From a virus, in the IMG/VR virus record IMGVR_UViG_3300049793_000366, positions 1-64,000 of that record: 64,000 nucleotides of DNA. One strand, written 5' to 3'. Both the position numbers and the translations under genes were made by a program. The notes beneath the pieces are model-generated. The model was not told the DNA's origin. It did not search any database and saw nothing but the letters and a program-made list of their open reading frames with translations. Below are positions 1 through 64,000 of the stretch, in pieces. Every line of letters starts with the position of its first letter. Positions within the stretch are counted from its first letter, which is position 1.

Positions 1-417
1 CTATTTGTTTTCTTTTTCTATCTGTAAAAGCCATTTCAAATCTTCTTTTACTTGTTTAGGGAACCATTTTACTAAATAATCTATATCTTCTAAACGCAGA
101 CCATAGTATCTAAGTAGCATCATTTTTTCCTTCTCACTAAATCCATCATCTTCGCTTTCTGTTGGTTTGTTTGTAGCTTTAGACCAGATCCATTTTGGAT
201 AAGGTTTATTATATAAAAAATAATACCAACAATCGAATGCTAATGATTTATCTATTTTCTTATGATTTAACTCACTCGCAAACTCAGGAAAACCTTTGGA
301 TAAATATCGATTAATTATGAAGAAGTATTTCTCTTTAAGAGCATCGCTTAAATCTGGAAATTTATTCTTATCCTTAATCAAGACGTTACAAACGTCAAAT
401 AATGTATCATTTATCAT
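1..417 (-). CDS. Clamp loader small subunit (T4 gp62-like)
   Basis: Predicted small subunit of the sliding-clamp loader, which with the AAA+ subunit (T4 gp44) loads the polymerase clamp. The 138-residue length and the order of motifs fit the phage gp62/clamp loader A family as I remember it: FFIINRYLS at 32-40, an aromatic stretch ending KWIWSK at 75-80, and LRYYG at 102-106 before a charged C-terminal helix. No promoter is clear upstream; the ATG lies 29 bases from the stop of the gene at 447-971, so the two probably share a transcript. The gp44 and gp45 partners are not in the window. Identification rests on motif resemblance without an alignment. Confidence 0.6.
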   Translation of the reverse strand: MINDTLFDVCNVLIKDKNKFPDLSDALKEKYFFIINRYLSKGFPEFASELNHKKIDKSLAFDCWYYFLYNKPYPKWIWSKATNKPTESEDDGFSEKEKMMLLRYYGLRLEDIDYLVKWFPKQVKEDLKWLLQIEKENK

Positions 418-446
418 AACATTTTATTTTTTAATTTGTAAAAGTT

Positions 447-971
447 TTAACAGATTAACGAGTTTATACGCATATCTCTATATTCAGACATATCCAATAG
501 CTTAACAAAGTCTTCTGGGAATGCTGATATTATTTGAGCGCGAGTTAGTTCACCTGAGTATTTACCTGGTGTTTCATTCGCAGTAACATATTCACCATTG
601 TCTAATTTATATTCAAATCGATGACTTAATGCGTTGTAATAATACGGACTGTGTTCTACTTTAGAACGTATTGCGGGTAATTTATTAATCTCAGTGAGTA
701 TTTTGACCAAATTTTGACCAAGTTCCTTATGATTATGTGGATTTGGGTTTGATGAGCCATAACCATATGACATACCAGAAGTCATACTGGACATAGTAGG
801 ATTATGTATATTTTGTTGATTCGCCAAAGTCTCATAATATTCACAGTAACAAGCAAGTAGCTCTACTACTGTATTATTCTCTACACCTAATTGTGAACTT
901 AAAACTGGCTTCCACCTTTTAACGTGTTTAGCACAATCCTTTAAAATTAAATCCAATTGATTTTTTGTCAT
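447..971 (-). CDS. Hypothetical protein with Gly/Ser-rich linker
   Basis: A 174-residue protein I do not recognise. A helical N-terminal half (about residues 1-55, with several Cys and Tyr) is joined by a low-complexity Ser/Met/Gly/Asn/His linker (about 58-82) to a second helical domain. No catalytic motif is visible. It lies directly upstream of the clamp-loader-like gene on the same strand, so a role in replication is possible by context only. The opposite-strand RNA ligase starts 44 bases away, making this a divergent gene pair. Confidence 0.7.
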   Translation of the reverse strand: MTKNQLDLILKDCAKHVKRWKPVLSSQLGVENNTVVELLACYCEYYETLANQQNIHNPTMSSMTSGMSYGYGSSNPNPHNHKELGQNLVKILTEINKLPAIRSKVEHSPYYYNALSHRFEYKLDNGEYVTANETPGKYSGELTRAQIISAFPEDFVKLLDMSEYRDMRINSLIC

Positions 972-1015
972 ATCAACATTTTTTTGTATTTTTATACAAA
1001 ATTTAATAAAAGTTT

Positions 1016-1675
1016 ATGAAACAGTACCCATCCATACCTTATTGGTCATCCGATTTACTCGGTGAGTCTTGTATTGCATTTGATAAGCTGGATGGATCTA
1101 ACATTCGCTGTGAATGGAGCAGAAAGCGTGGTTGGTATAAATTTGGCACCAGAACACAAATGATTGATGAACGAAATGAAAACTTCGGTGATGCTATACC
1201 ATTATTTCTTGATAAGTATGGTGATGATTTGGGTAGAGTTTTTCATGACAGACAATATAAATCAAAACCTAATTATGTCGCTTTCTTCGAATACTTAGGA
1301 CCTAATTCATTTGCTGGCCAGCATTCAATAACTGATAAAAAAGATGTTGTTCTTCTCGACATATCAGAATATAAACGTGGTTTAATACCACCAAAAGAAT
1401 TTGTTCAAAACTTCGGACATCTACATATTCCGAATATAATCTATCAGGGATATCTAAATCAACAATTTATCGATGATATTAAAAATGGGCAATACCCAGT
1501 AGATGAAGGTGTTATGTGCAAAGGTACTCGAAAAACCAAGGGTAGTGAGCTTATTTGGATTGCTAAAGTCAAAACAAAATCTTGGGTAGATAAAGTAAAA
1601 GCCAAGTATGGCGCAGAATGGACAAGGAAAGAACTTAATGGTGATAAAAATCTCATAGATTATTTTAATATATAA
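1016..1675 (+). CDS. RNA ligase (nucleotidyltransferase family)
   Basis: ATP-dependent RNA ligase of the covalent nucleotidyltransferase superfamily, which seals RNA nicks through a lysyl-AMP intermediate. Motif I is KLDGSN at residues 24-29 with Lys24 as the expected adenylated residue. A motif III-like FFEYLG follows at 90-95, motif IV DEGVM at 163-167 and motif V WIAKVK at 181-186. At 219 residues it is essentially the adenylyltransferase domain alone, closer to compact Rnl2-like ligases than to T4 Rnl1. It may act with the RlaP-like nucleotidyltransferase at 19206-20408 in repair of tRNA cut by host anticodon nucleases; that link is inference. Confidence 0.85.
   Translation: MKQYPSIPYWSSDLLGESCIAFDKLDGSNIRCEWSRKRGWYKFGTRTQMIDERNENFGDAIPLFLDKYGDDLGRVFHDRQYKSKPNYVAFFEYLGPNSFAGQHSITDKKDVVLLDISEYKRGLIPPKEFVQNFGHLHIPNIIYQGYLNQQFIDDIKNGQYPVDEGVMCKGTRKTKGSELIWIAKVKTKSWVDKVKAKYGAEWTRKELNGDKNLIDYFNI
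1665..1674 (+). promoter_or_regulatory. Late-type promoter motif TTAATATATA
   Basis: The 10-base motif ends 4 bases before the GTG of the next gene and overlaps the stop of the RNA ligase. The 4-base spacing recurs at many genes in this window and supports the GTG start. Confidence 0.5.
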
Positions 1676-1678
1676 TTT

Positions 1679-2035
1679 GTGATTCTGTTTAAGTGGTTAA
1701 ATGAGCAATATATACAACTTAGCTCTTATTTGCGTACTATACAAAAAGCCAAAACCAGTAGAATAGAAGTTGAAAGTGATGTCAAAGGTATCATTGATTT
1801 CTTTCACTACAATGGTGTATATAGCATAAGAGACTACCATGAGTTGAATGATTTAGAAAAATCATTCATAAAATCGATGCTTCGTACCAGAAGCAGACAG
1901 CATCAAATCGAAGTCGAGTTTCATTTAGAATTAGAACTTGCCAATAAGCAACAGTTGAAGCGTATGTTAAAAATGTACGAAGAAGAAGAGAATTATGAAA
2001 AGTGTTCTGTGATTAAGAAGAAGATTGATTCGTAA
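1679..2035 (+). CDS. Small charged helical protein, GTG start
   Basis: A 118-residue, highly charged, mainly helical protein of unknown function. Its C-terminus (EEEENYEKCSVIKKKID) resembles the UVR-type helical hairpin (a repeat of the form Y-x-x-A-A-x-x-R-D-x-I), here with Cys in place of Ala. A similar EEYEKCSALLKEK motif sits in the protein at 18961-19203. The GTG start is chosen because the TTAATATATA motif lies exactly 4 bases upstream, as at many ATG starts here. The last 23 bases overlap the end of the convergent gene at 2013-2480. Confidence 0.65.
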   Translation: MILFKWLNEQYIQLSSYLRTIQKAKTSRIEVESDVKGIIDFFHYNGVYSIRDYHELNDLEKSFIKSMLRTRSRQHQIEVEFHLELELANKQQLKRMLKMYEEEENYEKCSVIKKKIDS

Positions 2036-2480
2036 CATACTTTATGTTATAGAATATTTGAATTGGACATTTGTATTTCTTAAAATCTTTAAATTGAAGC
2101 ATATCAAAGTCAACACAATGATAGGGACCGAAATCATCTTCTCCTTTTAAATCTTGTTCATCGCAAAATTTGAAATCATATTTTAATGTAAACCTTACAA
2201 ACTCCTTTAATAAATAATCTCTTATAAAGAGTTTAGCCTCTTCGTAACTGGAATTATTATACATCGCTGTAATAGTTTCAATATCTGAATCATTCGGAAC
2301 AATTTCAGCACTTATTGTAAATACGTTACTTGGTTCATCAACTACATCGTAGTATACCTCTAATTCATTAACTTCATACGAACACTCTTCGAAATATAGA
2401 GATACCCATTCTTTAACTTTCTGTGTTGATAGAAATTCAGAATTCTCCGTAAGAAGCTTAAATGACTTTAAATATTTCAT
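2013..2480 (-). CDS. Unknown protein with capsid-targeting-like N-terminus
   Basis: A 155-residue protein whose first residues, MKYLKSFKLLTE, match the N-terminal pattern shared by many proteins in this window. LLTE followed by Asn-Ser resembles a T4 gp21-type cleavage site (hydrophobic-x-Glu). The rest is acidic and alternates helices and strands with no recognised motif. The start is firm: the minus-strand motif TTAATATATA lies 4 bases upstream. I infer a head-packaged protein; function unknown. Confidence 0.75.
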   Translation of the reverse strand: MKYLKSFKLLTENSEFLSTQKVKEWVSLYFEECSYEVNELEVYYDVVDEPSNVFTISAEIVPNDSDIETITAMYNNSSYEEAKLFIRDYLLKEFVRFTLKYDFKFCDEQDLKGEDDFGPYHCVDFDMLQFKDFKKYKCPIQIFYNIKYVTNQSSS

Positions 2481-2484
2481 AAAT

Positions 2485-2494
2485 TATATATTAA
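2485..2494 (-). promoter_or_regulatory. Late-type promoter motif TTAATATATA
   Basis: Minus-strand copy ending 4 bases before the ATG at 2480. If it works like the T4 late promoter, the transcript would start at or next to the start codon. Confidence 0.6.
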
Positions 2495-2516
2495 AAATAA
2501 CCATACAAGATTTGGA

Positions 2517-2528
2517 TTATAATATATA
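2517..2528 (+). promoter_or_regulatory. Late-type promoter motif variant TTATAATATATA
   Basis: Four bases (CCTT) separate the motif from the ATG at 2533, which decides the start of the methyltransferase in favour of that ATG over the upstream in-frame TTG at 2512. Confidence 0.5.
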
Positions 2529-2532
2529 CCTT

Positions 2533-3252
2533 ATGATTGAATTGAATAAGGTTTACCACGACGATTGTATAAATATTCTAAAGCAAATCAGCGATAAGTC
2601 AGTAGACTTAATACTTACAGACCCTCCGTATATAATTTCACGCAAGAGCAATTTCATTCACGCAACTGAGAATATAGATCCAGTAGTGGTTGGTAAGTTC
2701 TACAAACATTCAATCGATTTTGGTGATTGGGATAAAGAACAACTTAACATTGATGAATTGTTTGCCGAATTCAGTAGAATATTAAGACCCGGTGGAACAG
2801 TGATATGGTTCTATGATGCTTGGAAGATTGGTGAGATAAAGGATATAGCGGAAGGCTTAGACTTTAAGCAACCAAGAATATGTCAATGGGTTAAGAATAA
2901 TCCAGTACCAGTAAACTCTAAACACAATTACCTATCAAATGCTATTGAGTTCTTTGTAACATTTGTAAAGAGAGGTAAGCCAACATTTAATTCGCAATAT
3001 GATAATGGAATTTATAATTACCCAATCTATCACGCGAAAGATAGATTTCACCCAACTCAAAAGCCAATAGAATTATTTAAGGAATTGATTATAAAGCATA
3101 GTGATGAAAATATGATTGTACTTGATCCATTTGCGGGTTCTTCCACGACAGCCATTGCGGCTATGGAAACAAACAGACGATGGATTATGATTGAAAAAAA
3201 TATTGAATATTATGAGAAATCCATCGAAAGACTTAAGCTCGTATATCAGTAG
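2533..3252 (+). CDS. DNA methyltransferase, N4/N6 beta class
   Basis: S-adenosylmethionine-dependent DNA amino-methyltransferase of 239 residues. The catalytic motif IV DPPY (30-33) precedes the cofactor-binding motif I DPFAGSS (198-204), the permuted order of the beta class, and HPTQKP (173-178) is the conserved lead-in to the second half. No target-recognition insertion of normal size is evident, so specificity cannot be read. It is one of three DNA methyltransferases in the window and has no restriction partner, which fits a phage gene that modifies its own DNA or blocks host restriction. The 4-base spacing from a late-type motif supports this ATG. Confidence 0.88.
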   Translation: MIELNKVYHDDCINILKQISDKSVDLILTDPPYIISRKSNFIHATENIDPVVVGKFYKHSIDFGDWDKEQLNIDELFAEFSRILRPGGTVIWFYDAWKIGEIKDIAEGLDFKQPRICQWVKNNPVPVNSKHNYLSNAIEFFVTFVKRGKPTFNSQYDNGIYNYPIYHAKDRFHPTQKPIELFKELIIKHSDENMIVLDPFAGSSTTAIAAMETNRRWIMIEKNIEYYEKSIERLKLVYQ

Positions 3253-3412
3253 TATCGTAGATACAATAACAAAGGATGACCCTGTAAGAAAAAGGTGGTT
3301 TCCGGAATATCTCAAGATGAAGTATGTGGATAGATTATCTGCTGAAACATTAGAGGGATTCTGTTTCAGAATGGAGAGAGACAGAAAAATAGATTACATT
3401 ATTAATATATAA
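3212..3412 (+). CDS. Small hypothetical protein overlapping the methyltransferase
   Basis: A 66-residue reading frame that starts inside the 3' end of the methyltransferase (41-base overlap) and continues to just before the next gene. The part beyond the overlap, with PVRKRWFPEYLKMKYVDRL and an acidic/basic C-terminal helix, looks like real protein. The exact start is uncertain; a further upstream ATG in frame lies at 3191. No family recognised. Confidence 0.5.
   Translation: MRNPSKDLSSYISSIVDTITKDDPVRKRWFPEYLKMKYVDRLSAETLEGFCFRMERDRKIDYIINI
3402..3411 (+). promoter_or_regulatory. Late-type promoter motif TTAATATATA
   Basis: Plus-strand copy ending 4 bases before the ATG at 3416; it overlaps the stop codon of the preceding small gene. 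Confidence 0.6.
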
Positions 3413-3415
3413 ATT

Positions 3416-4072
3416 ATGAAACATATTAGAACATTTGAAGAGTTAAACTTCGATACATACTACAATGCTGGTAAGAAGCTAAAAGACGAAGCTAAAGTAC
3501 CGGGCGGTAAAAGCTGGGAAAGAGATAAAACAAACACGCATTATAAAAGAGGTGCTGAAATACATAAATGGGCTTATACTAAAGAGTATAAAGATTTAGG
3601 TATTTTGGATGTTTATAGCAACAAAGGTGGTGGTAAAGCTGAGGCTATGATATCATCTTTACATATAGACCCTCTTAGTTTTTTTGAGAGTTTTATAGCT
3701 GAGGATGACCGTCCAGAGACAGGGTATATCACTATGTTTACTCAGGTATATAATATGAGTAGTGATGACGTTGAAGATTTATATTTTATAAACCTTCCAC
3801 TTAGATGGACTAACGATAAATTTCATGTAGATGGTGAACCAAACATAGACACAGATATGATAACATTGAAAGATAGACAATCAGCTATGAAGTTACGTAA
3901 GGCATTGAGTCTTGGGAATTGGATATCTGAGTTATCAAGCGATCCTAAGCTTGATAACTACGATGAGGATCTTGATATTAAGCACCAGTTTATGTTATAC
4001 TCTACACCAGATGAGTATGAAAAAATGATTAATGCATTCAAGAATATATCAGTAAATAAACTATATAAATAA
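3416..4072 (+). CDS. Unknown protein with capsid-targeting-like N-terminus
   Basis: A 218-residue protein beginning MKHIRTFEELNF, the shared capsid-targeting-like pattern. The body has a basic Gly/Lys-rich stretch (about 27-48), a GGGK segment near residue 72, and an acidic C-terminal half rich in Asp, Tyr and aromatic residues. No catalytic motif is recognised. Two bases separate it from the next gene, so the pair is co-transcribed. Confidence 0.75.
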   Translation: MKHIRTFEELNFDTYYNAGKKLKDEAKVPGGKSWERDKTNTHYKRGAEIHKWAYTKEYKDLGILDVYSNKGGGKAEAMISSLHIDPLSFFESFIAEDDRPETGYITMFTQVYNMSSDDVEDLYFINLPLRWTNDKFHVDGEPNIDTDMITLKDRQSAMKLRKALSLGNWISELSSDPKLDNYDEDLDIKHQFMLYSTPDEYEKMINAFKNISVNKLYK

Positions 4073-4074
4073 AT

Positions 4075-4362
4075 ATGAACTTTAGAAAAAGAACGAAAGA
4101 GGAAGTTGACTACGCAGTTGACGTTAAAAAAGATTTTACCGGAGGTTATGAATTCATGCCTTGGTTATTATGGATGAGACCTATGTACGTAGTTGGTATG
4201 TTTGGTAACCTAGCATTTGGTATAGCTGGGTGGAAAATAGGAATTGTTGAACAGGATCCTATCGGTTTTGCTGTTGGTGGATTTTTCACAGCCGCATCAA
4301 TATTAATATTCTTCTTACTTAGAAGAGATTTCAAAGAAGGAAAGCAAGGAAAAACAAGATAA
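4075..4362 (+). CDS. Small membrane protein with two transmembrane helices
   Basis: A 95-residue protein with a charged N-terminus, two predicted membrane helices (about residues 35-55 and 62-82) and a short basic tail, which suggests an inner-membrane hairpin. Function unknown; it follows a capsid-targeting-like gene and is closed by a strong terminator. Confidence 0.72.
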   Translation: MNFRKRTKEEVDYAVDVKKDFTGGYEFMPWLLWMRPMYVVGMFGNLAFGIAGWKIGIVEQDPIGFAVGGFFTAASILIFFLLRRDFKEGKQGKTR

Positions 4363-4363
4363 T

Positions 4364-4399
4364 AAAAAAAGCACTCAATCGAAATCGAGTGCTTTTTTT
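4364..4399. terminator. Bidirectional intrinsic terminator
   Basis: GCACTC (4371-4376) pairs with GAGTGC (4387-4392), flanked by a run of A on the left and T on the right. It serves both the gene ending at 4362 and the convergent gene ending at 4398. Confidence 0.8.
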
Positions 4400-5165
4400 A
4401 TTTCCAAATACTTCCTAAATCAATCTTATTATTTATCTCCACTACTTTATTATTATTCTTAACTGAATATTTTGAGAAGCCTTTAAAGCGTTCAATTATA
4501 TTATTGATTCTTGCTTTTTCTGAATCATCCATATCATTATTAAATATCTCTATTAAATTATCAATCTCTGAAAAAGTCAACAATTTTTTATTACCCAAGA
4601 AGTACATAAAATTATAATCATATGTATTGTAAATCTGTGAATTTGGTGCCTGTGACTTTTCTATTAAATAGTGAGTCAATGAAGTTTCTATACCAATTGA
4701 TGGAATAGAATATCTATAACCTTCTATTGTAAATTCTTTAGTATCGATATTAAAACTATCTTTTAATAAATCAGTTAAATTGAAGTAATTGAATTTATCA
4801 GGTGTGAAATCTACAAACTCTTGCTTACCAGTTACATCATTATAATACTCAATCTTAATTGTCTTGTTTTGAGAATAAGATACTATTTGTAAGAATATGA
4901 ATACAACATCAATGCTCTTAATATCTTCAAATGTGTATTTTGATGGCATAGTAGTGTATTTCCTAACTATGTTTTTAACCAGACTCAAAACAACAGCTAT
5001 ATCATTGGTATATAGTTTTTCATATTCAAGAATATCCTCAACTGATGCCTTCTTAATCCATAACCTAAAATCAGCATTGTAGAATATACCCTGAGAAGGT
5101 AAGCTCTTTATCACTATTTCCTTTCGTTTCCTTATTCTATCAAGCCAGTCGAATATAACCTTCAT
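4398..5165 (-). CDS. Baseplate-family protein (T4 gp26-like)
   Basis: A 255-residue protein that resembles the T4-type baseplate hub subunit gp26 family. Near the N-terminus LPSQGIFY (22-29) matches the family's Leu-Pro-Ser-x-Gly-x-x-Tyr start. A strand-helix region WIKKASVEDILEYEKL follows, and an IKSIDVVFIFLQIV segment (around 83-96) parallels the hydrophobic core seen in hub proteins. Unlike the better match at 62130-63071 it has no paired cysteines. It may be a paralogue or a diverged hub assembly factor. It stands alone, convergent to the preceding gene. The family call is from remembered patterns. Confidence 0.55.
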   Translation of the reverse strand: MKVIFDWLDRIRKRKEIVIKSLPSQGIFYNADFRLWIKKASVEDILEYEKLYTNDIAVVLSLVKNIVRKYTTMPSKYTFEDIKSIDVVFIFLQIVSYSQNKTIKIEYYNDVTGKQEFVDFTPDKFNYFNLTDLLKDSFNIDTKEFTIEGYRYSIPSIGIETSLTHYLIEKSQAPNSQIYNTYDYNFMYFLGNKKLLTFSEIDNLIEIFNNDMDDSEKARINNIIERFKGFSKYSVKNNNKVVEINNKIDLGSIWK

Positions 5166-5260
5166 TGAGAAATTTTTATTTCTTTATATATCCAAGAAAT
5201 TGCCTTTTGTTCACAGTCAAATTGTAAAAAACCTTAAATTTTAACTTAAACCGCTATAAT

Positions 5261-5292
5261 TTTGCCGATTTAGCATAAAGTTTGTATATTAG
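5261..5292 (+). promoter_or_regulatory. Bacteroidota-type promoter (TTTG-N20-TATATTAG)
   Basis: TTTG at 5261-5264 and TATATTAG at 5285-5292 are separated by 20 bases, with one mismatch to the TAnnTTTG consensus. The ATG at 5298 lies only 5 bases after the second box, so the mRNA is probably nearly leaderless. Confidence 0.65.
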
Positions 5293-5297
5293 CATAT

Positions 5298-5774
5298 ATG
5301 AGTATGAACAGAAATAGGGAATATACTAAGGAATTAGCCCAGCGTATTAAGCTTCACTATGAGCATTCCGACTTCAGTAAAAAGTTTATAGAAACTTTAC
5401 TTGAGGATAGAAAATACTGCACTGATAGAATACTCAAAATAGCCAGCGAAGAGTTTAATCGAACACTTTCACATAAAGATGCAATCACGGTTCTACAATA
5501 TGTTCAATTAAATATACATAGACTTGCGGAAACAAGTGGTGTATATGCTGATAGTAGAACAATCGATGCTGTTATGTTTGGTGAACAAGAAGAAGAGATA
5601 AATTACACAAAATTAAACTTCGTACCATCTGCTAAAATCCTATATGATGAAGGATTTTATACAGAAAGCATGAAGCGTTATGGTAATAGTGGGTATATCG
5701 GTTATAACTTAGATTACATCGGTGTTAAAGTAGACCTAAGTGAAGATATTTTAGATTCAGCTCTTACTTATTAA
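5298..5774 (+). CDS. Hypothetical protein
   Basis: A 158-residue protein of unknown function, mainly helical in the first 90 residues with abundant charged residues, then a Tyr-rich segment (YGNSGYIGYNLDYIG near the C-terminus). It is driven by its own host-type promoter, which suggests early expression. Its last 11 bases overlap the convergent IMPDH-like gene. Confidence 0.72.
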   Translation: MSMNRNREYTKELAQRIKLHYEHSDFSKKFIETLLEDRKYCTDRILKIASEEFNRTLSHKDAITVLQYVQLNIHRLAETSGVYADSRTIDAVMFGEQEEEINYTKLNFVPSAKILYDEGFYTESMKRYGNSGYIGYNLDYIGVKVDLSEDILDSALTY

Positions 5775-6792
5775 ACCTGTTATAGGCTTGTGTAGTAATC
5801 TGAACGAAGTTTGCATTGCCTTTGAACTCTTCAATCGTTCTGAATCCACAATAGCTCATGTTAGATTTTAAATAATCAGTGAAGTTTTCAACCCAAGAGT
5901 TAAGTGAGTATTCTACTCTATTATATTTAGTGATTCCCTCAGCAGTTTTCAAATCGTCTTTCTTCCAAGTCTTTTGAACTTCTTTAGTTGACATTCCTCT
6001 GTAATACTTATAAATATCTTCACCTAAAGAAAAGCGATTTAAAGCGTCTTCTGAGCCAATTTTGATATATTGCTCACCTACTTTAGTATAACTGTCTGAA
6101 ACGCTCTCTAAACACTTATTAAGTATACCACCAATCATAACTGCATCGGCACCTAAGCCAATTGCTTTTATTATATCAGAGAAGTTTCTAAATCCACCAT
6201 CAGCTATAATCTTAGTAGGATTAGTAAACTCTTTACTGATTACACCACATTCGAATATCAGTGATGCCATAGGGTAGTGAATTGCTACATTAGCTGACGT
6301 TGTGCAAGCAGAACCACCACCAATACCACAGCGCACCCAATCAACACCAATTTTACAAAATTCTCTGTATGTTTCTGGGTTAGCGATATTACCAACCATT
6401 AACTCAACATCGTATTCTTTTTTAATTCGAGAAGCTATATCAAATAACTTCTTCATATGCCCATTCGCGATATCAATAAGAACTTTTTTGGGTAATAATT
6501 TACCCGCTTCTACAATTTCGATTATCTCGTCTAAACCATATGCGTAAAATAAATGTGTATTGCTACCTGTGAAGTTGATACCTCTCGGTAGACAAATATT
6601 TATACCCTTTTCATAAAATTGATTAGCATTATCAGAGCCAATAACAGTGTCCATTGGTGCTGTGAAGAGTGGTAACATATTGATACCATTCTCTACTTTA
6701 AGTGTTGGGCTTACTTCTTTGCGACTATCTATATCACTAATTGTTGCCGGAACAATAGTAATATCGTTCCAATCGAATTTAACTTGACTCAT
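5764..6792 (-). CDS. IMP dehydrogenase / GMP reductase family enzyme
   Basis: A 342-residue TIM-barrel purine enzyme acting on IMP, XMP or GMP. The catalytic loop GIGGGSACTT (156-165) places the nucleophilic Cys at 163. The phosphate-binding IADGGFRNFSDI and GADAVMIGGIL strands follow, and YYRGMST matches the conserved YRGMGS flap region. There is no CBS-domain insertion, as in GMP reductases and minimal IMP dehydrogenases, so the direction of the reaction cannot be settled from sequence. In the infected cell it would tune the guanine nucleotide pool for phage DNA synthesis. It lies last in a minus-strand series that begins with the glutamate-synthase-like gene. Confidence 0.88.
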   Translation of the reverse strand: MSQVKFDWNDITIVPATISDIDSRKEVSPTLKVENGINMLPLFTAPMDTVIGSDNANQFYEKGINICLPRGINFTGSNTHLFYAYGLDEIIEIVEAGKLLPKKVLIDIANGHMKKLFDIASRIKKEYDVELMVGNIANPETYREFCKIGVDWVRCGIGGGSACTTSANVAIHYPMASLIFECGVISKEFTNPTKIIADGGFRNFSDIIKAIGLGADAVMIGGILNKCLESVSDSYTKVGEQYIKIGSEDALNRFSLGEDIYKYYRGMSTKEVQKTWKKDDLKTAEGITKYNRVEYSLNSWVENFTDYLKSNMSYCGFRTIEEFKGNANFVQITTQAYNRFNK

Positions 6793-6821
6793 TTATGTTA
6801 TTTCTTTTTAAGAGGATCCTG

Positions 6822-7085
6822 TTATGGATAGATTGTATAATCCTCTTCAATAGTTACTTCTGCGAATTTGTAACCATCATTTTTCTTAGCAACAAAAAAT
6901 AGTTCGACTGTCTTAAGCTTCAATTCATCAGAATCTTTACCTACTAAAAGAACGTTGAATTCTTTCTCCCACTTCTTACCTATATTATAGGCTTCTGACA
7001 ATTTTTCAATAGCCGTTCTTGATGATTTGTGTGAGTCATAATAAAGTCTTACACTTGCTTCGAATGTTCTGTTCTTAATTTCCAT
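6822..7085 (-). CDS. Small hypothetical protein
   Basis: An 87-residue protein with an amphipathic helical region (about 15-45) followed by two strands and an acidic tail. No family recognised. It lies between the small protein at 7117 and the IMPDH-like gene in the same direction. Confidence 0.62.
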   Translation of the reverse strand: MEIKNRTFEASVRLYYDSHKSSRTAIEKLSEAYNIGKKWEKEFNVLLVGKDSDELKLKTVELFFVAKKNDGYKFAEVTIEEDYTIYP

Positions 7086-7116
7086 GTTGGTTATATGAAT
7101 TTAGTAGAGTGAAAGT

Positions 7117-7425
7117 TTAATTAAATAGCCTGTTTATTTGCGTATCTCTGGCTGATTCTGTATCTAAAACATTAAATACGTGAGCATCAAGTTCATAGAA
7201 CATACCAGATTCATAGATTCTGAGCGTACCACGGTCATTTAACACAGATATAGAACTACCATTCAGTTTAATTATTTTGTATATCTTCCCAGGTGTTAAT
7301 GCCGCATTGGCATACGCTCCCCATCTTGGGTTATCAAACCTATAATAAGCATATCGGGATTCACTTGTAACCCTGGCTTGTTTTTTAATTTTAGCTTTAT
7401 CTACTTTTAATCCGTTAAACCACAT
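7117..7425 (-). CDS. Small beta-barrel-like hypothetical protein
   Basis: A 102-residue protein with a basic N-terminus and a beta-rich core, LTPGKIYKIIKLNGSSISVL followed by a second strand pair, which looks like a small SH3-like barrel. The protein at 10407-10709 has a comparable core (GTELYCIKSRG and GKTYRIKG). Function unknown. It starts 2 bases after the stop of the glutamate-synthase-like gene. Confidence 0.65.
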   Translation of the reverse strand: MWFNGLKVDKAKIKKQARVTSESRYAYYRFDNPRWGAYANAALTPGKIYKIIKLNGSSISVLNDRGTLRIYESGMFYELDAHVFNVLDTESARDTQINRLFN

Positions 7426-7427
7426 TT

Positions 7428-8918
7428 TTAATATAGCTGTTCAAATGTTTTTATTTCATTACTTGATACTCTTCGCACTACTTGTTTTTTATTTATGCTG
7501 TGTACCGTTTTTAATCCCATCGCGCCTGCTAAATGCATAACTGAATGAACTGTATTCTTGTGAAAGTTTTTAACTCTCTCTGACTTTCTAACTGGGTCAA
7601 GTGAGTTCCATTTATTTTTATTTTGTGTTGCTACACCAACTGGACATTCATCTGTATTACAAAGTCGTGCTTGAATACAACCCAATGATAACATAAACCC
7701 ACGAGCAGAGTTAACAAGAGACGCACCCATCGATAGGGCTTTCAATACATCAAAGGCATCAATCATTTTACCAGATGCTATGATTTTAATCTCATTTTTC
7801 TTACCATACATAATCATCAGTTTATCAACAATACTAAGCGCATCAATCAATGGTGTTCCAACATTATTTGTAAACTCTAAAGGCGCGGCTCCTGTGCCAC
7901 CCTCTGAACCATCTATTGTTATAAAGTCAGGACAAATATTTAATTTATTCATTGCGATAAATATATCCTCTAATTCAGATGCATTACCAACACATAGTTT
8001 AAATCCAACTGGTTTACCACCTGATAATTGTCTTAACTTCTCAATGAATAAAATTAAACCTTCGGAGTTGTTGAATGATGTATGATAAGGTGGTGAATCA
8101 ATTTGTATGAATGGTTCAACACCTCTGATGTTAGCAATCTCTGGTGTGTTCTTTTTTGCTGGTAAAACACCACCGTGTCCGGGTTTCGCACCTTGTGATA
8201 GCTTAAGTTCAATCATCTTCACCTCTGGTCTTGTTGCGTTCTTAGTAAACATATCGATGTCAAAGTATCTAACACCATTTATTGTTTTACCTGCGCCAAA
8301 ATAACCAGTACCTATTTGAAAGCATAAATCACCACCTTGTAAATGATATTCTGATATCCCACCTTCACCAGTATTATGGTAGAATCCACCCAATTTAGAA
8401 CCTTGATTTAATGATTTGATAGCTGTTGGTGATAAAGCACCATATGACATTGCTGAGATATTTAATATTGATGCGCTGTATGGTTGTTTACAGCGAGAGC
8501 CACCAATTAAAACTCGCGGTTCATCGGCTATCTTAGTAGGATATATTGAATGATTGACCCACTCAGTACCAACTTTCTTTAAATCATGTTGTGTACCGAA
8601 TGGTGTAGAATCTATCTCATTTTTAGAACGCTGATATACGACAGACCTCTGTTCTCTTGTGAACGGAGTTCCGTCGATATCTGTCTCAATAAAATATTGA
8701 AGTAATTTAGGTCTTAGTATTTCTGCGAACCATCTGCCTCGACCAATAATTGGATAATTTCTCCAAAGTGTGTGCTTTGTTTGTTTTACATCAAACAGTG
8801 CAATCACGGCTAACAAGAGAAATATAACGCCCAGTGATAGTAATGATACAGAGCTACTTGTGTAGCCAAAAAATGTAGTAGCGAGTGCTAATGCTAATAG
8901 TGTGTATGTAATTTTCAT
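7428..8918 (-). CDS. FMN-binding glutamate synthase-like protein, membrane anchored
   Basis: A 496-residue protein of the FMN-binding glutamate synthase family, related to the synthase domain of the GltB large subunit but without the glutaminase domain. Residues 1-42 form two hydrophobic membrane segments. The barrel carries NISAMSYGALS, HNTGEGGISEYHL, KPGHGGVLPA and DGSEGGTGAAP, which are FMN and substrate loops of the family. Near the C-terminus CIQARLCNTDECPVG gives the spaced cysteines that bind a 3Fe-4S cluster in GltB. All key motifs are intact, so it should be active; electron donor and substrate are unknown. The gene is very like Bacteroidota chromosomal genes and rare in phages, so it is likely captured from the host. 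It has its own host-type promoter. Confidence 0.9.
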   Translation of the reverse strand: MKITYTLLALALATTFFGYTSSSVSLLSLGVIFLLLAVIALFDVKQTKHTLWRNYPIIGRGRWFAEILRPKLLQYFIETDIDGTPFTREQRSVVYQRSKNEIDSTPFGTQHDLKKVGTEWVNHSIYPTKIADEPRVLIGGSRCKQPYSASILNISAMSYGALSPTAIKSLNQGSKLGGFYHNTGEGGISEYHLQGGDLCFQIGTGYFGAGKTINGVRYFDIDMFTKNATRPEVKMIELKLSQGAKPGHGGVLPAKKNTPEIANIRGVEPFIQIDSPPYHTSFNNSEGLILFIEKLRQLSGGKPVGFKLCVGNASELEDIFIAMNKLNICPDFITIDGSEGGTGAAPLEFTNNVGTPLIDALSIVDKLMIMYGKKNEIKIIASGKMIDAFDVLKALSMGASLVNSARGFMLSLGCIQARLCNTDECPVGVATQNKNKWNSLDPVRKSERVKNFHKNTVHSVMHLAGAMGLKTVHSINKKQVVRRVSSNEIKTFEQLY

Positions 8919-8935
8919 TTATGTGTAATATTGTC

Positions 8936-8967
8936 CAAATATACGGAACATAAATGAAAAATACAAA
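8936..8967 (-). promoter_or_regulatory. Bacteroidota-type promoter (TTTG-N20-TATATTTG)
   Basis: On the minus strand TTTG (8964-8967) and TATATTTG (8936-8943) are separated by exactly 20 bases, 17 bases before the ATG of the glutamate-synthase-like gene. Confidence 0.8.
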
Positions 8968-8971
8968 TATT

Positions 8972-9100
8972 TTAGTGATTAACTAAAAGATATGAACCGA
9001 TTATGAAAGCACCTAATAATACAAGCCATCCAATTGGAATTGTTTCGCCTTTACTGTGGTCAACCACAAATAATTTACCGGCAAGTTTTAATTTTCTCAT
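8972..9100 (-). CDS. Small single-pass membrane protein
   Basis: A 42-residue protein with a basic N-terminus (MRKLKLAGK), a short polar loop and one membrane helix (about 22-40, WLVLLGAFIIGSYLLV). It overlaps the end of the upstream small gene by 26 bases in another frame. It resembles small phage membrane peptides; function unknown. Confidence 0.5.
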   Translation of the reverse strand: MRKLKLAGKLFVVDHSKGETIPIGWLVLLGAFIIGSYLLVNH

Positions 9101-9230
9101 CGAGGTTTAAATTTAATTGTTCATTATTACTTACAGCAAGAATTTCCTTTTCTTGTTTATCCTGTTTGAGATTTTCAACATATACCTTTAACTCACGCTC
9201 CCAAAAATCTCTTCTTTCTATATCATTCAT
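9075..9230 (-). CDS. Small charged helical protein
   Basis: A 51-residue, highly charged, probably helical protein (MNDIERRDFWERELKVYV...). It starts 5 bases after the stop of the gene at 9236-9538 and overlaps the start of the small membrane protein, consistent with an operon. Function unknown. Confidence 0.5.
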   Translation of the reverse strand: MNDIERRDFWERELKVYVENLKQDKQEKEILAVSNNEQLNLNLDEKIKTCR

Positions 9231-9235
9231 ATACT

Positions 9236-9538
9236 TTAGTAGAATATATACCTATCATTTTCAGTGATACAGTATATAGACGTTGCGATTATTCTTACAT
9301 CACCTTGTGTCTCATCAACAATAAATCTCATCGCTCCATCGATTAAATCATTGTTAAGAATTTTAATTGGTAGATTATTCATACCATTTAAAATTGTCCA
9401 TATAATGTCACCCTTATCAATCGTGATTGAGTGTTTACCTGTTAATTTACCTTTGTCTCCTTCTTCGTAGTAGGATTTCTTAATAAACTCACGCAATGTT
9501 TCAGCGTTGTCAAATTCAATCTTTAATTCGTTTTTCAT
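9236..9538 (-). CDS. Hypothetical protein
   Basis: A 100-residue acidic protein with alternating strands and helices (LKIEFDNAETLREFIKK start, ITENDRYIF end). No family recognised. It is part of a run of small minus-strand genes between 8.9 and 11 kb. Confidence 0.62.
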   Translation of the reverse strand: MKNELKIEFDNAETLREFIKKSYYEEGDKGKLTGKHSITIDKGDIIWTILNGMNNLPIKILNNDLIDGAMRFIVDETQGDVRIIATSIYCITENDRYIFY

Positions 9539-9580
9539 AGTAGTATGTTTATTAGTTCATACTTTCTATAATCTAAACAA

Positions 9581-9904
9581 TTAAAAGTTGTTAGAAATCT
9601 TCCTATCCCTCATTTCTGATATTGCTTCATTCAATAATTCCTGTAATGTATCAGCAGATGTACTCCAATGTGAGTTACTATCAACCTCTATAAAAAAATC
9701 ATCAATGAACGAATCAAGTTTAAAATATTTACCATAGTTCTCAACAAGCCAAATCAATTTCTCTTTAGACTTTATATAATCCTTTGATACGCTACTTAAA
9801 TGAACATCATTTTTAACGGTACAACATTGTCCAAATATATGAGTACGCAATTCATCTTTGATGTATTTAGCCGCTTCTGGTGTGTGTTCGAGAGTTTCTA
9901 ACAT
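9581..9904 (-). CDS. Hypothetical protein
   Basis: A 107-residue protein starting MLETLEHTPEAAKY. This internal ATG is preferred because it limits the overlap with the upstream deoxyribonucleotidase gene to 7 bases; a start at 9931 would overlap by 34. A Cys-Cys pair lies about residue 27, and the C-terminal half is acidic and helical. Function unknown. Confidence 0.6.
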   Translation of the reverse strand: MLETLEHTPEAAKYIKDELRTHIFGQCCTVKNDVHLSSVSKDYIKSKEKLIWLVENYGKYFKLDSFIDDFFIEVDSNSHWSTSADTLQELLNEAISEMRDRKISNNF

Positions 9905-10410
9905 TCTAAATATTTTAAAATTGATTCCCAATCTGGAAATCTACCAGTACCGAAATGTATATGTTCTCCTTTAAACTCAGTAACACCATATTTTGTCCTA
10001 TCATCAATCAATGCTTTTCCGGCGAATAAGCTTTTGTCATTTGATAATATCAATCTTTTATAAGCAACATCACCAAGGTATTTCTCAACCCATAATCGCT
10101 TATCAATGTAGCATGATGGATTTTCCCAAGATGGTGCTGATAGAATATAGACTTCGTATTTAGCAGCTAATCGATGAAATGCTTCTACTGCTCCTTTTAT
10201 TGGCGGAACATCTGCGTAGAAGCCAGGTGTGTGATAAAATTTTTTATCGAATAATGTTTTCGTATCAATTCCTAATTTAGTTGACCATTCAGACATCCTA
10301 ACCTCAAGGTCAACTATTACTCCGTCCATATCGACAAATAATAATTCTTTTGGATTTTCTAAGTAACCATAAACTGGATCTCTTTCGGAGTTTCCGTGTT
10401 GTTCTTTCAT
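9898..10410 (-). CDS. 5'(3')-deoxyribonucleotidase-like HAD phosphatase
   Basis: A 170-residue HAD-superfamily phosphatase of the deoxyribonucleotidase (NT5C) type. Motif I is FVDMDGVIVD with nucleophile Asp27 and acid/base Asp29. LSAPSW (90-95) is the motif II region. A Lys before the final acid pair DD at 136-137 completes the Mg-binding site. Such enzymes dephosphorylate dNMPs and would shape nucleotide pools with the IMPDH-like enzyme. It overlaps the start of the gene at 9581-9904 by 7 bases and the upstream gene by 4. Confidence 0.85.
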   Translation of the reverse strand: MKEQHGNSERDPVYGYLENPKELLFVDMDGVIVDLEVRMSEWSTKLGIDTKTLFDKKFYHTPGFYADVPPIKGAVEAFHRLAAKYEVYILSAPSWENPSCYIDKRLWVEKYLGDVAYKRLILSNDKSLFAGKALIDDRTKYGVTEFKGEHIHFGTGRFPDWESILKYLEC

Positions 10411-10709
10411 ACTAATGTACTAATTTTTTTGTGCCGAGCTATTTGCTTCTCGGTTAAGTTCGAATCACAGAAATGAATGTCCGCCTCTTTAGCTGTGAAG
10501 TAATATAATTTAATCGGTAGTCTATGATTCCACCAATCATAAAATCTCTTATCATATCTTTCAACTTCTATTGAAAAGCCAAACCCAGTTTTGCGAGTAC
10601 CGTGTAACAACGTTAAGTCACCACAACCTTTTATTCGATAAGTTTTACCTTCTTCGATAAAGCCGCGGGATTTAATGCAATATAGTTCTGTGCCTATTTC
10701 TAATTCCAT
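10407..10709 (-). CDS. Small beta-barrel-like hypothetical protein
   Basis: A 100-residue protein whose N-terminal half (GTELYCIKSRGFIEEGKTYRIKG) resembles a small SH3-like fold. It has several Trp and Tyr and a basic C-terminus. It overlaps the deoxyribonucleotidase start by 4 bases and begins directly after the upstream gene's stop at 10710. No function assigned. Confidence 0.65.
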   Translation of the reverse strand: MELEIGTELYCIKSRGFIEEGKTYRIKGCGDLTLLHGTRKTGFGFSIEVERYDKRFYDWWNHRLPIKLYYFTAKEADIHFCDSNLTEKQIARHKKISTLV

Positions 10710-10937
10710 TTAAAATTCTACTGGTCTGAGTATGAATAACTTATCAAGTGTTACTTCATCTGTTTTTTCTAATACTTTAGAAACAATAAACTCATCGATG
10801 ATATTGATGTCTTCGTCGGTGTTGATACCTTGTATTGTTTTTGAAATAGCAGTTCCGAGATTGGGGAACTTTGGGTCATATTTACTCATTATCTCAAAAA
10901 GCTCACCCTTATTACTGTTGTTGAAGTTTAGTATCAT
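10710..10937 (-). CDS. Small hypothetical protein
   Basis: A 75-residue acidic protein (MILNFNNSNKGELFEIM... ending FILRPVEF). Function unknown. Upstream, TATATTTG at 10958-10965 on this strand matches the host -7 box, but no TTTG lies 20 bases before it. Confidence 0.6.
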   Translation of the reverse strand: MILNFNNSNKGELFEIMSKYDPKFPNLGTAISKTIQGINTDEDINIIDEFIVSKVLEKTDEVTLDKLFILRPVEF

Positions 10938-10983
10938 ATTTTATCGTATCTTATAAACAAATATAAGGATAAAATCCGAACTT

Positions 10984-11625
10984 TTAGCTCCTACGATTAA
11001 ATCTTTTCAACGTTTTTTTGAACAATGTTGATTTTTTGTAAATCTCATCATTCAAGTGTAGCGGAGAAGTAGAAAGGTATGCTTGTGATTCATCAATATG
11101 AACTTTGTCCGGATATCCAGCATCAGATAGATATTCTTTCAATAATGCTTTACTCTGATGTGTGAAAGAGTCCCATATTTTATTAACCTCTTCCTTATAT
11201 TCAGTATTTATGTAATATAATCCATGTGCTACTTCATGTTCGAGTGTTTTATCATCATCTTCCTTTATACCAATCAAATAAAAGTCACCATCACCGTGAA
11301 TCATACGAGCTTCATCATATATGTCAAACATTCTCGTATCGTGTTGATTTAAATCAAGAATTCCAATTCTCTTTACTTCTTCAATAACGGTTGATGGTAT
11401 ATTGAAACCAGTCCAGTCTTCGTGATATGAAAATGCACCATTGTCGCAAACTTCTTTAACGTACCAATCCATGTATTGAACTATCGTGAACTGTTTACCT
11501 CTTATTTGGTCACTATTAGATTCGTAGAATTCTTGATATCGTAAGAACGTCATTGCTAAATCATATGACTCTTCAAATTGAACCAGATAGATACCATCTA
11601 AATATTTGCTGAGTTTATACATCAC
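10984..11625 (-). CDS. Putative zinc peptidase (HExxH)
   Basis: A 213-residue protein with one zincin signature, HEVAH (His130, Glu131, His134), within LEHEVAHGLYYI. A third ligand is not certain; Glu or His residues in the following region are candidates. No signal peptide. The N-terminal part (YLVQFEESYDLAMTFLRYQEFYES) and the ARMIHGDGDFYLIGI strand precede the metal site. It may cut a host protein or be an inactive zincin fold; no named family is claimed. It overlaps the upstream gene's stop by 4 bases. Confidence 0.6.
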   Translation of the reverse strand: MMYKLSKYLDGIYLVQFEESYDLAMTFLRYQEFYESNSDQIRGKQFTIVQYMDWYVKEVCDNGAFSYHEDWTGFNIPSTVIEEVKRIGILDLNQHDTRMFDIYDEARMIHGDGDFYLIGIKEDDDKTLEHEVAHGLYYINTEYKEEVNKIWDSFTHQSKALLKEYLSDAGYPDKVHIDESQAYLSTSPLHLNDEIYKKSTLFKKTLKRFNRRS

Positions 11626-11999
11626 TCTCCAAGAGCTTCTATTTTAATATCTCTTCTTATTTGTTTCAGTATTGTTTTCATTTCGGTTGAGATGTAATCA
11701 GAAGCATAAAATAATTGATATACATCATCATGGTTTGTCTCTGATATACTCATAGACATATTTCTATGTTCAGAGTTAATAGTCATTGTTATCTCAAACG
11801 CATAACCAAGTGTTGCCTTAGCTGGTAGAAACTGTGTATCAATCTTTTCAACTGAAATTGGCGACTCATCAAATATTTGCTCAGATGTATCATACAATAA
11901 TATTCGAGCCTCTGTTGAGGCAAGTATACCAGTCTCTTTCTCAATGAGAACAGCATAATAAGTAGCATTTTTATAAACCAACTTATTGTTTATTAACAT
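11622..11999 (-). CDS. Hypothetical protein
   Basis: A 125-residue, mainly beta-strand protein with a helical C-terminus (EMKTILKQIRRDIKIEALGE). It is tightly coupled at both ends: its ATG shares one base with the SpoVR-like stop, and its stop overlaps the zincin start by 4 bases. Function unknown. Confidence 0.68.
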   Translation of the reverse strand: MLINNKLVYKNATYYAVLIEKETGILASTEARILLYDTSEQIFDESPISVEKIDTQFLPAKATLGYAFEITMTINSEHRNMSMSISETNHDDVYQLFYASDYISTEMKTILKQIRRDIKIEALGE

Positions 12000-13507
12000 T
12001 AGTCTTTAGTTGCGATTATCAGTCGCTTACCATTTTGTTGTCTTTTAAAAATGTGGATTGGAAAGCCCCATAAGTATTTAACATATGGTAAAACTTTATC
12101 AACCTCTTTCATATTTAAATCCTTATTATCTGTTGGTATATATTCAAGAGTCAGTGACCTTGTACCGTAGACATCAACATCGAATACTTGAATATCTGGT
12201 ACATATCTGGATCTTGAGTAGTGAGCAGATAAAGCTTCTCTTACTCTTTTGTAACCAGTTTCGTTATGAATAGCAGATACCACATAGTTTTCCTCATTAG
12301 CTGCTTCATCATCTATTAAGAATAACTTCATATCTCGCATAACCTTTGGTGAAAGGTATTGTAAAACAAAAGATTCATCTTTGAAATTATTCATAGCAAA
12401 GTGAACTTCATCTAACCAATCCTTACCGATAAGATTTGGAAACCATTTCTTATCTTCTTCTGTTGGATTTTCACAAATACGTTTAATATCCTGTAACATA
12501 TTGAATCCTAAAGTATATGGATTTAATCCTGAGTAGTACTTAGAATCAAATGCTGGTTGTGATAATACGTTTGAATGATGATGAAAAAATTCAATCATAA
12601 CACCTTCGTCTAAATAACCATCGTCAAACATTTTATTCATTATGTGATAGTGAACAAATGATGCACACCCTTCATTCAAAACTTTTGTTTGACCTTGTGG
12701 GTAGAAATATTGGCTTATCTTTCTTACGATTCTTACAATTTCTCTCTGCCAAGCTTTAAGTGTTGGTGAATTCTTTTCGATGAAGTATAAAATATTTTCC
12801 TCTGGTTGTTCAGGGAATCTACTTTTACTCATTCTTTCTTTCTTTTTACTATTATCTGGTAGAGTTCTCCAAATATCAGAGAAATTAATTCTATCGTCTT
12901 CAATAGTCTTCTGAAGTCTTTCATTTTCTTCTTTAGGCGATAGCTTACGTGGTTTCTTATACTTATCTACACCATAGTTCATAAGTGCGTGACAAGCATC
13001 CAGAGTAGCTTCAACTTCTTCATAACCATATCTTTCTTCACACTTATTAATGAAGTCTTTTGCGAAAACTAAATAGTCAATTATAGAATCTGCTTGAGTC
13101 CATAATTTAAACATATAATTATTTTTAAAGAAATGATTATGACCATAATTGGCATGAGCTAATACGAGCAACATTAAGCAAGTCGTATTTTCTTCCATGT
13201 TATATGAGATACAAGGATTAGAATTAATAACTAATTCATAAGCTAATCCCATTTGACCTCTTTTATATTTATTCTGATTTATAACGAAGTCTTTACCGAA
13301 TTTCCAGTGATTGTATTGAAGAGGTAATCCAATTAATGAATACGCATCTAACATTTGTTCAGCAGTAACAATTTCGAATTGATTCGGGTAAGTATCGAGC
13401 TTAAGATAATCCTTAGCAATCTTTGATATTATCTTATCTGCTTCCTCTACTGTTTCTATGCTCCATTCGGGAGTAGAAAACATTTTCTTAAGTTCCTTCT
13501 TTGTCAT
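11999..13507 (-). CDS. SpoVR/YcgB family protein
   Basis: A full-length (502-residue) member of the SpoVR family (Bacillus SpoVR, E. coli YcgB). Family hallmarks run the length of the protein: an N-terminal EWSIETVEEADKII with YPNQFEIVTAEQMLDAY, the LPLQYNHWKFGKDF block (about 76-89), an EGCASFVHYHIM segment (about 279-290), GLNPYTLGFNM (about 325-335), and a conserved C-terminal part. In bacteria it is linked to spore cortex formation and, in E. coli, to stress genes with the YeaG kinase and YeaH. No spore or kinase partner is seen here. A phage copy may act on the envelope or stress response; that is speculation. It is followed without a gap by two small genes. Confidence 0.88.
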   Translation of the reverse strand: MTKKELKKMFSTPEWSIETVEEADKIISKIAKDYLKLDTYPNQFEIVTAEQMLDAYSLIGLPLQYNHWKFGKDFVINQNKYKRGQMGLAYELVINSNPCISYNMEENTTCLMLLVLAHANYGHNHFFKNNYMFKLWTQADSIIDYLVFAKDFINKCEERYGYEEVEATLDACHALMNYGVDKYKKPRKLSPKEENERLQKTIEDDRINFSDIWRTLPDNSKKKERMSKSRFPEQPEENILYFIEKNSPTLKAWQREIVRIVRKISQYFYPQGQTKVLNEGCASFVHYHIMNKMFDDGYLDEGVMIEFFHHHSNVLSQPAFDSKYYSGLNPYTLGFNMLQDIKRICENPTEEDKKWFPNLIGKDWLDEVHFAMNNFKDESFVLQYLSPKVMRDMKLFLIDDEAANEENYVVSAIHNETGYKRVREALSAHYSRSRYVPDIQVFDVDVYGTRSLTLEYIPTDNKDLNMKEVDKVLPYVKYLWGFPIHIFKRQQNGKRLIIATKD

Positions 13508-13552
13508 TATTGATTGCTTATTTTAGTGCTAATAGAATAGCTATGTATTTTA

Positions 13553-13888
13553 TTAGAAATAAATTGAAAAAGTTGAGAGTGTTTTTACTTTCAATTCATC
13601 TGGTAAGAAATCTCCAACTCTCTGAACCTTATCTTCGCCGATTAATTCATCAAGTTTTTGTTCTCTAACCCTTTCTGGTGAGTTCATATACCAATCATAC
13701 CAATAATCACTACTGTATGGTTGACACATTGCACAATTGCAATAATCATAGTCTCTTTCATCTTGTTCTATACACCAATAGCATCCGTCAGCGCAGATAG
13801 AACCACAATAAGCACAACCGTGTCTTAGTTCCTTATCGATTCTTTCTTCTTCTTTTTCTACTTTTGTTTTATTTTTACTAAGTGACAT
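13553..13888 (-). CDS. Cys-rich zinc-binding small protein
   Basis: A 111-residue protein starting MSLSKNK. This start is preferred because a late-type motif (ATGATATATA) lies 5 bases upstream. The Cys-rich core CAYCGSICADGCYWC followed by CNCAMC could bind two zinc ions, next to a Tyr/Asp/Trp-rich acidic segment. Function unknown; it lies upstream of the SpoVR-like gene and is probably co-transcribed with it. Confidence 0.62.
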   Translation of the reverse strand: MSLSKNKTKVEKEEERIDKELRHGCAYCGSICADGCYWCIEQDERDYDYCNCAMCQPYSSDYWYDWYMNSPERVREQKLDELIGEDKVQRVGDFLPDELKVKTLSTFSIYF

Positions 13889-13893
13889 AATTG

Positions 13894-13903
13894 TATATAT
13901 CAT
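13894..13903 (-). promoter_or_regulatory. Late-type promoter motif variant ATGATATATA
   Basis: Lies 5 bases before the ATG at 13888, just downstream of the gltX terminator. Confidence 0.4.
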
Positions 13904-13932
13904 TGGATAAAACTAGTTGATATCCAAAATAA

Positions 13933-13964
13933 AAAAATCCCGATGAAATATCACCGGGATTTTT
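13933..13964 (-). terminator. Intrinsic terminator of gltX
   Basis: AAATCCCG (13935-13942) pairs with CGGGATTT (13955-13962), with a T run after the stem on the minus strand. It lies 20 bases after the gltX stop. Confidence 0.8.
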
Positions 13965-13983
13965 ATTTAACATTTATGACTTA

Positions 13984-15510
13984 TTATAGACAGTTTTTTA
14001 TTCTATCACTTGTTTGATTACTACCTATAATGAACATAGTAGAAATCAAATCTGGTCCAGGAATACCACCCGTTACAGCAATTCTAAGTGAAGGCATTAC
14101 TTTACCCATCTTTATACCGCTTGATTCACATGAGTTATAAATAGCATTTTTAATACTATCAATATCCCAATCAATGGTTCCGAAATCTATTTTAGAAAAA
14201 ACAGTTTTGAAATCATCACTTATTGATTTCTTATCTGCTAAGTCAATAGCATCGTTACTGAAAAATAATCTCGCAGTTGGTAATAGGTCAATCATAAATG
14301 TTGCTCTTTCTTTACAGATAGTAGCAATCATAGAAGTCTCAACTGAACCATATTCAAACTTATCAGATCCATCGATATTATCTTTGATGTACTTAATAAG
14401 CACATCATCTGGAAGCAATCTTAGATAGTGAGAGTTGAACGAATCTGCTTTCTTGTGGTCAAACTTAGCACCGTGATGAACACATCCTGATAAACTAAAT
14501 TTATCAATAAGTGTATTCATATCCATAAACTCAACATCATCACCCGGATTCCAACCAAGTAGTGCTAAGAAGTTAATGAACGCATGAGGGTCATATCCTT
14601 TTTCTTTCCAACCAGTAACGGTTGTAACATCACCTTTATCATCGCTAACATCACAAGTCAATGGGAATACAGAGAAGCCATATTTATCAGCCATACGCTT
14701 TGATAACTTACCTTTACCATCTGGGTTTAATAGAAGTGATAAGTGAGCAAACTTAGGTGGTGTCCAACCAAAAGCATCATATAAAAGTACGTGAATTGGT
14801 GTTGACGGTAACCACTCTTCACCGCGAATAACGTGTGTGATTTCCATCGTGTGGTCGTCTACTACGTTAGCAAAGTGATATGTTGGAATACCATCTGATT
14901 TAATCAATACTTTATCATCAACTTCGTTTGTACTAATGGTGATGTCGCCACGAATTTCATCGTTGAATGTTACATCAATATTCGCATCAACTTTGAAACG
15001 AACAACATAAGTAGCACCAGAAGCTATTAAAGCATCAACTTCGTCTTTTGATAATGTTAATGAATTCTTACCATACATACGGGTTTTGAATCCGTATGAA
15101 GCCGGGAATCTATTTTCTTTACCGTCTTTAATAACAACGGCGGCAAAACGTTCAGCGAGTGCATCGATTTCATCTTTGCTATCAAACGCAATATAGGCTT
15201 TACCATTCGCGATTAATTCATCAACGAGTGGTTTATAAACATCAAGCCTTTCGGTTTGTCTGTAAGAGCCATATTTTGGATTTGGGTTCCACGGTGATTC
15301 ATCAGGTGTGATACCTACCCAATCAAGAGATTTTTTAATGTAGTCTTCTGCCCACGGTACAAAGCGTGTTCTATCAGTATCTTCGATCCTTAGGATGAAT
15401 GTACCATTGTTCTTTTTAGCAAAGAGATAGTTGAATAGTGCTGTGCGTAAACCGCCTAAGTGTAAAGGCCCTGTGGGTGATGGTGCAAAACGAACTCGAA
15501 TATTTGACAT
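13984..15510 (-). CDS. gltX: Glutamyl-tRNA synthetase
   Basis: A complete 508-residue class I synthetase that charges tRNA-Glu. The HIGH signature is HLGG (17-20) within FAPSPTGPLHLGG, and KMSKS is KLSKR (268-272). Other family blocks are present: RIEDTDRTR (41-49), RGEEWLPSTP (229-238), FAHLSLLLNPDGKGK (254-268) and INFLALLGWNPGD further on. The C-terminal anticodon-binding half is of normal length. Sequence style is close to Bacteroidota enzymes. It has its own host-type promoter and terminator, so it is a stand-alone unit, probably expressed early. With ileS it makes two phage-borne synthetases in the window. Confidence 0.95.
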   Translation of the reverse strand: MSNIRVRFAPSPTGPLHLGGLRTALFNYLFAKKNNGTFILRIEDTDRTRFVPWAEDYIKKSLDWVGITPDESPWNPNPKYGSYRQTERLDVYKPLVDELIANGKAYIAFDSKDEIDALAERFAAVVIKDGKENRFPASYGFKTRMYGKNSLTLSKDEVDALIASGATYVVRFKVDANIDVTFNDEIRGDITISTNEVDDKVLIKSDGIPTYHFANVVDDHTMEITHVIRGEEWLPSTPIHVLLYDAFGWTPPKFAHLSLLLNPDGKGKLSKRMADKYGFSVFPLTCDVSDDKGDVTTVTGWKEKGYDPHAFINFLALLGWNPGDDVEFMDMNTLIDKFSLSGCVHHGAKFDHKKADSFNSHYLRLLPDDVLIKYIKDNIDGSDKFEYGSVETSMIATICKERATFMIDLLPTARLFFSNDAIDLADKKSISDDFKTVFSKIDFGTIDWDIDSIKNAIYNSCESSGIKMGKVMPSLRIAVTGGIPGPDLISTMFIIGSNQTSDRIKNCL

Positions 15511-15528
15511 ATTTTTTTAGATTTAATA

Positions 15529-15560
15529 CAAATGTAATACAATCCTTTAAAATATGCAAA
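15529..15560 (-). promoter_or_regulatory. Bacteroidota-type promoter of gltX (TTTG-N20-TACATTTG)
   Basis: On the minus strand TTTG (15557-15560) and TACATTTG (15529-15536) are separated by exactly 20 bases, 18 bases before the gltX ATG. Confidence 0.8.
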
Positions 15561-15573
15561 TATTCGGACGTTT

Positions 15574-15969
15574 TTATTTGCTGTTTTCAGCAAATTTATC
15601 AAGATATTTTTTCTCTAACTTAGTCAAAGAGTCAATACCTTTTTTACCAATTTTATCCAATAGTTTATCACATTTTTCTTGTGATACTGCTTCGATAGAA
15701 TCAGTAGATAAGTTTGGTAATTTCAATAGTTCGTCACCGAAGTCTTCGGTAATTTCAACGTGCTTACGATTCTTCTTAGTAGTATAAGCTACTATAAGTC
15801 CTGTTCTTTTATCAATAAAAACTTTAACAAACCCACACTTCTTACTCGCTTTCAAAATTTCAATCGATAGTTCCTCTGAGACTCCTACTGACGTAGCAGC
15901 TTCAAGGGCTTCTGGTAATCTTTCATAGTTAAACTTTGTTAGGTCAATGGCTACGCAATTTTGAAACAT
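15574..15969 (-). CDS. Small protein with Bacteroidota-type C-terminal motif
   Basis: A 131-residue protein. Its C-terminus (CDKLLDKIGKKGIDSLTKLE and onward) resembles the short helical motif found at the ends of many Bacteroidota proteins (DUF6576-like, of the form LD-x-I-x-x-K-G-x-x-S-L-T-x-x-E). This supports a Bacteroidota host. The middle has a strand pair with KVFIDKRTGLIVAYTTKKNR. Function unknown. A -7 box TAAATTTG lies at 16000-16007. Confidence 0.65.
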   Translation of the reverse strand: MFQNCVAIDLTKFNYERLPEALEAATSVGVSEELSIEILKASKKCGFVKVFIDKRTGLIVAYTTKKNRKHVEITEDFGDELLKLPNLSTDSIEAVSQEKCDKLLDKIGKKGIDSLTKLEKKYLDKFAENSK

Positions 15970-15999
15970 AGAGTTGTTTTTTTATGGGTTAGTGAATTA

Positions 16000-16007
16000 C
16001 AAATTTA
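16000..16007 (-). promoter_or_regulatory. Possible host-type -7 box TAAATTTG
   Basis: Matches TAnnTTTG, 30 bases before the ATG at 15969. The -33 box is imperfect (TTTT near 20 bases upstream). Confidence 0.4.
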
Positions 16008-16052
16008 CAAGTTAACATTATACTAAAAATTATTCTTCTTAACTTTTACTAA

Positions 16053-16081
16053 CAGCGATGAAGAAGATATCAACATCGCTG
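16053..16081 (-). terminator. Hairpin after the metallophosphatase gene
   Basis: CAGCGATG (16053-16060) pairs with CATCGCTG (16074-16081). There is no proper T run, so termination is uncertain. Confidence 0.35.
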
Positions 16082-16097
16082 CTATTAAAGTTGAAAT

Positions 16098-16928
16098 TTA
16101 TTTTGCTCTAAAAGTTTCGTACTGAATTTGTCCGTTTTTGTAGAAGAATCTTAACCATCTTCCACCTAATGATGGCGGTGCAAATCCTTTCATGTTTTCC
16201 CACTGACCATTTGTTGAGTCTTTGTAAGTTCCCAACTGAAGGTGTTCTTGTTCGTAAATAACTTGATTACCTTGGTCATTAAGTTTCATTCTTGGACGTG
16301 ATAAAGCAAACTCGGTGTGAATGTGACCCGATACTAAAATATCAGCATCAATAAAATCTTGTCTACGTGCTGTTGATAACACACCTCTTGTTACTGGAGA
16401 GTTACCACCTGAACCGTGAGTGTAGTACATAGTTTTTGCTACTCTAGATCCACCAGCTTCGTGTTCGAATTGGAATCTAATCCAACCAGTGTATTTTCCT
16501 TTGATGATATTTGGATTAACTTTCTCAATTAATCTATCAGTCAAATTAATTTCCTGACGATTTTGAATACTGATTTCGTGGTTACCCTCAGCAATCATAA
16601 TGATATTATCTTTATACTTTTGTAAGTATGAAGCCGCATCATTTACAACAGCATCGAAATAACTACCTTTACAATACTCTGGTCTGATGTCTGATTTCCC
16701 AGAACGTGGGTCATACTTACCACCCATTACATCGAAGAAATCACCGAAGTCTAAAATACCGGCTCCTTTTTCAAGTGCTTCATCGTGGTGTATCTTTAGC
16801 ATACCCCTTTCACATTTTTTATTATCGTAATGTACGTCTGAGTGCAATAAGAACCACTGCTCCCAATCTTTTTGATAGGTCATTCTAATAACCACACAAT
16901 CATTTTTAATTTCGGTTTTGTAAGCCAT
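16098..16928 (-). CDS. Calcineurin-like metallophosphoesterase
   Basis: A 276-residue dinuclear-metal phosphoesterase. Motifs in order: SDVH (30-33), GDFFD (62-66), GNHE (115-118), a THGSGG strand and SGHIHTE near residue 200. It could act on nucleic acid, cyclic nucleotides or protein phosphates. The lack of the SbcD C-terminal part distinguishes it from the gene at 49769-50884. The frame is open upstream to an ATG at 17129, but the phosphoesterase fold starts at MAYKTE (16928), which has a late-type motif (TTCAATATATA) 24 bases before it; that start is preferred. Confidence 0.8.
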   Translation of the reverse strand: MAYKTEIKNDCVVIRMTYQKDWEQWFLLHSDVHYDNKKCERGMLKIHHDEALEKGAGILDFGDFFDVMGGKYDPRSGKSDIRPEYCKGSYFDAVVNDAASYLQKYKDNIIMIAEGNHEISIQNRQEINLTDRLIEKVNPNIIKGKYTGWIRFQFEHEAGGSRVAKTMYYTHGSGGNSPVTRGVLSTARRQDFIDADILVSGHIHTEFALSRPRMKLNDQGNQVIYEQEHLQLGTYKDSTNGQWENMKGFAPPSLGGRWLRFFYKNGQIQYETFRAK

Positions 16929-17331
16929 CTTGGATTGTTTTGTTTTGTACTGTATATATTGAATCCTGATGGTGTTTACTTGAAAGATATTATTTTGTGA
17001 AATTATTCGACCAAAGCTGTTTTTTTGTAGACGGACTTCATTTTCTTTACTACCAAAATTGTAGAAACTTTTCCACGGATTATACCCTGGTAAAGTGGTA
17101 TGAGTATTTTGATAATTAGTGAAGTTCATTCCGTAAAGAGTTGTGTGTCAGTGTGTTACTTATCGATGTACGGATGGTATATTATTTGAGAGACCAGAAA
17201 TACTCGAATTGTGTGAGCAAAAATAACTCTTTTTATGTAACATTTTCTACAATGTTCATTAATCTTTTCAACACTCATTTGTTAATAATGCGAAAAAGTC
17301 GATTCACCGAACCTCTGAAAGCCTTTATCGA
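16929..17331 (-). other. Sparse region upstream of the phosphoesterase
   Basis: About 400 bases with weak coding signs. The phosphoesterase frame stays open to an ATG at 17129, giving a 67-residue extension with no recognised motif. A 40-codon minus-strand frame (start near 17279, MSVEKINEHCRKC) lies beyond it. Neither is well supported. A hairpin terminator for the gene at 17332-17628 occupies the right end. Confidence 0.35.
16953..16963 (-). promoter_or_regulatory. Late-type promoter motif variant TTCAATATATA
   Basis: Minus-strand copy followed by CAGTAC, 24 bases before the ATG at 16928. The same TTCAATATATACAGT string occurs before the ileS leader at 51604. Confidence 0.45.
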
Positions 17332-17333
17332 CT
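17293..17333 (-). terminator. Possible terminator after the gene at 17332
   Basis: Stem AGTCGAT (17297-17303) with ATCGACT (17327-17333), large loop, T run on the minus strand. The stem includes the stop codon. Confidence 0.45.
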
Positions 17334-17628
17334 AGCGATTCGATGGCATATCCATGCGAATTTCTATCTGAATATTTAATTGGTCGTCAACATTAACGCT
17401 TTTAACCTCTCTGTTGGTTAGTCTATCGCCTGGTTTAGGAGCAAATCTATACTGATTATTAGTACTTTGTGTATTTAAATAGCTTTTAATCTGGTCTTCT
17501 TCATCAATAAAGGGATTCTGATTGGCACCATTTTTTGTAAGGTACTCTTGAATTACTTCGTTGGGATTATTTACAACCTTGTCTTCTATGTGTTGGTCTT
17601 CTATGACTCTTATTTGAACGTTACTCAT
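17332..17628 (-). CDS. Hypothetical protein next to the endolysin
   Basis: A 98-residue, Asn/Gln/Asp-rich protein with a disordered-looking middle (NQNPFIDEEDQIKSYLNTQS) and a beta-strand C-terminus (LNIQIEIRMDMPSNR). It starts 15 bases after the endolysin stop and is probably co-transcribed with it. Function unknown. Confidence 0.62.
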   Translation of the reverse strand: MSNVQIRVIEDQHIEDKVVNNPNEVIQEYLTKNGANQNPFIDEEDQIKSYLNTQSTNNQYRFAPKPGDRLTNREVKSVNVDDQLNIQIEIRMDMPSNR

Positions 17629-17643
17629 AATTAAAAATTATTT

Positions 17644-18210
17644 TTAAGCTACTAAATCATTTCCTTCACCAGGAACGACTTTACCGAATACAGCTTTTGC
17701 TTTCACTAAATATTTCTTTCTATCATCGAAGCCATTTAACCCACCATTAACAAGCTTAGTTATTTTGGTAACATCATCTAAGTCAGCATACTTATTTAGA
17801 TTTCTCTTATTCCAAAACCATCCTGCTGAGATAATTCCCCACTGATGATTTTCTAATAATAAAGGTTGATTTACGAAATCAACACCAAGGTCTTTAGTTA
17901 AAGATGCGTAGTTTGCTCTTCCTGTGATTTGAATAACACCTCTTCCTTTAAATCGGACACCATCACCAGGATTAACATTACCTAAATCTTTTCTACCTTC
18001 GTATGCTGTACCAGAAGCAAGCTCTCTGAAGTAAATAAATGAACCTGACTCATGTAACACTTGTGCTAAAAAGTGACACACACGCAATGTGGTGTTTATC
18101 TGATACTTTTCTAAGCACTCGTTAAGAGGACCAACTAATTCAGTTAGTAATGTAACGTTTTTGGTAGATGCTATTGCTTTTAATTGCTCAAGTGTTATAT
18201 ATGTTTTCAT
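17644..18210 (-). CDS. Endolysin, glycoside hydrolase family 19
   Basis: A 188-residue GH19 (chitinase-like) peptidoglycan hydrolase that degrades the cell wall at lysis. Two catalytic glutamates are visible: Glu54 in QVLHESGSF and Glu63 in YFRELASG. AYEGRKDLGN, the PGDGVRFKGRG loop and IQITGRANY (93-101) follow as in phage endolysins. There is no signal peptide or extra binding domain, so export needs a holin; none is adjacent, though small membrane proteins occur elsewhere. A late-type motif lies 18 bases upstream. Confidence 0.88.
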   Translation of the reverse strand: MKTYITLEQLKAIASTKNVTLLTELVGPLNECLEKYQINTTLRVCHFLAQVLHESGSFIYFRELASGTAYEGRKDLGNVNPGDGVRFKGRGVIQITGRANYASLTKDLGVDFVNQPLLLENHQWGIISAGWFWNKRNLNKYADLDDVTKITKLVNGGLNGFDDRKKYLVKAKAVFGKVVPGEGNDLVA

Positions 18211-18228
18211 TGTAATACATAGTTTTTT

Positions 18229-18238
18229 TATATATTAA
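18229..18238 (-). promoter_or_regulatory. Late-type promoter motif TTAATATATA
   Basis: Minus-strand copy 18 bases before the endolysin ATG, consistent with late expression of lysis. Confidence 0.6.
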
Positions 18239-18263
18239 AATGAAAACAGGGATTTGTGCTAAT

Positions 18264-18292
18264 AAAAAATCCAGCAATTATGCTGGATTTTA
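18264..18292. terminator. Intrinsic terminator
   Basis: AATCCAGCA (18268-18276) pairs with TGCTGGATT (18281-18289), four-base loop, A/T runs on both sides. It closes the small gene at 18297-18452 on the minus strand. Confidence 0.75.
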
Positions 18293-18296
18293 AGGC

Positions 18297-18452
18297 TTAT
18301 TGGGATTCTTTACCTGATTGGTAAATTGTGTTTATCAACGTGACCAACTTTTTCTGTTCAGTTTTGTTGAGCGATGTGTTAATTAAAAATAAGTCTAACT
18401 TCTTTTTAATTTCTGCTGGTATATCAGCGTTTAACTCTTTTGTTGCTTCCAT
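18297..18452 (-). CDS. Small hypothetical protein
   Basis: A 51-residue helical protein (MEATKELNADIPAEIKKKLD then TEQKKLVTLINTIYQ). It starts 5 bases after the stop of the gene at 18458-18961 and is followed directly by a terminator, so it ends that operon. Function unknown. Confidence 0.55.
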   Translation of the reverse strand: MEATKELNADIPAEIKKKLDLFLINTSLNKTEQKKLVTLINTIYQSGKESQ

Positions 18453-18457
18453 GTTTG

Positions 18458-18961
18458 TTATTTTAAAATGTTATCAATCCTGAGTTCTCTCATTTCATCT
18501 TTGGTTAATACCTTATTGAGTACATCACTGAGTATATATGGATTGAAGAATTCAATTATCGTATTGGTGCTATCGCCTTCTCTATCAAATAAGAATATAT
18601 TAACAATGCCATTTTTGGCTAATTCGATCCTAATTCGCGCCTTTTCTCGCTCAAGTGAATAAAACTTATTCAATGCTAAGTCATTATTATAAGGTGAAGC
18701 TTCAAAGCCGAGTTCATATAGTTTATTAATAATAAAACCTCTTCTCTCTTCTTGTGATTCACTCTTAGTATAAGTATCGTAGTAAATATTAAGACTTGGG
18801 TAATGTCTAATCGTATCTACTCCAATTACCAACCAATCAATTATGTCATTAGTCTCGCTCATATTAAGCGTAGCAAAAGAGTTTGAGTTAACTACACACT
18901 GATGTATGTTAGTTTTCTCATATTTACTTTCAGCTTCTAATATTGCGTAACCTAATTGCAT
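18458..18961 (-). CDS. Hypothetical protein
   Basis: A 167-residue protein with mixed helix and strand, including VIGVDTIRHYPSLNIYYD and a C-terminal LTKDEMRELRIDNILK. No family recognised. Its ATG shares one base with the stop of the upstream small gene. Confidence 0.66.
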   Translation of the reverse strand: MQLGYAILEAESKYEKTNIHQCVVNSNSFATLNMSETNDIIDWLVIGVDTIRHYPSLNIYYDTYTKSESQEERRGFIINKLYELGFEASPYNNDLALNKFYSLEREKARIRIELAKNGIVNIFLFDREGDSTNTIIEFFNPYILSDVLNKVLTKDEMRELRIDNILK

Positions 18962-19203
18962 TAGATATAATAGTTTGAATCGTGGTCTAGTATCTTATTC
19001 TTCTCTTTCAAAAGTGCTGAACATTTTTCATACTCTTCGCGCTCTTGGAAATAATCTATAATCAAATCGATATAATCAGTCGTATATGTTTCCATTAGTG
19101 GATTATGTCTCAACCCCTTTTTAATTCTTTCGTAGTCTTCTTGCATTACGTAATCAAGGTTTTCTTGTATTATAGCAGACATTATCTGACTCTTGTTGTT
19201 CAT
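18961..19203 (-). CDS. Small protein with UVR-like helical motif
   Basis: An 80-residue acidic helical protein. The segment EREEYEKCSALLKEKNKI resembles the UVR-type helical hairpin and the C-terminus of the protein at 1679-2035. It starts 2 bases after the RlaP-like gene stop. Function unknown. Confidence 0.62.
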   Translation of the reverse strand: MNNKSQIMSAIIQENLDYVMQEDYERIKKGLRHNPLMETYTTDYIDLIIDYFQEREEYEKCSALLKEKNKILDHDSNYYI

Positions 19204-19205
19204 TG

Positions 19206-20408
19206 TTAGTTCTTATTTTCATAGATTGACTTCCTAACATCCAACATTAATTCGCCAACTAATTCGTGGTGAACTTCATCTGGGATATCGGCATTATCAA
19301 ATGCTTGGTCAATTTCTTTTATTTTCACTTCTGCTTCATTAATAAGAGTTTGTAAATCAACTTGTCCCTTTCTTATAGAAATTAAATATTGAGCATCCGG
19401 TCTTCTAACAATAACACCTTTCCCATCAGCTATCTCTTTAGCCATATTCAAAAGTCTTTGACAGTGTAACATATTCTTACCGTCTATTTTTTGACCATGT
19501 GCTTCAACATCTACCCAACGAGCATCGTTTTTGTTTTTCAACCAATCTTGATAAGACCTGTAATCATCGCAGTGCTGTGAATAACCATCCCTATTATATG
19601 AGATATAACCCAGAAATCCATCAGTATCTTTTGGTATAGAAGAAAGTCGTATTGTATTCGAATCTTCAAATGCAATACCCTTATATCCTTTACCTGGAGA
19701 CAGTTTGAATCCGTTCAAAGTAAGTAGGTTTGAAAGTTTAAATATAAACTTTGTTACTTTTCTCGCTCTTAATGATATCTTCTCAGAATGTAATGCAACT
19801 GAGTCATAATCATAAAACATAGAATAAACATCCCTTGCGTGTGGAAGAGCAGCTAAGCCACAAAACATTTGGTCAAGACCTCTATCTGTTAGATATTTAT
19901 TTAACGGAATAGATTTTTCACCAGCGAAAAAATATGCGAAGTCAATTGGATGTTTCCTTTCAACTTTACCCTTTTCCCAGTTTACTTTTTTATTCTGACC
20001 CTTTGCTTTAGAAATTTGTTGTCTCGCATAACCACCAAAACTCTGCTTACATTTTTTTGTAATGAATTTGTCTTTTTCTTTTAAAATTAATTCAAAAGCT
20101 GGGTGCTTATAGATTATACAATCTTCTGGTGTGTTTAACAGCTCAATCATTGTAGGATTGGCGGTTGCCAGTAATTCTAAGAATCTTTTCAATTCATAGA
20201 AAACTGTATCGTTCTTATCATCATTGACCTGCTCTTTATAATTATTACTTAGGATATCATCTTGACTTTGTATGTAAACACCAGCATAATCTTCATCAGA
20301 AGATGCAATATTTGTCCCATACGCATGAGAACCCCTTAGTGTAATAAACAGAGGGATGGCGTTTGGACAACGCTGGTGTATAAAGTCTTTGAAGTATTCT
20401 AATTTCAT
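19206..20408 (-). CDS. RlaP-like RNA repair nucleotidyltransferase
   Basis: A 400-residue nucleotidyltransferase of the polymerase beta superfamily, resembling the RNA-repair-pathway RlaP/YcgL group. The active-site strand pair is LRGSHAYGTNIASSDEDYAG with Gly26-Ser27 and metal-binding Asp38 and Asp40. GGYARQQISKAKG and the HCQRLLNMAKEI and RPDAQYLISIRKG segments further on are typical of the family. In bacteria such genes lie near RNA ligases and end-healing enzymes; here an RNA ligase is at 1016-1675. Together they could repair RNA cut by host defence nucleases. Complete, with small genes directly downstream. Confidence 0.78.
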   Translation of the reverse strand: MKLEYFKDFIHQRCPNAIPLFITLRGSHAYGTNIASSDEDYAGVYIQSQDDILSNNYKEQVNDDKNDTVFYELKRFLELLATANPTMIELLNTPEDCIIYKHPAFELILKEKDKFITKKCKQSFGGYARQQISKAKGQNKKVNWEKGKVERKHPIDFAYFFAGEKSIPLNKYLTDRGLDQMFCGLAALPHARDVYSMFYDYDSVALHSEKISLRARKVTKFIFKLSNLLTLNGFKLSPGKGYKGIAFEDSNTIRLSSIPKDTDGFLGYISYNRDGYSQHCDDYRSYQDWLKNKNDARWVDVEAHGQKIDGKNMLHCQRLLNMAKEIADGKGVIVRRPDAQYLISIRKGQVDLQTLINEAEVKIKEIDQAFDNADIPDEVHHELVGELMLDVRKSIYENKN

Positions 20409-20547
20409 AATTTTCGTAAAGATACAAATTGTCCATTAATGAACAACACTTTTATAATTATTTTCACAAAAGGTTTACACACAAAGGAAAAAAAATTGAA
20501 ATCCACTGGTTTAAATAAGAGTTGAGTGAATTAGTAAAAATATAATT

Positions 20548-20557
20548 TTAATATATA
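20548..20557 (+). promoter_or_regulatory. Late-type promoter motif TTAATATATA
   Basis: Lies 23 bases before the first gene of the fibre operon at 20581. An A/G-rich AAAAGG just precedes the start. Confidence 0.6.
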
Positions 20558-20580
20558 CTCTAAAAACAGGATTAAAAGGT

Positions 20581-21486
20581 ATGCCTAATACATATAGCTT
20601 TTTCGGATCAGCAACGTACTCAACAACTACTGCTACACTAGACGAGTTAATGGCAAATTTGCCAGATAACAACGCTAACTTAATTGATCCAAAAGATTTA
20701 AGAGATACTGCTTTCACATTATGGGATAGAATCGATATATTATCCGCTTCTGTTTCAGCGGGTGGCTCCTTTTCTGCTGAGTACTTAAGACCAACGCCTA
20801 CCGCAATAGCAGTTGGCGGAGCATCTATTGGTACTACATTTAGCGGAACTGTTCAAGATGCTTTGGATAAAATATTATACCCATACATAGGACCAGATTG
20901 TTCTTTATCAGGTGGTGGTAATAGAGAATTCGGTTCAACTACCTCAGTTACATTAACTTGGTCAGTTACCAAAAATTCCAATCCAATTGCGACAATCACA
21001 GTTGATGGTAATCCTATTTTTCCAACAGGAAACAATCAATCTGGCGCTCAAGGTGCTACTGCTACTGCTAACGTTAATACAACATTCAATATGTCAACAA
21101 CTGACGGTACATCATCAGATAGCGCGAGTACAACAGTTACTTGGTTGAACAGAAGATATTGGGGTATATTCCCAACATTCACAGCGTTGAATAGCGCACA
21201 AGTACTTGGTTTAACTGGTGCTGGTTTAGGTACGGGTAATGAGTTGTCTTCAACAAGAGTTCAAACAAGAAACGGTATTAATGGCGGAGGTAACTACATT
21301 GTATTTGCTTGGCCAACAACATTCGGTACACCAACATTTATTATAAATGGTTTACCTAACTCAGCATGGACTAAAATAAATAATTCATTCTCATTTACTA
21401 ATGCGAATGGGTATGTAAATAATTATGATGTTTGGATTTCTAACACGATTCAAAACTCACCAATAACAACGTTTCAAATTAATTAA
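20581..21486 (+). CDS. Tail fibre / receptor-binding-type protein
   Basis: A 301-residue Thr/Ser/Asn/Gly-rich virion protein. The segment DPKDLRDTAFTLWDRIDIL (about 36-54) parallels AKDFRDVIYTAF in the YadA-like fibre at 35764-37749, suggesting a shared attachment module. GGASIGTTFSGTVQDALDKI then begins a beta-sandwich region that recurs in the next protein (GGISAGTTFSNTSMQQMWTM). The rest is beta-rich with no enzyme motif. It is first in an eight-gene plus-strand series with gaps of at most 16 bases, likely encoding parts of the host-recognition apparatus. Confidence 0.75.
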   Translation: MPNTYSFFGSATYSTTTATLDELMANLPDNNANLIDPKDLRDTAFTLWDRIDILSASVSAGGSFSAEYLRPTPTAIAVGGASIGTTFSGTVQDALDKILYPYIGPDCSLSGGGNREFGSTTSVTLTWSVTKNSNPIATITVDGNPIFPTGNNQSGAQGATATANVNTTFNMSTTDGTSSDSASTTVTWLNRRYWGIFPTFTALNSAQVLGLTGAGLGTGNELSSTRVQTRNGINGGGNYIVFAWPTTFGTPTFIINGLPNSAWTKINNSFSFTNANGYVNNYDVWISNTIQNSPITTFQIN

Positions 21487-21491
21487 GCAAT

Positions 21492-23423
21492 ATGTCACAG
21501 AATATAGGTACATTAATAACCGCTCCAATTAGACCAAACGATTCATTAGATCCAATCGCATCAGCGTATTCAAATGAGTTACTTGGTGGTTTGCATTCTG
21601 TTACGTCAAGTTCAGACCGTGATGCTATCATGTCAGTTAGAAGAACTTGGGGTATGATGTGTTATGTAGTCAATGATGATACAACGTATCAATTAACTTA
21701 TAACTATGTTGATAATACATTAACTAATAATAATAACTGGAAAGAATTCACTGGTGGTTCTGGTGGCGCGGCTTCAACTGAGTGGTTGGATTCTGCTATA
21801 TCTGCTACATATACAGCTCCACCAGCAACATATTCAGTTGGTGATAGATATTTAATAATAGGAGCAGGAAGTGGTGCTTGGTCTGGTAATACAGATAAGG
21901 TAACTGAATATAAATCTTCACCATCTCTTGGTTGGTATTATACTGAGCCAACTGATAACACAGCACTAAGAATTGATAATCAAGATAATGCTGTTTATAG
22001 ATATGAAGGTGTTTATCCTTCTGGCCAATGGGCTGCTGATAGAGCAAATCAAATTCTTTATGTTACGACTACTACATCTGATGCTATGGCATACAGTGGT
22101 ACTGTTTTACCTGTGTTAAATTATTACACAAAAGATACGATATACTTAGTACAACCAATACTTACAAACGTTGGTCCTGTTACGATAGATGTCAATGCTC
22201 TTGGTGCGGTTAATGTTAAGAAAGATAATGGTTCAGGTAGCTTAGTTGACTTAGATGCTGGTGAATTTAAATCTGGTATAATTTATAACTTAACATTTGA
22301 TGGATCTTACTTTCAAGCACAGATAGCACCTAATACGTTACCTGCACCTGATAAGTTTACGATTAGTGCGTTGGGTACTAACTCATATGTTGGTACAGCA
22401 TCACCTACACTTGGTACATATTCTGCTGGTCATATTTATTTAGTTGATTTTGAATATTCAAATACCAGCTCAGTAGTCAGTTTAGACATCGATTCTTTGG
22501 GTCCAATTGACTTAATTAAATTTGATGAAACAGGTCCTGTTCCACTAGTAGCAGATGATTTGGAACCTGGTCAGATATATTATTTAGTTTATGATGGTAG
22601 TAACTTCCAAGTTAATACGAGTGACCCAGCAGCGGCTCCTGTATCATATACAAACTTAGCACCAGTTCCAACTACAATGGGTGGAATTTCTGCTGGTACA
22701 ACATTTAGTAATACATCAATGCAACAGATGTGGACAATGTTATTATACCCATATCAAGTAGCTAACTTCACCGGTTTTTCAATCGGTGGTGCGGCTCCTG
22801 CTACATTTGAAGTTGGATATACAATATCAGCGGGTACATATTCGTTCGTATGGTCAGAGTCTTATCCAGCTAACGTTACTAACTCTATTACACTTAGAGA
22901 TATATCAAGTAGTAAAATTTTATTAACTGGTACAGCTAATGATTTCAATGCTGCTATTGGTATTACATATTCAATTCGTAAAACTGTTGCTACATCTCAT
23001 GTGTGGAGAGTATCTGGTACTAGAACAAACGGAACACCTATTTCGAGAGATGTATCATCATCTTGGAGATGGAGACTATTCTATGGTGCTACAACATCTA
23101 CATCACCAACAGCGAGTGGTGTACAAAGTTTATCAAATCAGTCATTAGCAACAACATTTGCTGGTACTTATAACTTCACTAATGGTGGTTATAAATATGT
23201 GGGATATCCAAGTGCGTTTGGTAATGTAACATTATTTAAAGATTTCAATACAAATTTATCTATTGCTATGGCTGATGCGTCTGATGGTTACACATCAGTT
23301 CAACCAAATGGATTAAATTATAAATCAGTGAACATAACAAACGTACACGGTGTTACAACTGGGTATAAGTTGTTTAGAACAAAAAATATATTAGGTGGTA
23401 CTATTAGTATAGTAGTGTCATAA
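21492..23423 (+). CDS. Multidomain tail fibre protein
   Basis: A 643-residue beta-rich protein. The N-terminus (about 1-90) has a Leu-Leu-Gly-Gly-Leu-His attachment-like module also seen in the next protein. Two related repeats follow: YLVQPILTNVGPVTIDVNAL at about residue 217 and YLVDFEYSNTSSVVSLDIDS at about 315, each ending in an I-Y-x-L-x-x-D-G-S-x-F block. The C-terminal third shares the TTFSNTSMQQM-type sandwich with the preceding protein. The pattern suggests duplication and domain shuffling. No enzymatic motif. Confidence 0.75.
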   Translation: MSQNIGTLITAPIRPNDSLDPIASAYSNELLGGLHSVTSSSDRDAIMSVRRTWGMMCYVVNDDTTYQLTYNYVDNTLTNNNNWKEFTGGSGGAASTEWLDSAISATYTAPPATYSVGDRYLIIGAGSGAWSGNTDKVTEYKSSPSLGWYYTEPTDNTALRIDNQDNAVYRYEGVYPSGQWAADRANQILYVTTTTSDAMAYSGTVLPVLNYYTKDTIYLVQPILTNVGPVTIDVNALGAVNVKKDNGSGSLVDLDAGEFKSGIIYNLTFDGSYFQAQIAPNTLPAPDKFTISALGTNSYVGTASPTLGTYSAGHIYLVDFEYSNTSSVVSLDIDSLGPIDLIKFDETGPVPLVADDLEPGQIYYLVYDGSNFQVNTSDPAAAPVSYTNLAPVPTTMGGISAGTTFSNTSMQQMWTMLLYPYQVANFTGFSIGGAAPATFEVGYTISAGTYSFVWSESYPANVTNSITLRDISSSKILLTGTANDFNAAIGITYSIRKTVATSHVWRVSGTRTNGTPISRDVSSSWRWRLFYGATTSTSPTASGVQSLSNQSLATTFAGTYNFTNGGYKYVGYPSAFGNVTLFKDFNTNLSIAMADASDGYTSVQPNGLNYKSVNITNVHGVTTGYKLFRTKNILGGTISIVVS

Positions 23424-23439
23424 AAATAAAGGTTAAAGA

Positions 23440-24147
23440 ATGGCTCAAATACCGGGAAGTATACCAATTACAGGTCTCTTAGCAACGACTGACTCAACTG
23501 ATAACTATGCTATCATTGATCCTCAATATGGTATTGATGGTTTAAGAAACGTTGCCACACAGGCTGACCGAAATAATATCTCTCTTCTTAGAAGAAGGGA
23601 AGGTATGATTGTTGGTACACTTGATGATGGTTCTTATTGGAGGCTTACTGCTTCAACAGGAAGCAATACGTGGGCATTGGGTTCAGCTAGTAACTGGGAG
23701 CTATGGACTGTAGCTGGTGGTAGTGGTAATGCTTCACAGAATAAATATTATATTGCGCCGAGTGATACCGTTATCGTTGCTACATATTCACAATACTGGA
23801 TATATGGTAACTTAACCATTGATGGTGTATTGGAAAATTATGGACAAGTAGTTATAGCAAACGGTATTATGGATTTAAGTGGCGGTGGAACATTTTCTAA
23901 TAGTGGTACATTATTATTTGAGACTCTTAGTGTTGGTGATAATATGACTAAATACTCAGCTACATTTTCATCAAGTGCTAACACACCTTTTACGATTTCA
24001 CATAATTTAAATACATTAGACTTTGTAGCATCTGTTAGAGAAGGTACAAATTTAATAAATGTAGATATCAATATTGTTGATAATAATAGTATAGAAGTGA
24101 CTTCTTCACAGAATGTAACTGCTAGGATAAACATAATTGGACTATAA
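23440..24147 (+). CDS. Short tail fibre protein, mosaic
   Basis: A 235-residue virion protein. The N-terminal part shares an attachment-like module with the preceding protein (ADRNNISLLRRREGMIVGTL compared with SDRDAIMSVRRTWGMMCYVV). The C-terminal part (from about residue 100) is a close paralogue of the C-terminal part of the next protein, with SQYWIYGNLTIDGVLENYGQ and ISHNLNTLDFV. Its last base overlaps the start of the next gene. Confidence 0.72.
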   Translation: MAQIPGSIPITGLLATTDSTDNYAIIDPQYGIDGLRNVATQADRNNISLLRRREGMIVGTLDDGSYWRLTASTGSNTWALGSASNWELWTVAGGSGNASQNKYYIAPSDTVIVATYSQYWIYGNLTIDGVLENYGQVVIANGIMDLSGGGTFSNSGTLLFETLSVGDNMTKYSATFSSSANTPFTISHNLNTLDFVASVREGTNLINVDINIVDNNSIEVTSSQNVTARINIIGL

Positions 24148-24725
24148 TGGCAAGTAATAAAATATACAACATACAAGATTGGGCTAATGTAGGTTCGGTT
24201 AGTGTACCAGGGGCTTCTTCATCTAAGATTTATCCTAAGGTAGACGGTTGGTACGTTATGAATTCTGGTGGAGTGGAAAGTAAACTTGCTACATCAGGTG
24301 ATACAAGCGATATTCAGAATAAGTATTATATAGAGCCTACTGAATTTGTTAGCGTTGCTACATATTCACAATATTTAGTATATGGTGACCTTAAGGTAGA
24401 TGGTATACTTGAGAACTTTGGTCAAGTAGTTATTTTAAACGGTACTTTAGATTTAACTGGTGGTGGAACATTTTCTAATAGTGGTACATTGTTGTTAAAA
24501 ACATTACAAACTGATTCTGAAAAGAAATATTCAGCAACGTTTTCATCAACTGCTAATACACCATTTACTATTACACATAATTTAAATACATACAGCTTTG
24601 TTCATTCATTCAGGTCTGGTTTAAATATAATATCAGCACAGGTTAATATAGTTGACACAAATAGTATTACGGTAACCACAACACAAAACGTAACGAATGT
24701 TGAAATAAATATAATTGGCATATAA
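24147..24725 (+). CDS. Short tail fibre protein, mosaic
   Basis: A 192-residue virion protein. Its N-terminus (IYNIQDWANVGSVSVPGASS) is paralogous to the next protein's N-terminus, and its C-terminal domain to that of the preceding protein. It is thus a recombinant of its two neighbours. Stop and start codons overlap at both ends, so translation is probably coupled. Confidence 0.72.
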   Translation: MASNKIYNIQDWANVGSVSVPGASSSKIYPKVDGWYVMNSGGVESKLATSGDTSDIQNKYYIEPTEFVSVATYSQYLVYGDLKVDGILENFGQVVILNGTLDLTGGGTFSNSGTLLLKTLQTDSEKKYSATFSSTANTPFTITHNLNTYSFVHSFRSGLNIISAQVNIVDTNSITVTTTQNVTNVEINIIGI

Positions 24726-25219
24726 TGGATAACATGATATATCATATACCTGATTGGGCAAATATAAGCACTGTAAGTAATCCAACAGCATCATCATCTA
24801 AGATTTATCCTAAATCCGATGGGTGGTATGTTATGGATGATACTGGTACTGAGAAGAATATTGTAGTGGGAACTGGTACTTTAAATTACCTACCTAAATT
24901 CGCCAGTGGTGGATTATCAGATAGTGTAATATCAGATGATGGTACTAATGTTAATATTTCAATACTTTCAGGAACAGGCGACAGAATGGTTGAATCTGAT
25001 TCAAGTGGTACTATTACCGCGAGTAGAAGTGTTATAAATACATTTGGTATACCAAATACCGAGAAGTTGAAACTTGAAAATCCAAGTAATTGGGATGTAA
25101 ATGGTGAATACATAGGTACTGCTATTACAGGTACATACCAAGGTCAGAAACACTATGATGATAATTATCTATACGAGGCTGTTGCTAATGATTTTTTCAT
25201 AAGATTAATAAGAGGATAA
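24725..25219 (+). CDS. Short tail fibre protein
   Basis: A 164-residue protein starting MDNMIYHIPDWANIS, paralogous over about 45 residues to the preceding protein. A Gly/Ser/Asp-rich middle (SDSVISDDGTNVNISIL, then SSGTITASRS) resembles phage fibre repeat segments. The C-terminus is short and helical. Confidence 0.7.
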   Translation: MDNMIYHIPDWANISTVSNPTASSSKIYPKSDGWYVMDDTGTEKNIVVGTGTLNYLPKFASGGLSDSVISDDGTNVNISILSGTGDRMVESDSSGTITASRSVINTFGIPNTEKLKLENPSNWDVNGEYIGTAITGTYQGQKHYDDNYLYEAVANDFFIRLIRG

Positions 25220-25223
25220 TAAT

Positions 25224-26612
25224 ATGTCATATAACGGGAATATACTACAAAGTGTCGGTACACCAGATGAAAGAATCATAGCTTATGGTGCTTCATTTGA
25301 TAGTACTAACTGTGGATTATTTAAAGGTTCTGTTGATTATGATTTTAATCTTAGTACTCCTGTAGATTCTTTCTATCTAGTAACTCCATATACATCTGAT
25401 TTCGATTTATCAGTTAATAACTTTTCAATAGAGGCATATTTTAATGCTAATAGTTTCACCAATGATATGGCAATTTTAGCTAAAGATACATATGGTTCTA
25501 ATTTCGATTGGACTATTATAATAGTTAATAATACTACATTGAGAATGGCGACATACGCCACATCACAAAATCTATACGTTACCGTTCCACCTATGAATGT
25601 AGGTCAATGGTATCACGTTAAATTTCAACGTGTAGCTGGAGTAAATACATTCTATTTAGATGGTGTGTCTTATGGTAGTAATTCGATGCTTATATCTAAC
25701 AGTAGCCAAGTAAATATAACAATAGGGTGTACATCTTATAATAATCCAGGTTTACACTTTGATGGTTATTTAGATAAGATAAAGATAATTAATAACGGAA
25801 TAACTGTTTTAAATTTAGAATTTGAGTCTATTGACACAGGTAATTTAACAATAACAGATGCTACCGGAAAAGTATTTGAAATACTACCTGAGCCTATCGA
25901 TATACCAAAATATATCTTAGATGTAAATGACATCGTAAGGTCAAGTTTAGTTTTAGAATTAGATCCAGTGAGTATAAACACATATACTAGAAGCGGCACT
26001 ACCGTTAGTAATATAGTAGATGAAAACGAAACTGGGTCTTTAGACGGAGCAACATGGAATAGCACAACTGGTGTTATTGATTTAGATGGTGTTGATGATA
26101 AAATAGAATTCTCAACAGTTGGAACTGGTTTTAATCCAGATGGATTAGCCAACTATTCAATACAAGTTTGTATTAATAACACTACTGATACTGGTGGCAT
26201 CATTAACATATATGACTACCCTAATCCATCAGGTAATGGAATAGAAATGGAATTGTTTGGTGGAGTTATCTATGTAGCTTTTACTACAAGTGACTATGGT
26301 TATTTTAACTATGGTGCCACTGGTCAATGGGTTAATATTTGCTTCACATATGATGGCGCAGAAAGTGGTGATTCAAATATTTTAAAATTATACATCGATG
26401 GTGTAGAAGTTGCGGGAAGTTATAGTGGAACATTACCATCAACAATTGATAACTCAACAAATCTACCAATGATTATTGGCCTATTGCGTCCAGGTGCGAG
26501 TTCATTCAGATATCTACAAGGTTCATTTGGACATGGTTTAATATATTCGAAAACATTATCATCAGAAGAAGTAATGCAAAACTATAAAGTAACAAAGACT
26601 AATTTTTTATGA
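25224..26612 (+). CDS. Fibre protein with two LamG/concanavalin-like domains
   Basis: A 462-residue virion protein with two jelly-roll (LamG/pentraxin-like) domains. The first (about 20-215) has FSIEAYFNANSF, QWYHVKFQRVAG and GYLDKIKIINN. The second (about 240-460) has DGVDDKIEF, YSIQVCIN, WVNICFTYDGAESG and LYIDGVEVAGSY. Such domains bind glycans, so a receptor-binding or cell-surface adhesion role fits. The stop overlaps the next start by 4 bases (ATGA). Confidence 0.78.
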   Translation: MSYNGNILQSVGTPDERIIAYGASFDSTNCGLFKGSVDYDFNLSTPVDSFYLVTPYTSDFDLSVNNFSIEAYFNANSFTNDMAILAKDTYGSNFDWTIIIVNNTTLRMATYATSQNLYVTVPPMNVGQWYHVKFQRVAGVNTFYLDGVSYGSNSMLISNSSQVNITIGCTSYNNPGLHFDGYLDKIKIINNGITVLNLEFESIDTGNLTITDATGKVFEILPEPIDIPKYILDVNDIVRSSLVLELDPVSINTYTRSGTTVSNIVDENETGSLDGATWNSTTGVIDLDGVDDKIEFSTVGTGFNPDGLANYSIQVCINNTTDTGGIINIYDYPNPSGNGIEMELFGGVIYVAFTTSDYGYFNYGATGQWVNICFTYDGAESGDSNILKLYIDGVEVAGSYSGTLPSTIDNSTNLPMIIGLLRPGASSFRYLQGSFGHGLIYSKTLSSEEVMQNYKVTKTNFL

Positions 26613-27730
26613 TATTAAGTAACATTGACATAATTCGAGATAATTTGGTTTTAAACTATGAAACCATAAATAGTAGGTCTTATCCCCGTGTAGGAACTTC
26701 TATTTATGATTTAACTACATATGGTCATACTGGAAGTCTTGTTAACGGAACATCATTTGATTCAACTGATGGTACTTTTGTATTTGATGGTGTTAATGAT
26801 TATATACAAGTCAACAACGATGGTGAAATTACACCTAGTAGTGTATCAATCGAAGTTTGGGTTTACCCTACTGGTTTAACTGCTACTACAAATCAAAATG
26901 TTTTTAGAAATGATGACAGCGGAACACCAAATCAAATGATTGCATTTCAAAATTCAGGAACTATTTTAAGCTTTGGATTAAATACAGAAACAACTGGTTA
27001 TTCAGAAATGGAACACACAATAAACCCAGCTACATATTCAAATACATGGATGCATATTGTTGGGACTTATGAAGATGGCTTAAAAAGACTTTATATAAAT
27101 GGTCAAAAGGTTGAAGAAGCAACGGTATTAAATGTTGGTAGTCCATACGGTACGTTATGGAATAGAGATGGTTGGAATGATTTAAGTGATTATAATACTA
27201 CGAGGGTTTATACTGATTGGCAATTAACATCTGGTTCCAACCCACCATCAATGGTTGGTGAAGAATGGGTTATGTTTGATTACATTAATAATAAATACTA
27301 TAAAATTATGTTCACTTCATGGACTGCTGGTAATTCCGGTGGTGGATTTGCTTATGAAAGACAAGAAATATTATCATCTGTTTCATTTGGTACTCTTGTG
27401 TCATTTAGTAAGCCTAATTATGCTACTGGTACGGTGGATAATATAGATACTGGTTTAACGATTAAAAGAAATAATAATCAAGGTATTTATAATTCAGCAT
27501 CCGAAGTAGGATATGTTGCTTATTATTCAGTTGGTCATTATGTTTATGGGTCTGGTTCTGCTGGTGATGCGGTATATGATGATACTAATGATTTATCTAT
27601 TGGAACTTGGATAAGCAATATAAGTGAAAGTTTTACTGGAAAGATTGGAGCGATACGAATATATAATACATCATTACAACCAGAAGGAGTATTGCAGAAT
27701 TATAATGCAAATAAAAATAATTATTCATAA
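26609..27730 (+). CDS. Fibre protein with interrupted LamG-like domain
   Basis: A 373-residue protein with a LamG-like jelly roll: FDGVNDYIQVNN, VSIEVWVYPTGL, TWMHIVGTYEDGLKRLYING (about 147-166) and a terminal GKIGAIRIYNTSL. Between the middle and last strands an extra segment of about 100 residues (roughly 175-275, with DWQLTSGSNPPSMVGEEWVM) looks like an inserted beta module absent from the preceding protein. Predicted receptor-binding role. Confidence 0.75.
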   Translation: MILSNIDIIRDNLVLNYETINSRSYPRVGTSIYDLTTYGHTGSLVNGTSFDSTDGTFVFDGVNDYIQVNNDGEITPSSVSIEVWVYPTGLTATTNQNVFRNDDSGTPNQMIAFQNSGTILSFGLNTETTGYSEMEHTINPATYSNTWMHIVGTYEDGLKRLYINGQKVEEATVLNVGSPYGTLWNRDGWNDLSDYNTTRVYTDWQLTSGSNPPSMVGEEWVMFDYINNKYYKIMFTSWTAGNSGGGFAYERQEILSSVSFGTLVSFSKPNYATGTVDNIDTGLTIKRNNNQGIYNSASEVGYVAYYSVGHYVYGSGSAGDAVYDDTNDLSIGTWISNISESFTGKIGAIRIYNTSLQPEGVLQNYNANKNNYS

Positions 27731-27732
27731 AG

Positions 27733-28011
27733 ATGTCATTCATTCAAAACATAGACGCATCCAGAATTAAAGGCATTGATGCTTTAATAACTTTAGGTAA
27801 AACACAATCAAGCGGTGTTACATTTAGTGCATCTGTTACTAATACAATTACACACAATCTTAATAGCACAGGTATTGTTGTTCAGATGTGGGATGTATCA
27901 ACAGGTGAAGCTATTTATGGAACACTAGATAACAGAACTTTAACAACAGTTGATATAACACTTTCGGCTACATTTAGCTCACCTGGTGTTGATATAATCA
28001 TTATTGGATAA
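27733..28011 (+). CDS. Small fibre-associated domain protein
   Basis: A 92-residue protein made mostly of one beta domain (TNTITHNLNSTGIVVQMWDV, ending DIIIIG). The same domain type ends the proteins at 23440 and 24147 (THNLN... INIIG), so this is a free-standing copy. It is last in the fibre operon. Confidence 0.68.
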   Translation: MSFIQNIDASRIKGIDALITLGKTQSSGVTFSASVTNTITHNLNSTGIVVQMWDVSTGEAIYGTLDNRTLTTVDITLSATFSSPGVDIIIIG

Positions 28012-28026
28012 ACTTTATTTTTAAAC

Positions 28027-28036
28027 TTAATATATA
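28027..28036 (+). promoter_or_regulatory. Late-type promoter motif TTAATATATA
   Basis: Lies between the fibre operon and the small membrane protein gene, about 90-100 bases before its start. Confidence 0.5.
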
Positions 28037-28126
28037 ATTGAATAGAAACCCTTTTGTGTAGTTGATTTGTGTGGTGGGTTAAAAATAAACAGTATATGGA
28101 TTCCTCGGATACCGATAAACAATTAA

Positions 28127-28399
28127 ATGAAAATGAGCAAACAAAGACTAGCAACAATATGTCTAATGTTGGGGATGTTTTTCAACCCCTTTGGCTTCGA
28201 TGCAGTACAGGTGATGTTAATAAATTCAACTGGCAGTTATTGGAAAGCCAATTTAGTATTGTATTGCCTTGCGGGATTCTGTTTTGGGCTGTACTTCTTA
28301 TTTTCGGGTAATAATCCATTCACATCAATCAAGAATATTCTTTCAGATTTGTGGTTAAAGAGAAAAAGAAAATCTAAACTAAATAGTCTATTTAAGTGA
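28127..28399 (+). CDS. Small two-helix membrane protein
   Basis: A 90-residue protein (or 88 from the second Met) with two hydrophobic helices at about 9-30 and 42-60, followed by a polar loop and a strongly basic tail (KRKRKSKLNSLFK). The MSKQRLATICLMLGMFFNPF start is a style I associate with small phage membrane proteins. Function unknown; a holin-like role cannot be excluded. Another frame starting at 28084 overlaps it but looks less like protein. Confidence 0.6.
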   Translation: MKMSKQRLATICLMLGMFFNPFGFDAVQVMLINSTGSYWKANLVLYCLAGFCFGLYFLFSGNNPFTSIKNILSDLWLKRKRKSKLNSLFK

Positions 28400-28702
28400 G
28401 CTTAGAATTTCATCGAATGTAGCTGGTGTTAAATCTTCAATCTGTGATATAACTGGCTCACACTGTCTTTCTCTACATAATTGTAAATACTTAGCAACTA
28501 ATTCTTTTACTTCATCATTGTCGTAAAACTCACCAGTTAATTCAGAAAATAAAAATGACGTATCACCCTTATCTATTGTTGGTGGTATATTATCATATCC
28601 GTAGTTAACACCACCTAATCCAAATGCTGGTGCGCCTGAGCCACCAGAGAATCCATGTGTTAATGATGTTTCGAATACTTCAAATGATTTTAAATACTTC
28701 AT
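28388..28702 (-). CDS. Small protein with capsid-targeting-like N-terminus
   Basis: A 104-residue protein starting MKYLKSFEVFETS, a close match to the shared N-terminal pattern, followed by a Gly-rich segment (THGFSGGSGAPAFGLGG) and an acidic C-terminal domain with CRERQCEP. Start fixed by TTAATATATA 4 bases upstream. It is probably a small head-packaged protein. It overlaps the end of the convergent membrane protein gene by 12 bases. Confidence 0.75.
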   Translation of the reverse strand: MKYLKSFEVFETSLTHGFSGGSGAPAFGLGGVNYGYDNIPPTIDKGDTSFLFSELTGEFYDNDEVKELVAKYLQLCRERQCEPVISQIEDLTPATFDEILSSLK

Positions 28703-28706
28703 TGTC

Positions 28707-28716
28707 TATATATTAA
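28707..28716 (-). promoter_or_regulatory. Late-type promoter motif TTAATATATA
   Basis: Minus-strand copy ending 4 bases before the ATG at 28702. Confidence 0.6.
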
Positions 28717-28745
28717 ACAAACAATTTAATTTAACTATAACATCT

Positions 28746-29396
28746 ATGTTCAGTTACTATGGCTCAAAGAGCAAAATTGTGGATCACTACCCAAGTCCTA
28801 AACACGATACAATCGTTGAGCCGTTTGCTGGCTCAGCCAGATATGCGTTAAAATATTGGGAAAAAGATGTAGTTCTCATAGAGAAATTCGACAAGGTATT
28901 TAAGATTTGGAAATATTTACAGAGCGCATCAACAGATGATATCTTAAAACTTCCGGTATTAGAAGTTGGTCAAACATTAAATGACTTTCAACTACTTTGT
29001 GATGAAGAAAGATGGTTAATCGGATATCACCTTAGAAGAGGTTGTGCGAGACCATCATTATCAAGTGGTGATAGATGCTCTTGGGATAAAGATAAAGTGA
29101 GAATCGCGAATGATTTACATAAGATAAAACATTGGGATATTAAATTCGGTGATTTCTTCGAGCAAGATATTATACCAAATGCTACCTATTTCATTGATCC
29201 ACCATATACTGTTCAGAAACATAAATATAATCATCATAAGATTGATTATGACAGACTAAAAGGAGTTATTGATACGATAGATAGCCAAGTTATTGTATGT
29301 GGTAATTCAGATGATAAATGGCTTGAATTTGTACCATTAAAGAAGATGTTTGGTAATAAGAAGAGCCATATAGAATGTATATGGACTAAGAACTAG
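28746..29396 (+). CDS. DNA adenine methyltransferase, D12 (Dam-like) class
   Basis: A 216-residue N6-adenine methyltransferase of the alpha (D12) class. YYGSKSK (4-10) is the family's N-terminal FGGK equivalent, EPFAGSARYA (25-34) is the cofactor site and DPPY (151-154) the catalytic motif. The target-recognition region between them is short, so it is smaller than Dam at 58250-59197. Its last 4 bases overlap the convergent gene at 29393. Confidence 0.87.
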   Translation: MFSYYGSKSKIVDHYPSPKHDTIVEPFAGSARYALKYWEKDVVLIEKFDKVFKIWKYLQSASTDDILKLPVLEVGQTLNDFQLLCDEERWLIGYHLRRGCARPSLSSGDRCSWDKDKVRIANDLHKIKHWDIKFGDFFEQDIIPNATYFIDPPYTVQKHKYNHHKIDYDRLKGVIDTIDSQVIVCGNSDDKWLEFVPLKKMFGNKKSHIECIWTKN

Positions 29397-30115
29397 CTTC
29401 GATAAATTCCTAATTTACTGAATATTTCTTTTCGAGTATAAGTTATACCGTTATATGTTAGTGTAAAGTCTTTTGGGTCTTCTAATTTAAGTTTCTCACC
29501 ATCTATAAGAACAGTTAACCAAGGATTATCACCAGCCATTTTCCATTTTAATAATGGTGCTTCAATATTAACATCTTTGTATATAACATCAGATTTTTTA
29601 ATATTGTCAACGAATTCCTTTCCAAAGTCTATCATCCTTTGTCCACCAGAATCTAAGAACATTTGCTTGTAATCAATAGCATTGTCGTTCTTTAGCTTCT
29701 TTAGTTCATCCGATTTCTGTTTTACTAATTCATCTGAGTCTTCTTTTGTAATAAGTTTGTAGAATTCTACTAAATCCCATTTATCAGTTTCTTTATCATA
29801 GATACCCTTTGCCCAAGCATCTTTTATACCTTCTTGTTTTGTTTTACAATGAAATCTTCCTTGTGCAAAGAAATTCCAATGGTCAGATATACGAATAGTG
29901 CCATCATGTGTTAAATTCCAACCTTTCTTCTTACTGTAAAATGAATTAGAGATAGGACTTTTGAATACGAATTCCCAATCTAATATTTCTCGCGTAGCTT
30001 CAACAGGGAAATTATTAAAAAATCCACTACTAACCCATTTCATCAATAAATGCTTAGGAATAGGTTCACCATTTTTGAATTTGGCTTCTGTTATAAACTC
30101 TAAATATTTTAGCAT
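29393..30115 (-). CDS. Unknown protein with T4-like capsid-targeting N-terminus
   Basis: A 240-residue protein starting MLKYLEFITEAKF, the closest match in this window to the T4 internal-protein leader (MKTYQEFIAEA), with ITE as a predicted gp21-type cleavage site before Ala. The body is Lys/Asp/Trp-rich with a FHCKTK segment and a charged coiled region (about 130-150). No known domain seen. Its ATG shares a base with the stop of the upstream gene. Confidence 0.75.
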   Translation of the reverse strand: MLKYLEFITEAKFKNGEPIPKHLLMKWVSSGFFNNFPVEATREILDWEFVFKSPISNSFYSKKKGWNLTHDGTIRISDHWNFFAQGRFHCKTKQEGIKDAWAKGIYDKETDKWDLVEFYKLITKEDSDELVKQKSDELKKLKNDNAIDYKQMFLDSGGQRMIDFGKEFVDNIKKSDVIYKDVNIEAPLLKWKMAGDNPWLTVLIDGEKLKLEDPKDFTLTYNGITYTRKEIFSKLGIYRS

Positions 30116-30597
30116 TAATCCCCTTTAACTGGTATTTTTTCAAAATATTCGCTATGTGGCTCAAGTGACCACTTATTATTTCCTTTATTGAAAAGGTTAT
30201 ATAAATATTTATCATCAAGTAAATACTTTTCACCTTTATCTAAGGTAAGTTCTACTGTTTCGGAATCCCAATTCATTTTCTGATTAACTATCTTCAAACC
30301 AATTGGTCCATTTCTATCAACCATATTACAGATAATAATAGCACCGTTGTCAATTAATTCCTGAATCTTTTCTGCTACTGACTGCTTCGATAAGAGAACA
30401 TAATCTTGAACATCCCTGTCCTTTAATGTGTTATAAAGATCCAGAAAACTCTGTTCTTTATCAGTTAATATATTACCGGCAGAAATCTTATCAAGAATTC
30501 TGTTGAGTTCCGCTTCCTTAACTGATTCGTTTAAGAATACGTGGCGCAGCCATCCTTTGAAGTTCATAATGTGCGATGTTTTTTGATTGTTACTCAT
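30115..30597 (-). CDS. Unknown protein with extended capsid-targeting-like N-terminus
   Basis: A 160-residue protein. The targeting-like segment MNFKGWLRHVFLNES starts at Met11, with LNE as a possible cleavage site. Yet the ATG at 30597 has a late-type motif exactly 4 bases upstream, so the longer start is annotated. The rest is helical then beta, with repeated charged residues. No function recognised. Confidence 0.7.
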   Translation of the reverse strand: MSNNQKTSHIMNFKGWLRHVFLNESVKEAELNRILDKISAGNILTDKEQSFLDLYNTLKDRDVQDYVLLSKQSVAEKIQELIDNGAIIICNMVDRNGPIGLKIVNQKMNWDSETVELTLDKGEKYLLDDKYLYNLFNKGNNKWSLEPHSEYFEKIPVKGD

Positions 30598-30601
30598 AAA
30601 G

Positions 30602-30611
30602 TATATATTAA
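30602..30611 (-). promoter_or_regulatory. Late-type promoter motif TTAATATATA
   Basis: Minus-strand copy ending 4 bases before the ATG at 30597; it is divergent from the copy at 30625. Confidence 0.6.
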
Positions 30612-30624
30612 AAGAGCAAAGTAT

Positions 30625-30634
30625 TTAATATATA
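30625..30634 (+). promoter_or_regulatory. Late-type promoter motif TTAATATATA
   Basis: Plus-strand copy upstream of the tape measure gene, leaving a leader of about 70 bases. Confidence 0.55.
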
Positions 30635-30706
30635 CCTTATATAATAAACTCTACAATTTGATGGACAAGTTAAGCATAATTTATAAGGAACCAAAATAAA
30701 TTTAAT

Positions 30707-33700
30707 ATGGATAAAAAGAGTATAGACGCACTTTCAAATCTATCCGATGCGATTGACCAATTGAGTCAGGCTATCATCGATGCCAAGCAAAAGCCTGGTA
30801 ACGCTGGTAATCCATTAACTCAAGCGGTTGACTTGGTTAATCAGTTAAAAGAAATAAACCAGAGTTTATCAGAGATTAAGGATGATAATAAGAAGATGAT
30901 GTCCAAACAAGACGAAATTCTTAAGCTCTCTAAAGAAATAAAAAACAGCAAAGAGAATAACAATGTGTTCTCACAAGCTGGTGACAATAAGCAAAAGATA
31001 AAAGATGGTGTTTCATCCATCGTAGTTATAGCAGTTGGTGTTCTTGCCATTGGTATGGCTTTCAAATTAATAGGTAAGGTAGACTTTCTATCAGTAGTTG
31101 CTTTGGGTCTTGCTATTCCATTAATAGCACTTGCTTTCAGTGAGGTTATTAAAGCGAAGATAACAATAAAAGATGCGCTACAAGCTAGTGGTGCTTTAGT
31201 CATCATATCAGCTGCTATTGCTTTAGCTTCGATGGCATTGTCATATGTACAAACATTATCATTTACACAATTAGTAACTACTATTGGAATTGGTTTTGCG
31301 TTCTCATTATTATCAGAGTCAATTGGTGACTTATCCAGAAGTGTAGCTAAAGCATCTATTAAAGGTTTATTAATTATGCCATTTGTTTTAGTAGCGGCTT
31401 CAACTGCTATCATGGCATCTTCATGGATTTTAAAAGCTGTTCAACCAGTTGGGTTCTTCCAATTGCTTACTACTATTGGTATTGCGGCGGCTTTCGTTGT
31501 TCTGAGTTATGGTATTGGTAAATTAGCACATAGTCTAAAGGATGTTAGTATTAAAGGTGTAATATTATTACCTCTTGTATTGGTAACAACAGCATTCGCA
31601 ATATTAGGAGCATCATATTTATTAAAAGATGTTCAACCAGTTGGATTCTACCAGTTGCTTACTACTATTGGTATAGCCGCGGCATTCACTGTATTAAGTT
31701 ATGGTATAGGCAAACTTGCTAGTAGCTTGAAAGACGTTAGTATAAAGGGTGTAATATTATTACCTCTTGTATTGGTAACAACAGCAATGGCTATATTGGG
31801 TGCCTCGTATTTCTTAAAAGATGTTCAACCAGTTGGGTTAGTTCAGTTGTTGACATCAATAGGTATAGCCGCAGTATTTGTTGTTATATCGTTTGGGTTA
31901 GGCTTATTAGTTAAAGCTATGTCTAAGATTGATTGGGCTGATATATTGAAGTTACCATTAATGATGATAACAATCTCTGGTGCTATATGGGCATCATCAC
32001 ATATTTTAAAAGACACAGCAGTAATTCCATTTAGTAACTTATTTAATATTGTTCTATTTAGTATAACATTAACAATAGCTACAATAGCTGTTGGTGCCGC
32101 GATGTGGATTTTTGATAAGATGGGCTTATCAATATCAAATGCTATAAAGGGTGGATTGGTAGTAGTATTAGTTGCTCTTACAATCATGGCGGCATCACAA
32201 ATATTATCGATGGGTGATTATACTAACTTCCCAAGTATTGATTGGGCATTAGGTACAGGATTATCAATTGTTGCCTTCGGGTTATCAATGGCTGTATTAG
32301 GTTTTATTGCTATATCTGGTGTTGGTGCTGTTGCTCTTTTGGCTGGTGCTGTTGCTGTCTTAGGTGTAGCCGCTACAATAGTTGGTGTAGCCGAGATTCT
32401 TAATATGGGTAACTTTAAAAACTTCCCATCAGTTGCTTGGTCAACAAGTGTTGGTCTATCAATGACAGCATTCGCATTGGGTATGACTTTATTAGGTGGT
32501 ATCATAGTAGGTACATTTGGTCTTGGTGGTATTATGTTAGCGGCTGGTTCGAATGCGATGCTCACAGTAGCTCAAACAATCGTTGATGTTGGTGCTATTA
32601 TAGCTGGTGGTAAGTTTACTGGTGGTCCTAGTAAAGAATGGGCAGAGGGCATAGGATTAGCTCTGGGAGCATTTTCTCCAGTGTATGGATATCTAATGCA
32701 ATCACAAGTTATGAGTATATTTGGCGGTGATGCTATGAGTGGTGAAGAATATGGTCAAGTAATGGTTGATATAGCACAATCGATAATTAAAGTGGCTGGT
32801 GTTTTCAATGCGGCTGGTGTTAGTGTTTGGGCAAATGCTCCAACTAAAGAATGGGCAGAAGGAGTTGGTATGGCAATTGGAGCATTTGCTCCTGTTTATT
32901 CAGCTTTGGATAAAGGATTAGGTGATAGGTTGATGGATATGTTTATGGGAGAAACCGATAAGGCAAAACAGATGAGTGATGCTATGGTTACTATCGCTAA
33001 AGCAATCATTGACGTAGCTGCTATATTCGCGGCATCAACACAACAATATAAAGGAGGTCCGTCAAAAGAATGGGGTGAGGGAGTTGGTTCCGCTATTTCA
33101 GGATTCGCAGTAGCGTATGCCGCATTAGAAGAAGCTGACTTAGAGGACTCTGATGATATATTAGAATATGACGGAGCATTGAATGAAATTGTTAACTCAA
33201 TTATTAAGGTAGCTCGTAAGTTTAATGTTGCTGGTGATATATTCAAAACAAGTGTAAATAAATCATTCTTTGAAAATATAGCTGGAAACATAGAATCTTA
33301 TTTAGATTTAATTGATGATGTTTCGGTTGGATCTTCTGTAAGTACAATGGTTCTTAATAACATCGTTGACCAAATTATATTAATAGCTAAGAAGTTTAAC
33401 TCACTTGGTGACAACTTCAATGTTTCTATACCTAAATCATTCTTTGATAGCGTAGCCGCTAACGTAAAAGCATACATAGCAATTACTGATTCAATTCCTA
33501 TGTCAAGTGGATTATTCGGTGGTTCTAAGCTTAAAAATATAATTAGTGATATAGCTCTTATGGCTGTTGCTTATAAGAAATTAGCTAAATCAATCGGTGA
33601 GGTTGGTAGTAACTTAACTCAATTGGGTGAAGAGCAATTTAATAATTTAAAATATCTAACTGCTAACATAGCAATGTTATCACTTGGTGATCCTGACCAG

Positions 33701-34006
33701 TTAGAAGCTAATATTGATTTATTAGAAGAGAAGTCAGAAACTCTTGCTGAGACATTCCAAAAAATGTCTGAAGAGTTAGCTAAACAGAATGATATCTCAT
33801 TATCATCATCTACTGATATTAAAGCAAGCACATCCGTTAAGACTGGTACCGCTAATAAAGTTACTAAAACTAACGATGATTTATATAGCGCACTTCAACA
33901 AATAGATGCTAAATTGGCTACAATAGCTTCTAGTGCTAATAATTTAGCGAGCTATGTTGATGAACTTAGAGGTAAAACTAAACCAACAATTACTAATAAA
34001 CGATAA
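30707..34006 (+). CDS. Tail tape measure protein with internal repeats
   Basis: A 1099-residue protein with the build of a tail tape measure: a helical charged N-terminus (1-100), a long hydrophobic alpha-helical middle and a coiled-coil C-terminus (about 1000-1095). A 64-residue unit recurs in register at about residues 182, 246, 310 and 374 (core QPVGFFQLLTTIGIAAAF in the second copy); the last three copies are nearly identical in protein and DNA. Three copies of a KEWAEGxG block occur about residues 645-800, and a KSFF-based pair lies near 870-930. Tape measures set tail length, so repeat number could tune it. The surrounding genes are virion genes, which supports the call. Confidence 0.8.
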   Translation: MDKKSIDALSNLSDAIDQLSQAIIDAKQKPGNAGNPLTQAVDLVNQLKEINQSLSEIKDDNKKMMSKQDEILKLSKEIKNSKENNNVFSQAGDNKQKIKDGVSSIVVIAVGVLAIGMAFKLIGKVDFLSVVALGLAIPLIALAFSEVIKAKITIKDALQASGALVIISAAIALASMALSYVQTLSFTQLVTTIGIGFAFSLLSESIGDLSRSVAKASIKGLLIMPFVLVAASTAIMASSWILKAVQPVGFFQLLTTIGIAAAFVVLSYGIGKLAHSLKDVSIKGVILLPLVLVTTAFAILGASYLLKDVQPVGFYQLLTTIGIAAAFTVLSYGIGKLASSLKDVSIKGVILLPLVLVTTAMAILGASYFLKDVQPVGLVQLLTSIGIAAVFVVISFGLGLLVKAMSKIDWADILKLPLMMITISGAIWASSHILKDTAVIPFSNLFNIVLFSITLTIATIAVGAAMWIFDKMGLSISNAIKGGLVVVLVALTIMAASQILSMGDYTNFPSIDWALGTGLSIVAFGLSMAVLGFIAISGVGAVALLAGAVAVLGVAATIVGVAEILNMGNFKNFPSVAWSTSVGLSMTAFALGMTLLGGIIVGTFGLGGIMLAAGSNAMLTVAQTIVDVGAIIAGGKFTGGPSKEWAEGIGLALGAFSPVYGYLMQSQVMSIFGGDAMSGEEYGQVMVDIAQSIIKVAGVFNAAGVSVWANAPTKEWAEGVGMAIGAFAPVYSALDKGLGDRLMDMFMGETDKAKQMSDAMVTIAKAIIDVAAIFAASTQQYKGGPSKEWGEGVGSAISGFAVAYAALEEADLEDSDDILEYDGALNEIVNSIIKVARKFNVAGDIFKTSVNKSFFENIAGNIESYLDLIDDVSVGSSVSTMVLNNIVDQIILIAKKFNSLGDNFNVSIPKSFFDSVAANVKAYIAITDSIPMSSGLFGGSKLKNIISDIALMAVAYKKLAKSIGEVGSNLTQLGEEQFNNLKYLTANIAMLSLGDPDQLEANIDLLEEKSETLAETFQKMSEELAKQNDISLSSSTDIKASTSVKTGTANKVTKTNDDLYSALQQIDAKLATIASSANNLASYVDELRGKTKPTITNKR
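31442..32017 (+). repeat. 192-base tandem repeats inside the tape measure gene
   Basis: Repeat starts lie at about 31442, 31634 and 31826, each 64 codons, with a more diverged copy starting near 31250. Long stretches such as the block encoding VSIKGVILLPLVLVTTA are almost identical between copies, a substrate for recombination. Confidence 0.75.
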
Positions 34007-34030
34007 ATAGATGCATCAAATCTAATTTAT

Positions 34031-34040
34031 TTAATATAAT
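34031..34040 (+). promoter_or_regulatory. Late-type promoter motif variant TTAATATAAT
   Basis: Ends 5 bases before the ATG at 34046. Confidence 0.4.
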
Positions 34041-34045
34041 CATTT

Positions 34046-34462
34046 ATGAAAATATCATTATGGAAAAAAATAAAGCTATACTTTGTCTATAAAAAGATTG
34101 TAAAGCAAGCGTCTTTTCTTTTACAGAATGAGACAAACCTTAGACTGGATAAAGTCGGTAGACTATATACAGTGTTGAATGTAAATGTTGAAGATATTAA
34201 GAACTACGGTCCTAAATTATCAGCACAGATTATTCAAAAATATGTAAATGATTACATAGCAACAGTCGATAAAGCATTCTTTCAAATCGGATTAACTGAG
34301 TTAGTTGGATTATTAGACATCAAAAAACTTGATGAAACTAACTATCTTATTATATTCGGTTACTCATTCTTGAATACTAAAAGAATTGCCAATATCATAT
34401 TAACTGTTGGTATAACAGCCATCCTGGCTATTTTATATTTACTTTTTTTTAAATTTCTTTAA
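34046..34462 (+). CDS. Small tail-region protein with C-terminal membrane helix
   Basis: A 138-residue protein with a basic N-terminus (MKISLWKKIKLYFVYKK), a central mixed domain and one C-terminal membrane helix (about 114-137). C-tail anchoring suggests an inner-membrane location. It lies directly after the tape measure gene; function unknown. Confidence 0.66.
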   Translation: MKISLWKKIKLYFVYKKIVKQASFLLQNETNLRLDKVGRLYTVLNVNVEDIKNYGPKLSAQIIQKYVNDYIATVDKAFFQIGLTELVGLLDIKKLDETNYLIIFGYSFLNTKRIANIILTVGITAILAILYLLFFKFL

Positions 34463-34510
34463 ACTTACATCCCAGATAGGATATAACTTAAAAATTAAAA
34501 CTTAAAAACA

Positions 34511-34942
34511 ATGGATAAATTTTATGACCTGTCACAGGACAGTATCGACCAATTCTATGACGTTTTCAATAAGAAAGCTTTTCCGGTTAACGTAGGATTC
34601 TCTTTCACGGGCAATAGTAAACAGAAAAAGGCAATCGCAATAGCGAAAATACCAGACCAATACGCATTTAAAATGCAAAAGGAATTATTGGTATCAATGA
34701 ATGAAGACTTAATGAATAAGTTTGATGATACAGCTCTTCAAATTTTAATCGAACAAGAAATCGACAAGTTAACAATTAATGCTGGTGATGGTAAAATCAA
34801 AATGGTTAAACCAGATATTTCTACATTCTCTGCTCTTATTAATAAATACGGTATTGAAGAAGTTAGTAGAGCTAACCAAGTTGAATTATTAAGTGTTCAA
34901 CAGAAAGAAGACCAAGATTCGGATGACGAATTTATTGTTTAA
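34511..34942 (+). CDS. Phage protein, possibly degenerate metallopeptidase-like fold
   Basis: A 143-residue protein conserved in style with small phage proteins. The layout ELLVSMNEDLMNKFDDTALQ then LIEQEIDKL, a Gly-Asp-Gly turn and a Lys-Pro-Asp strand before a Tyr-Gly helix recalls the putative phage metallopeptidase fold, but the zinc-binding His-Glu pair is missing (EQEID instead). Catalysis is therefore unlikely. It follows the tape measure gene and may be a tail or scaffold factor. Weak identification. Confidence 0.6.
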   Translation: MDKFYDLSQDSIDQFYDVFNKKAFPVNVGFSFTGNSKQKKAIAIAKIPDQYAFKMQKELLVSMNEDLMNKFDDTALQILIEQEIDKLTINAGDGKIKMVKPDISTFSALINKYGIEEVSRANQVELLSVQQKEDQDSDDEFIV

Positions 34943-35016
34943 AAGTTGTAAACAAATTAATTATTAAATATAAAAGATAATCTAAACCAAAAGGTTAAAT
35001 AAAATCAAAAAAATAA

Positions 35017-35709
35017 ATGGATAATCAAATTCAAACACACACTGTTAAGCCAGAAGTATCATCTATTATTAACGGGACAACAGTAAGATTCATTTCTACT
35101 GAGTCAGAAGTTAACTTAGATAACAAGCTTAAAGCTATCGAAGATTACATGGCATCTAACAATGCTCGTGGTAAATCAGAAGAAGAGAAGAACAAAGCGT
35201 ATGGTGAAGCACAAAAGTTTCACAAAGAATACTTACACGAGTTCTTAGATACGAAGTATAACTTCTATTTAAATCGCGTTCAGTATAACTTCCTTACTGA
35301 TTTATTACTTTCTAAATTAGAATATGATGTAAATACAGTATTCATCGCAATCGAATTAAGTAATTTACTTGGTTCAATGAAAAACACTGGAAAATATACA
35401 AATGACAAAGAAGTAATTTCTTACGAGATTAATGCTACTGAGTTAACGTATATCTATCACTTAATCGCTAAACATACAGTAAAAGGCTTATCAAAACAAG
35501 CTTATACATTTGCTGAAATTCTTAGCAAGATTGGTGAACTTAGCAAGATTTTCAACTATTATGAAACTGCTAACAAGAATTCAGTTGATGATATCAGTCA
35601 TTGGGTTTACTCATTTGATGAGTCAATTCAGATTGAAGGACAAACACTTGAGCCTACTGAGACTTCTGAAAAGAAATCTAAGTCAAAGAAAAAAGAAGCG
35701 GCTGAGTAA
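35017..35709 (+). CDS. Hypothetical protein with Lys-rich tail
   Basis: A 230-residue, largely helical protein with a Glu/Lys-rich C-terminal tail (SEKKSKSKKKEAAE). The middle has helices with YLHEFLDTKYNFYLNRVQYN and EINATELTYIYHLIAKH. No recognised domain. It ends the plus-strand tail gene series and is closed by a strong terminator. Confidence 0.68.
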   Translation: MDNQIQTHTVKPEVSSIINGTTVRFISTESEVNLDNKLKAIEDYMASNNARGKSEEEKNKAYGEAQKFHKEYLHEFLDTKYNFYLNRVQYNFLTDLLLSKLEYDVNTVFIAIELSNLLGSMKNTGKYTNDKEVISYEINATELTYIYHLIAKHTVKGLSKQAYTFAEILSKIGELSKIFNYYETANKNSVDDISHWVYSFDESIQIEGQTLEPTETSEKKSKSKKKEAAE

Positions 35710-35727
35710 TCAGATTATTCTTTAAAT

Positions 35728-35762
35728 TAAAAGCCCTCAATTATAAAATTGAGGGCTTTTTT
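35728..35762. terminator. Bidirectional intrinsic terminator
   Basis: AAGCCCTCAATT (35731-35742) pairs with AATTGAGGGCTT (35747-35758), with A and T runs outside. It lies between convergent genes. Confidence 0.85.
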
Positions 35763-35763
35763 A

Positions 35764-37749
35764 TTAGTCTAATGGTGGTAACTCGATGTCTCCACCGCCA
35801 CCTCCACCACCACCGGATGCGTAGTATGCCACAGTTGTGTATTTACTTTCAACCATCCAATCAATGTTAGTAGATGCTATACCTTTAACAGAAACTTTAA
35901 CAACTTTCGCTGTATTATCAACTGTATAAGAAGCCGAACAACCAGACATAGAACCATCAAAGTGATAAAGAGTTAATGATACTGGTTTAGGATTTGTAAT
36001 AGAGTTTAAAGCAACATCATATCTTGCTACACCTTCTCCTTGTGCTATGTATGCTAATCCGTTTGAAGATACACCCATTATCTGAACGTTAAACTTATAT
36101 ACAACACCAGATACTCCAGTAGGTGGATATAAACCAAATTTCTCAGACACACCATCACAGAATATTTCAGTTAATGTTGCATTAGACGTTGTACCATGAT
36201 GTGTTACGAATCCATATTGATTTCCAATACGAGGACCTCTTGACCATTCTGCGTGTCTATTTGAAGCCGCTAAACCACCAGCGTGTGAGTAGCTAGAGTT
36301 TGCGTGTGCGCTACCTTCTGCGTGAGAAGCCATACCAGCAGCGATAGAAAATGCACCTTCTGCGTGAGAATAAGTAGCACTTGCTGTCGTATAATAACCC
36401 TGTACGTGTGATGCTACACCAACTGCATTTGCTCTAAGACCTTCTGCGTGAGAATAATCACCAGTAGCTAAATTTAAAAATCCTTCAACGTGTGTTGATA
36501 CTCCACCACTCACGTTACTTACACCCTCAACGTGTGAGTATGAACCAGATGCTATATTAAGATAACCTTCTGCGTGAGAACCCAAACCTGAGGCAATATT
36601 ATAACGACCTTCTGCGTGAGATGCTAAATTACTCGCTGTTGTACCACTACCTTCTGCGTGAGAAGATGTACCAGTAGAAAATGTGTTATCACCTTCTGAA
36701 TATGAATAGTTACCTGATGCTACTGTTGTATTACCAGAGGCATGAGAAGCGGAACCAGATGCTACGTTACCATATCCCTCAACGTGAGAGTTAGCACCAT
36801 CAGCAGAGTTATTATGTCCTTCTGAATGTGAGTTAGCAGCACTGGCTGTTGTGCCACTACCTTCTGCGTGAGAGTTTATACCATCAGCAATTGTTGAATT
36901 ACCTTCGCTATGTGAGTTATTACCATTCGCAGTAGTACTTAAACCTTCTGAATGTGAGTTATCTCCGTTAGCTGTTGTTAATGAACCTTCTGAGTGTGAA
37001 TTATCACCATCAGCAGTTGTTATGTTACCCTCTGAGTGAGAGCTAATACCATTAGCAGTAGTTGTATTACCTTCGCTATGTGAATAGTTACCTATTGCTT
37101 TTGTGCTTACACCTTCTGAGTGAGCTGAGTTACCAGAAGCAATAGTTAATGAACCCTCTGAGTGAGCGCCATTATTAGTAGCTGATGTACCAAATCCCTC
37201 AGCGTGTGAAAAATGTCCACTCGCTGTTGTACCACTACCTTCTGAATGTGATGCTGTTGCTGATGAATATGTACTTAAACCTTCTGCGTGAGAACCCACC
37301 CCAGTTGATTTAGTATAAACACCCTCTGAGTGTCCACCACTACCACTTGCTGTTGTACCAAGTCCTGTTGCTTGTGCGGCATATCCACTCGCTTTTGTAT
37401 TATATCCAGAAGCCATTGCGCTTTCACCAGAAGCATTTGCTGAATTACCGTGTGCGAATGACGCTGCTCCGGTAGCTGATACGATAATACCACTCGCAAA
37501 TGAATAAGATCCTGATGCGTTATTTGTTTCACCTATTGAAAATGAGTAAACCCCATTATCAGCAATAATAGAACGTGTACCTATGGTACCTTTGTCTATG
37601 AAGGCAGTATAGATAACATCTCTGAAATCCTTAGCCGTGATATCCCCTGTTACGTTATCTTTCAATACGTATAACATTGATGAAAGTGAGGTGTCTGGGC
37701 TTTGACCCAGTGGAGATGATCCTAAATAAGTACTTGTTGTCCCTGCCAT
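35764..37749 (-). CDS. YadA-like repeat fibre (trimeric adhesin style)
   Basis: A 661-residue virion fibre. Residues about 90-500 are dozens of 14-residue repeats built on SHAEG or SHSEG with TTASG between them, the pattern of the left-handed beta-roll in YadA/Hep-Hag heads. The N-terminus has AKDFRDVIYTAFIDKG, shared with the fibre at 20581. The C-terminal domain is beta-rich and ends in a Gly run then DIELPPLD. Such fibres trimerise and bind cell surfaces. A late-type motif variant lies 5 bases before the ATG. Confidence 0.82.
   Translation of the reverse strand: MAGTTSTYLGSSPLGQSPDTSLSSMLYVLKDNVTGDITAKDFRDVIYTAFIDKGTIGTRSIIADNGVYSFSIGETNNASGSYSFASGIIVSATGAASFAHGNSANASGESAMASGYNTKASGYAAQATGLGTTASGSGGHSEGVYTKSTGVGSHAEGLSTYSSATASHSEGSGTTASGHFSHAEGFGTSATNNGAHSEGSLTIASGNSAHSEGVSTKAIGNYSHSEGNTTTANGISSHSEGNITTADGDNSHSEGSLTTANGDNSHSEGLSTTANGNNSHSEGNSTIADGINSHAEGSGTTASAANSHSEGHNNSADGANSHVEGYGNVASGSASHASGNTTVASGNYSYSEGDNTFSTGTSSHAEGSGTTASNLASHAEGRYNIASGLGSHAEGYLNIASGSYSHVEGVSNVSGGVSTHVEGFLNLATGDYSHAEGLRANAVGVASHVQGYYTTASATYSHAEGAFSIAAGMASHAEGSAHANSSYSHAGGLAASNRHAEWSRGPRIGNQYGFVTHHGTTSNATLTEIFCDGVSEKFGLYPPTGVSGVVYKFNVQIMGVSSNGLAYIAQGEGVARYDVALNSITNPKPVSLTLYHFDGSMSGCSASYTVDNTAKVVKVSVKGIASTNIDWMVESKYTTVAYYASGGGGGGGGDIELPPLD
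36250..37480 (-). repeat. Array of 42-base coding repeats in the fibre gene
   Basis: The 14-codon SHAEG/SHSEG units repeat in tandem through this span at a period near 42 bases. They are diverged at the DNA level but regular in protein. Confidence 0.75.
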
Positions 37750-37754
37750 GATTT

Positions 37755-37764
37755 TATATATTTA
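37755..37764 (-). promoter_or_regulatory. Late-type promoter motif variant TAAATATATA
   Basis: Minus-strand copy ending 5 bases before the ATG at 37749. Confidence 0.45.
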
Positions 37765-37769
37765 ATTTT

Positions 37770-40700
37770 TTAACTAAAAGACGAACTAAACGCCGAACTA
37801 TATGCTGTATTTAAGTTTGTAACAACTACTGTTGGTGCAACCTGAGTCGTATCAATATTTTCAACAATTAAGTTATTCGGTGGTCTTAATTCATAATTTT
37901 TCTTTGATGTATATATCTGTCCATAGCCGTTATCTGAGGTTACTTCCACAAGAATGTATGGGTCGATTAATGTATCTACTGTAAAATGATATTGAGTTAA
38001 GTCACCACCAACTCTATATTCATTGAATGTTTGAACTGGACTTAGATTAATTTCTCTCCATTCAGTTATATTAAACCACTCATTCGTAGCTGAATATGGA
38101 ACACCAGTTAAGTATGAAGCCGTACCAGAAGATGTAGCTGACATTGTAGCTGATGAAGTAAACCCATATTCATAAACATTACTATTGTAGCTAACAAGCT
38201 GACCAAGTAAATAAGCTCTATCTGGTCTCCATTCCTGAATACCTTCGTGCTTTTTAGGATTGATTGTTCTATTTGGTACTGCTGATGAACCTGTTGCTGA
38301 TTCATATAATTTACCCAAGTATTGAATTCTTGAACCAACTGTATAATTTTCAAATGGTAACCACTCTTTATAAGTTTGGTATGTTCTGATATTTACATTG
38401 AAGTAGTCAGGCATATCACTCATAGTAGCTGATTTGAAATCAATTGCAACATTGAATACTGATGAACCAGAGTTAATAGGCATCACATATGCTTCATTGA
38501 TATCGAAGTCAACTGGTACCATACTCTGTTTAACGTTGAATATAGCTATATCATTATTTCTATGAGTTATCGTTTTTTCACCAACGAAATCAGTTCTACC
38601 AGTAATGTCTAATATCTTATGAGAGATTGGAATGACATTTCTCTGTAACCATCTCTTCAATCCAAGTAATTTAATAACTACTTCATCAATGGAATACATA
38701 AGTATGTAATTACCTTCTTTATCCGTAATATGGTACGTCAAATTAAATAAATTTGTACCATCAAAATTTGGATTAGGTAATGTATGTGATAGGAAATCCT
38801 TAGGAGTCCAGCCCTCAACAGTATTATCAAATATATCAGGAATTTCAACCTTGAAAAGTTTCCCATTGTTGATTGACCTTTTATTTACGTTTCTATAATA
38901 CTCATATAATTCTAAATCATTATAACCAAAGAAGTTTATGGCATTTATGATAGCTTTATAAGAACCAACATAAGGGAAAATGTCATGACGAGTCATTAAC
39001 ATCTCTTTTCTCTTTTTATTTAAATAGTTCCAATCAACACCTTGTTCATTGATATCATATTCCTTGAAGATGAATACATCCTGTGATGTGACATTCTTAC
39101 CAACATTCGTTAATTCGATATCATAACGAACATCTTCAATCTCTGTTTGACCAATCACATTGAATCTCGCAATCTCTCTATCCATTACCGTTATTGTAGT
39201 CTTTAGATAAGCTGTCTTACCAACAACTGGGTAATCATCTACAATTGTTTTCTCTGGTACTAAATCAGAACCACCTTCAAATGGTAATAACACAAGTATT
39301 CTTGTATAGATTTGGTCAATGATAAATTGTTTACCATTATTAAATGATATGAACTGTTTCTTTACATTAGTAGTATCTTTTAAACTAACTTTAATACGTT
39401 GACCCTTTTGTAATCCATTACCAGTAAACACCTCCAATGAATTCACATCTAAGTAGATATAAGAATATGTAAGACCACTATTTGCGTCAAACGATGATGT
39501 AAATGTTAAAGTATTATTGGAAACATTATCTGATGTTATATCAAGAACGATATTCTCAACCTTCATTAATTGTAATGTAGATTGGTAAACACCTTCATCT
39601 AATGAATTAAATCCAACGAAAAGCTCTAACGGCTCTGGCATGAATGAAACATTCTCAGTAGAGTCTATGTAATCTAACTCGTAAGTTATTTCATCAAAAA
39701 CAGTTTGTTGATATTCAGGTAATGCTACCTTATTAATATCTTTATTTGGTGAGTTAATTAATGAAATTTTTGTAAGTGGTTTAGGTCCAACATAAGCATA
39801 TGAACCAGTTATTGGTAATTGAGTACCAGAGAAGTCATAAATAAACATATCTGGTTTTGTATCATCAACCCATTTCCACTTGTAGCTAACTTGACTATCA
39901 CCTTCGAAATTCTCTCTTGGTCTTCTTAAGTATTCACGAGTTTTAATCCAGAAATTTTGTTTCTGAACGTAGTTTGGATCTAATGTACCATACATATTAC
40001 CAGCATTAGCAGTAGCATAATTACCTGGTAGAAGAGTAATAGTTGAACCAAGAGTAACAGATACTTCCGAAATTTGGTCTGTTGCTGGCATTATACCCCA
40101 CATACTTCTTCTGCGCGGGTTATAGATAATCTTGCTCATAACATCCGGAACAAGAATTGTTTGCTTAATCTGACCTACGATTGGGTCGATAACTAAAACG
40201 TTATTCGTACCTTGACACGCCATATAAATATCAGTATCATACTGATTAACTTCTAATGGTCCCCAGTTACCCATCAACATCGTGTAATTTAAATTACCAG
40301 ATTGGTCAAATGAATAATAGTTGTTATTATCACCAGATTGATATAGATTCGTAGTATATGGATTTACCACCATCGAATTATTAGTACCCGATGCTGGTAA
40401 TAAAGAAGATATTGAACCAGAGATTATTCGGAATGTATTATTATCAAATCCGTAAATATAATTACCTAAATCATCAAAGTATAATTGATGTTTTAAGTTT
40501 GGTACTGAGTAACTTGCTTGTATTGCTCTTGTCGCACCATCAATTTGTAATAATGTATTAGTATCAGTTGTGACATACACATCATTATCAAACGTATTGA
40601 ATTGTAACTTATAAGTATTACCACTACCGAATCCAAGTGTCTGAACTACTGGTCCCATTGAGTTTCCTGATGTCCAGAAGTTTAATCCTTGGTAGTTACT

Positions 40701-43493
40701 ATATGATACCCATATATCACCATTACTTTCGTTGATAGATAAGTCAAAAGCAATTCTACCAGAAGGTAAGTTTATAGTAGTTATAATTGTATTTAAAATA
40801 GGGTCTATACAGAACAATTGTGTCTGAGTTAAAGCATATAAATAATTATTAATAGGATTAAATCCTAATGATACAGATTGTGTATTACCACCTAAGTTAA
40901 TAACACTTATTTGTGCGCCATTGTTAGCATCGATAACTGTTATGTTATCACCCAACGCGAATATAGATTGAGATAAATGTACATATTCAATGTCAACCAT
41001 ATTATCTTGACCCACATAAGTGTAAGTATTGTATGTATTTAATGAGTTATAGTTAATGCTGAATGAACTTGTTCCAAACGCACCAATCATATAAGGACCA
41101 GCAGTTCCAGAAATAACTGGAATGATAGGACAACCAGTTTGACCAAATCCAGCATTGAACGCTAACGTAAAGAATGCTGATGTCAAACAAGCCTCATCAG
41201 TTGTTCCCCAAAACGGACCTTGATAACTAAGAGAGAATCTGAATGGATCTAAGTATGTAATATTGTACTGTTGATTCTGTACCTGATGTACTGTATTTTG
41301 TACAGATACTAACATACCCGTAGCGAAACCAGCTTCTTCTAAAGAAACAGTACCGTATGACGATGATGTACCACTTATTATAACTTCGTTAGAAGTAATT
41401 AACGAACCATTATTACCCTTGAATTGTTTAAGTATTGAAACTGATTTCTGACCAGGTAAAAATGCTTTACCCAATTTGATGTCTAAGTTTACTCTTTGAT
41501 GCATACTATTAACATCAAACTCTAATGTGTTGTTTATATTAATTACACGTATTTGAAAATCTCTTAACTCATCAGCATATTCATCAACCCAATCAGCTAA
41601 TGTTTGAGCTATTGTACCGTTGAATAACTTAGTATAAGTTCTGTTATTTACAGTGATAGTAACGAAGTTACCCATGTCATAGAAAATAACTTTAGTATGT
41701 GGGATATCAAAATCTGCCGTTGTACCAACTTCAACTGAGAAGTCAAATGGTACGTTAGGATATTCAGTTCTTAAATTAATTGTGTTGTAATAAATCGATG
41801 GAACTGAACCAATGTATGTTAAATCTGCGATTATACCCAATGATACCAATCTTGAGAAATATGATGTATACCAATTTCTTAAGGTCTTATCTATTGTACG
41901 AGCCATATCAACGTTGACACCAATGTAAACCCATTCGATGTCCATATCGTATACCATACCATTTATTCTTACGATAATACCAAATTCATCAATATCAGTG
42001 AATATTATATCATAGTCAAAATTCTCAGATTTATTCTTATTTAATTCAGTTGTTAGTTCTTCTTTAACAGTTGTAAATTTTTCATAGTGTAGAGATGGTA
42101 TTGTCTTATCAACTAAACTAGGTCCGAATAAGTATTTAACTTCTGCGTATTTAGATGGGTAATGTAGTTTCGAAACAAGTTCATTAGTAGTCTCATCGTA
42201 GAATAAATCTATATTGAAAATACTGAAATCAGCCTTGAATTTCTCAGCAGCACCAGCTAAAGTATAAGCAGTAGATGATGTACCTGATGATGTACCACTT
42301 GTTGAAACAGTAGCAACGTGTGTGAAGAACAGATGATTACTTGTAAGGTATACATCAGTGTTCAATAATGTTTCATTGATTAATGGTTGTTCTATTGGTA
42401 AATATGTAGGTGCTGACCAACGTGTAGTATCTAAAGGAGATACAGTTAAGCCAACGCTTTGTGTATATGCTTGAATACACTGGAATATTTTATTATTAAA
42501 TAATACTTGTGATTGTGTAGCATAGTAATTAGGCGCACCAAATGGAGCAATAGCCGCTACTTTATAGAAATTAGTATTGGATATTGATGATGGTACTTTA
42601 AACTCAACACCTGGCTTTAAATAGCTTGGTATAGTCGATGAAAATCCGATTATATTAGAAGTTGAATTGAATACTAAACCACCAGTATATACTTTTGGTA
42701 AATCAGTGAATAACAATAATTCAATTGCTATATCATCCGATGATACAGTTGTTCCCTTTGTTCTATATTGATTATAAATTTTATCATATGAGTCCTTATT
42801 CTCAACAGACACAACCTTTTCATTGTACGTTGTATTAATAAGAGATAACTTCTTTCCATTATAAAGCTTATCATAGAAAGTAGGCTCAGACCAGAAAGAT
42901 ATTAAGTTAGTAAATGTTACCGATTCAATATAATCATAAACACCAACAGCATTTACACCACTGATTGATATATTTTGAAACGATGATGTTGCAGAATAAG
43001 ATGCGTTCCATGTTGTTTCGAATGTAGCATTATCCACATTTGAAATAATCATAATTGCTCCTTTTTTAGTATTAACTACTGTGAAGCATTCATTTGGATT
43101 ACCAAATTCAAATATATTCTGATTGAATTTTACTTGAGACCCAATTGGGTATTTAGTTTCGAAGTCAAAACCATATATCCATTTAGAATAGAATGATGGG
43201 TCTGGATTTGTAGGTTCAATCTTTGTTACAGACTGTGTAGTATAGTTATTACCATAGAAGTTAAATCCATATTCATTGAATAATTGATATTTATCTAATT
43301 GTAAGTCACCTGGTATTTCATAATCAAATGCTGGGATTTTCTCAAACATATATAGACCAATGGTCTTGAATGTATCAGATGAATTTTCGTGAAATATAAC
43401 ATTCCCTTCGAATCTTTCCGCTGGTTCATTGTACGCGAAGTTCATATAATCACCTTCTTTGTTAAACCAGATTAAATTTTTATGTTGACTCAT
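37770..43493 (-). CDS. Giant virion protein (1907 residues) with beta-propeller and binding-module-like repeats
   Basis: The longest gene in the window, transcribed with the YadA-like fibre. Regions by approximate residue: 1-430 beta-rich with FNKEGDYMNFAYNEPAERFE at the start; 450-700 mixed domains; 830-1140 a run of YncE/NHL-type propeller strands (YNPINN..., YVTTDTNTLLQIDGATR, NVLVIDPIVGQIKQTI); 1180-1650 further domains; and 1710-1815 two short modules of the W-x(n)-Y-x-x-G-x-x-V-x-Y-x-G-x-x-Y type (ENYTVGSRIQYLGKLYESAT and RAYLLGQLVSYNSNVYEYG) like small carbohydrate-binding domains. It is probably a baseplate or long-fibre component. No enzyme motif seen. Confidence 0.78.
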   Translation of the reverse strand: MSQHKNLIWFNKEGDYMNFAYNEPAERFEGNVIFHENSSDTFKTIGLYMFEKIPAFDYEIPGDLQLDKYQLFNEYGFNFYGNNYTTQSVTKIEPTNPDPSFYSKWIYGFDFETKYPIGSQVKFNQNIFEFGNPNECFTVVNTKKGAIMIISNVDNATFETTWNASYSATSSFQNISISGVNAVGVYDYIESVTFTNLISFWSEPTFYDKLYNGKKLSLINTTYNEKVVSVENKDSYDKIYNQYRTKGTTVSSDDIAIELLLFTDLPKVYTGGLVFNSTSNIIGFSSTIPSYLKPGVEFKVPSSISNTNFYKVAAIAPFGAPNYYATQSQVLFNNKIFQCIQAYTQSVGLTVSPLDTTRWSAPTYLPIEQPLINETLLNTDVYLTSNHLFFTHVATVSTSGTSSGTSSTAYTLAGAAEKFKADFSIFNIDLFYDETTNELVSKLHYPSKYAEVKYLFGPSLVDKTIPSLHYEKFTTVKEELTTELNKNKSENFDYDIIFTDIDEFGIIVRINGMVYDMDIEWVYIGVNVDMARTIDKTLRNWYTSYFSRLVSLGIIADLTYIGSVPSIYYNTINLRTEYPNVPFDFSVEVGTTADFDIPHTKVIFYDMGNFVTITVNNRTYTKLFNGTIAQTLADWVDEYADELRDFQIRVININNTLEFDVNSMHQRVNLDIKLGKAFLPGQKSVSILKQFKGNNGSLITSNEVIISGTSSSYGTVSLEEAGFATGMLVSVQNTVHQVQNQQYNITYLDPFRFSLSYQGPFWGTTDEACLTSAFFTLAFNAGFGQTGCPIIPVISGTAGPYMIGAFGTSSFSINYNSLNTYNTYTYVGQDNMVDIEYVHLSQSIFALGDNITVIDANNGAQISVINLGGNTQSVSLGFNPINNYLYALTQTQLFCIDPILNTIITTINLPSGRIAFDLSINESNGDIWVSYSNYQGLNFWTSGNSMGPVVQTLGFGSGNTYKLQFNTFDNDVYVTTDTNTLLQIDGATRAIQASYSVPNLKHQLYFDDLGNYIYGFDNNTFRIISGSISSLLPASGTNNSMVVNPYTTNLYQSGDNNNYYSFDQSGNLNYTMLMGNWGPLEVNQYDTDIYMACQGTNNVLVIDPIVGQIKQTILVPDVMSKIIYNPRRRSMWGIMPATDQISEVSVTLGSTITLLPGNYATANAGNMYGTLDPNYVQKQNFWIKTREYLRRPRENFEGDSQVSYKWKWVDDTKPDMFIYDFSGTQLPITGSYAYVGPKPLTKISLINSPNKDINKVALPEYQQTVFDEITYELDYIDSTENVSFMPEPLELFVGFNSLDEGVYQSTLQLMKVENIVLDITSDNVSNNTLTFTSSFDANSGLTYSYIYLDVNSLEVFTGNGLQKGQRIKVSLKDTTNVKKQFISFNNGKQFIIDQIYTRILVLLPFEGGSDLVPEKTIVDDYPVVGKTAYLKTTITVMDREIARFNVIGQTEIEDVRYDIELTNVGKNVTSQDVFIFKEYDINEQGVDWNYLNKKRKEMLMTRHDIFPYVGSYKAIINAINFFGYNDLELYEYYRNVNKRSINNGKLFKVEIPDIFDNTVEGWTPKDFLSHTLPNPNFDGTNLFNLTYHITDKEGNYILMYSIDEVVIKLLGLKRWLQRNVIPISHKILDITGRTDFVGEKTITHRNNDIAIFNVKQSMVPVDFDINEAYVMPINSGSSVFNVAIDFKSATMSDMPDYFNVNIRTYQTYKEWLPFENYTVGSRIQYLGKLYESATGSSAVPNRTINPKKHEGIQEWRPDRAYLLGQLVSYNSNVYEYGFTSSATMSATSSGTASYLTGVPYSATNEWFNITEWREINLSPVQTFNEYRVGGDLTQYHFTVDTLIDPYILVEVTSDNGYGQIYTSKKNYELRPPNNLIVENIDTTQVAPTVVVTNLNTAYSSAFSSSFS

Positions 43494-43519
43494 CTCTGTT
43501 CCCGATTCTGAATTTTATG

Positions 43520-43530
43520 TATATATTATT
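43520..43530 (-). promoter_or_regulatory. Late-type promoter motif variant AATAATATATA
   Basis: Minus-strand copy 26 bases before the ATG of the giant virion protein at 43493. Confidence 0.45.
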
Positions 43531-43545
43531 TGTTAGCCGTTACAT

Positions 43546-43555
43546 TTAATATATA
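43546..43555 (+). promoter_or_regulatory. Late-type promoter motif TTAATATATA
   Basis: Plus-strand copy ending 5 bases before the ATG at 43561; it opens the 43.6-49.8 kb gene series. Confidence 0.6.
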
Positions 43556-43560
43556 AACAC

Positions 43561-43950
43561 ATGAGATTCTTAAAGAAATTTAAAGAGGTATTTAAAAAAC
43601 CAGAAGATAAGAAGGAGACAAATGAAATTTTGCTCAAAAAGCTAGAATCCGAGGTAGATGTTTACTTTCAAGGATTGATTGACGAGAGTGAATTATGGGA
43701 AAAGGAAGTTGAATATAGTTTCATAACTGGTATACAAACATTACAAATTGCTTTCAGATTCAATGAAGAAGATAAAGCTGTTATGAGAAATAATATGGTT
43801 TCTCTAAAAAAGGAAGCAAAAAGATGTTGTTCAGTACTTATGAGTGACCATCCATATATAAAATTTGAAATATATGCTGGGCCAGATATATCAATAGCTT
43901 TTGATGAGCTACAAATACACATAACAATAGAGAATGAAAGGACTAATTAA
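43561..43950 (+). CDS. Small protein with capsid-targeting-like N-terminus
   Basis: A 129-residue protein starting MRFLKKFKEVFKKPEDKKE, a basic version of the shared leader. The rest is an alpha/beta fold ending in an ILQIHITIE-type edge strand (FDELQIHITIENE). It is first of three consecutive genes of similar size that overlap each other by 17 bases. Function unknown. Confidence 0.7.
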   Translation: MRFLKKFKEVFKKPEDKKETNEILLKKLESEVDVYFQGLIDESELWEKEVEYSFITGIQTLQIAFRFNEEDKAVMRNNMVSLKKEAKRCCSVLMSDHPYIKFEIYAGPDISIAFDELQIHITIENERTN

Positions 43951-44377
43951 GAAATTCAATGACTATATAAAGTCTATAAATCCGGAAGAAAAAGAACCTA
44001 TTGACCCAAGAACTTTAAAATTGGAAGACATCAATAGACATTTTCAACTACTATGTGATACAGCATCAAATATTAGATTTAGTGAAAATGATTCATTCAG
44101 CATACCAACTCTACAAGGGCATCTTGGATATCCATGTATTGCTGTTGTGTATGAATTCACAGGGGAAGAAGTAGATGAGTTCGATTCGTGTGCTAAATAT
44201 GCAAATAGAGCATCAAATATATTTGAAAAGGAAACAGAATTTACAGTATATGTAGAAGAAGGAACTATAAATGATTATGTATATGGTTTGGATAATAATC
44301 CAGTAGAAAAGGTTATTGGTAAAACCATTATAATTAAAATCTTTAATAAAAAAATACCAAATGTACGTGCGAGATAG
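43934..44377 (+). CDS. Small protein with capsid-targeting-like N-terminus
   Basis: A 147-residue protein starting MKGLIKKFNDYIKSINPEEK. The leader pattern K-K-F-N-x-Y-I is a looser match. The body ends with a beta strand (GKTIIIKIF), as in the neighbouring genes. Overlaps of 17 bases at both ends suggest coupled translation. Function unknown. Confidence 0.68.
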   Translation: MKGLIKKFNDYIKSINPEEKEPIDPRTLKLEDINRHFQLLCDTASNIRFSENDSFSIPTLQGHLGYPCIAVVYEFTGEEVDEFDSCAKYANRASNIFEKETEFTVYVEEGTINDYVYGLDNNPVEKVIGKTIIIKIFNKKIPNVRAR

Positions 44378-44780
44378 TAGGAATATTAAAAAATTCGTAG
44401 ATTATTACAAGAATGATAAGAATATATCAGGTGATGATAATAGGAAGCTAGTCAAATATGTAGACGAGAATATGATGTTTGACTTCAAAGACAATGATAT
44501 CGAATATAGTATATATGGTCACTACGACTTTAACTACGGTAGTTATCAGGGTTTAGTTGTTCAAATATTCAGACATAGTAATAGTGATTCAGAACTTGGT
44601 GCTTGCTTCAATGGTAAGGAAAATTGCGTAATCTATGATGATGCGTGTCCATTATATCCATATATACTTAAGCTACACCAAAAGGTAAATACTCTTATTA
44701 AGACTGAGCTTCATGTTGAGTCAGACACAACAGTAGTTACTATTACTTTTAGTTTTCTGGATGGCAAAATTAATATATAA
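44361..44780 (+). CDS. Small hypothetical protein of the same gene trio
   Basis: A 139-residue protein starting MYVRDSRNIKKFVDYYKND, with a weak leader-like IKKFVDYY. The C-terminus is again beta (TTVVTITFSFLDGKINI). Size, position and ending suggest the three genes 43561-44780 are diverged paralogues, though sequence identity is low by eye. Confidence 0.65.
   Translation: MYVRDSRNIKKFVDYYKNDKNISGDDNRKLVKYVDENMMFDFKDNDIEYSIYGHYDFNYGSYQGLVVQIFRHSNSDSELGACFNGKENCVIYDDACPLYPYILKLHQKVNTLIKTELHVESDTTVVTITFSFLDGKINI
44770..44779 (+). promoter_or_regulatory. Late-type promoter motif TTAATATATA
   Basis: Overlaps the stop of the preceding gene, 19 bases before the ATPase ATG at 44799. Confidence 0.5.
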
Positions 44781-44798
44781 CAAAAATAAAGCATCTGA

Positions 44799-46202
44799 AT
44801 GAAAAAGTGGATTAAATCTTTCGAATCATTTAAGCAAACATATGAGGCATTTTCATCGAGAGATAAAGAAGCCGCAATTGTTCAGGTATTATCCTACATC
44901 AAGAATAATACAGAGATTGACTTCTACCCATACGGTGAACATTTCAACATAGAAAAAGGTCCCAGAAGCTTTCAAGGTGAACTATATTTATCAATAATGT
45001 CTGAGAAAGCTATACGCTTTAACTGGGCTATTGATTCAACTCGCTCAGAGATACATTCTATTGATTTATGGAGTAACTTTAGCTTTGATTCTAATCCTGA
45101 TTATACATTAGAATTGAATGGTAATTCAATTATACAAGTACTTAAACAAGTATTCACATTCTACATTAGTCCGGAAGATTCTTTAGCGAAAGCAAAATAC
45201 GAACAAGAATTAGAATTACAAGAAGGTAAGTTAAATGAAGAAATTCTTAGAAAAGCATTAGATGATGAAAAGGCAAGATTGTCTAAAATGTCAAATGCTG
45301 AAGCTATTGAAAAGCAGAAGAAACTTATTAGTACCATCGAAGCACATTTGGCTGACCCTGAGTTTACAACAACTTATACAATTGAAGAAGCTGAGGTAGA
45401 AGCTAAGAAGGATCCTAAAATGGATGTATTCAAAACAATTGAATTAAATACAATTCAGGTTGCTCGTGGTAGGTCAAATTCATTGATTATAACAGGACAA
45501 GCCGGTATCGGTAAGACTAATACTGTAACTGAGACTTTGAGTAGTATTGGTTTAAGACAAGGTACTGCTTACTTTAAAGCAACTGGTGATATTTCAACAC
45601 CAGGATTATATGAGATTTTATTCAAATATCGTAAACGTTTAATATTATTCGATGATTGTGATGCGGTTTTTAATGACCCTGATTCAGTGAATATGTTAAA
45701 GGGTGCTTTAGATACTTATGAAAAAAGAACCGTAACAAATCTTAAAAAGGGTTCATCATACTATGATGCCGAAGGAAAAGATGATATGGAGTTAGATGAA
45801 ATATATGACAAAGACGGTAAGCTACCAAAAAGCTTTATCTTTCAGGGTCAAATTATTTTCGTGTCTAATTTACCAGAAAATAAATTTGATGCTGCTATCA
45901 TTTCACGTTCATTACACGTAGATGTGACTTTATCAAGAGAAGAAGTAATTAAACGAATAAGACAAATTATGGTTAGAATTTCACCAGAAGTTGAACCAGT
46001 TAAAAGAGAAGAAGCTTTCGCATATTTATTAGAGATAACAGCTAATTATCCTACTAAATTTGATTTGAACATCAGAACATTAATACACACTATTAATCTT
46101 CGTTCAAGTCCGGAAAATGAAGAAATCATCACAGTGGCAGATGTTTCGATGCCTGCATGGAGATGGTTGGTTAAACAATACCTCATTAAGGATAAAAAAT
46201 AA
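44799..46202 (+). CDS. AAA+ ATPase with capsid-targeting-like N-terminus
   Basis: A 467-residue protein. It begins MKKWIKSFESFKQTYEAF, the shared leader. A domain of unknown fold (about 20-125) and a charged coiled coil (about 128-185) precede a P-loop core: Walker A GQAGIGKT (233-240), Walker B LILFDDCD (281-288), a sensor-1-like IIFVSNLP and an Arg in ISRSLHVDV. It is therefore an intact AAA+ type ATPase, unusual for a protein that seems destined for the head. It might remodel host proteins or DNA on entry. A second P-loop protein with the same leader is at 59285-59797. Confidence 0.82.
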   Translation: MKKWIKSFESFKQTYEAFSSRDKEAAIVQVLSYIKNNTEIDFYPYGEHFNIEKGPRSFQGELYLSIMSEKAIRFNWAIDSTRSEIHSIDLWSNFSFDSNPDYTLELNGNSIIQVLKQVFTFYISPEDSLAKAKYEQELELQEGKLNEEILRKALDDEKARLSKMSNAEAIEKQKKLISTIEAHLADPEFTTTYTIEEAEVEAKKDPKMDVFKTIELNTIQVARGRSNSLIITGQAGIGKTNTVTETLSSIGLRQGTAYFKATGDISTPGLYEILFKYRKRLILFDDCDAVFNDPDSVNMLKGALDTYEKRTVTNLKKGSSYYDAEGKDDMELDEIYDKDGKLPKSFIFQGQIIFVSNLPENKFDAAIISRSLHVDVTLSREEVIKRIRQIMVRISPEVEPVKREEAFAYLLEITANYPTKFDLNIRTLIHTINLRSSPENEEIITVADVSMPAWRWLVKQYLIKDKK

Positions 46203-46213
46203 CACACTATGTA

Positions 46214-46357
46214 ATGAAAAAACAAGCAAGCAATGCCACCTCAAGTGGACTTTCTAAACCGAAAATTAAAAGAAGTGGTATTCATTCTAAGAAGAAACAC
46301 TCTGCTAGTAAAAGGTCTAAGAATTACAAAAAGAAGTATAGAGGACAAGGTAGATAA
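46214..46357 (+). CDS. Small, very basic Lys/Ser-rich protein
   Basis: A 47-residue protein, MKKQASNATSSGLSKPKIKR at the start and KNYKKKYRGQGR at the end, with about 17 Lys/Arg. It lies 11 bases after the ATPase gene, and the next gene follows 18 bases after it. The composition suggests nucleic-acid binding or packaging in the virion; I recall similar small phage proteins but no function. Confidence 0.62.
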   Translation: MKKQASNATSSGLSKPKIKRSGIHSKKKHSASKRSKNYKKKYRGQGR

Positions 46358-46375
46358 TCTTGTCACAATAATAGC

Positions 46376-48112
46376 ATGAAATACATAAGAAGCAGACAAA
46401 CCCATTTGACATTGGAAGAAGCAAAGCTTCGTGATGTTTTACTTGAACCACAAAAGAGGCGAGTTGCCGCAGTTTGGGGTGATAAGTATTTAGATTATGA
46501 AGAGATTGAACCTACTAAAAAGATAACACAGGGTAAATGGAAGCTATCTGATGAAGATAGAGATAAGGCTATTAATGAGTTTTTCGCAACAGATTATAAA
46601 TGGGTAATGGATTCATTGAATTCACTTCCTGATGAGTTTGTGACGGCGGCACAGAAATGCTTATCACCGGATAATAGAACAGTTGAGTCTTGGATGCTTA
46701 GTAGATTAAAAAAAGCATTCAATACAAGCGAATTCAATATTCGAAGACTAAGTATTTCACAATTATCAAGTTTTAATTTTCCAATATTTGCGTTGATTAG
46801 TGCTTCTGAAACAAAAGCAGATTCAAAAATTGTAAGAGATGAAGCCGGAAAGCCAATAAAAGATGAAGCTGGTAATATGATGCGCGAACCTAAAGAGGTT
46901 GGTGAAATTGTACGTTCTGGTAATTTTGGTAATATCAACACATTCATAAATTCTTACAATGCGGCTTTCCCATCTAAGAAGATAAGCGAAGACTTATTTA
47001 CTAATGAGAATTTTGCAAATATTGTTAATATGGTTAATGATAATCCTGATGTAATGGATTTTGATTTATTTGGAAATCACGACATATACTTGATGATTGA
47101 GCATAACGCTGTTCATATTATGAATATGTCAGTGTCTAAGTTTTATAAATCATGTCAGGAGTTATACTTCGGTGGTGGTCACGGTACTGAATATATGATT
47201 AACTTACTAATGAATGTATTTGACCCAAATACAATTCCTGCTTTTTTAGTTTTTGATACACCATATTATAACGTATCACAAGGTGGTGGTGAAAAAGAAA
47301 AATTATCTGATGTTCTACCACTATGTAGAAGATTAATTAGGTCAATTGAAGGATTTGATTGTGAATATGATGATAAGTCTGAGCCAGTATTATTTTTTGA
47401 TAAATGTTATCCTGAAAGAATGTCTGATGTCGCACAAGATATCATTGAGAAATACAGTCATAATTTTAGAACAGAACAAGGTATTAGAAGTTACATATTA
47501 GCACCAGATATTGATATGTCTGATGCTGATTCTATGAGCGACCCTTATATGGATCACTTATCTATAACTAAAAAACAGAGAATTGGTAGAAATACTAAAT
47601 GTATTTATTTAAGCAGAAACATTGATTGGCGTAATGTTATCATTACACCAAATACGGTAGTTAAGGAAATCATTGTTGAAACAACAAAGTTACCGTCTAA
47701 TTTCTTCGAACATAATATAAAATCAGATTGGGTTAAGTTTAAATACTTAAAGATAGATGACTTCACTCCATTTAAAAACTTACTAACTGATTCAATAGCA
47801 TTTTATCAATGTAATTTGAATAGTGATTTTATATCACAGTTAAAAGAAGCTTGTCCAAATATTAAAAAATTATCACTGGGTTCAGTTGATGCTAATATTA
47901 AAAATTTAAGCATCTTAGAAAATATAGAAGAATTAGAATTAATTTATTCTCTGTCTCGTAGAGATAAAATAGAAGAGTACATTGGTGGATTAAATAATTT
48001 AAAGAAACTAACATTATCAGGTGATTTAACAAAGAATCCATCTAATGTTGAGTATATTTCACGATTAAGAAAAAGTGAAGTAATAGTAGAATTAAAGGGA
48101 TTGGTTATATAA
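46376..48112 (+). CDS. Leucine-rich-repeat protein
   Basis: A 578-residue protein beginning MKYIRSRQTHLTLEE, only a partial match to the leader pattern. The first 400 residues are mixed, with no motif recognised. The C-terminal 150 residues contain leucine-rich repeats: CPNIKKLSLGSVDANIKNLS, ILENIEELELI and LNNLKKLTLSGDL. LRRs mediate protein binding, so a host-protein target is plausible. It lies in the capsid-targeting-like cluster, one base from the next gene. Confidence 0.72.
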   Translation: MKYIRSRQTHLTLEEAKLRDVLLEPQKRRVAAVWGDKYLDYEEIEPTKKITQGKWKLSDEDRDKAINEFFATDYKWVMDSLNSLPDEFVTAAQKCLSPDNRTVESWMLSRLKKAFNTSEFNIRRLSISQLSSFNFPIFALISASETKADSKIVRDEAGKPIKDEAGNMMREPKEVGEIVRSGNFGNINTFINSYNAAFPSKKISEDLFTNENFANIVNMVNDNPDVMDFDLFGNHDIYLMIEHNAVHIMNMSVSKFYKSCQELYFGGGHGTEYMINLLMNVFDPNTIPAFLVFDTPYYNVSQGGGEKEKLSDVLPLCRRLIRSIEGFDCEYDDKSEPVLFFDKCYPERMSDVAQDIIEKYSHNFRTEQGIRSYILAPDIDMSDADSMSDPYMDHLSITKKQRIGRNTKCIYLSRNIDWRNVIITPNTVVKEIIVETTKLPSNFFEHNIKSDWVKFKYLKIDDFTPFKNLLTDSIAFYQCNLNSDFISQLKEACPNIKKLSLGSVDANIKNLSILENIEELELIYSLSRRDKIEEYIGGLNNLKKLTLSGDLTKNPSNVEYISRLRKSEVIVELKGLVI

Positions 48113-48113
48113 T

Positions 48114-49772
48114 ATGAGAAAATTACTTTTATATGAAGCTTTCACAGCTAAGTCTATTGTTAAAACAATAGGATTTTTGAAAAAGAATGTCGGAGACGAA
48201 GGTACTCAAGAATTCATATCAGCACTAAAAGATATGAGAACTGCGTTTGATATATCAATCGATAAGATTGATGACCAATACATGGATTACATGGGTAAGA
48301 AAGATGCTTTAGCTATATCCGGAAAAACAGATGACCCAGAGGATAAAGAAGGTATTTTTTGTTTAAAGTTTTGGTTCTCAACTGAACTTGGATTTTTGGG
48401 ATATACTGGAACTGGTAATACTGAATTTAAATTTAATGATCCAGAACTTATTATTAGATTAAAACAAAATGGTATTCCAACACCATCTATATTAGAAAGC
48501 ATTGGTATAAAGAGTGGTGTTGTTACGCCATTGGGTGATGATGACGATATGTTTCAGGATTTAAAAACCGGAGATACAATAGTTGGTTACTTCGATGAAG
48601 ATAGAAAAGATAGTAGATTCTCTAAAGCTACTATATTTGTTGATAAAAGACATGATGATAGAATATTTGTATATGCTATACAAGATGTAACAGATGGTAA
48701 TACACCTGAGAATGAGGGTTGGGAGCAATACGGTAGCTATGGTCACGTCATATACACTTATAATAGAGGTAAAAGAGATGATTGTAGAGATATTTGTTTA
48801 TACACTAATGATGATAGTCCTTTAAAATTAGGAAATGAAATATTAGGTGACGATGCTAATAATCCACTTAAGCATAACCTACCATTTGATAAATATAAAC
48901 ACATAACAGATTGGAATGTAGAAAGCCATAGAAGTATGAGTACTGCTAAATTAAAAAAGGCTGACTTCGCTATTATACTTTATGTAAATGACTTGAAGAA
49001 GTCTGATTTAGTAAAGCCAAGCACGGTAATGAGTTATAGAGAAAAGTCAAAAGAAGGTGCATCAAGACTATTAACAAATGATGAGTATAGAGCAATTAAT
49101 TTACAGAGATATGTTGAGCATATTGCTAAGTCTATTGGTATATCAGCAAAAGATATTAATTTTAAAAATTTAGAAAAATTACCAAAAAGTTTATTAGCTG
49201 GTAAATTTGCTTTAGTAGCATTAAAAGGAACTGACGTAATACGTAAGTTAAATTCATTTATTGATTCTACTAATAACTTATTCAAAACGTATAAAGCATA
49301 CCAAGAAAGTGGTGGAGAAGTAGATTTGGATTATTACTTTGATGATTTCAAAAGACTTTACTTTAGTGTTATGAGAGATAATAATCATCATAGATATGAT
49401 GTCAATTACAACGAATGTATTAGAGTATTAGATGAGTCGGGTCATCGTAATACCGAAAGAGTAAAAGGATTATTAGCTAAGATAATTAGCATTGGTGAAA
49501 TGATACAACAATATATTGGTAGCGAACCAATAACAACACCAACACATCTTAAGATGCTTAAATTTAAGTTGGATAACATCAGAGATGTATCAACAACAGA
49601 TGAGTTTGGTATTGATGGTAGATTAGACTATTGGATAGACCATTTACATTATGCTGATTCAGATAGTCCAGTTTCGGATGCTGAACGCTTATTAAATCAC
49701 AGTGATGAGCAACTACAAACATATGAAGAGAATTTAGATAATTTATCTACATACATTCGTAGTTTAACTTAA
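48114..49772 (+). CDS. Large hypothetical protein with leader-like N-terminus
   Basis: A 552-residue protein starting MRKLLLYEAFTAKSIVK, a diverged leader-like N-terminus. The body is acidic (several Asp-rich stretches, e.g. PLGDDDDMF near 140) with a helical C-terminal third. A His/Arg/Asp stretch (RDNNHHRYDVNYNE) lies near residue 420. No domain recognised. It ends with a 4-base overlap with the convergent SbcD-like gene. Confidence 0.7.
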   Translation: MRKLLLYEAFTAKSIVKTIGFLKKNVGDEGTQEFISALKDMRTAFDISIDKIDDQYMDYMGKKDALAISGKTDDPEDKEGIFCLKFWFSTELGFLGYTGTGNTEFKFNDPELIIRLKQNGIPTPSILESIGIKSGVVTPLGDDDDMFQDLKTGDTIVGYFDEDRKDSRFSKATIFVDKRHDDRIFVYAIQDVTDGNTPENEGWEQYGSYGHVIYTYNRGKRDDCRDICLYTNDDSPLKLGNEILGDDANNPLKHNLPFDKYKHITDWNVESHRSMSTAKLKKADFAIILYVNDLKKSDLVKPSTVMSYREKSKEGASRLLTNDEYRAINLQRYVEHIAKSIGISAKDINFKNLEKLPKSLLAGKFALVALKGTDVIRKLNSFIDSTNNLFKTYKAYQESGGEVDLDYYFDDFKRLYFSVMRDNNHHRYDVNYNECIRVLDESGHRNTERVKGLLAKIISIGEMIQQYIGSEPITTPTHLKMLKFKLDNIRDVSTTDEFGIDGRLDYWIDHLHYADSDSPVSDAERLLNHSDEQLQTYEENLDNLSTYIRSLT

Positions 49773-50884
49773 TCTTCCTTTTTGAATTTATAATTTGTAT
49801 TGTAAATATCAATGATGTGTTCATATTCACCCAATACACCTAATTTGGTTTTATCCGCATCATATGTTTGTTGCTGAATGTAATCTTTAATCATTGATTC
49901 AAATTCAAAGTTTGTTTCAGTTGTGAATTCTGTTTCACGTAATCCCTTTTCGACATCGGTTTCAACTTGCTTTGCTTCATTGATATCATCGATGTATTCT
50001 ACTGATGAAAATCCACCAGTTTCAAGAATTTTCTCAAGTTTTCGTCTAAGCTTACGGTTACCAATTAATAAAGAGTTAGAAATATATAAATCTATATAAT
50101 TATTAGTATTGATAACTCCCAAATCTTCTACATCCATCTCTGTTAATATTGATAGCTTTTCAAATCGAGGTGATAATGTATTAGGAATAAACTTCTCACT
50201 CATATCATCAAAATCCAATATGAATATACCCTTCTGGTTACTCATATCATTTCTATCCATCTCATAAGGAGAACCGACGAAGGTAAAGTTAGCACTTCTT
50301 TGTACTAAGTGAATATGCCCTGAGTACACTTTCTTGAAACCACCAAATTCAACAACTTCTATTTTATCTCTATTTTTATGAGCTACTGATTTAAGATGTA
50401 ATCTTGCGCCATTCAAATCAGAGTGACAGAATAAGTAATCACAACCACTATACTTACGCAATAGTGCTATTTGCTCATTCTTATGTTCAACCCAAGGCAT
50501 CATTAGAACATCCCTGTTATCGAATCTTACTTTAGTAGTAGTTTCATATAGTGTTATGTTTGGAATGAATTTAATAGACTTTGGTGAGTTTATATCATTG
50601 GTTGATTTATTTGAAATGTCGTGGTTACCAATCAACATATGAACTGGTAAGATTTGACCAATCTCTTCGAATAAGTCGATAACGGTGGATATTACTTCTA
50701 CCGGAATCTGATTTCTATTATCGAATAAGTCACCACAGTGTATTACGATATCACCCGGTAATGATTCTTTTTTTAAAAGAGGAATAAAAAATTCCTTAAA
50801 GTATTTTACCATCATTTTAAGCCATTTATCCGAGTTTATGGGATAAACACCAAAGTGGGTATCAGAAATTACAAATGCTCTCAT
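49769..50884 (-). CDS. SbcD/Mre11-like recombination nuclease (T4 gp47-like)
   Basis: A 371-residue metallophosphoesterase nuclease, the homologue of T4 gp47 that pairs with an SbcC/gp46-type ATPase in end resection and recombination-dependent replication. Motifs in order: SDTHFG (7-12), CGDLFDNR (50-57), IGNHD (85-89), a CHSDLNG strand and SGHIHLVQ. The C-terminal acidic region (about 270-371) would hold the partner contacts. The SbcC/gp46 partner is not in the window. The gene stands alone on the minus strand. Confidence 0.88.
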   Translation of the reverse strand: MRAFVISDTHFGVYPINSDKWLKMMVKYFKEFFIPLLKKESLPGDIVIHCGDLFDNRNQIPVEVISTVIDLFEEIGQILPVHMLIGNHDISNKSTNDINSPKSIKFIPNITLYETTTKVRFDNRDVLMMPWVEHKNEQIALLRKYSGCDYLFCHSDLNGARLHLKSVAHKNRDKIEVVEFGGFKKVYSGHIHLVQRSANFTFVGSPYEMDRNDMSNQKGIFILDFDDMSEKFIPNTLSPRFEKLSILTEMDVEDLGVINTNNYIDLYISNSLLIGNRKLRRKLEKILETGGFSSVEYIDDINEAKQVETDVEKGLRETEFTTETNFEFESMIKDYIQQQTYDADKTKLGVLGEYEHIIDIYNTNYKFKKED

Positions 50885-50932
50885 TTAATTAAAAAGTTCT
50901 TTTGTTATTGTATTGATAATCCACGCATTTGT

Positions 50933-50942
50933 TTAATATATA
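50933..50942 (+). promoter_or_regulatory. Late-type promoter motif TTAATATATA
   Basis: Ends 4 bases (ACAC) before the ATG at 50947. Confidence 0.6.
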
Positions 50943-50946
50943 ACAC

Positions 50947-51171
50947 ATGAAGAAGCACAGATATACCGGAGAATTTGTCATACTCAAAAGAGACCTGAGA
51001 AAGGTCACAATTGACAAAATAAGCGTAGATGGAGATAGCTACTTCATATCATATTTTACAGAATATAATAAGGTCACTTATGAAATAATAACTGAATCGG
51101 ACATATTAACAGAAGAAGAATATGATAAAATAAAGGATAGGACGAATAAAATTAATAGATTATTCGAATAA
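50947..51171 (+). CDS. Small hypothetical protein
   Basis: A 74-residue, charged, beta-then-alpha protein (MKKHRYTGEFVILKRDLRKV, ending NKINRLFE). No family recognised. The start is fixed by the late-type motif 4 bases upstream. Confidence 0.62.
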   Translation: MKKHRYTGEFVILKRDLRKVTIDKISVDGDSYFISYFTEYNKVTYEIITESDILTEEEYDKIKDRTNKINRLFE

Positions 51172-51172
51172 T

Positions 51173-51204
51173 TTTGGTCACATATAAACTTTTGTTTATA
51201 TTTG
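51173..51204 (+). promoter_or_regulatory. Bacteroidota-type promoter (TTTG-N20-TATATTTG)
   Basis: TTTG at 51173-51176 and TATATTTG at 51197-51204, exactly 20 bases apart. Only 6 bases separate it from the ATG at 51211, implying a nearly leaderless mRNA. Confidence 0.8.
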
Positions 51205-51210
51205 TGTATT

Positions 51211-51543
51211 ATGTCAATGAAAATAGCACTATCTGGTAAATTCTCATGTTATGAGTTAATCTGTGACGATGATGGATTGATTAGGTGTCATAACTTAAAG
51301 GATGATACTACTCAAACATTATGTACATTTGATCCTACATATTTGAGTATTAGATTTAAGTCTGAGCGTTACAAAAACTTAAGAAAGTGGATGGACCGTA
51401 AAGTAAGAATACTTTATGAGTTAAATAAATCACGCCGCTCTTCTTACTCAATGACATCTGGTGAGAAAACCAGGATAATCAATGAGTTCTATTCTACTCT
51501 TAAAACAGAGGTTAGAGAGTTCAAATTGAAAGACTTAGAATAA
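51211..51543 (+). CDS. Hypothetical protein under a host-type promoter
   Basis: A 110-residue protein starting MSMKIALSGKFSCYELICDD. The middle is basic (RKWMDRKVRILYELNKSRRS) and the C-terminus helical. The ATG at 51211 is chosen because a strong host-type promoter ends 6 bases before it. It is probably an early gene; function unknown. Confidence 0.65.
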   Translation: MSMKIALSGKFSCYELICDDDGLIRCHNLKDDTTQTLCTFDPTYLSIRFKSERYKNLRKWMDRKVRILYELNKSRRSSYSMTSGEKTRIINEFYSTLKTEVREFKLKDLE

Positions 51544-51545
51544 AA

Positions 51546-51577
51546 TTTGCTTATTCTGAATTAATTACATATATTTG
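51546..51577 (+). promoter_or_regulatory. Bacteroidota-type promoter of the ileS unit
   Basis: TTTG at 51546-51549 and TATATTTG at 51570-51577, exactly 20 bases apart, upstream of the ileS leader peptide. Confidence 0.8.
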
Positions 51578-51603
51578 TAGTCAAGAAAACAAATGAAATA
51601 AAT

Positions 51604-51614
51604 TTCAATATATA
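51604..51614 (+). promoter_or_regulatory. Late-type promoter motif variant TTCAATATATA before the ileS leader
   Basis: Ends 4 bases (CAGT) before the leader ATG at 51619, so ileS may be served by both promoter classes. Confidence 0.5.
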
Positions 51615-51618
51615 CAGT

Positions 51619-51681
51619 ATGAACTTTAACAGTATTATAATTATTCGTAAATCAACTCCTTGGTATAAACCAATTGGATAA
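51619..51681 (+). CDS. Leader peptide with four consecutive Ile codons upstream of ileS
   Basis: A 20-residue open frame, MNFNSIIIIRKSTPWYKPIG, with Ile codons ATT ATA ATT ATT at 51634-51645. Its ATG sits 4 bases after a late-type motif, the same spacing as at many real genes here. It is followed by a strong terminator and then ileS. This is the classical layout of an attenuator leader: a ribosome stalled at Ile codons for lack of Ile-tRNA would favour read-through. Too short for homology; function inferred from layout. Confidence 0.65.
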   Translation: MNFNSIIIIRKSTPWYKPIG

Positions 51682-51737
51682 CGAATAGTTATTACCCAAC
51701 TGAAAAGCCCAAGGACATTAAGCCTTGGGCTTTTTTT
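51657..51737 (+). promoter_or_regulatory. Predicted transcription attenuator of ileS
   Basis: The terminator stem is AAAGCCCAAGG (51704-51714) with CCTTGGGCTTT (51723-51733), followed by T. The upstream TCCTTGG (51657-51663, inside the leader frame) is complementary to CCAAGGA (51709-51715) in the terminator's left arm, so it can form a competing antiterminator. A ribosome at the leader stop would mask TCCTTGG; one stalled at the Ile run would leave it free. A further hairpin (ATAAC with GTTAT) lies between them at about 51678-51692. Confidence 0.65.
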
Positions 51738-51774
51738 ATTGCAAAAAATCTAAAAACAAAATAAACTTAAAAAT

Positions 51775-54003
51775 ATGAAAGAGAAAAACCTAAATATGCC
51801 TCAAACAGACTTCACACAGAGGTCAGAGTCATTGAAACGAGAACCAGAATTACTTAAACTCTGGAATGAGCTTGATGTACTTAAGCTTAGAAATGAATTA
51901 AATAGTGATACATTCACTTTACACGATGGACCGCCGTATGCTAACGGTGATGTTCACGTTGGTCACGTACTTAATAAAGTATTAAAAGATATGGTTGTTA
52001 AGTATCAACTAATGAGTGGTAAGAAAGTCAATTTCAGACCAGGATTTGACTGTCATGGTTTACCAACTGAATTAGCTGTTCTCAAAAAGCATGGCAAACT
52101 TGATGTGTCTGAACTGAGAGTTAAATGTAAAGAGTGGGCAACTGAGTATTCAGATAAGCAACGCGAATCATTTAAATCATTGGGTGTTTTCGCTGAATGG
52201 GATAACCCGTATTACACGATGTCACCTGAGTTCGAAGTTGGACAGCTTAAAGTATTATATAAGCTCTTAAACGATGGATTGATGTATCTTGATAGTAGAC
52301 CTGTGTATTACTCACCATCATCAAGAACTGTTTTAGCCGAATCAGAGCTTGAATATAAAAACAGAAAAGACAAATCTGCCTATTTCACCTTGGATGCCGA
52401 AGATGGTAGATTATTATTGGTTTGGACTACACAACCTTGGACAGCGTTAGGTAACGTAGCTGTTTGTGTTAATAACAGACTGACGTATGTAACAGTTGAA
52501 CAAGATTCTAAACTATATGTTGTTGCTAAGGATTTAGCTCACGTATTGAGTGGTGTTGTTGTAGATGAATATAGTGGTGAGAGTCTTGTTGGTCTTAAGT
52601 ATCACAATAAACTAACTAATACAGAGGGTGTTGTTGTGTCTGATAAATTCGTTAAGTCAAATAGTGGTACTGGTTTAGTACACTTATGTCCAGCACATGG
52701 TGAGGATGACTTCGATGTGTGTCAGAAACATAATCTATCATGTGATGATTTGACTGATTCTGGTGGTAAACTTCTTCTGAATGGGTTATTCTGTTTAGAC
52801 CAAGGTTCAGAGTCAGTTCTTGATATGATGAAAGAAAATGGTATGTTATATTCAACGTCTGAATATGAACACTCTTATCCACATGACTGGCGAACAAACG
52901 GACCTGTTTATTTTAAGCTAACTGAGCAATTCTTCCTTGATTTGGCTGAGTTAAAAGAGAAAGTATTAGCTGTCCTACCTACTGTTGATTTCACAGAAGA
53001 GCGTTGGAAAAACAGATTAACGAATATGTTGAATTTAAGAGACCGTTGGTGTTTATCGCGTCAAAGAAAATGGGGATTCCCTTTAGCTGTATTTCTTAAA
53101 GACGGTAAGCCATTTACGCATCCAGAATTAGAAGCTCACTTATTTGAGTTGTTTAAGCAGAATGGCTCTGATGTTTGGTTTAACTCAACAGAAGATGAAT
53201 TATTACCTGAGCAATTTAAGAATACTGGTTTAGTTAAGTGTGATTATACATTAGATGTGTGGTTTGATTCTGGTGTTAGTTGGTATTCAGTTGTGGGTGG
53301 TCAATCAGATGTTTACTTCGAAGGTTCAGACCAACACAGAGGTTGGTTTCAGTCTTCATTACTAACATCAGTAGCAATGACTGGTGAAGCACCTTACAAA
53401 AAAGTACTTACACACGGATTTGTATTGGATGATAAGGGAAGAAAGATGTCTAAATCATTAGGTAATGTTGTAGAACCAAAGACTGTTCAACAAAAGTATA
53501 ATACTGATGTGCTTAGATTGTGGGCGGCTGTTGTTAACTATGGTGATGATGCACAATTAGGTGATGGTGTGTTGAAGAGCTGTTCTGAATATTATTTCAA
53601 ATTTAGAAATACGCTTAAATATTTACTTGGTAATATGTATGGGTATGATTTTAGAGAGGTACAGCTAAATGAAAAAGATAGACTGGCTCTTACTCGATGT
53701 GATGCTATGTATAATAATTGTTTAAAGTCATATTCCGAGTATAACTTCAGAAAAGTATTTGAAGAATTAATGTCGTGGGTTTCAGAATTTTCAAGTCAGT
53801 ACTTAGACAATCAAACAAAATCCTTTTTATATGAATATGATGTTAATTCCGATGAACGTCAACAATGTCAATATGTTCTTAGGTATGCATTAGAGCGTTT
53901 TATGAAAGTACTTGCTCCTATGTGTTCATTTTTAGCAGAAGACGCTTATCAACATTATGAGTTCAAACAAGATGTTTCTGTATTTATGGAAAAAATGGAA
54001 TAA
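51775..54003 (+). CDS. ileS: Isoleucyl-tRNA synthetase, shortened C-terminus
   Basis: A 742-residue class I synthetase that charges tRNA-Ile. HIGH is HVGH (61-64) after GPPYANGDV, and KMSKS is intact (557-561). FDCHGLPTE (91-99), the CP1 editing-domain motifs WTTQPWT (217-223) and HGEDDFDV (308-315), and GSDQHRGWFQSSLL (517-530) identify IleRS with a proofreading site. It is about 200 residues shorter than typical bacterial IleRS and lacks the C-terminal Cys-rich zinc domain, so anticodon-end recognition is reduced. The start MKEKNLNMPQ follows the attenuator by 38 bases; Met8 is an alternative. It is expressed downstream of a leader with an Ile run. Confidence 0.95.
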   Translation: MKEKNLNMPQTDFTQRSESLKREPELLKLWNELDVLKLRNELNSDTFTLHDGPPYANGDVHVGHVLNKVLKDMVVKYQLMSGKKVNFRPGFDCHGLPTELAVLKKHGKLDVSELRVKCKEWATEYSDKQRESFKSLGVFAEWDNPYYTMSPEFEVGQLKVLYKLLNDGLMYLDSRPVYYSPSSRTVLAESELEYKNRKDKSAYFTLDAEDGRLLLVWTTQPWTALGNVAVCVNNRLTYVTVEQDSKLYVVAKDLAHVLSGVVVDEYSGESLVGLKYHNKLTNTEGVVVSDKFVKSNSGTGLVHLCPAHGEDDFDVCQKHNLSCDDLTDSGGKLLLNGLFCLDQGSESVLDMMKENGMLYSTSEYEHSYPHDWRTNGPVYFKLTEQFFLDLAELKEKVLAVLPTVDFTEERWKNRLTNMLNLRDRWCLSRQRKWGFPLAVFLKDGKPFTHPELEAHLFELFKQNGSDVWFNSTEDELLPEQFKNTGLVKCDYTLDVWFDSGVSWYSVVGGQSDVYFEGSDQHRGWFQSSLLTSVAMTGEAPYKKVLTHGFVLDDKGRKMSKSLGNVVEPKTVQQKYNTDVLRLWAAVVNYGDDAQLGDGVLKSCSEYYFKFRNTLKYLLGNMYGYDFREVQLNEKDRLALTRCDAMYNNCLKSYSEYNFRKVFEELMSWVSEFSSQYLDNQTKSFLYEYDVNSDERQQCQYVLRYALERFMKVLAPMCSFLAEDAYQHYEFKQDVSVFMEKME

Positions 54004-54007
54004 AAAG

Positions 54008-54017
54008 TTAATATATA
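54008..54017 (+). promoter_or_regulatory. Late-type promoter motif TTAATATATA
   Basis: Lies directly after ileS, 25 bases before the ATG at 54043. Confidence 0.55.
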
Positions 54018-54042
54018 ATTATAATAAAAATATTATAAATAC

Positions 54043-54471
54043 ATGAAGCATATAAAAACATTTGAACAATATTCACCAGCAACCGAAGTGAATGAAGAAC
54101 TATTTGGTAAATTATTACAAGGTGGTAAAGACTTCATCATCGATGGTAAATCGTTAGCAGAACTTAAAACTAAATATGCTAATGTAGTTAAAGATGGTCA
54201 GGTTATTTCTAAAGCTAAAGAACAACCACTTGTTACTATTGAAGAAGGTAAACCATTAAGAGGTAACCCACCTACGATGGCTCGTATTAAAGAACTTAAA
54301 GCAAAATATAACATGGATGATGCACAAGCTTTAGAAGCGACATTAAAGATTTACGATTGGAATGGTAACATTTTAATGGATGGTGAGAAGTCAACATTTG
54401 ACACTAACACTAAGAAGTTCACAGTTATTCAAGCTAAAAGCACAAGAGGAACAGGTTTTAACGTAAGTTAA
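54043..54471 (+). CDS. Unknown protein with capsid-targeting-like N-terminus
   Basis: A 142-residue protein starting MKHIKTFEQYSPATEVNEE. VNE before Glu-Leu-Phe is a possible cleavage site. The rest is Lys-rich with Gly-Pro turns and a C-terminal beta region. No domain recognised. It ends with a 4-base overlap with the convergent gene at 54468. Confidence 0.75.
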   Translation: MKHIKTFEQYSPATEVNEELFGKLLQGGKDFIIDGKSLAELKTKYANVVKDGQVISKAKEQPLVTIEEGKPLRGNPPTMARIKELKAKYNMDDAQALEATLKIYDWNGNILMDGEKSTFDTNTKKFTVIQAKSTRGTGFNVS

Positions 54472-54947
54472 ACAATATAAAACTTTATTTGAAAATTACA
54501 GAAGCCGACCATACGATATCCGTACTGGTCGTTTTCTGTATATTGGTTAAACCCCTTCCATTCAATGATGTTATTCTTATATTCAGCGGGGTTATATGAA
54601 TTTTGTATTGTATCATTTATTTTAAACTCATACTGAGTCTTAAATCCGTCTTTTTCTAAAAACTTTCTTCTTCTATCTAATAATGTTTTGATAGTATCGA
54701 ATTCTTTTTTAGCATCATCTTCTGGTATTCTTCTTTTACAAACAATTAATAAATATCCTGCTCCTTTTTCTGGAATCAACTGATATCCTTCTTCTGCTAA
54801 TGGGAAAAATAATTCATGTTCTATTTGCTTTACGTCAGTCATGTTTCTAATCATGCGTCTTAAAGCATTGTGCAATTCGTCAAGAACACCACCTATTTTA
54901 TTGTAGTACTTATCATCAAATGATTCGAATGTTTCTAAATTTCTCAT
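54468..54947 (-). CDS. Unknown protein with capsid-targeting-like N-terminus
   Basis: A 159-residue protein starting MRNLETFESFDDKYYNK. A helical segment with an RRMIRN core is followed by a strand (GAGYLLIVCKRRI) and a charged helix (about 90-110). It is last of three overlapping minus-strand leader-bearing genes (54468-56075). Function unknown. Confidence 0.73.
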   Translation of the reverse strand: MRNLETFESFDDKYYNKIGGVLDELHNALRRMIRNMTDVKQIEHELFFPLAEEGYQLIPEKGAGYLLIVCKRRIPEDDAKKEFDTIKTLLDRRRKFLEKDGFKTQYEFKINDTIQNSYNPAEYKNNIIEWKGFNQYTENDQYGYRMVGFCNFQIKFYIV

Positions 54948-55696
54948 TCTACTAATTTTGGCATTGTATCTATTCGAGATTCTGCTAAATCCAATAGTTT
55001 TTCTTTATATGTGTTTAATGTTTGTAAATTACTTTCCGTTAACTCTTTTCTATTTAACATTGGTTCTAAATCCGGGTAATGTTTGATTATACCAGACTTT
55101 GTATAAGAATCTGGTTCATTACCATCGATTAGAGAAAAGAATTGACCAAACTGAAAAGCCATTACTTTATAGATATCTTTAATAGACTCTTTCTTTCCTG
55201 GAAAGTCAGTCATAGTTACGAAATCAATCTGTCTTATTACAGGAAGTTTTAATCTTAAATCGCCGCGCAATGCTGGTTTAACTACTGTTCTAAGATGAGA
55301 ACGAGAATAGAATGATAAGATACCTCTACACACTCTTAATAACTTTTGATTAGTGTCTCTTTGTACTACTGATTTTATTTGGTTATCAAAATATTGTTTG
55401 TGATTATCATAAGTATAATACAAAGCATTATTTACCTCATCAGCAGTGCCTTTGAATACTTTAACAATATGACCATTCTCAAGAACAGCTAAATTGCAGT
55501 TTAAAACCTTATCAGATAAAAGATTAGATAATTCAGCATTATAATGTTTACATATGTTATGAGCCGCATCAATATTTTGAGGAATATCATCAACAAATAT
55601 CATTACGTCATAGTCTTGACTATTCTCAGATCCAAAGATTTGAAAAACATAGTCTATATTTTCAGCCATTTCATTGAACTTTTTAAGATATTTCAT
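54944..55696 (-). CDS. Nucleotidyltransferase-like protein with capsid-targeting-like N-terminus
   Basis: A 250-residue protein. The leader MKYLKKFNEMAE is followed closely by IFGSENSQDYDVMIFVDD (about 20-37), which matches the polymerase-beta-type nucleotidyltransferase core (Gly-Ser, then Asp-x-Asp-type acids on the next strand). Typical acids sit at the DYD pair; a third acid is not certain. A cluster of Arg/Lys (RSHLRTVVKPALRGDLRLKL, about 132-151) could bind nucleic acid. If packaged and active it could modify a host molecule soon after injection, loosely like T4 Alt. It overlaps both neighbours by 4-14 bases. Confidence 0.65.
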   Translation of the reverse strand: MKYLKKFNEMAENIDYVFQIFGSENSQDYDVMIFVDDIPQNIDAAHNICKHYNAELSNLLSDKVLNCNLAVLENGHIVKVFKGTADEVNNALYYTYDNHKQYFDNQIKSVVQRDTNQKLLRVCRGILSFYSRSHLRTVVKPALRGDLRLKLPVIRQIDFVTMTDFPGKKESIKDIYKVMAFQFGQFFSLIDGNEPDSYTKSGIIKHYPDLEPMLNRKELTESNLQTLNTYKEKLLDLAESRIDTMPKLVE

Positions 55697-56075
55697 TAAT
55701 GAGTAGTTTTATGTCAATTGTTTTAAATCTAAATAAAATTGATGTATAAGGACCCGTTAAATATTCAGAATTACCCTCTGTTAATTCTAACTCATATTTC
55801 TTAGCAAATTTAGTCAATTTATTTCTAATATCCTCAATTAATGGATCATTTATTATAAATTTAAAGTCATAGCAAATGTTACCGTATGAATCTTTAGCTA
55901 CTCTATCTTCATCTAAACCAGGATAGGGTTTTTTATATATAAATTGTACTTGTTCATCAGCGTCATATTCCTCAAACTCAATGTATAAAAGCCTTTCAAG
56001 TGAACCTTTAGCTACTGAAAAATCTGAAAATGTTACTTGATTTTCATTTATAAATTCGGAGTAGTTCTTCTTCAT
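55683..56075 (-). CDS. Unknown protein with T4-like capsid-targeting N-terminus
   Basis: A 130-residue protein starting MKKNYSEFINENQ, very like T4's leader, with INE as a predicted cleavage site. The body is acidic with a helix-strand C-terminus (LTKFAKKYELELTEGNSE). Start fixed by a late-type motif variant 4 bases upstream. First of three coupled genes. Confidence 0.75.
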   Translation of the reverse strand: MKKNYSEFINENQVTFSDFSVAKGSLERLLYIEFEEYDADEQVQFIYKKPYPGLDEDRVAKDSYGNICYDFKFIINDPLIEDIRNKLTKFAKKYELELTEGNSEYLTGPYTSILFRFKTIDIKLLINEIS

Positions 56076-56079
56076 GTTG

Positions 56080-56089
56080 TATATATAAA
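56080..56089 (-). promoter_or_regulatory. Late-type promoter motif variant TTTATATATA
   Basis: Minus-strand copy ending 4 bases (CAAC) before the ATG at 56075. Confidence 0.5.
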
Positions 56090-56110
56090 GAAGAATTCTC
56101 GTTTTTTTAT

Positions 56111-56120
56111 TTAATATATA
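56111..56120 (+). promoter_or_regulatory. Late-type promoter motif TTAATATATA before the tail tube gene
   Basis: Plus-strand copy 77 bases before the ATG at 56198, the longest leader of this class in the window. The leader ends in an A/T-rich stretch with no Shine-Dalgarno site. Confidence 0.6.
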
Positions 56121-56197
56121 CTAAAGAGTTAATGCCCAGAATAGGTTGGAACATAAGCTTGATAAATATATAGAGTAATAAAAATAATATAGAAGAT

Positions 56198-56815
56198 ATG
56201 CCATTACCGCATTTTACAAACGTAACCAGTCATTTCGGTGATAACCAAGGTCCATTCGAAGCAGTGTACCCAGGGTTATTCGAGATATCATTTGTTTTGC
56301 CTGCTACATTAGTAGCTCAAAATAGAGATCCATTAATGTTGTTAGAAAACGCAACTAACATTTCAGGATTCGAGTTAACACCAACTATCAATGAGCAGTC
56401 TCAAAGATTCAAGTACTCTACTAGAGTTTACTTACCTCTTCCTGAGAAGACTCACACTACGTTTGATATTACATTCAACGTAAATGTGAATCACGCTGGT
56501 TCTATGTACACATGGAATACACTTAGGTCTTGGTATGACTTACTTTGGAATTCACAAGTAGGTACTAACTTCTACAAAAGAGATATGGTAGGTACTGTTA
56601 TCGTTAACCAACACGATAAGAAAGGTTTCATCATTAGAAGAATCACTTTCCACAATACTCAAATTAAAGGTATTGATGGTGCTGTATCTGAACTTGACTG
56701 GTCAAAAACTGGTGATATCGTAACTGGAACAAAGGCATCTTTCGTATGTGATTACTGGACTGATGAATGGATTGATCCAAACTACGCTCAAGTATTACCA
56801 CCATTATCGGTATAA
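56198..56815 (+). CDS. Tail tube protein (T4 gp19-like)
   Basis: A 205-residue structural protein of the inner tail tube. Family features: an N-terminal acidic/aromatic stretch, YPGLFEISFVLP near residue 24, a strand pair with FDITFNVNVNHAGSMYTWNT (about 89-108), LRSWYDLLWNSQVG and a C-terminal GSFVCDYWTDEW-like strand (TKASFVCDYWTDEW, about 180-193). Length and order fit gp19-like tubes of contractile-tailed phages. The sheath gene is at 63205-64000 on the other strand, so tube and sheath are not adjacent as in T4. Confidence 0.85.
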   Translation: MPLPHFTNVTSHFGDNQGPFEAVYPGLFEISFVLPATLVAQNRDPLMLLENATNISGFELTPTINEQSQRFKYSTRVYLPLPEKTHTTFDITFNVNVNHAGSMYTWNTLRSWYDLLWNSQVGTNFYKRDMVGTVIVNQHDKKGFIIRRITFHNTQIKGIDGAVSELDWSKTGDIVTGTKASFVCDYWTDEWIDPNYAQVLPPLSV

Positions 56816-56862
56816 TTCTAAACTAAAGAAGCTAATATATGAAAAATATAAAATCAATAGAT

Positions 56863-57459
56863 ATGAAACATTTAAAGTCTTTTCAGATGTTTGAAAACGA
56901 AGGGCAAGTAGCCCCAGCAGAAGCTACAAAAGCACCTGCTGAAATGCCAGTTGACAGAGCGGCTGTTGAAGCTGTTGTTAAAAAGCAATCACCAGAGCAA
57001 TTACAACAATTTGTTAATGAGTTAGCACAGAAACTTGGTTTAAGTGTCGAACAACTTAAAGACGAAGAGTTGGTTAAGTCTAAATTGGCTGAATTGACAA
57101 AGAATGAATCTTTTGAAGTTGATGAGACAAATGAAGGTTTAAAAGATATGTTTGCTTCTTTAAAAGCTAAAGCTGCTAAAATACTTACTTGGGCTGGTTT
57201 AGGTACAGTGGCGGGTGGTCTTATTAATTTGGCAATTGATGCTGGATTTAACGAACACGCTATAAACGCGGCTGATTATACAGGTGCTACATTACACATG
57301 AGTAGTATGGCAATAGCTTCAATTATAGCTTTGGTAGCTGGTACTGCAATGACTGTTGTTGGTATGAAGAATCTACCAAAAACTGCGACAGCGGGTGCTG
57401 AGTTATCCGATGCTCAAAAAGCTCAAATAGCAAGAAGAAAAGCAAGATTTGGTAGATAA
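56863..57459 (+). CDS. Membrane-active protein with capsid-targeting-like N-terminus
   Basis: A 198-residue protein. The leader MKHLKSFQMFENEG is complete from the ATG at 56863; an upstream in-frame ATG at 56839 would put eight extra residues before it, so 56863 is preferred. An Ala/Pro/Glu-rich region is followed by a coiled segment (about 40-80) and two hydrophobic helices (about 112-130 and 148-168), then a basic tail ending ARRKARFGR. It could act on membranes at entry. It overlaps the next start by one base. Confidence 0.72.
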   Translation: MKHLKSFQMFENEGQVAPAEATKAPAEMPVDRAAVEAVVKKQSPEQLQQFVNELAQKLGLSVEQLKDEELVKSKLAELTKNESFEVDETNEGLKDMFASLKAKAAKILTWAGLGTVAGGLINLAIDAGFNEHAINAADYTGATLHMSSMAIASIIALVAGTAMTVVGMKNLPKTATAGAELSDAQKAQIARRKARFGR

Positions 57460-57677
57460 TGAAACACTTACAATCATTTAACGAACATAACGCTACACCT
57501 GCAATCTACCACAGTAGAATTACAAAGGGTAAGACCAAAGTCTCTTATGATGATAAAAAGGGTGTTATAATTGACACTGATGTAGACTCAGAAAAAATAC
57601 TAAACGTACACATCAAATATGAAGATGGTACTGATGGATGGGAAGTCGCTGATGATACTAAGATGAAATACATTTAA
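57459..57677 (+). CDS. Small protein with capsid-targeting-like N-terminus
   Basis: A 72-residue protein starting MKHLQSFNEHNATPAI, then a small basic/beta domain (KGKTKVSYDDKKGVIIDTD) and an acidic C-terminus. It is coupled to the preceding gene by an overlapping TAATG and closed by a terminator. Function unknown. Confidence 0.7.
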   Translation: MKHLQSFNEHNATPAIYHSRITKGKTKVSYDDKKGVIIDTDVDSEKILNVHIKYEDGTDGWEVADDTKMKYI

Positions 57678-57713
57678 TAAAAACCCTCAAAAATCAATTT
57701 GAGGGTTTTTTAT
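57678..57713. terminator. Bidirectional intrinsic terminator
   Basis: AACCCTCAAA (57682-57691) pairs with TTTGAGGGTT (57698-57707) with A/T flanks, between convergent genes. Confidence 0.8.
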
Positions 57714-58072
57714 TTAGTTTCGAGTTTAATGCGCTTTATTTCGAGAATACATTCTAATGAATATCTTTCTTCTTCTGATTTAATTAAATCTTTCTCAGAT
57801 TTCTTATTATATTTAGTAAAGATGAATGCGTGAAATGCTACGTTTATAATTAATGCGATAGGGTGTGTTAAGTTCTCCCACTTAGCTCCACATAAATAAG
57901 CACTAAACATACCAAGACAAACACATAGAGTTGCAACTATGAAAGCAAATAATTTAGAATCTAAAAAAATAAGAGTCTTAAGTAATAAAATAGCTAAGTT
58001 TACTTCTTTCATAGATTTATCTCCAAACTCAGTTTGAATTTCTGCTAATATTGTAAGTTTATCTTTTCTCAT
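57710..58072 (-). CDS. Small membrane protein with two or three helices
   Basis: A 120-residue protein with hydrophobic stretches at about 25-38, 41-60 and 68-85, and a charged C-terminal helix (about 88-118). Predicted inner-membrane. It is driven by a strong host-type promoter, so probably early; function unknown. Confidence 0.68.
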   Translation of the reverse strand: MRKDKLTILAEIQTEFGDKSMKEVNLAILLLKTLIFLDSKLFAFIVATLCVCLGMFSAYLCGAKWENLTHPIALIINVAFHAFIFTKYNKKSEKDLIKSEEERYSLECILEIKRIKLETK

Positions 58073-58101
58073 ATCTTTTTAGTTTAGAGTTATTGTGAAT
58101 A

Positions 58102-58133
58102 CAAATATATATTAAATAATCCGGATTTCCAAA
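58102..58133 (-). promoter_or_regulatory. Bacteroidota-type promoter (TTTG-N20-TATATTTG)
   Basis: On the minus strand TTTG (58130-58133) and TATATTTG (58102-58109) are 20 bases apart. A TTAATATATA copy overlaps the second box, so both promoter classes coincide here. Confidence 0.75.
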
Positions 58134-58216
58134 TTTTCATCCACTATTTTTGGACATTTTTTAAATTTTCTTCAATTTTACTATTAAATATACAACAAAA
58201 GTACCATAAAAGCAAG

Positions 58217-58249
58217 CAAAAAACCCAGTCTAAATAGACTGGGTTTCAA
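58217..58249 (-). terminator. Intrinsic terminator of the Dam gene
   Basis: AAACCCAGTCTA (58221-58232) and TAGACTGGGTTT (58235-58246) form a perfect 12-base stem, with a T run on the minus strand. Confidence 0.85.
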
Positions 58250-59197
58250 TTAGTTAAGCTTAATACCCGTTACTGGGTCATAGTTTAAAATAAGAATTTC
58301 TAAACCTTTTGTTTGTTCTCCTTTATTTTCGTGATTATTACCACCTTGAGCAGAACTTCTGAATACTTCCTTTTCAGTCCAGTAGTATTTATCTCTTGGT
58401 AGAATTTCTTCAAGTAATGGGAAATAGTAATATGATAATGACCAACGACTCTTAGTAGTTTTCAATAACTCTAATAATCTTCTATGTGATTGAGGTCCAA
58501 ATACACCCTCAGCATCACAGCCATACCAAAATAATCTACGAGCATCATCTTCGCCTTTCTCTTCGTTAAATCTCGCATATGGAGGGTCTAAGTAGATATA
58601 AGTATCATCAGCATCATATTTAGTAATAAGCTCTTCAAAATCGATGTTATACCAATTGGTGATTGAATTAAGTTTGTCTGTGTATGTATTCTTTTTAAGT
58701 TTATTGATTAAAATCTCTAACTTAAGTTTGTCGTGAGATTTCTTATAACCATTGAAACCAGCACCGCGAGGATATACTGAATTATGAGCAGATGTAATTA
58801 AGAAAGCATACATAGCCGCTTTTTCAAAGTCACCAATCTCAAAGTCTGAATTATCTAAGAAGTCATTCTTAACATACTCTCTGTATATTGCTTTAAAGAA
58901 ATCCCATTTCTTTAAAGGGTCTGTTTCAGTAGTGAATAATACTGTTGATTTAAGTTTATCAATAGCATTAAGCATTTTCTCTGGTTCAGAGCAACATCTA
59001 TAAAGATTTACTTGATGCCTATTTTTATCATTGTAGACAACCGTATCAAATATAAGTGATGGGTCATCCATATATGTTCCCATTGAACCGCTAAATGGTT
59101 CGAGATATGTGTTTATACCACTTTTGGGTATTTTAGAGTTAATGAACTCAATAAAGGCGTTTGATGATTTACCACCGAAATAACTGATAACAGACAT
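58250..59197 (-). CDS. DNA adenine methyltransferase (Dam/D12 class)
   Basis: A 315-residue N6-adenine methyltransferase of the Dam type. FGGK (7-10), EPFSGS (33-38) and DPPY (204-207) are the AdoMet-binding and catalytic motifs in the alpha-class order. A mid-sized insertion (about 60-190) should form the target-recognition domain. The C-terminal part (SSAQGGNNHENKGEQTKGLE) is unusual but in frame. It is likely to modify phage DNA; its target site cannot be read from sequence. Confidence 0.88.
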   Translation of the reverse strand: MSVISYFGGKSSNAFIEFINSKIPKSGINTYLEPFSGSMGTYMDDPSLIFDTVVYNDKNRHQVNLYRCCSEPEKMLNAIDKLKSTVLFTTETDPLKKWDFFKAIYREYVKNDFLDNSDFEIGDFEKAAMYAFLITSAHNSVYPRGAGFNGYKKSHDKLKLEILINKLKKNTYTDKLNSITNWYNIDFEELITKYDADDTYIYLDPPYARFNEEKGEDDARRLFWYGCDAEGVFGPQSHRRLLELLKTTKSRWSLSYYYFPLLEEILPRDKYYWTEKEVFRSSAQGGNNHENKGEQTKGLEILILNYDPVTGIKLN

Positions 59198-59248
59198 TTT
59201 TCCATTGCTTATTTTTATAAGTCTTATAGAAGTTGTATTTCCAAAAGT

Positions 59249-59258
59249 TTAATATATA
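59249..59258 (+). promoter_or_regulatory. Late-type promoter motif TTAATATATA
   Basis: Plus-strand copy 26 bases before the ATG at 59285. Confidence 0.55.
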
Positions 59259-59284
59259 CTAAAATTAAGTCCTGTAAGAACTGT

Positions 59285-59797
59285 ATGAAATACATTAAAA
59301 TGTTTGAAAATTACGATGAGCGATTTTCTAAAATAGAAAGAGTTTTGCGTAGTTTAAACTTTAGAAAGAATAGAGATCCTAAGCCTATACATATCGTTGG
59401 TGGTGGTAATGGTAGTGGTAAAATGCACTCAATTAAAACTGTATTAGACCAGATGGACGAGGAATATATTATAATAAATACAAACGAAGCTACACCAACA
59501 TCATTCTATATGACCTTATATGAGTATAGTGATAGTGATACTATCGTTGTTATTGATGAGATGTGTAATAATTCAAGCACTAATAATCAAGCAAGAATAA
59601 ACAAAACCATTGCTCAATTGTGTAAGGGTGAAATGATAACACATCCATATCCCAATGCTCCAAATCCACCTAATACTATATTACAATTTGAATTTAAAGG
59701 AAGAGTAATATTATCAACAGCAGATTTGACAAATACCAGAGATATTAGTGGACTATACGATAAAAATTTAAACACTATATTTTTGGGATTTAGTTAA
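59285..59797 (+). CDS. P-loop ATPase-like protein with capsid-targeting-like N-terminus
   Basis: A 170-residue protein starting MKYIKMFENYDERF. The P-loop HIVGGGNGSGKMHSI (about 36-50) has Met where Walker A normally has Ser/Thr, which may weaken nucleotide hydrolysis. A Walker-B-like TIVVIDEM (86-93) and a RVILSTADL sensor-1-like strand follow. It is a minimal P-loop fold without the C-terminal lid, so it may be a regulator or bind to the larger leader-bearing ATPase at 44799-46202. Confidence 0.7.
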   Translation: MKYIKMFENYDERFSKIERVLRSLNFRKNRDPKPIHIVGGGNGSGKMHSIKTVLDQMDEEYIIINTNEATPTSFYMTLYEYSDSDTIVVIDEMCNNSSTNNQARINKTIAQLCKGEMITHPYPNAPNPPNTILQFEFKGRVILSTADLTNTRDISGLYDKNLNTIFLGFS

Positions 59798-59799
59798 AG

Positions 59800-59830
59800 T
59801 AAAAAATCCAGTCATTGACTGGATTTCTGG
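59800..59830. terminator. Intrinsic terminator
   Basis: AAATCCAGTC (59804-59813) pairs with GACTGGATTT (59817-59826) around a three-base loop. It closes the plus-strand gene and could also end the minus-strand tmRNA transcript, though the T runs are short. Confidence 0.65.
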
Positions 59831-59957
59831 TCTCATTTATCACCGTAACTCGTAAGCAAGAAGACCAATTCTCTTACTCACCACCTAATGAACAACAGAT
59901 ATTAATCTGAGCCCCATCTTTCCGATGGCATGATAAAGTGTATCTCTCGATACAGGG
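59831..59957 (-). ncRNA. Putative structured RNA downstream of the tmRNA
   Basis: No protein gene lies here. On the minus strand, directly 3' of the tmRNA, there are several short perfect hairpins: GTATC/GATAC with a GAGA loop (59940-59953), CCATC/GATGG (59914-59928), CAGAT/ATCTG (59896-59909), and a longer arm with outer TCATT/AATGA (59833-59891) enclosing GTAAG/CTTAC (59852-59877). It does not fold as a tRNA and matches no ribozyme I can recall. It may be a processing or stability element of the tmRNA precursor, or a separate RNA. Confidence 0.4.
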
Positions 59958-60348
59958 TGGAGAAGACGGGAATCGAACCCGTGTCCAATGATATCAGTGA
60001 ACTACTTTCTACAAGTTTATTTTAGTTTTCTAACTAAACCAAATAATCAATTTTTTTAACGACTAAAGAGATAATATGTCGCCGATTCAGTTATATACCA
60101 CTTGTGTCGAGAACTGTGGTTCCGAAGATTTTGTCGATTTTAAGCAATCTCAAGTTCTTCAACTTGAGTAGCAGTAGTCTTAGACTTTGCTAATACACTT
60201 AAAATATCGGATAACGATCCGACTTCGTTTGTAATTACGTTGCCGTTTACAGATTTTATCTACTAATTTATTAATCGCACGTTTTATTAGACAAAGCGAT
60301 ACTTGCTTATAACTCTCATCTCATCACCGTCGAAGCCTTAACTTCCCC
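59958..60348 (-). ncRNA. ssrA: Transfer-messenger RNA (tmRNA)
   Basis: The 5' end GGGGAAGTTAAGGCTTCGAC (from 60348) and the 3' T-arm ACGGGTTCGATTCCCGT followed by CTTCTCC form the tRNA-like half. GGGGAAG pairs with CTTCTCC over 7 bases with one G-U, followed by the discriminator A at 59958. CCA is not fully encoded (ACCC). TGTAGAAA near the 3' end, conserved in tmRNAs, is present. The tag-coding region starts after GTAAAC near 60244. The RNA is about 391 bases. Genes like this rescue stalled ribosomes with SmpB. A late-type motif variant lies 20 bases upstream. Confidence 0.9.
60140..60244 (-). other. Tag-coding region of the tmRNA, unusually long with non-LAA end
   Basis: Reading from the GGC after GTAAAC (60244), the frame runs 34 codons to TAA at 60140-60142. 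It begins GNVITNEVGS, has SDILSVLAKSK in the middle and ends QVEELEIA. Usual bacterial tags are about 10 residues ending in LAA. The resume codon is inferred by analogy with the known position. Two perfect hairpins lie inside: TCGGAT/ATCCGA (60207-60222) and CTCAAGTT/AACTTGAG (60149-60168). Confidence 0.6.
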
Positions 60349-60368
60349 GTTTACTGATTAAAGTATGA

Positions 60369-60378
60369 TATATATTAC
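60369..60378 (-). promoter_or_regulatory. Late-type motif variant GTAATATATA upstream of tmRNA
   Basis: Minus-strand copy ending 20 bases before the mature tmRNA 5' end. That would leave a short 5' leader for RNase P to remove. Confidence 0.4.
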
Positions 60379-60411
60379 AATGGAAAAGGAAAGTTTTTCT
60401 ATTTTGAATAT

Positions 60412-61143
60412 TTATTTTCTTAATTTATCTTGTTCATCCATTATTCTCAACATTTCTGGTTCATTACCAGCTTGAATAGCCTTTCTCAACTCTTTATTTA
60501 AGTCATCATATCTTTTATTATTAGCCCACTTTTGTAATTCACCTTCATCACTACCTAAGCCATATCCATACCTATATACTTGAATAACTAATAATAAAAG
60601 CTCTGGATATTCTTCATCTTCATGGTCTTCTATAAACTTTTTATAAATATTTCTATCATTTATTGATTGTTGTATATCTATACACGTAGCTAATACCGAT
60701 CCAGATTTTATCTCTGGCCCTTTATAGTTTAACTTCTTATCATCTATTTTATCAAAATTAGCCATCTTCATCATATCCGACATTAGCTCTTGAAAATCCA
60801 CTCTGAAATCTGAATTTGGATTTAATGGTTTATGATAACCAATACTATACCCAACATTAATTATGTATGCTACTAATTGCTGAGTGGATGATTTTGGTGT
60901 ATTAAATATCTCAGTATATGTAATATCACCGAAGTGTTCATCAATAATACTTTTTATTTTATTATCATCAAGATAATCTAATTGATAGTTTGTTGTTATT
61001 AGTTTAGTTATAACATTCACAAATTCTACTAAATGTTCCTTAGCATATTCAACGTCAGCTTGTGTACTAGCATTCATAGCCGCTATTTGTTTATCAAGCT
61101 CATCTCTATCAAAGCTTTCGTTAAATTTCTTAAGATATTTCAT
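60412..61143 (-). CDS. Unknown protein with capsid-targeting-like N-terminus
   Basis: A 243-residue protein starting MKYLKKFNESFDRDELD from the ATG at 61143. An in-frame ATG at 61167 would add eight residues and break both the leader pattern and the 5-base spacing from the late-type motif. The body is acidic and helical, with a Tyr/Gly stretch (VYRYGYGLGSDEGE). No domain recognised. Confidence 0.75.
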   Translation of the reverse strand: MKYLKKFNESFDRDELDKQIAAMNASTQADVEYAKEHLVEFVNVITKLITTNYQLDYLDDNKIKSIIDEHFGDITYTEIFNTPKSSTQQLVAYIINVGYSIGYHKPLNPNSDFRVDFQELMSDMMKMANFDKIDDKKLNYKGPEIKSGSVLATCIDIQQSINDRNIYKKFIEDHEDEEYPELLLLVIQVYRYGYGLGSDEGELQKWANNKRYDDLNKELRKAIQAGNEPEMLRIMDEQDKLRK

Positions 61144-61148
61144 ATAAT

Positions 61149-61158
61149 TATATATTAA
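61149..61158 (-). promoter_or_regulatory. Late-type promoter motif TTAATATATA
   Basis: Minus-strand copy 5 bases before the ATG at 61143; it directly follows the terminator of the upstream vWA gene. Confidence 0.6.
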
Positions 61159-61192
61159 AAAAGCCACTTAAATTTCTTTAAGTGGCTTTTTA
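61158..61192 (-). terminator. Intrinsic terminator of the vWA gene
   Basis: AAGCCACTTAAA (61161-61172) pairs with TTTAAGTGGCTT (61177-61188) with a T run on the minus strand. Confidence 0.8.
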
Positions 61193-61207
61193 GAAAAAAC
61201 TAACAAA

Positions 61208-61912
61208 TTATTTAGACGTAGCATCCTTATCTTCATCAGATAGGAAATCCATTGACGCATAAGTATCATTAGCAATAGACGAAGCTCTCATAGAGAAAGA
61301 CTTAGACATACTCTTATATACTTTAGCATTAGATTCAACATCAGAACTAAATTGCATTACGTTGCTTACGTTGATACCATAGTTTCTTGCAGTCGATATA
61401 GAATCGATATTTGCTCCAACAAATGTAAATGTCCAACGCTCAGTTTTTTGTAATTCTTCAATCATTGATTTAACTTTACCACCATCGAATTCTCTTGATG
61501 CGTTCTCTTCACCATCAGTGATGATTACTACAACAGCAGATGCTTCACCAGTAGCGATTTTATCTTTAATTGTATCATTAAGTCTTGTAACACCAACACC
61601 AATAGCATCTAATAATGCTGTCATACCATTACAATTATAATTACTTGTAGTGATATGCTCTAATAAAGATGCACTTCTATCATTATATTCAATTGTTACG
61701 CTGTTATTGAAATGTAAGAAAGACATTGTATATTTTTGGTCAGGAAATTCCTTCTCCAATTGTTTAACGGTATCTATTTGTTCATTAACACCACTAATAG
61801 TGCTTTTTGATAAATGACCCATTGATGAACTACCATCTACGATAAGTAAATAGTGAGTTTCTTTCACTGCCATTTTAGTTCCTGTTTTGTCAATTACGAT
61901 TGCTTTGCTCAT
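61208..61912 (-). CDS. von Willebrand factor A domain protein
   Basis: A 234-residue protein that is essentially one vWA domain. The metal-ion-dependent adhesion site is DGSSS (26-30) with a Thr in NGMTALLDAIG and an Asp in VIITDGEENAS. Such domains bind protein ligands through Mg. The C-terminal tail is Ser/Asp-rich. It follows the baseplate hub genes, so it may be a virion or assembly factor; TerY-like and host-interaction roles are alternatives. Confidence 0.82.
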   Translation of the reverse strand: MSKAIVIDKTGTKMAVKETHYLLIVDGSSSMGHLSKSTISGVNEQIDTVKQLEKEFPDQKYTMSFLHFNNSVTIEYNDRSASLLEHITTSNYNCNGMTALLDAIGVGVTRLNDTIKDKIATGEASAVVVIITDGEENASREFDGGKVKSMIEELQKTERWTFTFVGANIDSISTARNYGINVSNVMQFSSDVESNAKVYKSMSKSFSMRASSIANDTYASMDFLSDEDKDATSK

Positions 61913-61921
61913 ATTTTATAT

Positions 61922-62158
61922 TTATTTTTTAAATTTGCCCGCCATCGAGCTAAAATCCCTCATATATGAACTTGGATTCATATTAGGTTGATTTTTTTCT
62001 TGTTTATCTCTGTCCTTATTCTCTTCTTCTGTTAATTCATTTACCAATTTGACAACTTCTTCAAATTGCCAAAAAGGTAAATTATTAGCATCCGTCTCAG
62101 ACATATGATAGTGCTTACTAAGCAATAGTTTATTTTTTAATAAACTGGTCAAAGGCAT
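61922..62158 (-). CDS. Small baseplate hub assembly protein (T4 gp51-like)
   Basis: A 78-residue protein from the ATG at 62158 (MPLTSLLKNKLLLSKHYHMS), overlapping the upstream hub gene by 29 bases; an upstream ATG at 62224 would overlap by 95. HYHMSETDANNLPFWQFEEV is the style of small phage hub assembly factors (T4 gp51 region), where a short Leu-x-x-Met-Pro-x-x-x-Phe-Glu motif sits after the hub gene. The position directly after a gp26-like gene supports this. Confidence 0.55.
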   Translation of the reverse strand: MPLTSLLKNKLLLSKHYHMSETDANNLPFWQFEEVVKLVNELTEEENKDRDKQEKNQPNMNPSSYMRDFSSMAGKFKK

Positions 62159-63071
62159 CTGGAAGAGAGAAAATAGCTGACGGTCCGTTGGGAAATACCA
62201 TATCAGTGTGGACCTCCTCGCCACACTGGGTACATTTCTTTTTTAAATTCTTAATACCAAACTGCATTTTATTAACAGCCGCATTTAAGAATTGGAAAGA
62301 AGGAATAGACATTTGTTGGAATTCTAATAACTTAGATTTAATACCATCAACTGTAATACCATTTCTACCAACTAATGTGAATGGAATAATTTTCAAGAAT
62401 GATAAGTTTGGTGTTTTCTTATCATTGTATTCCTTTACAATATATTCAGTGAATGACTTCTGTAACCCAATTGTTGGTGGTGCAATTTTAAACACAGAAC
62501 CTTCAACTGTTTCGAAGATAAATTGTTTTTCAATGCTATCGAAATACTTATCAAGTGCTTCCGGCATTAAATGATGTTCAAAGTTTTGACGCTTTAATTC
62601 AACTGATAATTCGCACCCACATTGACAAGTAGCATTTGTAGACAATATGTTACCAGCTTGGAATGTTAACTCACGAATTAAGAATATTAAGTATATTCTA
62701 TCACCATCTTTAACATCCATGTATGAACCAACTCTATCATCAACATACTTTACACGAACGCAAGCAGATAGCATATCATTCATTTTTTCAATCATATCAT
62801 AGAAGTTTTTATCATCTACCATTGAATATGCTTGAATTTCTTTTACCTGTGCCGCACGTACCATTATTTTAGTACCGTTTTGATAGAACATACCAAGCGG
62901 TAAATCTTTAGCATCAAACGCGAAATACTGTAAATCTGCTATACGACCAGTATCTTCTTGTTTTAGCCCTTTAATAGATTCCTCAAATTGTGGAACCTTT
63001 GTTTTATTTACGTCAGTTTCATCTAAATACTTTTTTAGAAATTCTTCTTCGTTAATCTGAGATTGTGTCAT
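62130..63071 (-). CDS. Baseplate hub subunit (T4 gp26-like), zinc-binding
   Basis: A 313-residue protein of the T4-type baseplate hub family. After the LPLGMFYQNG region (57-66), GDRIYLIFLIRELTF (123-137) is the hallmark hydrophobic core. Cysteines at 149, 151 and 153 (CQCGC) pair with CTQCGE (280-285) to form a probable zinc site that braces the fold. It builds the baseplate hub that nucleates the tube. It lies between the sheath gene and the hub assembly protein on one strand. Confidence 0.8.
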   Translation of the reverse strand: MTQSQINEEEFLKKYLDETDVNKTKVPQFEESIKGLKQEDTGRIADLQYFAFDAKDLPLGMFYQNGTKIMVRAAQVKEIQAYSMVDDKNFYDMIEKMNDMLSACVRVKYVDDRVGSYMDVKDGDRIYLIFLIRELTFQAGNILSTNATCQCGCELSVELKRQNFEHHLMPEALDKYFDSIEKQFIFETVEGSVFKIAPPTIGLQKSFTEYIVKEYNDKKTPNLSFLKIIPFTLVGRNGITVDGIKSKLLEFQQMSIPSFQFLNAAVNKMQFGIKNLKKKCTQCGEEVHTDMVFPNGPSAIFSLPDAFDQFIKK

Positions 63072-63111
63072 ATGACTTTATTATTTTTATCGATATCCTC
63101 TATTATAGAAT

Positions 63112-63121
63112 TATATATTGG
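63112..63121 (-). promoter_or_regulatory. Late-type promoter motif variant CCAATATATA
   Basis: Minus-strand copy 40 bases before the hub gene ATG at 63071. Confidence 0.4.
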
Positions 63122-63154
63122 ATTGTTTTCGATTCCCACCTCAATTGATGCAAA

Positions 63155-63186
63155 TAAAAAAGCCTTGATTTCTCAAGGCTTTTGAA
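63155..63186 (-). terminator. Intrinsic terminator after the tail sheath gene
   Basis: AAAAGCCTTGA (63158-63168) pairs with TCAAGGCTTTT (63173-63183) around TTTC. It ends the sheath transcript and separates it from the hub genes. Confidence 0.8.
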
Positions 63187-63204
63187 TTATTAGTTTTTAA
63201 GTGA

Positions 63205-64000
63205 TTATGGGTTTAAGAAACCACCTGACTGAATAGCACCAGTTCTAAGAACCGTAACGTTATTCACAATAACACCCATACCTTTTATCGGTTCAACATA
63301 AGTATCTAAGACACCAAATTGATTATCGATAATTTCAGAAGTATTATTTTCTTCGTCAATCTTATTGAAGAAATTAAATAAACCATTTCTGTTTACAAAT
63401 CTCTCGCAGATTGCGTCAGCTTTTAACTTAATCTCTGCTCTAACATCTGGAGTATTGTACTTCCATTGGTAGTTTAATAACATAGCAGCTATTTCTTTCT
63501 CAAGCTCAATTAGAACCTCTCTAACGTGAATGAATGATAAAGCTGACCTTAATAATGTCTGAGCAGTGTTTTCAGTTTCAATTACGAAACCTCTGTTCTT
63601 CTTAGACACGATTGGATTGGCGTGCATTCCATTCAAGTTTTCAATGTCTTCTGAGTTGAAATTCATCTCAAGAGCGCCGATACCAGTAACAACACCGTTA
63701 GTAACACCAGCCGCGATTGTCCAAGGCGTAACGTTAGTTTGATTGCTGTTAATCTTTCTCATATACGTTGTCGCAACGAATGATGCTGGTGGGAATTCAG
63801 TAGGTCTTCCATTATCGTTTATGATAACATAAGGAGCGAAATAACCAACTGTTGACACACCTGCTCCTTCTGCGAAAGAGTATAAGAATGCTGGGCTTGA
63901 CTCAGGATCTCCACCTAAAGCTATATAGCTTGTTTGTAGAACACCTTCTGTATTTACGAATGTAGGTGATGTAGAGTTCTTAAAGCTTCTCATAGAAGGC
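63205..64000 (-). CDS. Tail sheath protein, C-terminal part (T4 gp18-like), runs off the window
   Basis: The frame is open to the right edge, so only the last 265 residues are seen; there is an in-frame Met at 63993, but this is not the start. The part present has the sheath C-terminal features: NGRPTEFPPASFVATTYMRK, TPWTIAAGVTNGVVTGI, a strand with NPIVSKKNRGFVIETENTAQ, then FIHVREVLIELEKEI, which matches the conserved helix of contractile sheaths. With the tail tube and hub genes it shows a contractile tail. Confidence 0.88.
   Translation of the reverse strand, partial: PSMRSFKNSTSPTFVNTEGVLQTSYIALGGDPESSPAFLYSFAEGAGVSTVGYFAPYVIINDNGRPTEFPPASFVATTYMRKINSNQTNVTPWTIAAGVTNGVVTGIGALEMNFNSEDIENLNGMHANPIVSKKNRGFVIETENTAQTLLRSALSFIHVREVLIELEKEIAAMLLNYQWKYNTPDVRAEIKLKADAICERFVNRNGLFNFFNKIDEENNTSEIIDNQFGVLDTYVEPIKGMGVIVNNVTVLRTGAIQSGGFLNP

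Follow-up and report, generated by a model that had tools for sequence, protein, structure and literature searches.

The closest precedent for the genes considered here is provided by the internal proteins IPI to IPIII of phage T4, which carry a capsid-targeting sequence (CTS; MKTYQEFIAE/A, cut by gp21 at the slash) (PMC3012670, PMC7697877, and PMC9391042). Two further systems bear comparison. The ejection proteins of phiKZ and SPN3US represent many proteins within a giant-phage head that are trimmed after Glu by a related protease (PMC5694885); their propeptides are mostly long (several are >100 residues) and are cut at A-x-E. Effectors fused to MuF, portal, or polyvalent proteins include diverse enzymes for which packaging in the head, followed by early effects on the host, has been predicted (PMC9503650), with packaging predicted from the fusion or the gene neighborhood.

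We analyzed the first 64 kb (i.e., the window) of a 508-kb, Mahaphage-like genome, for which the original prediction was that about 16 genes share a T4-like, head-targeting N-terminus. The shared N-terminus proved to be real and more widespread than claimed: a genome-wide leader model identified approximately 79 of 503 genes (16%; 3 expected to be false), with the short, basic, and aromatic consensus MK[HY][LI]KxFxxF. We consider it very probable that this leader is a CTS of the T4 internal-protein type that is used genome-wide; no virion proteomics exists for any of these phages. As in T4, a short leader ending in hydrophobic-x-Glu is found on otherwise unrelated proteins, a gp21-type protease and a gp20/gp23-type head are encoded, and the cargo genes turn over rapidly. 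The system differs from that of T4 in its scale (a few genes in T4 versus approximately 79 in this genome and as many as 177 in a relative), in the wording of the leader, which varies by lineage, in the presence of enzymes among the cargo, in an upstream motif common with virion genes, and in the union of protease and scaffold in one protein. A long propeptide of the phiKZ/SPN3US type (A-x-E or S-x-E) was not seen, the shared part being ~10 residues long with enriched sites at residues 8 to 14 and a hydrophobic P3 (A or S at P3 was not scored separately). Unlike that of the MuF, portal, and polyvalent effectors, packaging is predicted here from a short N-terminal tag, and a Pfam scan of 77 leader proteins revealed no MuF or portal fusion. 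A single weak PHROG portal match (1.8e-4) was seen among the leader proteins. A genome-wide tag of this kind was not found reported in the literature.

Within the window, 13 of the 16 genes originally listed score in the genome-wide model, two others (29393 to 30115 and 55683 to 56075) fit a T4-type motif, and one (30115 to 30597) was not confirmed (Table 1). Two further genes had been proposed as weak cases; that at 48114 was upheld by an LR756502 orthologue starting MKNKHILLFEAF, and that at 46376 was not retained. The internal starts proposed for the genes at 56863 and 60412 to 61143, both 8 codons inside the longest open reading frame, were adopted, the latter being supported by a promoter-like motif directly before 61143. 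The cargo guesses fared unevenly: the AAA+ ATPase at 44799 received some support and the second P-loop protein at 59285 only a weak match, whereas no family supports a nucleotidyltransferase at 54944 or a membrane-active protein at 56863. Other window matches, at 19206 and 49769, were judged to be false positives (orthologue without the leader; start inside a gene). Gene calls were crude throughout.

Table 1. Leader genes and promoter-like motifs in the 64-kb window (slash, position after the Glu of a candidate cleavage site)
Feature	Position	Strand	Remarks
Leader protein MKYLKSFKLLTE/N	2013..2480	-	Score 15.1; hydrophobic-x-Glu at 12; promoter motif just upstream
Late-promoter-like motif TTTAATATATA, precedes 2013-2480	2485..2495	-	
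Late-promoter-like motif, precedes 3416	3401..3411	+	
Leader protein MKHIRTFEE/L	3416..4072	+	Score 20.8
Leader protein MKYLKSFEVFE/T	28388..28702	-	Score 19.9
Late-promoter-like motif, precedes 28388-28702	28707..28717	-	
Leader protein, T4-type form MLKYLEFITE/A	29393..30115	-	Motif match; outside anchor range of genome-wide model
Late-promoter-like motif, precedes 43561	43545..43555	+	
Leader protein MRFLKKFKE/V	43561..43950	+	Score 12.8
Leader protein MKGLIKKFNDY, without nearby hydrophobic-x-Glu	43934..44377	+	Score 14.5
Leader protein MKKWIKSFESF, P-loop/AAA-like ATPase cargo	44799..46202	+	Score 14.6; PHROG 1250 1.8e-37; AAA_16 2.7e-4; LR756502 orthologue with leader
Leader protein MRKLLLYE/AF	48114..49772	+	Score 12.5; LR756502 orthologue keeps leader
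Leader protein MKHIKTFEQY	54043..54471	+	Score 20.1; leader kept in LR756502
Leader protein MRNLETFESF, without nearby hydrophobic-x-Glu	54468..54947	-	Score 13.7
Leader protein MKYLKKFNE/MAE/N	54944..55696	-	Score 19.3
Leader protein, T4-type form MKKNYSEFINE/N (MKKNYSEFINEN)	55683..56075	-	Motif match
Leader protein MKHLKSFQMFE/N	56863..57459	+	Score 20.8; start 8 codons inside open reading frame
Leader protein MKHLQSFNE/H	57459..57677	+	Score 22.9
Leader protein MKYIKMFE/NY, P-loop-like cargo	59285..59797	+	Score 17.8; PHROG 1250 1.1e-4 (weak)
Leader protein MKYLKKFNE/S	60412..61143	-	Score 20.0
Late-promoter-like motif, precedes 60412-61143	61149..61159	-	

A profile built from 12 window N-termini was run on the 442 genes beyond the window, which were held out. 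At a threshold of at least 6 bits, 48 of these genes matched, versus a mean of 1.45 (maximum, 5) for shuffled N-termini and none of 2,096 internal Met sites. In a motif-free test, pairs with related bodies were removed and the remaining shared N-termini were scored against shuffles; 64 N-terminal pairs linking 41 genes exceeded every shuffle, bearing out the claim that the bodies differ. The same test linked 30 + 22 and 19 genes in huge relatives and 19 in the cultured phage PAU, which has its own leader, MKT[LI][ST]KLYE, with predicted cuts after Glu9 or Glu14; in T4, the test returned only IPII/IPIII. Across this virus and its relatives, the leader is present on roughly 7 to 24% of genes (i.e., dozens to well over 100 proteins), including 177 of 738 genes in a 642-kb relative.

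Searches of the whole genome and related phages, suggested together with the original prediction, yielded dozens more members, plus T4 IPII and IPIII. When a profile trained only on the leaders of other clades was run on 199 T4 genes, gp61.1, IPIII, and IPII ranked first, second, and third; on sequence grounds, gp61.1 is predicted to be an unrecognized internal protein, with a cut expected after E10. The MKHLKKFxxF form in this genome is less T4-like than the forms in its relatives, and the LR756500-type leader reads MKYIKSYEEFLNE. No leader family of this kind was detected in Lak or in 50 kb of PTm1 (recoded stops may hide genes in Lak). Two four-protein sets in Lak share starts of other kinds. 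Ribosomal protein S21, for which a basic, aromatic N-terminal extension has been reported (PMC7162821), was rejected as a leader carrier. The present genome and LR756502 encode S21 copies that start MIIIKIEESGSLEKALKK and MLIIKVDEKETIEKALKR, respectively, and lack a leader; in LR756501 and LR756504, almost all of the 66- to 67-amino-acid frame is taken up by the domain.

The hydrophobic-x-Glu pattern noted behind several leaders is also real, with the gp21-type signature occurring at residues 8 to 14 in 75% of leaders versus 20% of other genes. Residues 8 and 9 fall within the columns used to select leaders; at residue 13 in LR756500, which is not among the selecting columns, the frequencies are 57% versus 4%. 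A quarter of the leaders have no clear site nearby, and in the window this applies to the genes at 43934, 44799, and 54468. Major capsid proteins (55 proteins) bear the same signature, and T4 scaffold and capsid proteins likewise have such sites. A gp21-type prohead protease, predicted to lie elsewhere in the genome, was found (PHROG head maturation protease, 6e-30), and T4 gp21 was its sole significant match in comparisons with both profiles (5jbl, 6.9e-6) and folds (6.8e-7). A Pfam S77 search of the genome gave no match; a scan of the protease protein itself gave one. Encoded at 93393 to 95666, the protease, whose domain spans about residues 1 to 170, is fused to a coiled scaffold in a single protein, with scaffold-like helices and a candidate cleavage site every 14 residues, and T4-type head genes are present (Portal_T4, 9e-59; Gp23, 4.6e-27). 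That the leader might be a copy of the scaffold tandem repeat YSEYLAENLDKNI is only a hint, because the repeats are themselves mutual copies and their sequence drifts in other clades. The head-packaging interpretation is supported by both of its computer-testable predictions; virion presence, cleavage, and injection have not been shown.

A promoter-like motif (TTTAATATATA type) is found upstream of 49% of leader genes, versus 14% otherwise, and also precedes the sheath, terminase, and endolysin genes; it was missing from the 24 enzyme genes examined. An individual motif is lacking for half of the leader genes. Late timing is inferred from the motif alone, without expression data. If the leader is a CTS, the cargo genes would be transcribed late in infection from this promoter, which is common to virion genes, and the leader would anchor its protein to the core of the prohead. 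The docking site may be the protease-fused scaffold, an inference resting on one tandem-repeat family that has drifted in other clades. Once the shell had closed, the gp21-type protease would cut after the Glu, releasing the cargo in the head, and would also cut the scaffold to pieces and trim the capsid protein; the protease and sites are present, and the cutting is inferred. By analogy with T4, the cargo would then enter with the DNA and act immediately in the new host.

Most of the leader protein bodies are of unknown kind; those recognized have unrelated folds and belong to known enzyme families, including RNA-repair, Nudix, acetyltransferase, and nucleotide-binding enzymes. Among the leader-bearing enzymes are an Rnl1-type RNA ligase, CoaE, CoaD, a P-loop kinase-like protein, and a tRNA nucleotidyltransferase. 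A broader proposal, which we regard as evenly poised between right and wrong, is that up to a quarter of the genes of huge Bacteroidota phages encode a virion-borne protein kit under a lineage-specific N-terminal tag, in which RNA/tRNA repair enzymes (i.e., the ligase, kinase-like protein, and nucleotidyltransferase) would function ahead of any phage gene expression. Were this true, the genome of an uncultured phage would suffice to read off its injected proteome. If the leader is indeed a CTS, ~80 to 170 genes per genome could be assigned to a place (inside the head) and to a time (the opening minutes of the following infection) in viruses for which most gene functions are unknown. Candidate counterdefense and takeover proteins could then be listed, others could be sought in further lineages by the same rule, and a trick of a few T4 proteins would be seen to extend to much of the gene complement of a giant virus.

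The leader might instead be an address for another site in the infected cell (e.g., the membrane, the replication compartment, or another phage-built body), with the Glu pattern being incidental. It is basic and aromatic, like membrane-binding helices, and the ongoing infection would benefit from cargo like RNA ligase, CoaE, and CoaD, but the resemblance to the T4 CTS, the cleavage signature common to leaders and the capsid protein, and the motif that virion genes have and enzymes lack render this reading unlikely. It is further opposed by PAU, in which 12 of 17 members of the leader family surround the portal, protease, and capsid genes; virion mass spectrometry of PAU was not found in the literature.

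Less likely still, the leader could mark structural or core virion proteins (shell, core, or tail) that undergo trimming by the protease but remain part of the particle instead of being injected. Large densities under the vertices inside jumbo phage capsids, including that of PAU (PMC5646251), and the cleavage sites on T4 scaffold and capsid proteins are compatible with this possibility. Against it, several leader proteins are enzymes, the recognizable sheath, portal, capsid, and terminase genes have no leader, and leader genes are short and show little conservation (21 of 79 have orthologues in relatives, versus 210 of 424 other genes).

The CTS reading is hardly challenged by the two remaining explanations. 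We give almost no credence to a nucleic acid constraint on first codons beside a promoter lying almost on the start codon: the motif ends ~4 nucleotides ahead of the ATG in many leader genes and recurs jointly with the leader, but synonymous codons within the leader vary much like those in the rest of the genome, the genes at 205513, 97610, and 243011 have the motif at an equal distance and no leader, and leaders persist in LR756501, LR756500, and PAU, where the pairing was not found. Equally remote is descent from one ancient paralogous family with bodies diverged past recognition, which would suit the duplicate-like clustering of leader genes (30 adjacent pairs versus 12 expected) but is opposed by the unrelated folds and known enzyme families among the bodies and by the motif-free signal that remains without related bodies, is already contradicted for the enzymes from known families, and does not fit an enzyme seen both with and without the leader, as is CoaE, which has it in LR756501 and lacks it in this genome.

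The window makes up bases 1-64000 of a 507,910-bp IMG/VR virus record, in which 503 genes were called with a simple codon-usage caller; the caller is crude, and gene counts are therefore approximate. The C-terminal part of the tail sheath protein shares 72% identity with the huge phages LR756502 (642 kb) and LR745206 (635 kb), 64% with LR756504 (636 kb), and 52% with LR756501 (735 kb). Among the huge phages described by Al-Shayeb et al. (PMC7162821), the largest genomes belong to the Mahaphage clade, which this genome resembles and for which Bacteroidetes are the predicted hosts.

The original prediction assigned a T4-like capsid-targeting N-terminus (here, the leader; MK[HY][LI]KxFxxF or near) to 16 window genes, of which 15 hold (13 by model and 2 by a T4-type motif). 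Neither supported the gene at 30115, and of two cases proposed as weak, 48114 carries the leader and 46376 does not. A 10-column matrix built from 12 window N-termini, scored only on genes outside the window, reached at least 6 bits in 48 of 442 genes, compared with a mean of 1.45 and a maximum of 5 in 100 runs with shuffled N-termini; none of 2,096 internal methionines reached this threshold. An anchored model, refined separately for each genome with expectations from shuffles, identified leaders in 79 of 503 genes in the window's genome (3.2 expected), 177 of 738 in LR756502 (8.8 expected), and, in the relatives for which part of the genome was used, 45 of 312 in LR756501 (1.9 expected) and 30 of 281 in LR756500 (1.4 expected). 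Leader codons vary synonymously much as in other sequence, indicating that conservation acts at the protein level and not on the DNA. A dense leader-gene cluster also occurs in a 34-kb viral contig (L119; IMG/VR 3300031566_000207), with 11 exact strict-pattern matches in the 15 kb examined.

In a motif-free test, the N-termini of all genes were compared pairwise within each genome, pairs with related bodies were discarded, and the top score among three shuffled sets served as the threshold. The one surviving pair in T4 was IPII and IPIII, both with a known capsid-targeting sequence (CTS); no pair survived in the 50 kb of PTm1 examined, and KVP40 yielded one of a different kind. The test joined 41 genes by 64 pairs in the window's genome, groups of 30 and 22 in LR756502, a group of 19 in LR756500, and 19 genes in the cultured phage PAU. 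Since the single T4 pair consists of capsid-targeted proteins and many genes share the same property here, a large class of proteins in these phages is marked likewise. Likeness to T4 is also evident from a cross-clade profile trained solely on N-terminal sequences from LR756500 and from relatives in IMG/VR (e.g., MKYIKSYENFIFE/N, MKTVKTFEQFINE/A, and MKNLQTFDEFINE/S, the slash marking the predicted cut; T4 CTS, MKTYQEFIAE/A), which ranked gp61.1, IPIII, and IPII first to third among 199 T4 genes (15.4, 15.2, and 15.2 bits; next, 9.9). With a score similar to those of the established internal proteins, the hypothetical protein gp61.1 could be a capsid-targeted protein of T4 that has gone unrecognized. 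The pattern [YF]x[EDN][YF]phi-x-E, in which phi-x-E is hydrophobic-x-Glu, lies at an N-terminus in 15 of its 17 matches in the examined part of LR756500.

T4 internal proteins are described as a diverse anti-host set with the CTS as their sole common part (PMC3012670); IPIII is required on some hosts (PMC9391042), and nearly any protein can be brought into the head by the CTS (PMC7697877). The principle of a leader tag is already known from T4; none of the papers found describes its scale, lineage-specific forms, common upstream signal, or enzyme cargo, and no virion data were found for the phages analyzed here. Packaging and injection of the leader proteins are inferred.

The gp21-type cleavage signature, phi-x-E, occurs with its Glu at residues 8 to 14 in 75% of leaders, compared with 20% of the remaining genes (p ~ 1e-20), with Ser or Asn following above expectation. 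Residues 8 and 9 lie partly within the columns used for selecting leaders; at residue 13 in LR756500, outside those columns, the frequencies were 57% and 4%. T4 gp21 and its giant-phage relatives cut behind Glu (PMC5694885). As judged by eye, the signature was present in all 55 aligned gp23-type capsid proteins (the window's genome and 54 IMG/VR relatives), at a single common place where the N-terminal arm ends (SINE/N in the window's genome, NLNE/S or ELYE/N in relatives). T4 gp23 carries SFLTE/A. The capsid-protein open reading frame called in LR756502 lacks the first ~215 residues (possibly a frameshift, insertion, or other start). In PAU, 17 of 226 genes start with MKT[LI][ST]KLYE or a close variant (0.04 expected); 16 have phi-x-E at residue 9, and 12 lie within 100.6-121.1 kb, around the head genes. 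The mature PAU capsid protein comprises 520 of 585 residues, according to N-terminal sequencing (PMC5646251), and the nearest phi-x-E (LME/N, residue 64) is one residue off. Cutting of the leaders themselves remains an inference.

A gp21-type prohead protease had been expected elsewhere in the genome, and a 757-residue protein beyond the window is such a protease. It matched the PHROG head maturation protease family (6e-30), Pfam S77 (1.3e-3, under the curated cut-off), and the PDB profile 5jbl (6.9e-6). Its structure model had a mean pLDDT of 59 (about 80 in the protease part), and T4 gp21 was the sole match in a PDB fold search (6.8e-7; TM 0.67 on target). The middle part is predicted to form long helices with 14-residue repeats (YSEYLAENLDKNI) containing eleven L/I-A-E sites at 14-residue spacing. 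Because 9 of the 50 high-scoring internal proteome windows of a leader profile from other clades fall in this protease-scaffold protein, leaders might dock on the scaffold, which is a hint and not proof. Scaffold-type repeats also occur in small proteins outside this gene (YSEYIAKELDKSI and YAEYLAEQIDKSI).

The leader genes share an upstream motif, TTTAATATATA, found with at most one mismatch within 70 bp upstream of 39 of 79 leader genes versus 59 of 424 others (p 3e-11) and starting 15 to 17 nt before the ATG in 26 of these 39. The genome contains 60 exact copies, where 4 would be expected, and 50 of these fall no more than 120 nt upstream of a start on the same strand. The motif precedes sheath, terminase, endolysin-like, and fiber-like genes and none of 24 metabolism, replication, and translation enzyme genes (most named by eye from sequence). 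In this phage group the motif appears to serve as a late promoter, late timing being inferred from sequence alone. In many genes about 4 nt separate the end of the motif from the ATG, and the resulting mRNAs may therefore be almost leaderless. Motif and leader as a single pattern occurred 24 times in the window's genome, 36 times in LR756502, and 26 times in LR745206, with no occurrence in a reversed control. The phage ribosomal protein S21 gene also has the motif.

Features discussed in the text (window or record positions unless stated)
Feature	Position	Strand	Remarks
TTTAATATATA in window	2485-2495, 3401-3411, 28707-28717, 43545-43555, 61149-61159		
Portal	91592 (record)		Portal_T4 9e-59
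gp21-type protease	93393-95666 (record)		Adjoins portal and capsid gene
Capsid gene	95750 (record)		Gp23 4.6e-27
PAU portal	108296		Amid leader cluster
PAU protease	111408		Amid leader cluster; profile 1.8e-42
PAU capsid gene	114915		Amid leader cluster
tRNA nucleotidyltransferase	118224		Leader cargo
P-loop kinase-like protein	402049		Leader cargo
Nudix, GNAT, SET, methyltransferases, lysozyme, ankyrin repeats			Leader cargo, further families
Ribosomal protein S21	205513 (record)		
T4 gp61.1	T4 18966-19130 (L334 467-631)		MKTFKEFIKEDMVAG
LR756502 capsid protein	227371-228094		
Small protein, YSEYIAKELDKSI	L024 11117-11314	-	
Small protein, YAEYLAEQIDKSI	LR756501 619760-620383		
Fiber-like protein	35764-37749	-	Many SHSEG/ASG repeats; preceded by late-type motif
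tmRNA	59956-60348	-	Tag AKSKTTATQVEELEIA
SmpB-like protein	177782-178219 (record)		Apparent, by eye; same genome as tmRNA
Glutamyl-tRNA synthetase	13984-15510	-	By eye
Isoleucyl-tRNA synthetase	51775-54003	+	By eye
IMP dehydrogenase-like protein	5764-6792	-	By eye
Glutamate synthase-like protein	7428-8918	-	By eye

Orthologues in LR756502 were found for 21 of 79 leader genes versus 210 of 424 other genes; where present, they usually keep the leader (14 by model and several more by eye). Only about one in ten leader proteins has a Pfam family. The same enzyme can be seen with a leader in one genome and without it in another: CoaE and a cytidylyltransferase-like (CoaD-like) enzyme of LR756501 have leader-like starts, whereas their counterparts in the window's genome are enzyme from the first residue. 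An Rnl1-type RNA ligase (375103; MKWLKERDKFSMNES) falls under the leader-model threshold, and its LR756502 orthologue, starting with MKKLHRYNSFIKES, scores in the model.

Follow-up and report, generated by a model that had tools for sequence, protein, structure and literature searches.

Attenuators control enteric amino-acid operons such as trp, his, thr and ilvGMEDA; in thr and ilv the leader spells out two or three amino acids. The reach of this mechanism extends to aminoacyl-tRNA synthetase (aaRS) genes: leader-peptide attenuators have been described for pheST of gamma-proteobacteria and the Streptomyces genes trpS and leuS (PMC1262725), and hisS/hisZ of Bacillus are a further case (PMC2965389). 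In 2010, leader-peptide systems were known from Proteobacteria and Actinobacteria, to which the Bacillus study added Firmicutes by its own finding (PMC2965389). It has long been asked why phages possess tRNA and synthetase genes. Huge phages of the Mahaphage group encode many tRNAs and up to 15 aaRSs, and those larger than 634 kb were assigned to Bacteroidetes hosts (PMC7162821). The words "attenuat" and "leader" are absent from the main text of that survey, and a full-text literature search, in which subscription papers and preprints were little covered, returned no report of attenuation in phages, over tRNA arrays or genome-wide. Attenuation itself is already known, and we did not find its use in phages, over tRNA arrays or throughout a genome reported.

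We analyzed positions 1 to 64,000 of IMG/VR virus record IMGVR_UViG_3300049793_000366 (the window), a 508-kb phage record, in which the leader of ileS is very probably a ribosome-mediated transcription attenuator and a member of a phage-wide set that lies over tRNA and aaRS operons. This reading is built on anatomy, cognate match, alternative pairings and conservation, from which we infer termination, stalling and induction in infection. Like the enteric attenuators, the locus combines a short, putatively translated leader, cognate codons and mutually exclusive antiterminator and terminator forms, and a protector stem takes the place of the competing upstream hairpin of the enteric 1:2, 2:3 and 3:4 set. 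Whereas the enteric systems control biosynthesis, the present ones occur in phages, precede synthetase and tRNA genes, list up to seven amino acids per leader and form a whole set per genome. The bacterial aaRS attenuators likewise have an aaRS gene behind a leader and a terminator, but they are single cellular genes with neither tRNA arrays nor operon-matched lists of several amino acids. T-box riboswitches also sense tRNA charging and control aaRS genes; here, however, no T-box match was obtained and sensing would proceed via the codons of a translated frame. The Mahaphage group resembles this phage as large phages with many tRNAs and aaRSs, a likeness by gene content. If the reading is correct, the range of leader-peptide attenuation includes phages, tRNA arrays and lists with as many as seven amino acids.

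The ileS leader of the window

The first-pass annotation had described a 20-codon frame with an Ile run, followed by a terminator and ileS, and had likened the arrangement to an enteric attenuator. All of these parts were found where it had placed them (Table 1), together with a third element that it lacked, a 12-bp protector stem. The leader frame reads ATG AAC TTT AAC AGT ATT ATA ATT ATT CGT ... GGA TAA, the terminator sequence (51702-51735) is GAAAAGCCCAAGG-ACATTAAG-CCTTGGGCTTTTT with a fold of -19.9 kcal/mol, and the ileS product scored 695.6 bits against its NCBIfam model, over the cut-off.

Table 1. Parts of the ileS unit in the window
Feature	Position	Strand	Description
Promoter candidate, Bacteroidota-type	51546..51577	+	TTTG (51546-51549), 20 nt, TATATTTG (51570-51577); from sequence
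ATATATA motif ("late-type motif" of the first-pass annotation)	51608..51614	+	4 nt 5' of the leader ATG
Leader peptide frame, 20 codons, MNFNSIIIIRKSTPWYKPIG	51619..51681	+	Conserved in two relatives
Putative sensor, four Ile codons ATT ATA ATT ATT	51634..51645	+	Frame translation
Protector hairpin, 12-bp stem	51637..51692	+	51637-51648 pairs with 51681-51692; encloses TCCTTGG
Antiterminator segment TCCTTGG	51657..51663	+	Pairs with CCAAGGA 51709-51715, 7 bp
Intrinsic terminator	51702..51737	+	Arms 51702-51714 and 51723-51735, T run to 51737
ileS, isoleucyl-tRNA synthetase, 742 aa, putative controlled gene	51775..54003	+	NCBIfam TIGR00392, PF00133

The region 51585-51745 folds much better than its shuffles (z = -5.7, 0/200), and the part 5' of the terminator, with the protector stem, reaches -16.2 kcal/mol (z = -3.7). 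The proposed complementarity of TCCTTGG to the left arm of the terminator holds, with a duplex energy of -11.2 kcal/mol. When a ribosome was modelled on Ile codons 6-9, with its 3' edge set at 14 nt past the A site, the exposed RNA folded as the antiterminator (-15.6 to -15.8 kcal/mol), in agreement with the earlier idea that a ribosome stalled on the Ile run frees TCCTTGG. Tested on its own, the antiterminator of this unit gave p values of 0.02-0.06 against shuffles. The string IIII occurred in 3 nested frames among the 954 short frames of the window (nested starts counted) and, taken alone, is a weak signal. The significance of the unit lies in the combination of its features, in their conservation in two relatives and in ten sister units in the same genome.

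In the mechanism that we propose, RNA polymerase would start upstream of 51619 and a ribosome would translate the leader peptide. While Ile-tRNA(Ile) is plentiful, the ribosome would pass the Ile run, the protector hairpin and/or the ribosome would block pairing of TCCTTGG, and with this segment blocked the terminator would form and no ileS would be made. When charged tRNA-Ile is scarce, the ribosome would stall at codons 6-9 and thereby open the protector stem; the freed TCCTTGG would then pair with the left arm of the terminator, and transcription would reach ileS. The first-pass annotation had instead ascribed the off state to a ribosome at the stop codon that masks TCCTTGG. Such a ribosome would overlap the segment by its rear edge only, and in several sister units the segment lies at least 40 nt upstream of the stop.

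Motifs upstream of the leader recur in the other units. ATATATA stands within 19 nt before the ATG in 23 of 50 leaders versus 8 of 1258 ATGs of the window, an enrichment of about 70-fold, and is perhaps a phage promoter or initiation element. TAnnTTTG was present in the 100 nt upstream of 30/50 leaders versus 124/1258 window ATGs. From this promoter motif and the assignment of huge phages above 634 kb to Bacteroidetes (PMC7162821), we infer a Bacteroidota host for the window phage, whose record, like others used here, was assembled from metagenome data.

Comparison with related phages sustained the arrangement at close range. Two relatives, the record L001 (ileS protein 81% identical, leader MLNRNIIIIRRSIPWYKPIG) and the uncultured phage LR745206.1 (634,780 bp; 73%, leader MNFNTIIIIRYSIPWSIPIG), keep the four Ile codons, both pairings and the terminator. 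The reading frame, the cognate codons and the peptide are retained, as would be expected of a translated leader. In the terminator, AAGCCC/GGGCTT of the window phage became AACCCC/GGGGTT in LR745206.1, one pair being changed on both sides from G-C to C-G, and other changed terminator pairs in the relatives were kept as G-U. This covariation was read informally from arm tables, because a MAFFT alignment of the Gln leaders misplaced the arms. A distant 181-kb record (L016, ileS 35%) has its own IIII leader, MKTLNTFVNSIIIIPKLPMS, and a terminator before ileS, with an unconvincing antiterminator (p 0.42-0.47); its second leader, ..TIRPLPLM.., precedes proS and has a strong one (p 0.002). At the remaining, more distant phage ileS loci that were scanned, however, the arrangement was absent, and many phage leuS loci (e.g. 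L081, L083 and L086-L092) showed neither leader nor terminator by the scan. Thus, as far as the scan defines it, the attenuator trait is lineage-specific. As to a host origin of the ileS leader, no short III frame with a terminator was found at the 80 closest bacterial ileS loci, whose titled organisms were mostly Cyanobacteria and other phyla with no named Bacteroidota (the likely host), and valS and serS as queries found no viral relatives.

Sister units and the match between leader and operon

Used as a query against the 508-kb record, the leader DNA matched the terminator of hisS, which is preceded by the leader MKTLNINTHFHFHFENLELGVH. Because of this match, the phage, which encodes many aaRSs and tRNAs, was scanned for further terminators with a short frame ending just upstream. 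Leaders were chosen by position (stop codon within about 60-70 nt upstream of the terminator, longest frame per stop); in L195, L198 and L199 two frames qualified, and the choice between them, made on typical stop distance or on length, was to a small degree free. Because only stretches of each genome were scanned, the numbers of units per genome are minimum counts.

The fetched stretches of the window phage held eleven units, the ileS unit and ten more. Single amino acids are listed by IIII before ileS, VVVV before valS and LLLL before leuS. The other leaders are HFHFHF (hisS and a pheS-like gene), QQVQQQQ (four tRNA-Gln, glnS), SRSRSSRS (tRNA-Ser, tRNA-Arg, serS), QVQPDPQ (tRNA-Asp, Glu, Pro, proS), LADD (aspS), MNLNNTMTTVVNITLCNIR (tRNA-Leu, Asn, Thr, Arg, Ile, Val, Met, thrS, asnS, argS-like), IYIGYIAEGGYEAG (tRNA-Glu, Tyr, Gly, Ile, Ala, glyS-like, alaS-like, tyrS) and SSHKHFSKSNKWFS (tRNA-His, Lys, Trp, Phe, Ser, lysS, trpS). 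With ten cognate leaders elsewhere in the same phage, coincidence is untenable for the ileS leader, which is thus one of a predicted genome-wide set and not a lone curiosity. Unlike the other aaRS genes, gltX in the window (glutamyl-tRNA synthetase, 13984-15510, minus strand; TIGR00464, 431 bits) has no leader-terminator unit.

The gene after hisS (L023:10862-11962, at about 415.9-417.0 kb of the window phage) matched the NCBIfam model "PheS-related mystery ligase SrmL" with 434 bits (cut-off 300), and this model fits it better than PheS. The HFHFHF leader of the operon suggests phenylalanine as the substrate, and leaders may in this way allow the substrates of unclear phage synthetases to be read. 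Several aaRSs in L023 and L044 are short (trpS 240 aa, hisS 211 aa, valS 509 aa), and frames that by eye resemble homing endonucleases or LAGLIDADG proteins adjoin trpS, the glyS-like gene and tyrS in these stretches.

We scored the match as the number of leader residues that belong to the amino acids of the operon and compared it with permuted leader-operon pairings. In the window phage, 97 of 255 leader residues were cognate versus 36.8 +- 8.4 after permutation, and none of 200,000 permutations reached 97; LR745206.1 gave 72 versus 22.8 +- 6.8 (0/200,000). A third relative with five units (G001) gave 56 versus 25.5 with P = 0.009, close to the lowest value that five units allow. The hisS leader of LR745206.1, MRALHTYKITIDLG (L076:10086-10180), contains one His codon only and has a strong antiterminator (p 0.002); it is an exception or a different sensor.

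Two distant huge-phage records first met as leuS relatives, G006 (482 kb) and G007 (369 kb), served as a blind set. Their regions were chosen after the hypothesis, by tRNA position only (Rfam tRNA model), and scanned by the same procedure; the leuS-operon leaders of L195 and L198 were known beforehand and the other nine were new. All 11 leaders before larger tRNA clusters matched their operon, 42 of 43 amino-acid types were covered, and 142 residues were cognate versus 59.6 +- 11.8 permuted (0/200,000). These leaders are TADCADE (Asp, Cys, Glu, Ala), NNNNQQQYQQNNY (Asn, Gln, Tyr), PQFQFVVPF (Pro, Phe, Val), HIHKHQIWH (Trp, His; a three-tRNA unit), RIIRIRRR (Ile, Arg), KITTGTTTTTKTGKGK (Thr, Lys, Gly, with Met and Asn), LSLSLSLSLSLS (tRNA-Leu/Ser and leuS), NINIHMISISNWRRNSHR (Ser, Trp, Asn, His, Ile, Met, Arg), LASLLVILLCSLVV (Cys, Val, Leu), FDFAFTAAEED (Phe, Glu, Asp, Ala) and TTSTTYQTQKQQPKGGKPYG (Gln, Lys, Pro, Gly, Tyr, Thr). 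No such leader stood before the solitary tRNAs of these regions or before clusters of at most three tRNAs, the Trp/His unit being the one exception. In all likelihood, nearly every phage tRNA/aaRS operon that we found has its own attenuator, with a leader that names the operon's amino acids, whether a single one (IIII, VVVV, LLLL) or as many as seven.

ARAGORN reported a tRNA with anticodon CTA (amber suppressor type) in both G006 and G007 (L191, L196, L197). None of the leaders in these two genomes ends in TAG, which would fit a reading of TAG as an amino acid.

Antiterminators and geometry across units

A leader segment complementary to the left arm of the terminator is enriched over the eleven units of the window phage (Fisher P = 8e-9) and in the blind set alone (P = 1.3e-7, mononucleotide shuffles), whereas 14 other terminators of the window, taken as controls, showed no enrichment. 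We prefer these per-genome and blind figures, as P values over all 50 units include homologues and are non-independent. The alternative antiterminator sharing the left arm, as the first-pass annotation had drawn it for ileS, is present in the folds; it is weak in a few sister units (G000_Gln unit, p 0.16-0.19).

Cognate codons account for 48% of the codons before the antiterminator segment but for 17% of those inside or beyond it. The median spacing is 8 nt from the last cognate codon to the segment and 23.5 nt from the leader stop codon to the start of the terminator. In folds of the leader up to the terminator, 73% of the segment is paired on average (median z -2.1 over 50 units), so that protector pairing is a general feature. 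Between segment and stop lie anywhere from 4 to 41 nt (10th-90th percentile), and masking at the stop codon therefore cannot apply to every unit. The protector hairpin is therefore the more likely general off element, and the off state would more likely be set by this hairpin together with ribosome passage. Taken with the relatives and the cognate leaders, these tests, all of them made on sequence, support the enteric-type interpretation.

What the leaders may sense

Under this interpretation each leader would act as an OR gate, in which scarcity of any listed charged tRNA turns on the operon that supplies it. If each operon is held off until its own charged tRNA is short, the phage genes would serve as a stress response rather than as steady codon compensation, and from the leaders one could read which shortages the phage expects. 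As a tentative extension, less likely than not, huge phages may run a genome-wide, OR-gated surveillance of charged tRNAs, possibly to the isoacceptor level, that replaces only the tRNAs which the host removes in infection, for example by tRNA-cutting defence nucleases.

A related alternative keeps the same attenuator and names tRNA loss to host defence nucleases, not lack of an amino acid, as its physiological trigger. Many operons hold tRNA genes besides synthetases, and phage tRNAs counter tRNA-cutting defences (PMC10264068, PMC11555353). Moreover, in all cases seen, leader Arg codons belong to the same box (CGN or AGR) as the operon's tRNA-Arg genes, although genes of the window phage prefer AGR over CGN, 64 to 23. 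However, the ileS, valS, leuS and hisS units of the window phage contain no tRNA gene, and leader Ser codons did not agree with the box of the operon's tRNA-Ser. We regard this trigger as rather unlikely, and isoacceptor sensing is only a lead, since the Arg boxes agree and the Ser boxes do not.

In a second alternative, the leaders would be non-specific sensors of translation rate of the erm type, such that any slowing of the ribosome opens the terminator and the codon bias has another cause. The same anatomy would answer general slowing, and some leaders list as many as seven amino acids; yet the leaders differ exactly as the tRNAs and aaRSs of their operons differ, and a leader splits with its operon. 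The tRNA-Glu/Tyr/Gly/Ile/Ala operon of the window phage corresponds to two operons in LR745206.1, where the leader is divided likewise: ..SYESYYEEG.. precedes tRNA-Glu and tRNA-Tyr, and ..ISIAVIGNGAGAI.. precedes tRNA-Ile, Gly, Met and Ala with the glyS-like and alaS-like genes. A general rate sensor is thus highly improbable, and charged-tRNA sensing through cognate codons is the preferred reading.

Insulating terminators are common between phage operons, and short frames before them could be accidental or host-derived, with no regulation, as IIII does arise by chance; but no permutation, either in two genomes or in the blind two, equals the agreement of leader composition with the operons, and the units show an enrichment of antiterminator complementarity that the control terminators lack. 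The blind test refutes this explanation at the sequence level and leaves it a negligible probability. A T-box riboswitch, in which uncharged tRNA would bind the leader RNA and stabilize the antiterminator while the short frame is incidental, agrees with the gene class (T-boxes regulate aaRS genes including ileS in Firmicutes and Actinobacteria; PMC1262725), but its specifier needs no in-frame translated cognate codons, several per amino acid and for up to seven amino acids per leader, and it was rejected as extremely improbable because the covariance model detected no T-box consensus, neither the window nor 62 kb of sister loci giving an Rfam match at gathering threshold.

Two further features lie near the end of the window. 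A terminator at 63183-63158 (minus strand) stands between a short frame upstream, MGVIVNNVTVLRTGAIQSGGFLNP, and a gene at 62130-63071 (313 aa); the gene had no Pfam or NCBIfam match and its terminator showed no antiterminator signal (p 0.7). The phage also encodes a tmRNA at 59955-60348 (minus strand) with the tag AKSKTTATQVEELEIA, identified by ARAGORN and by Rfam RF00023.
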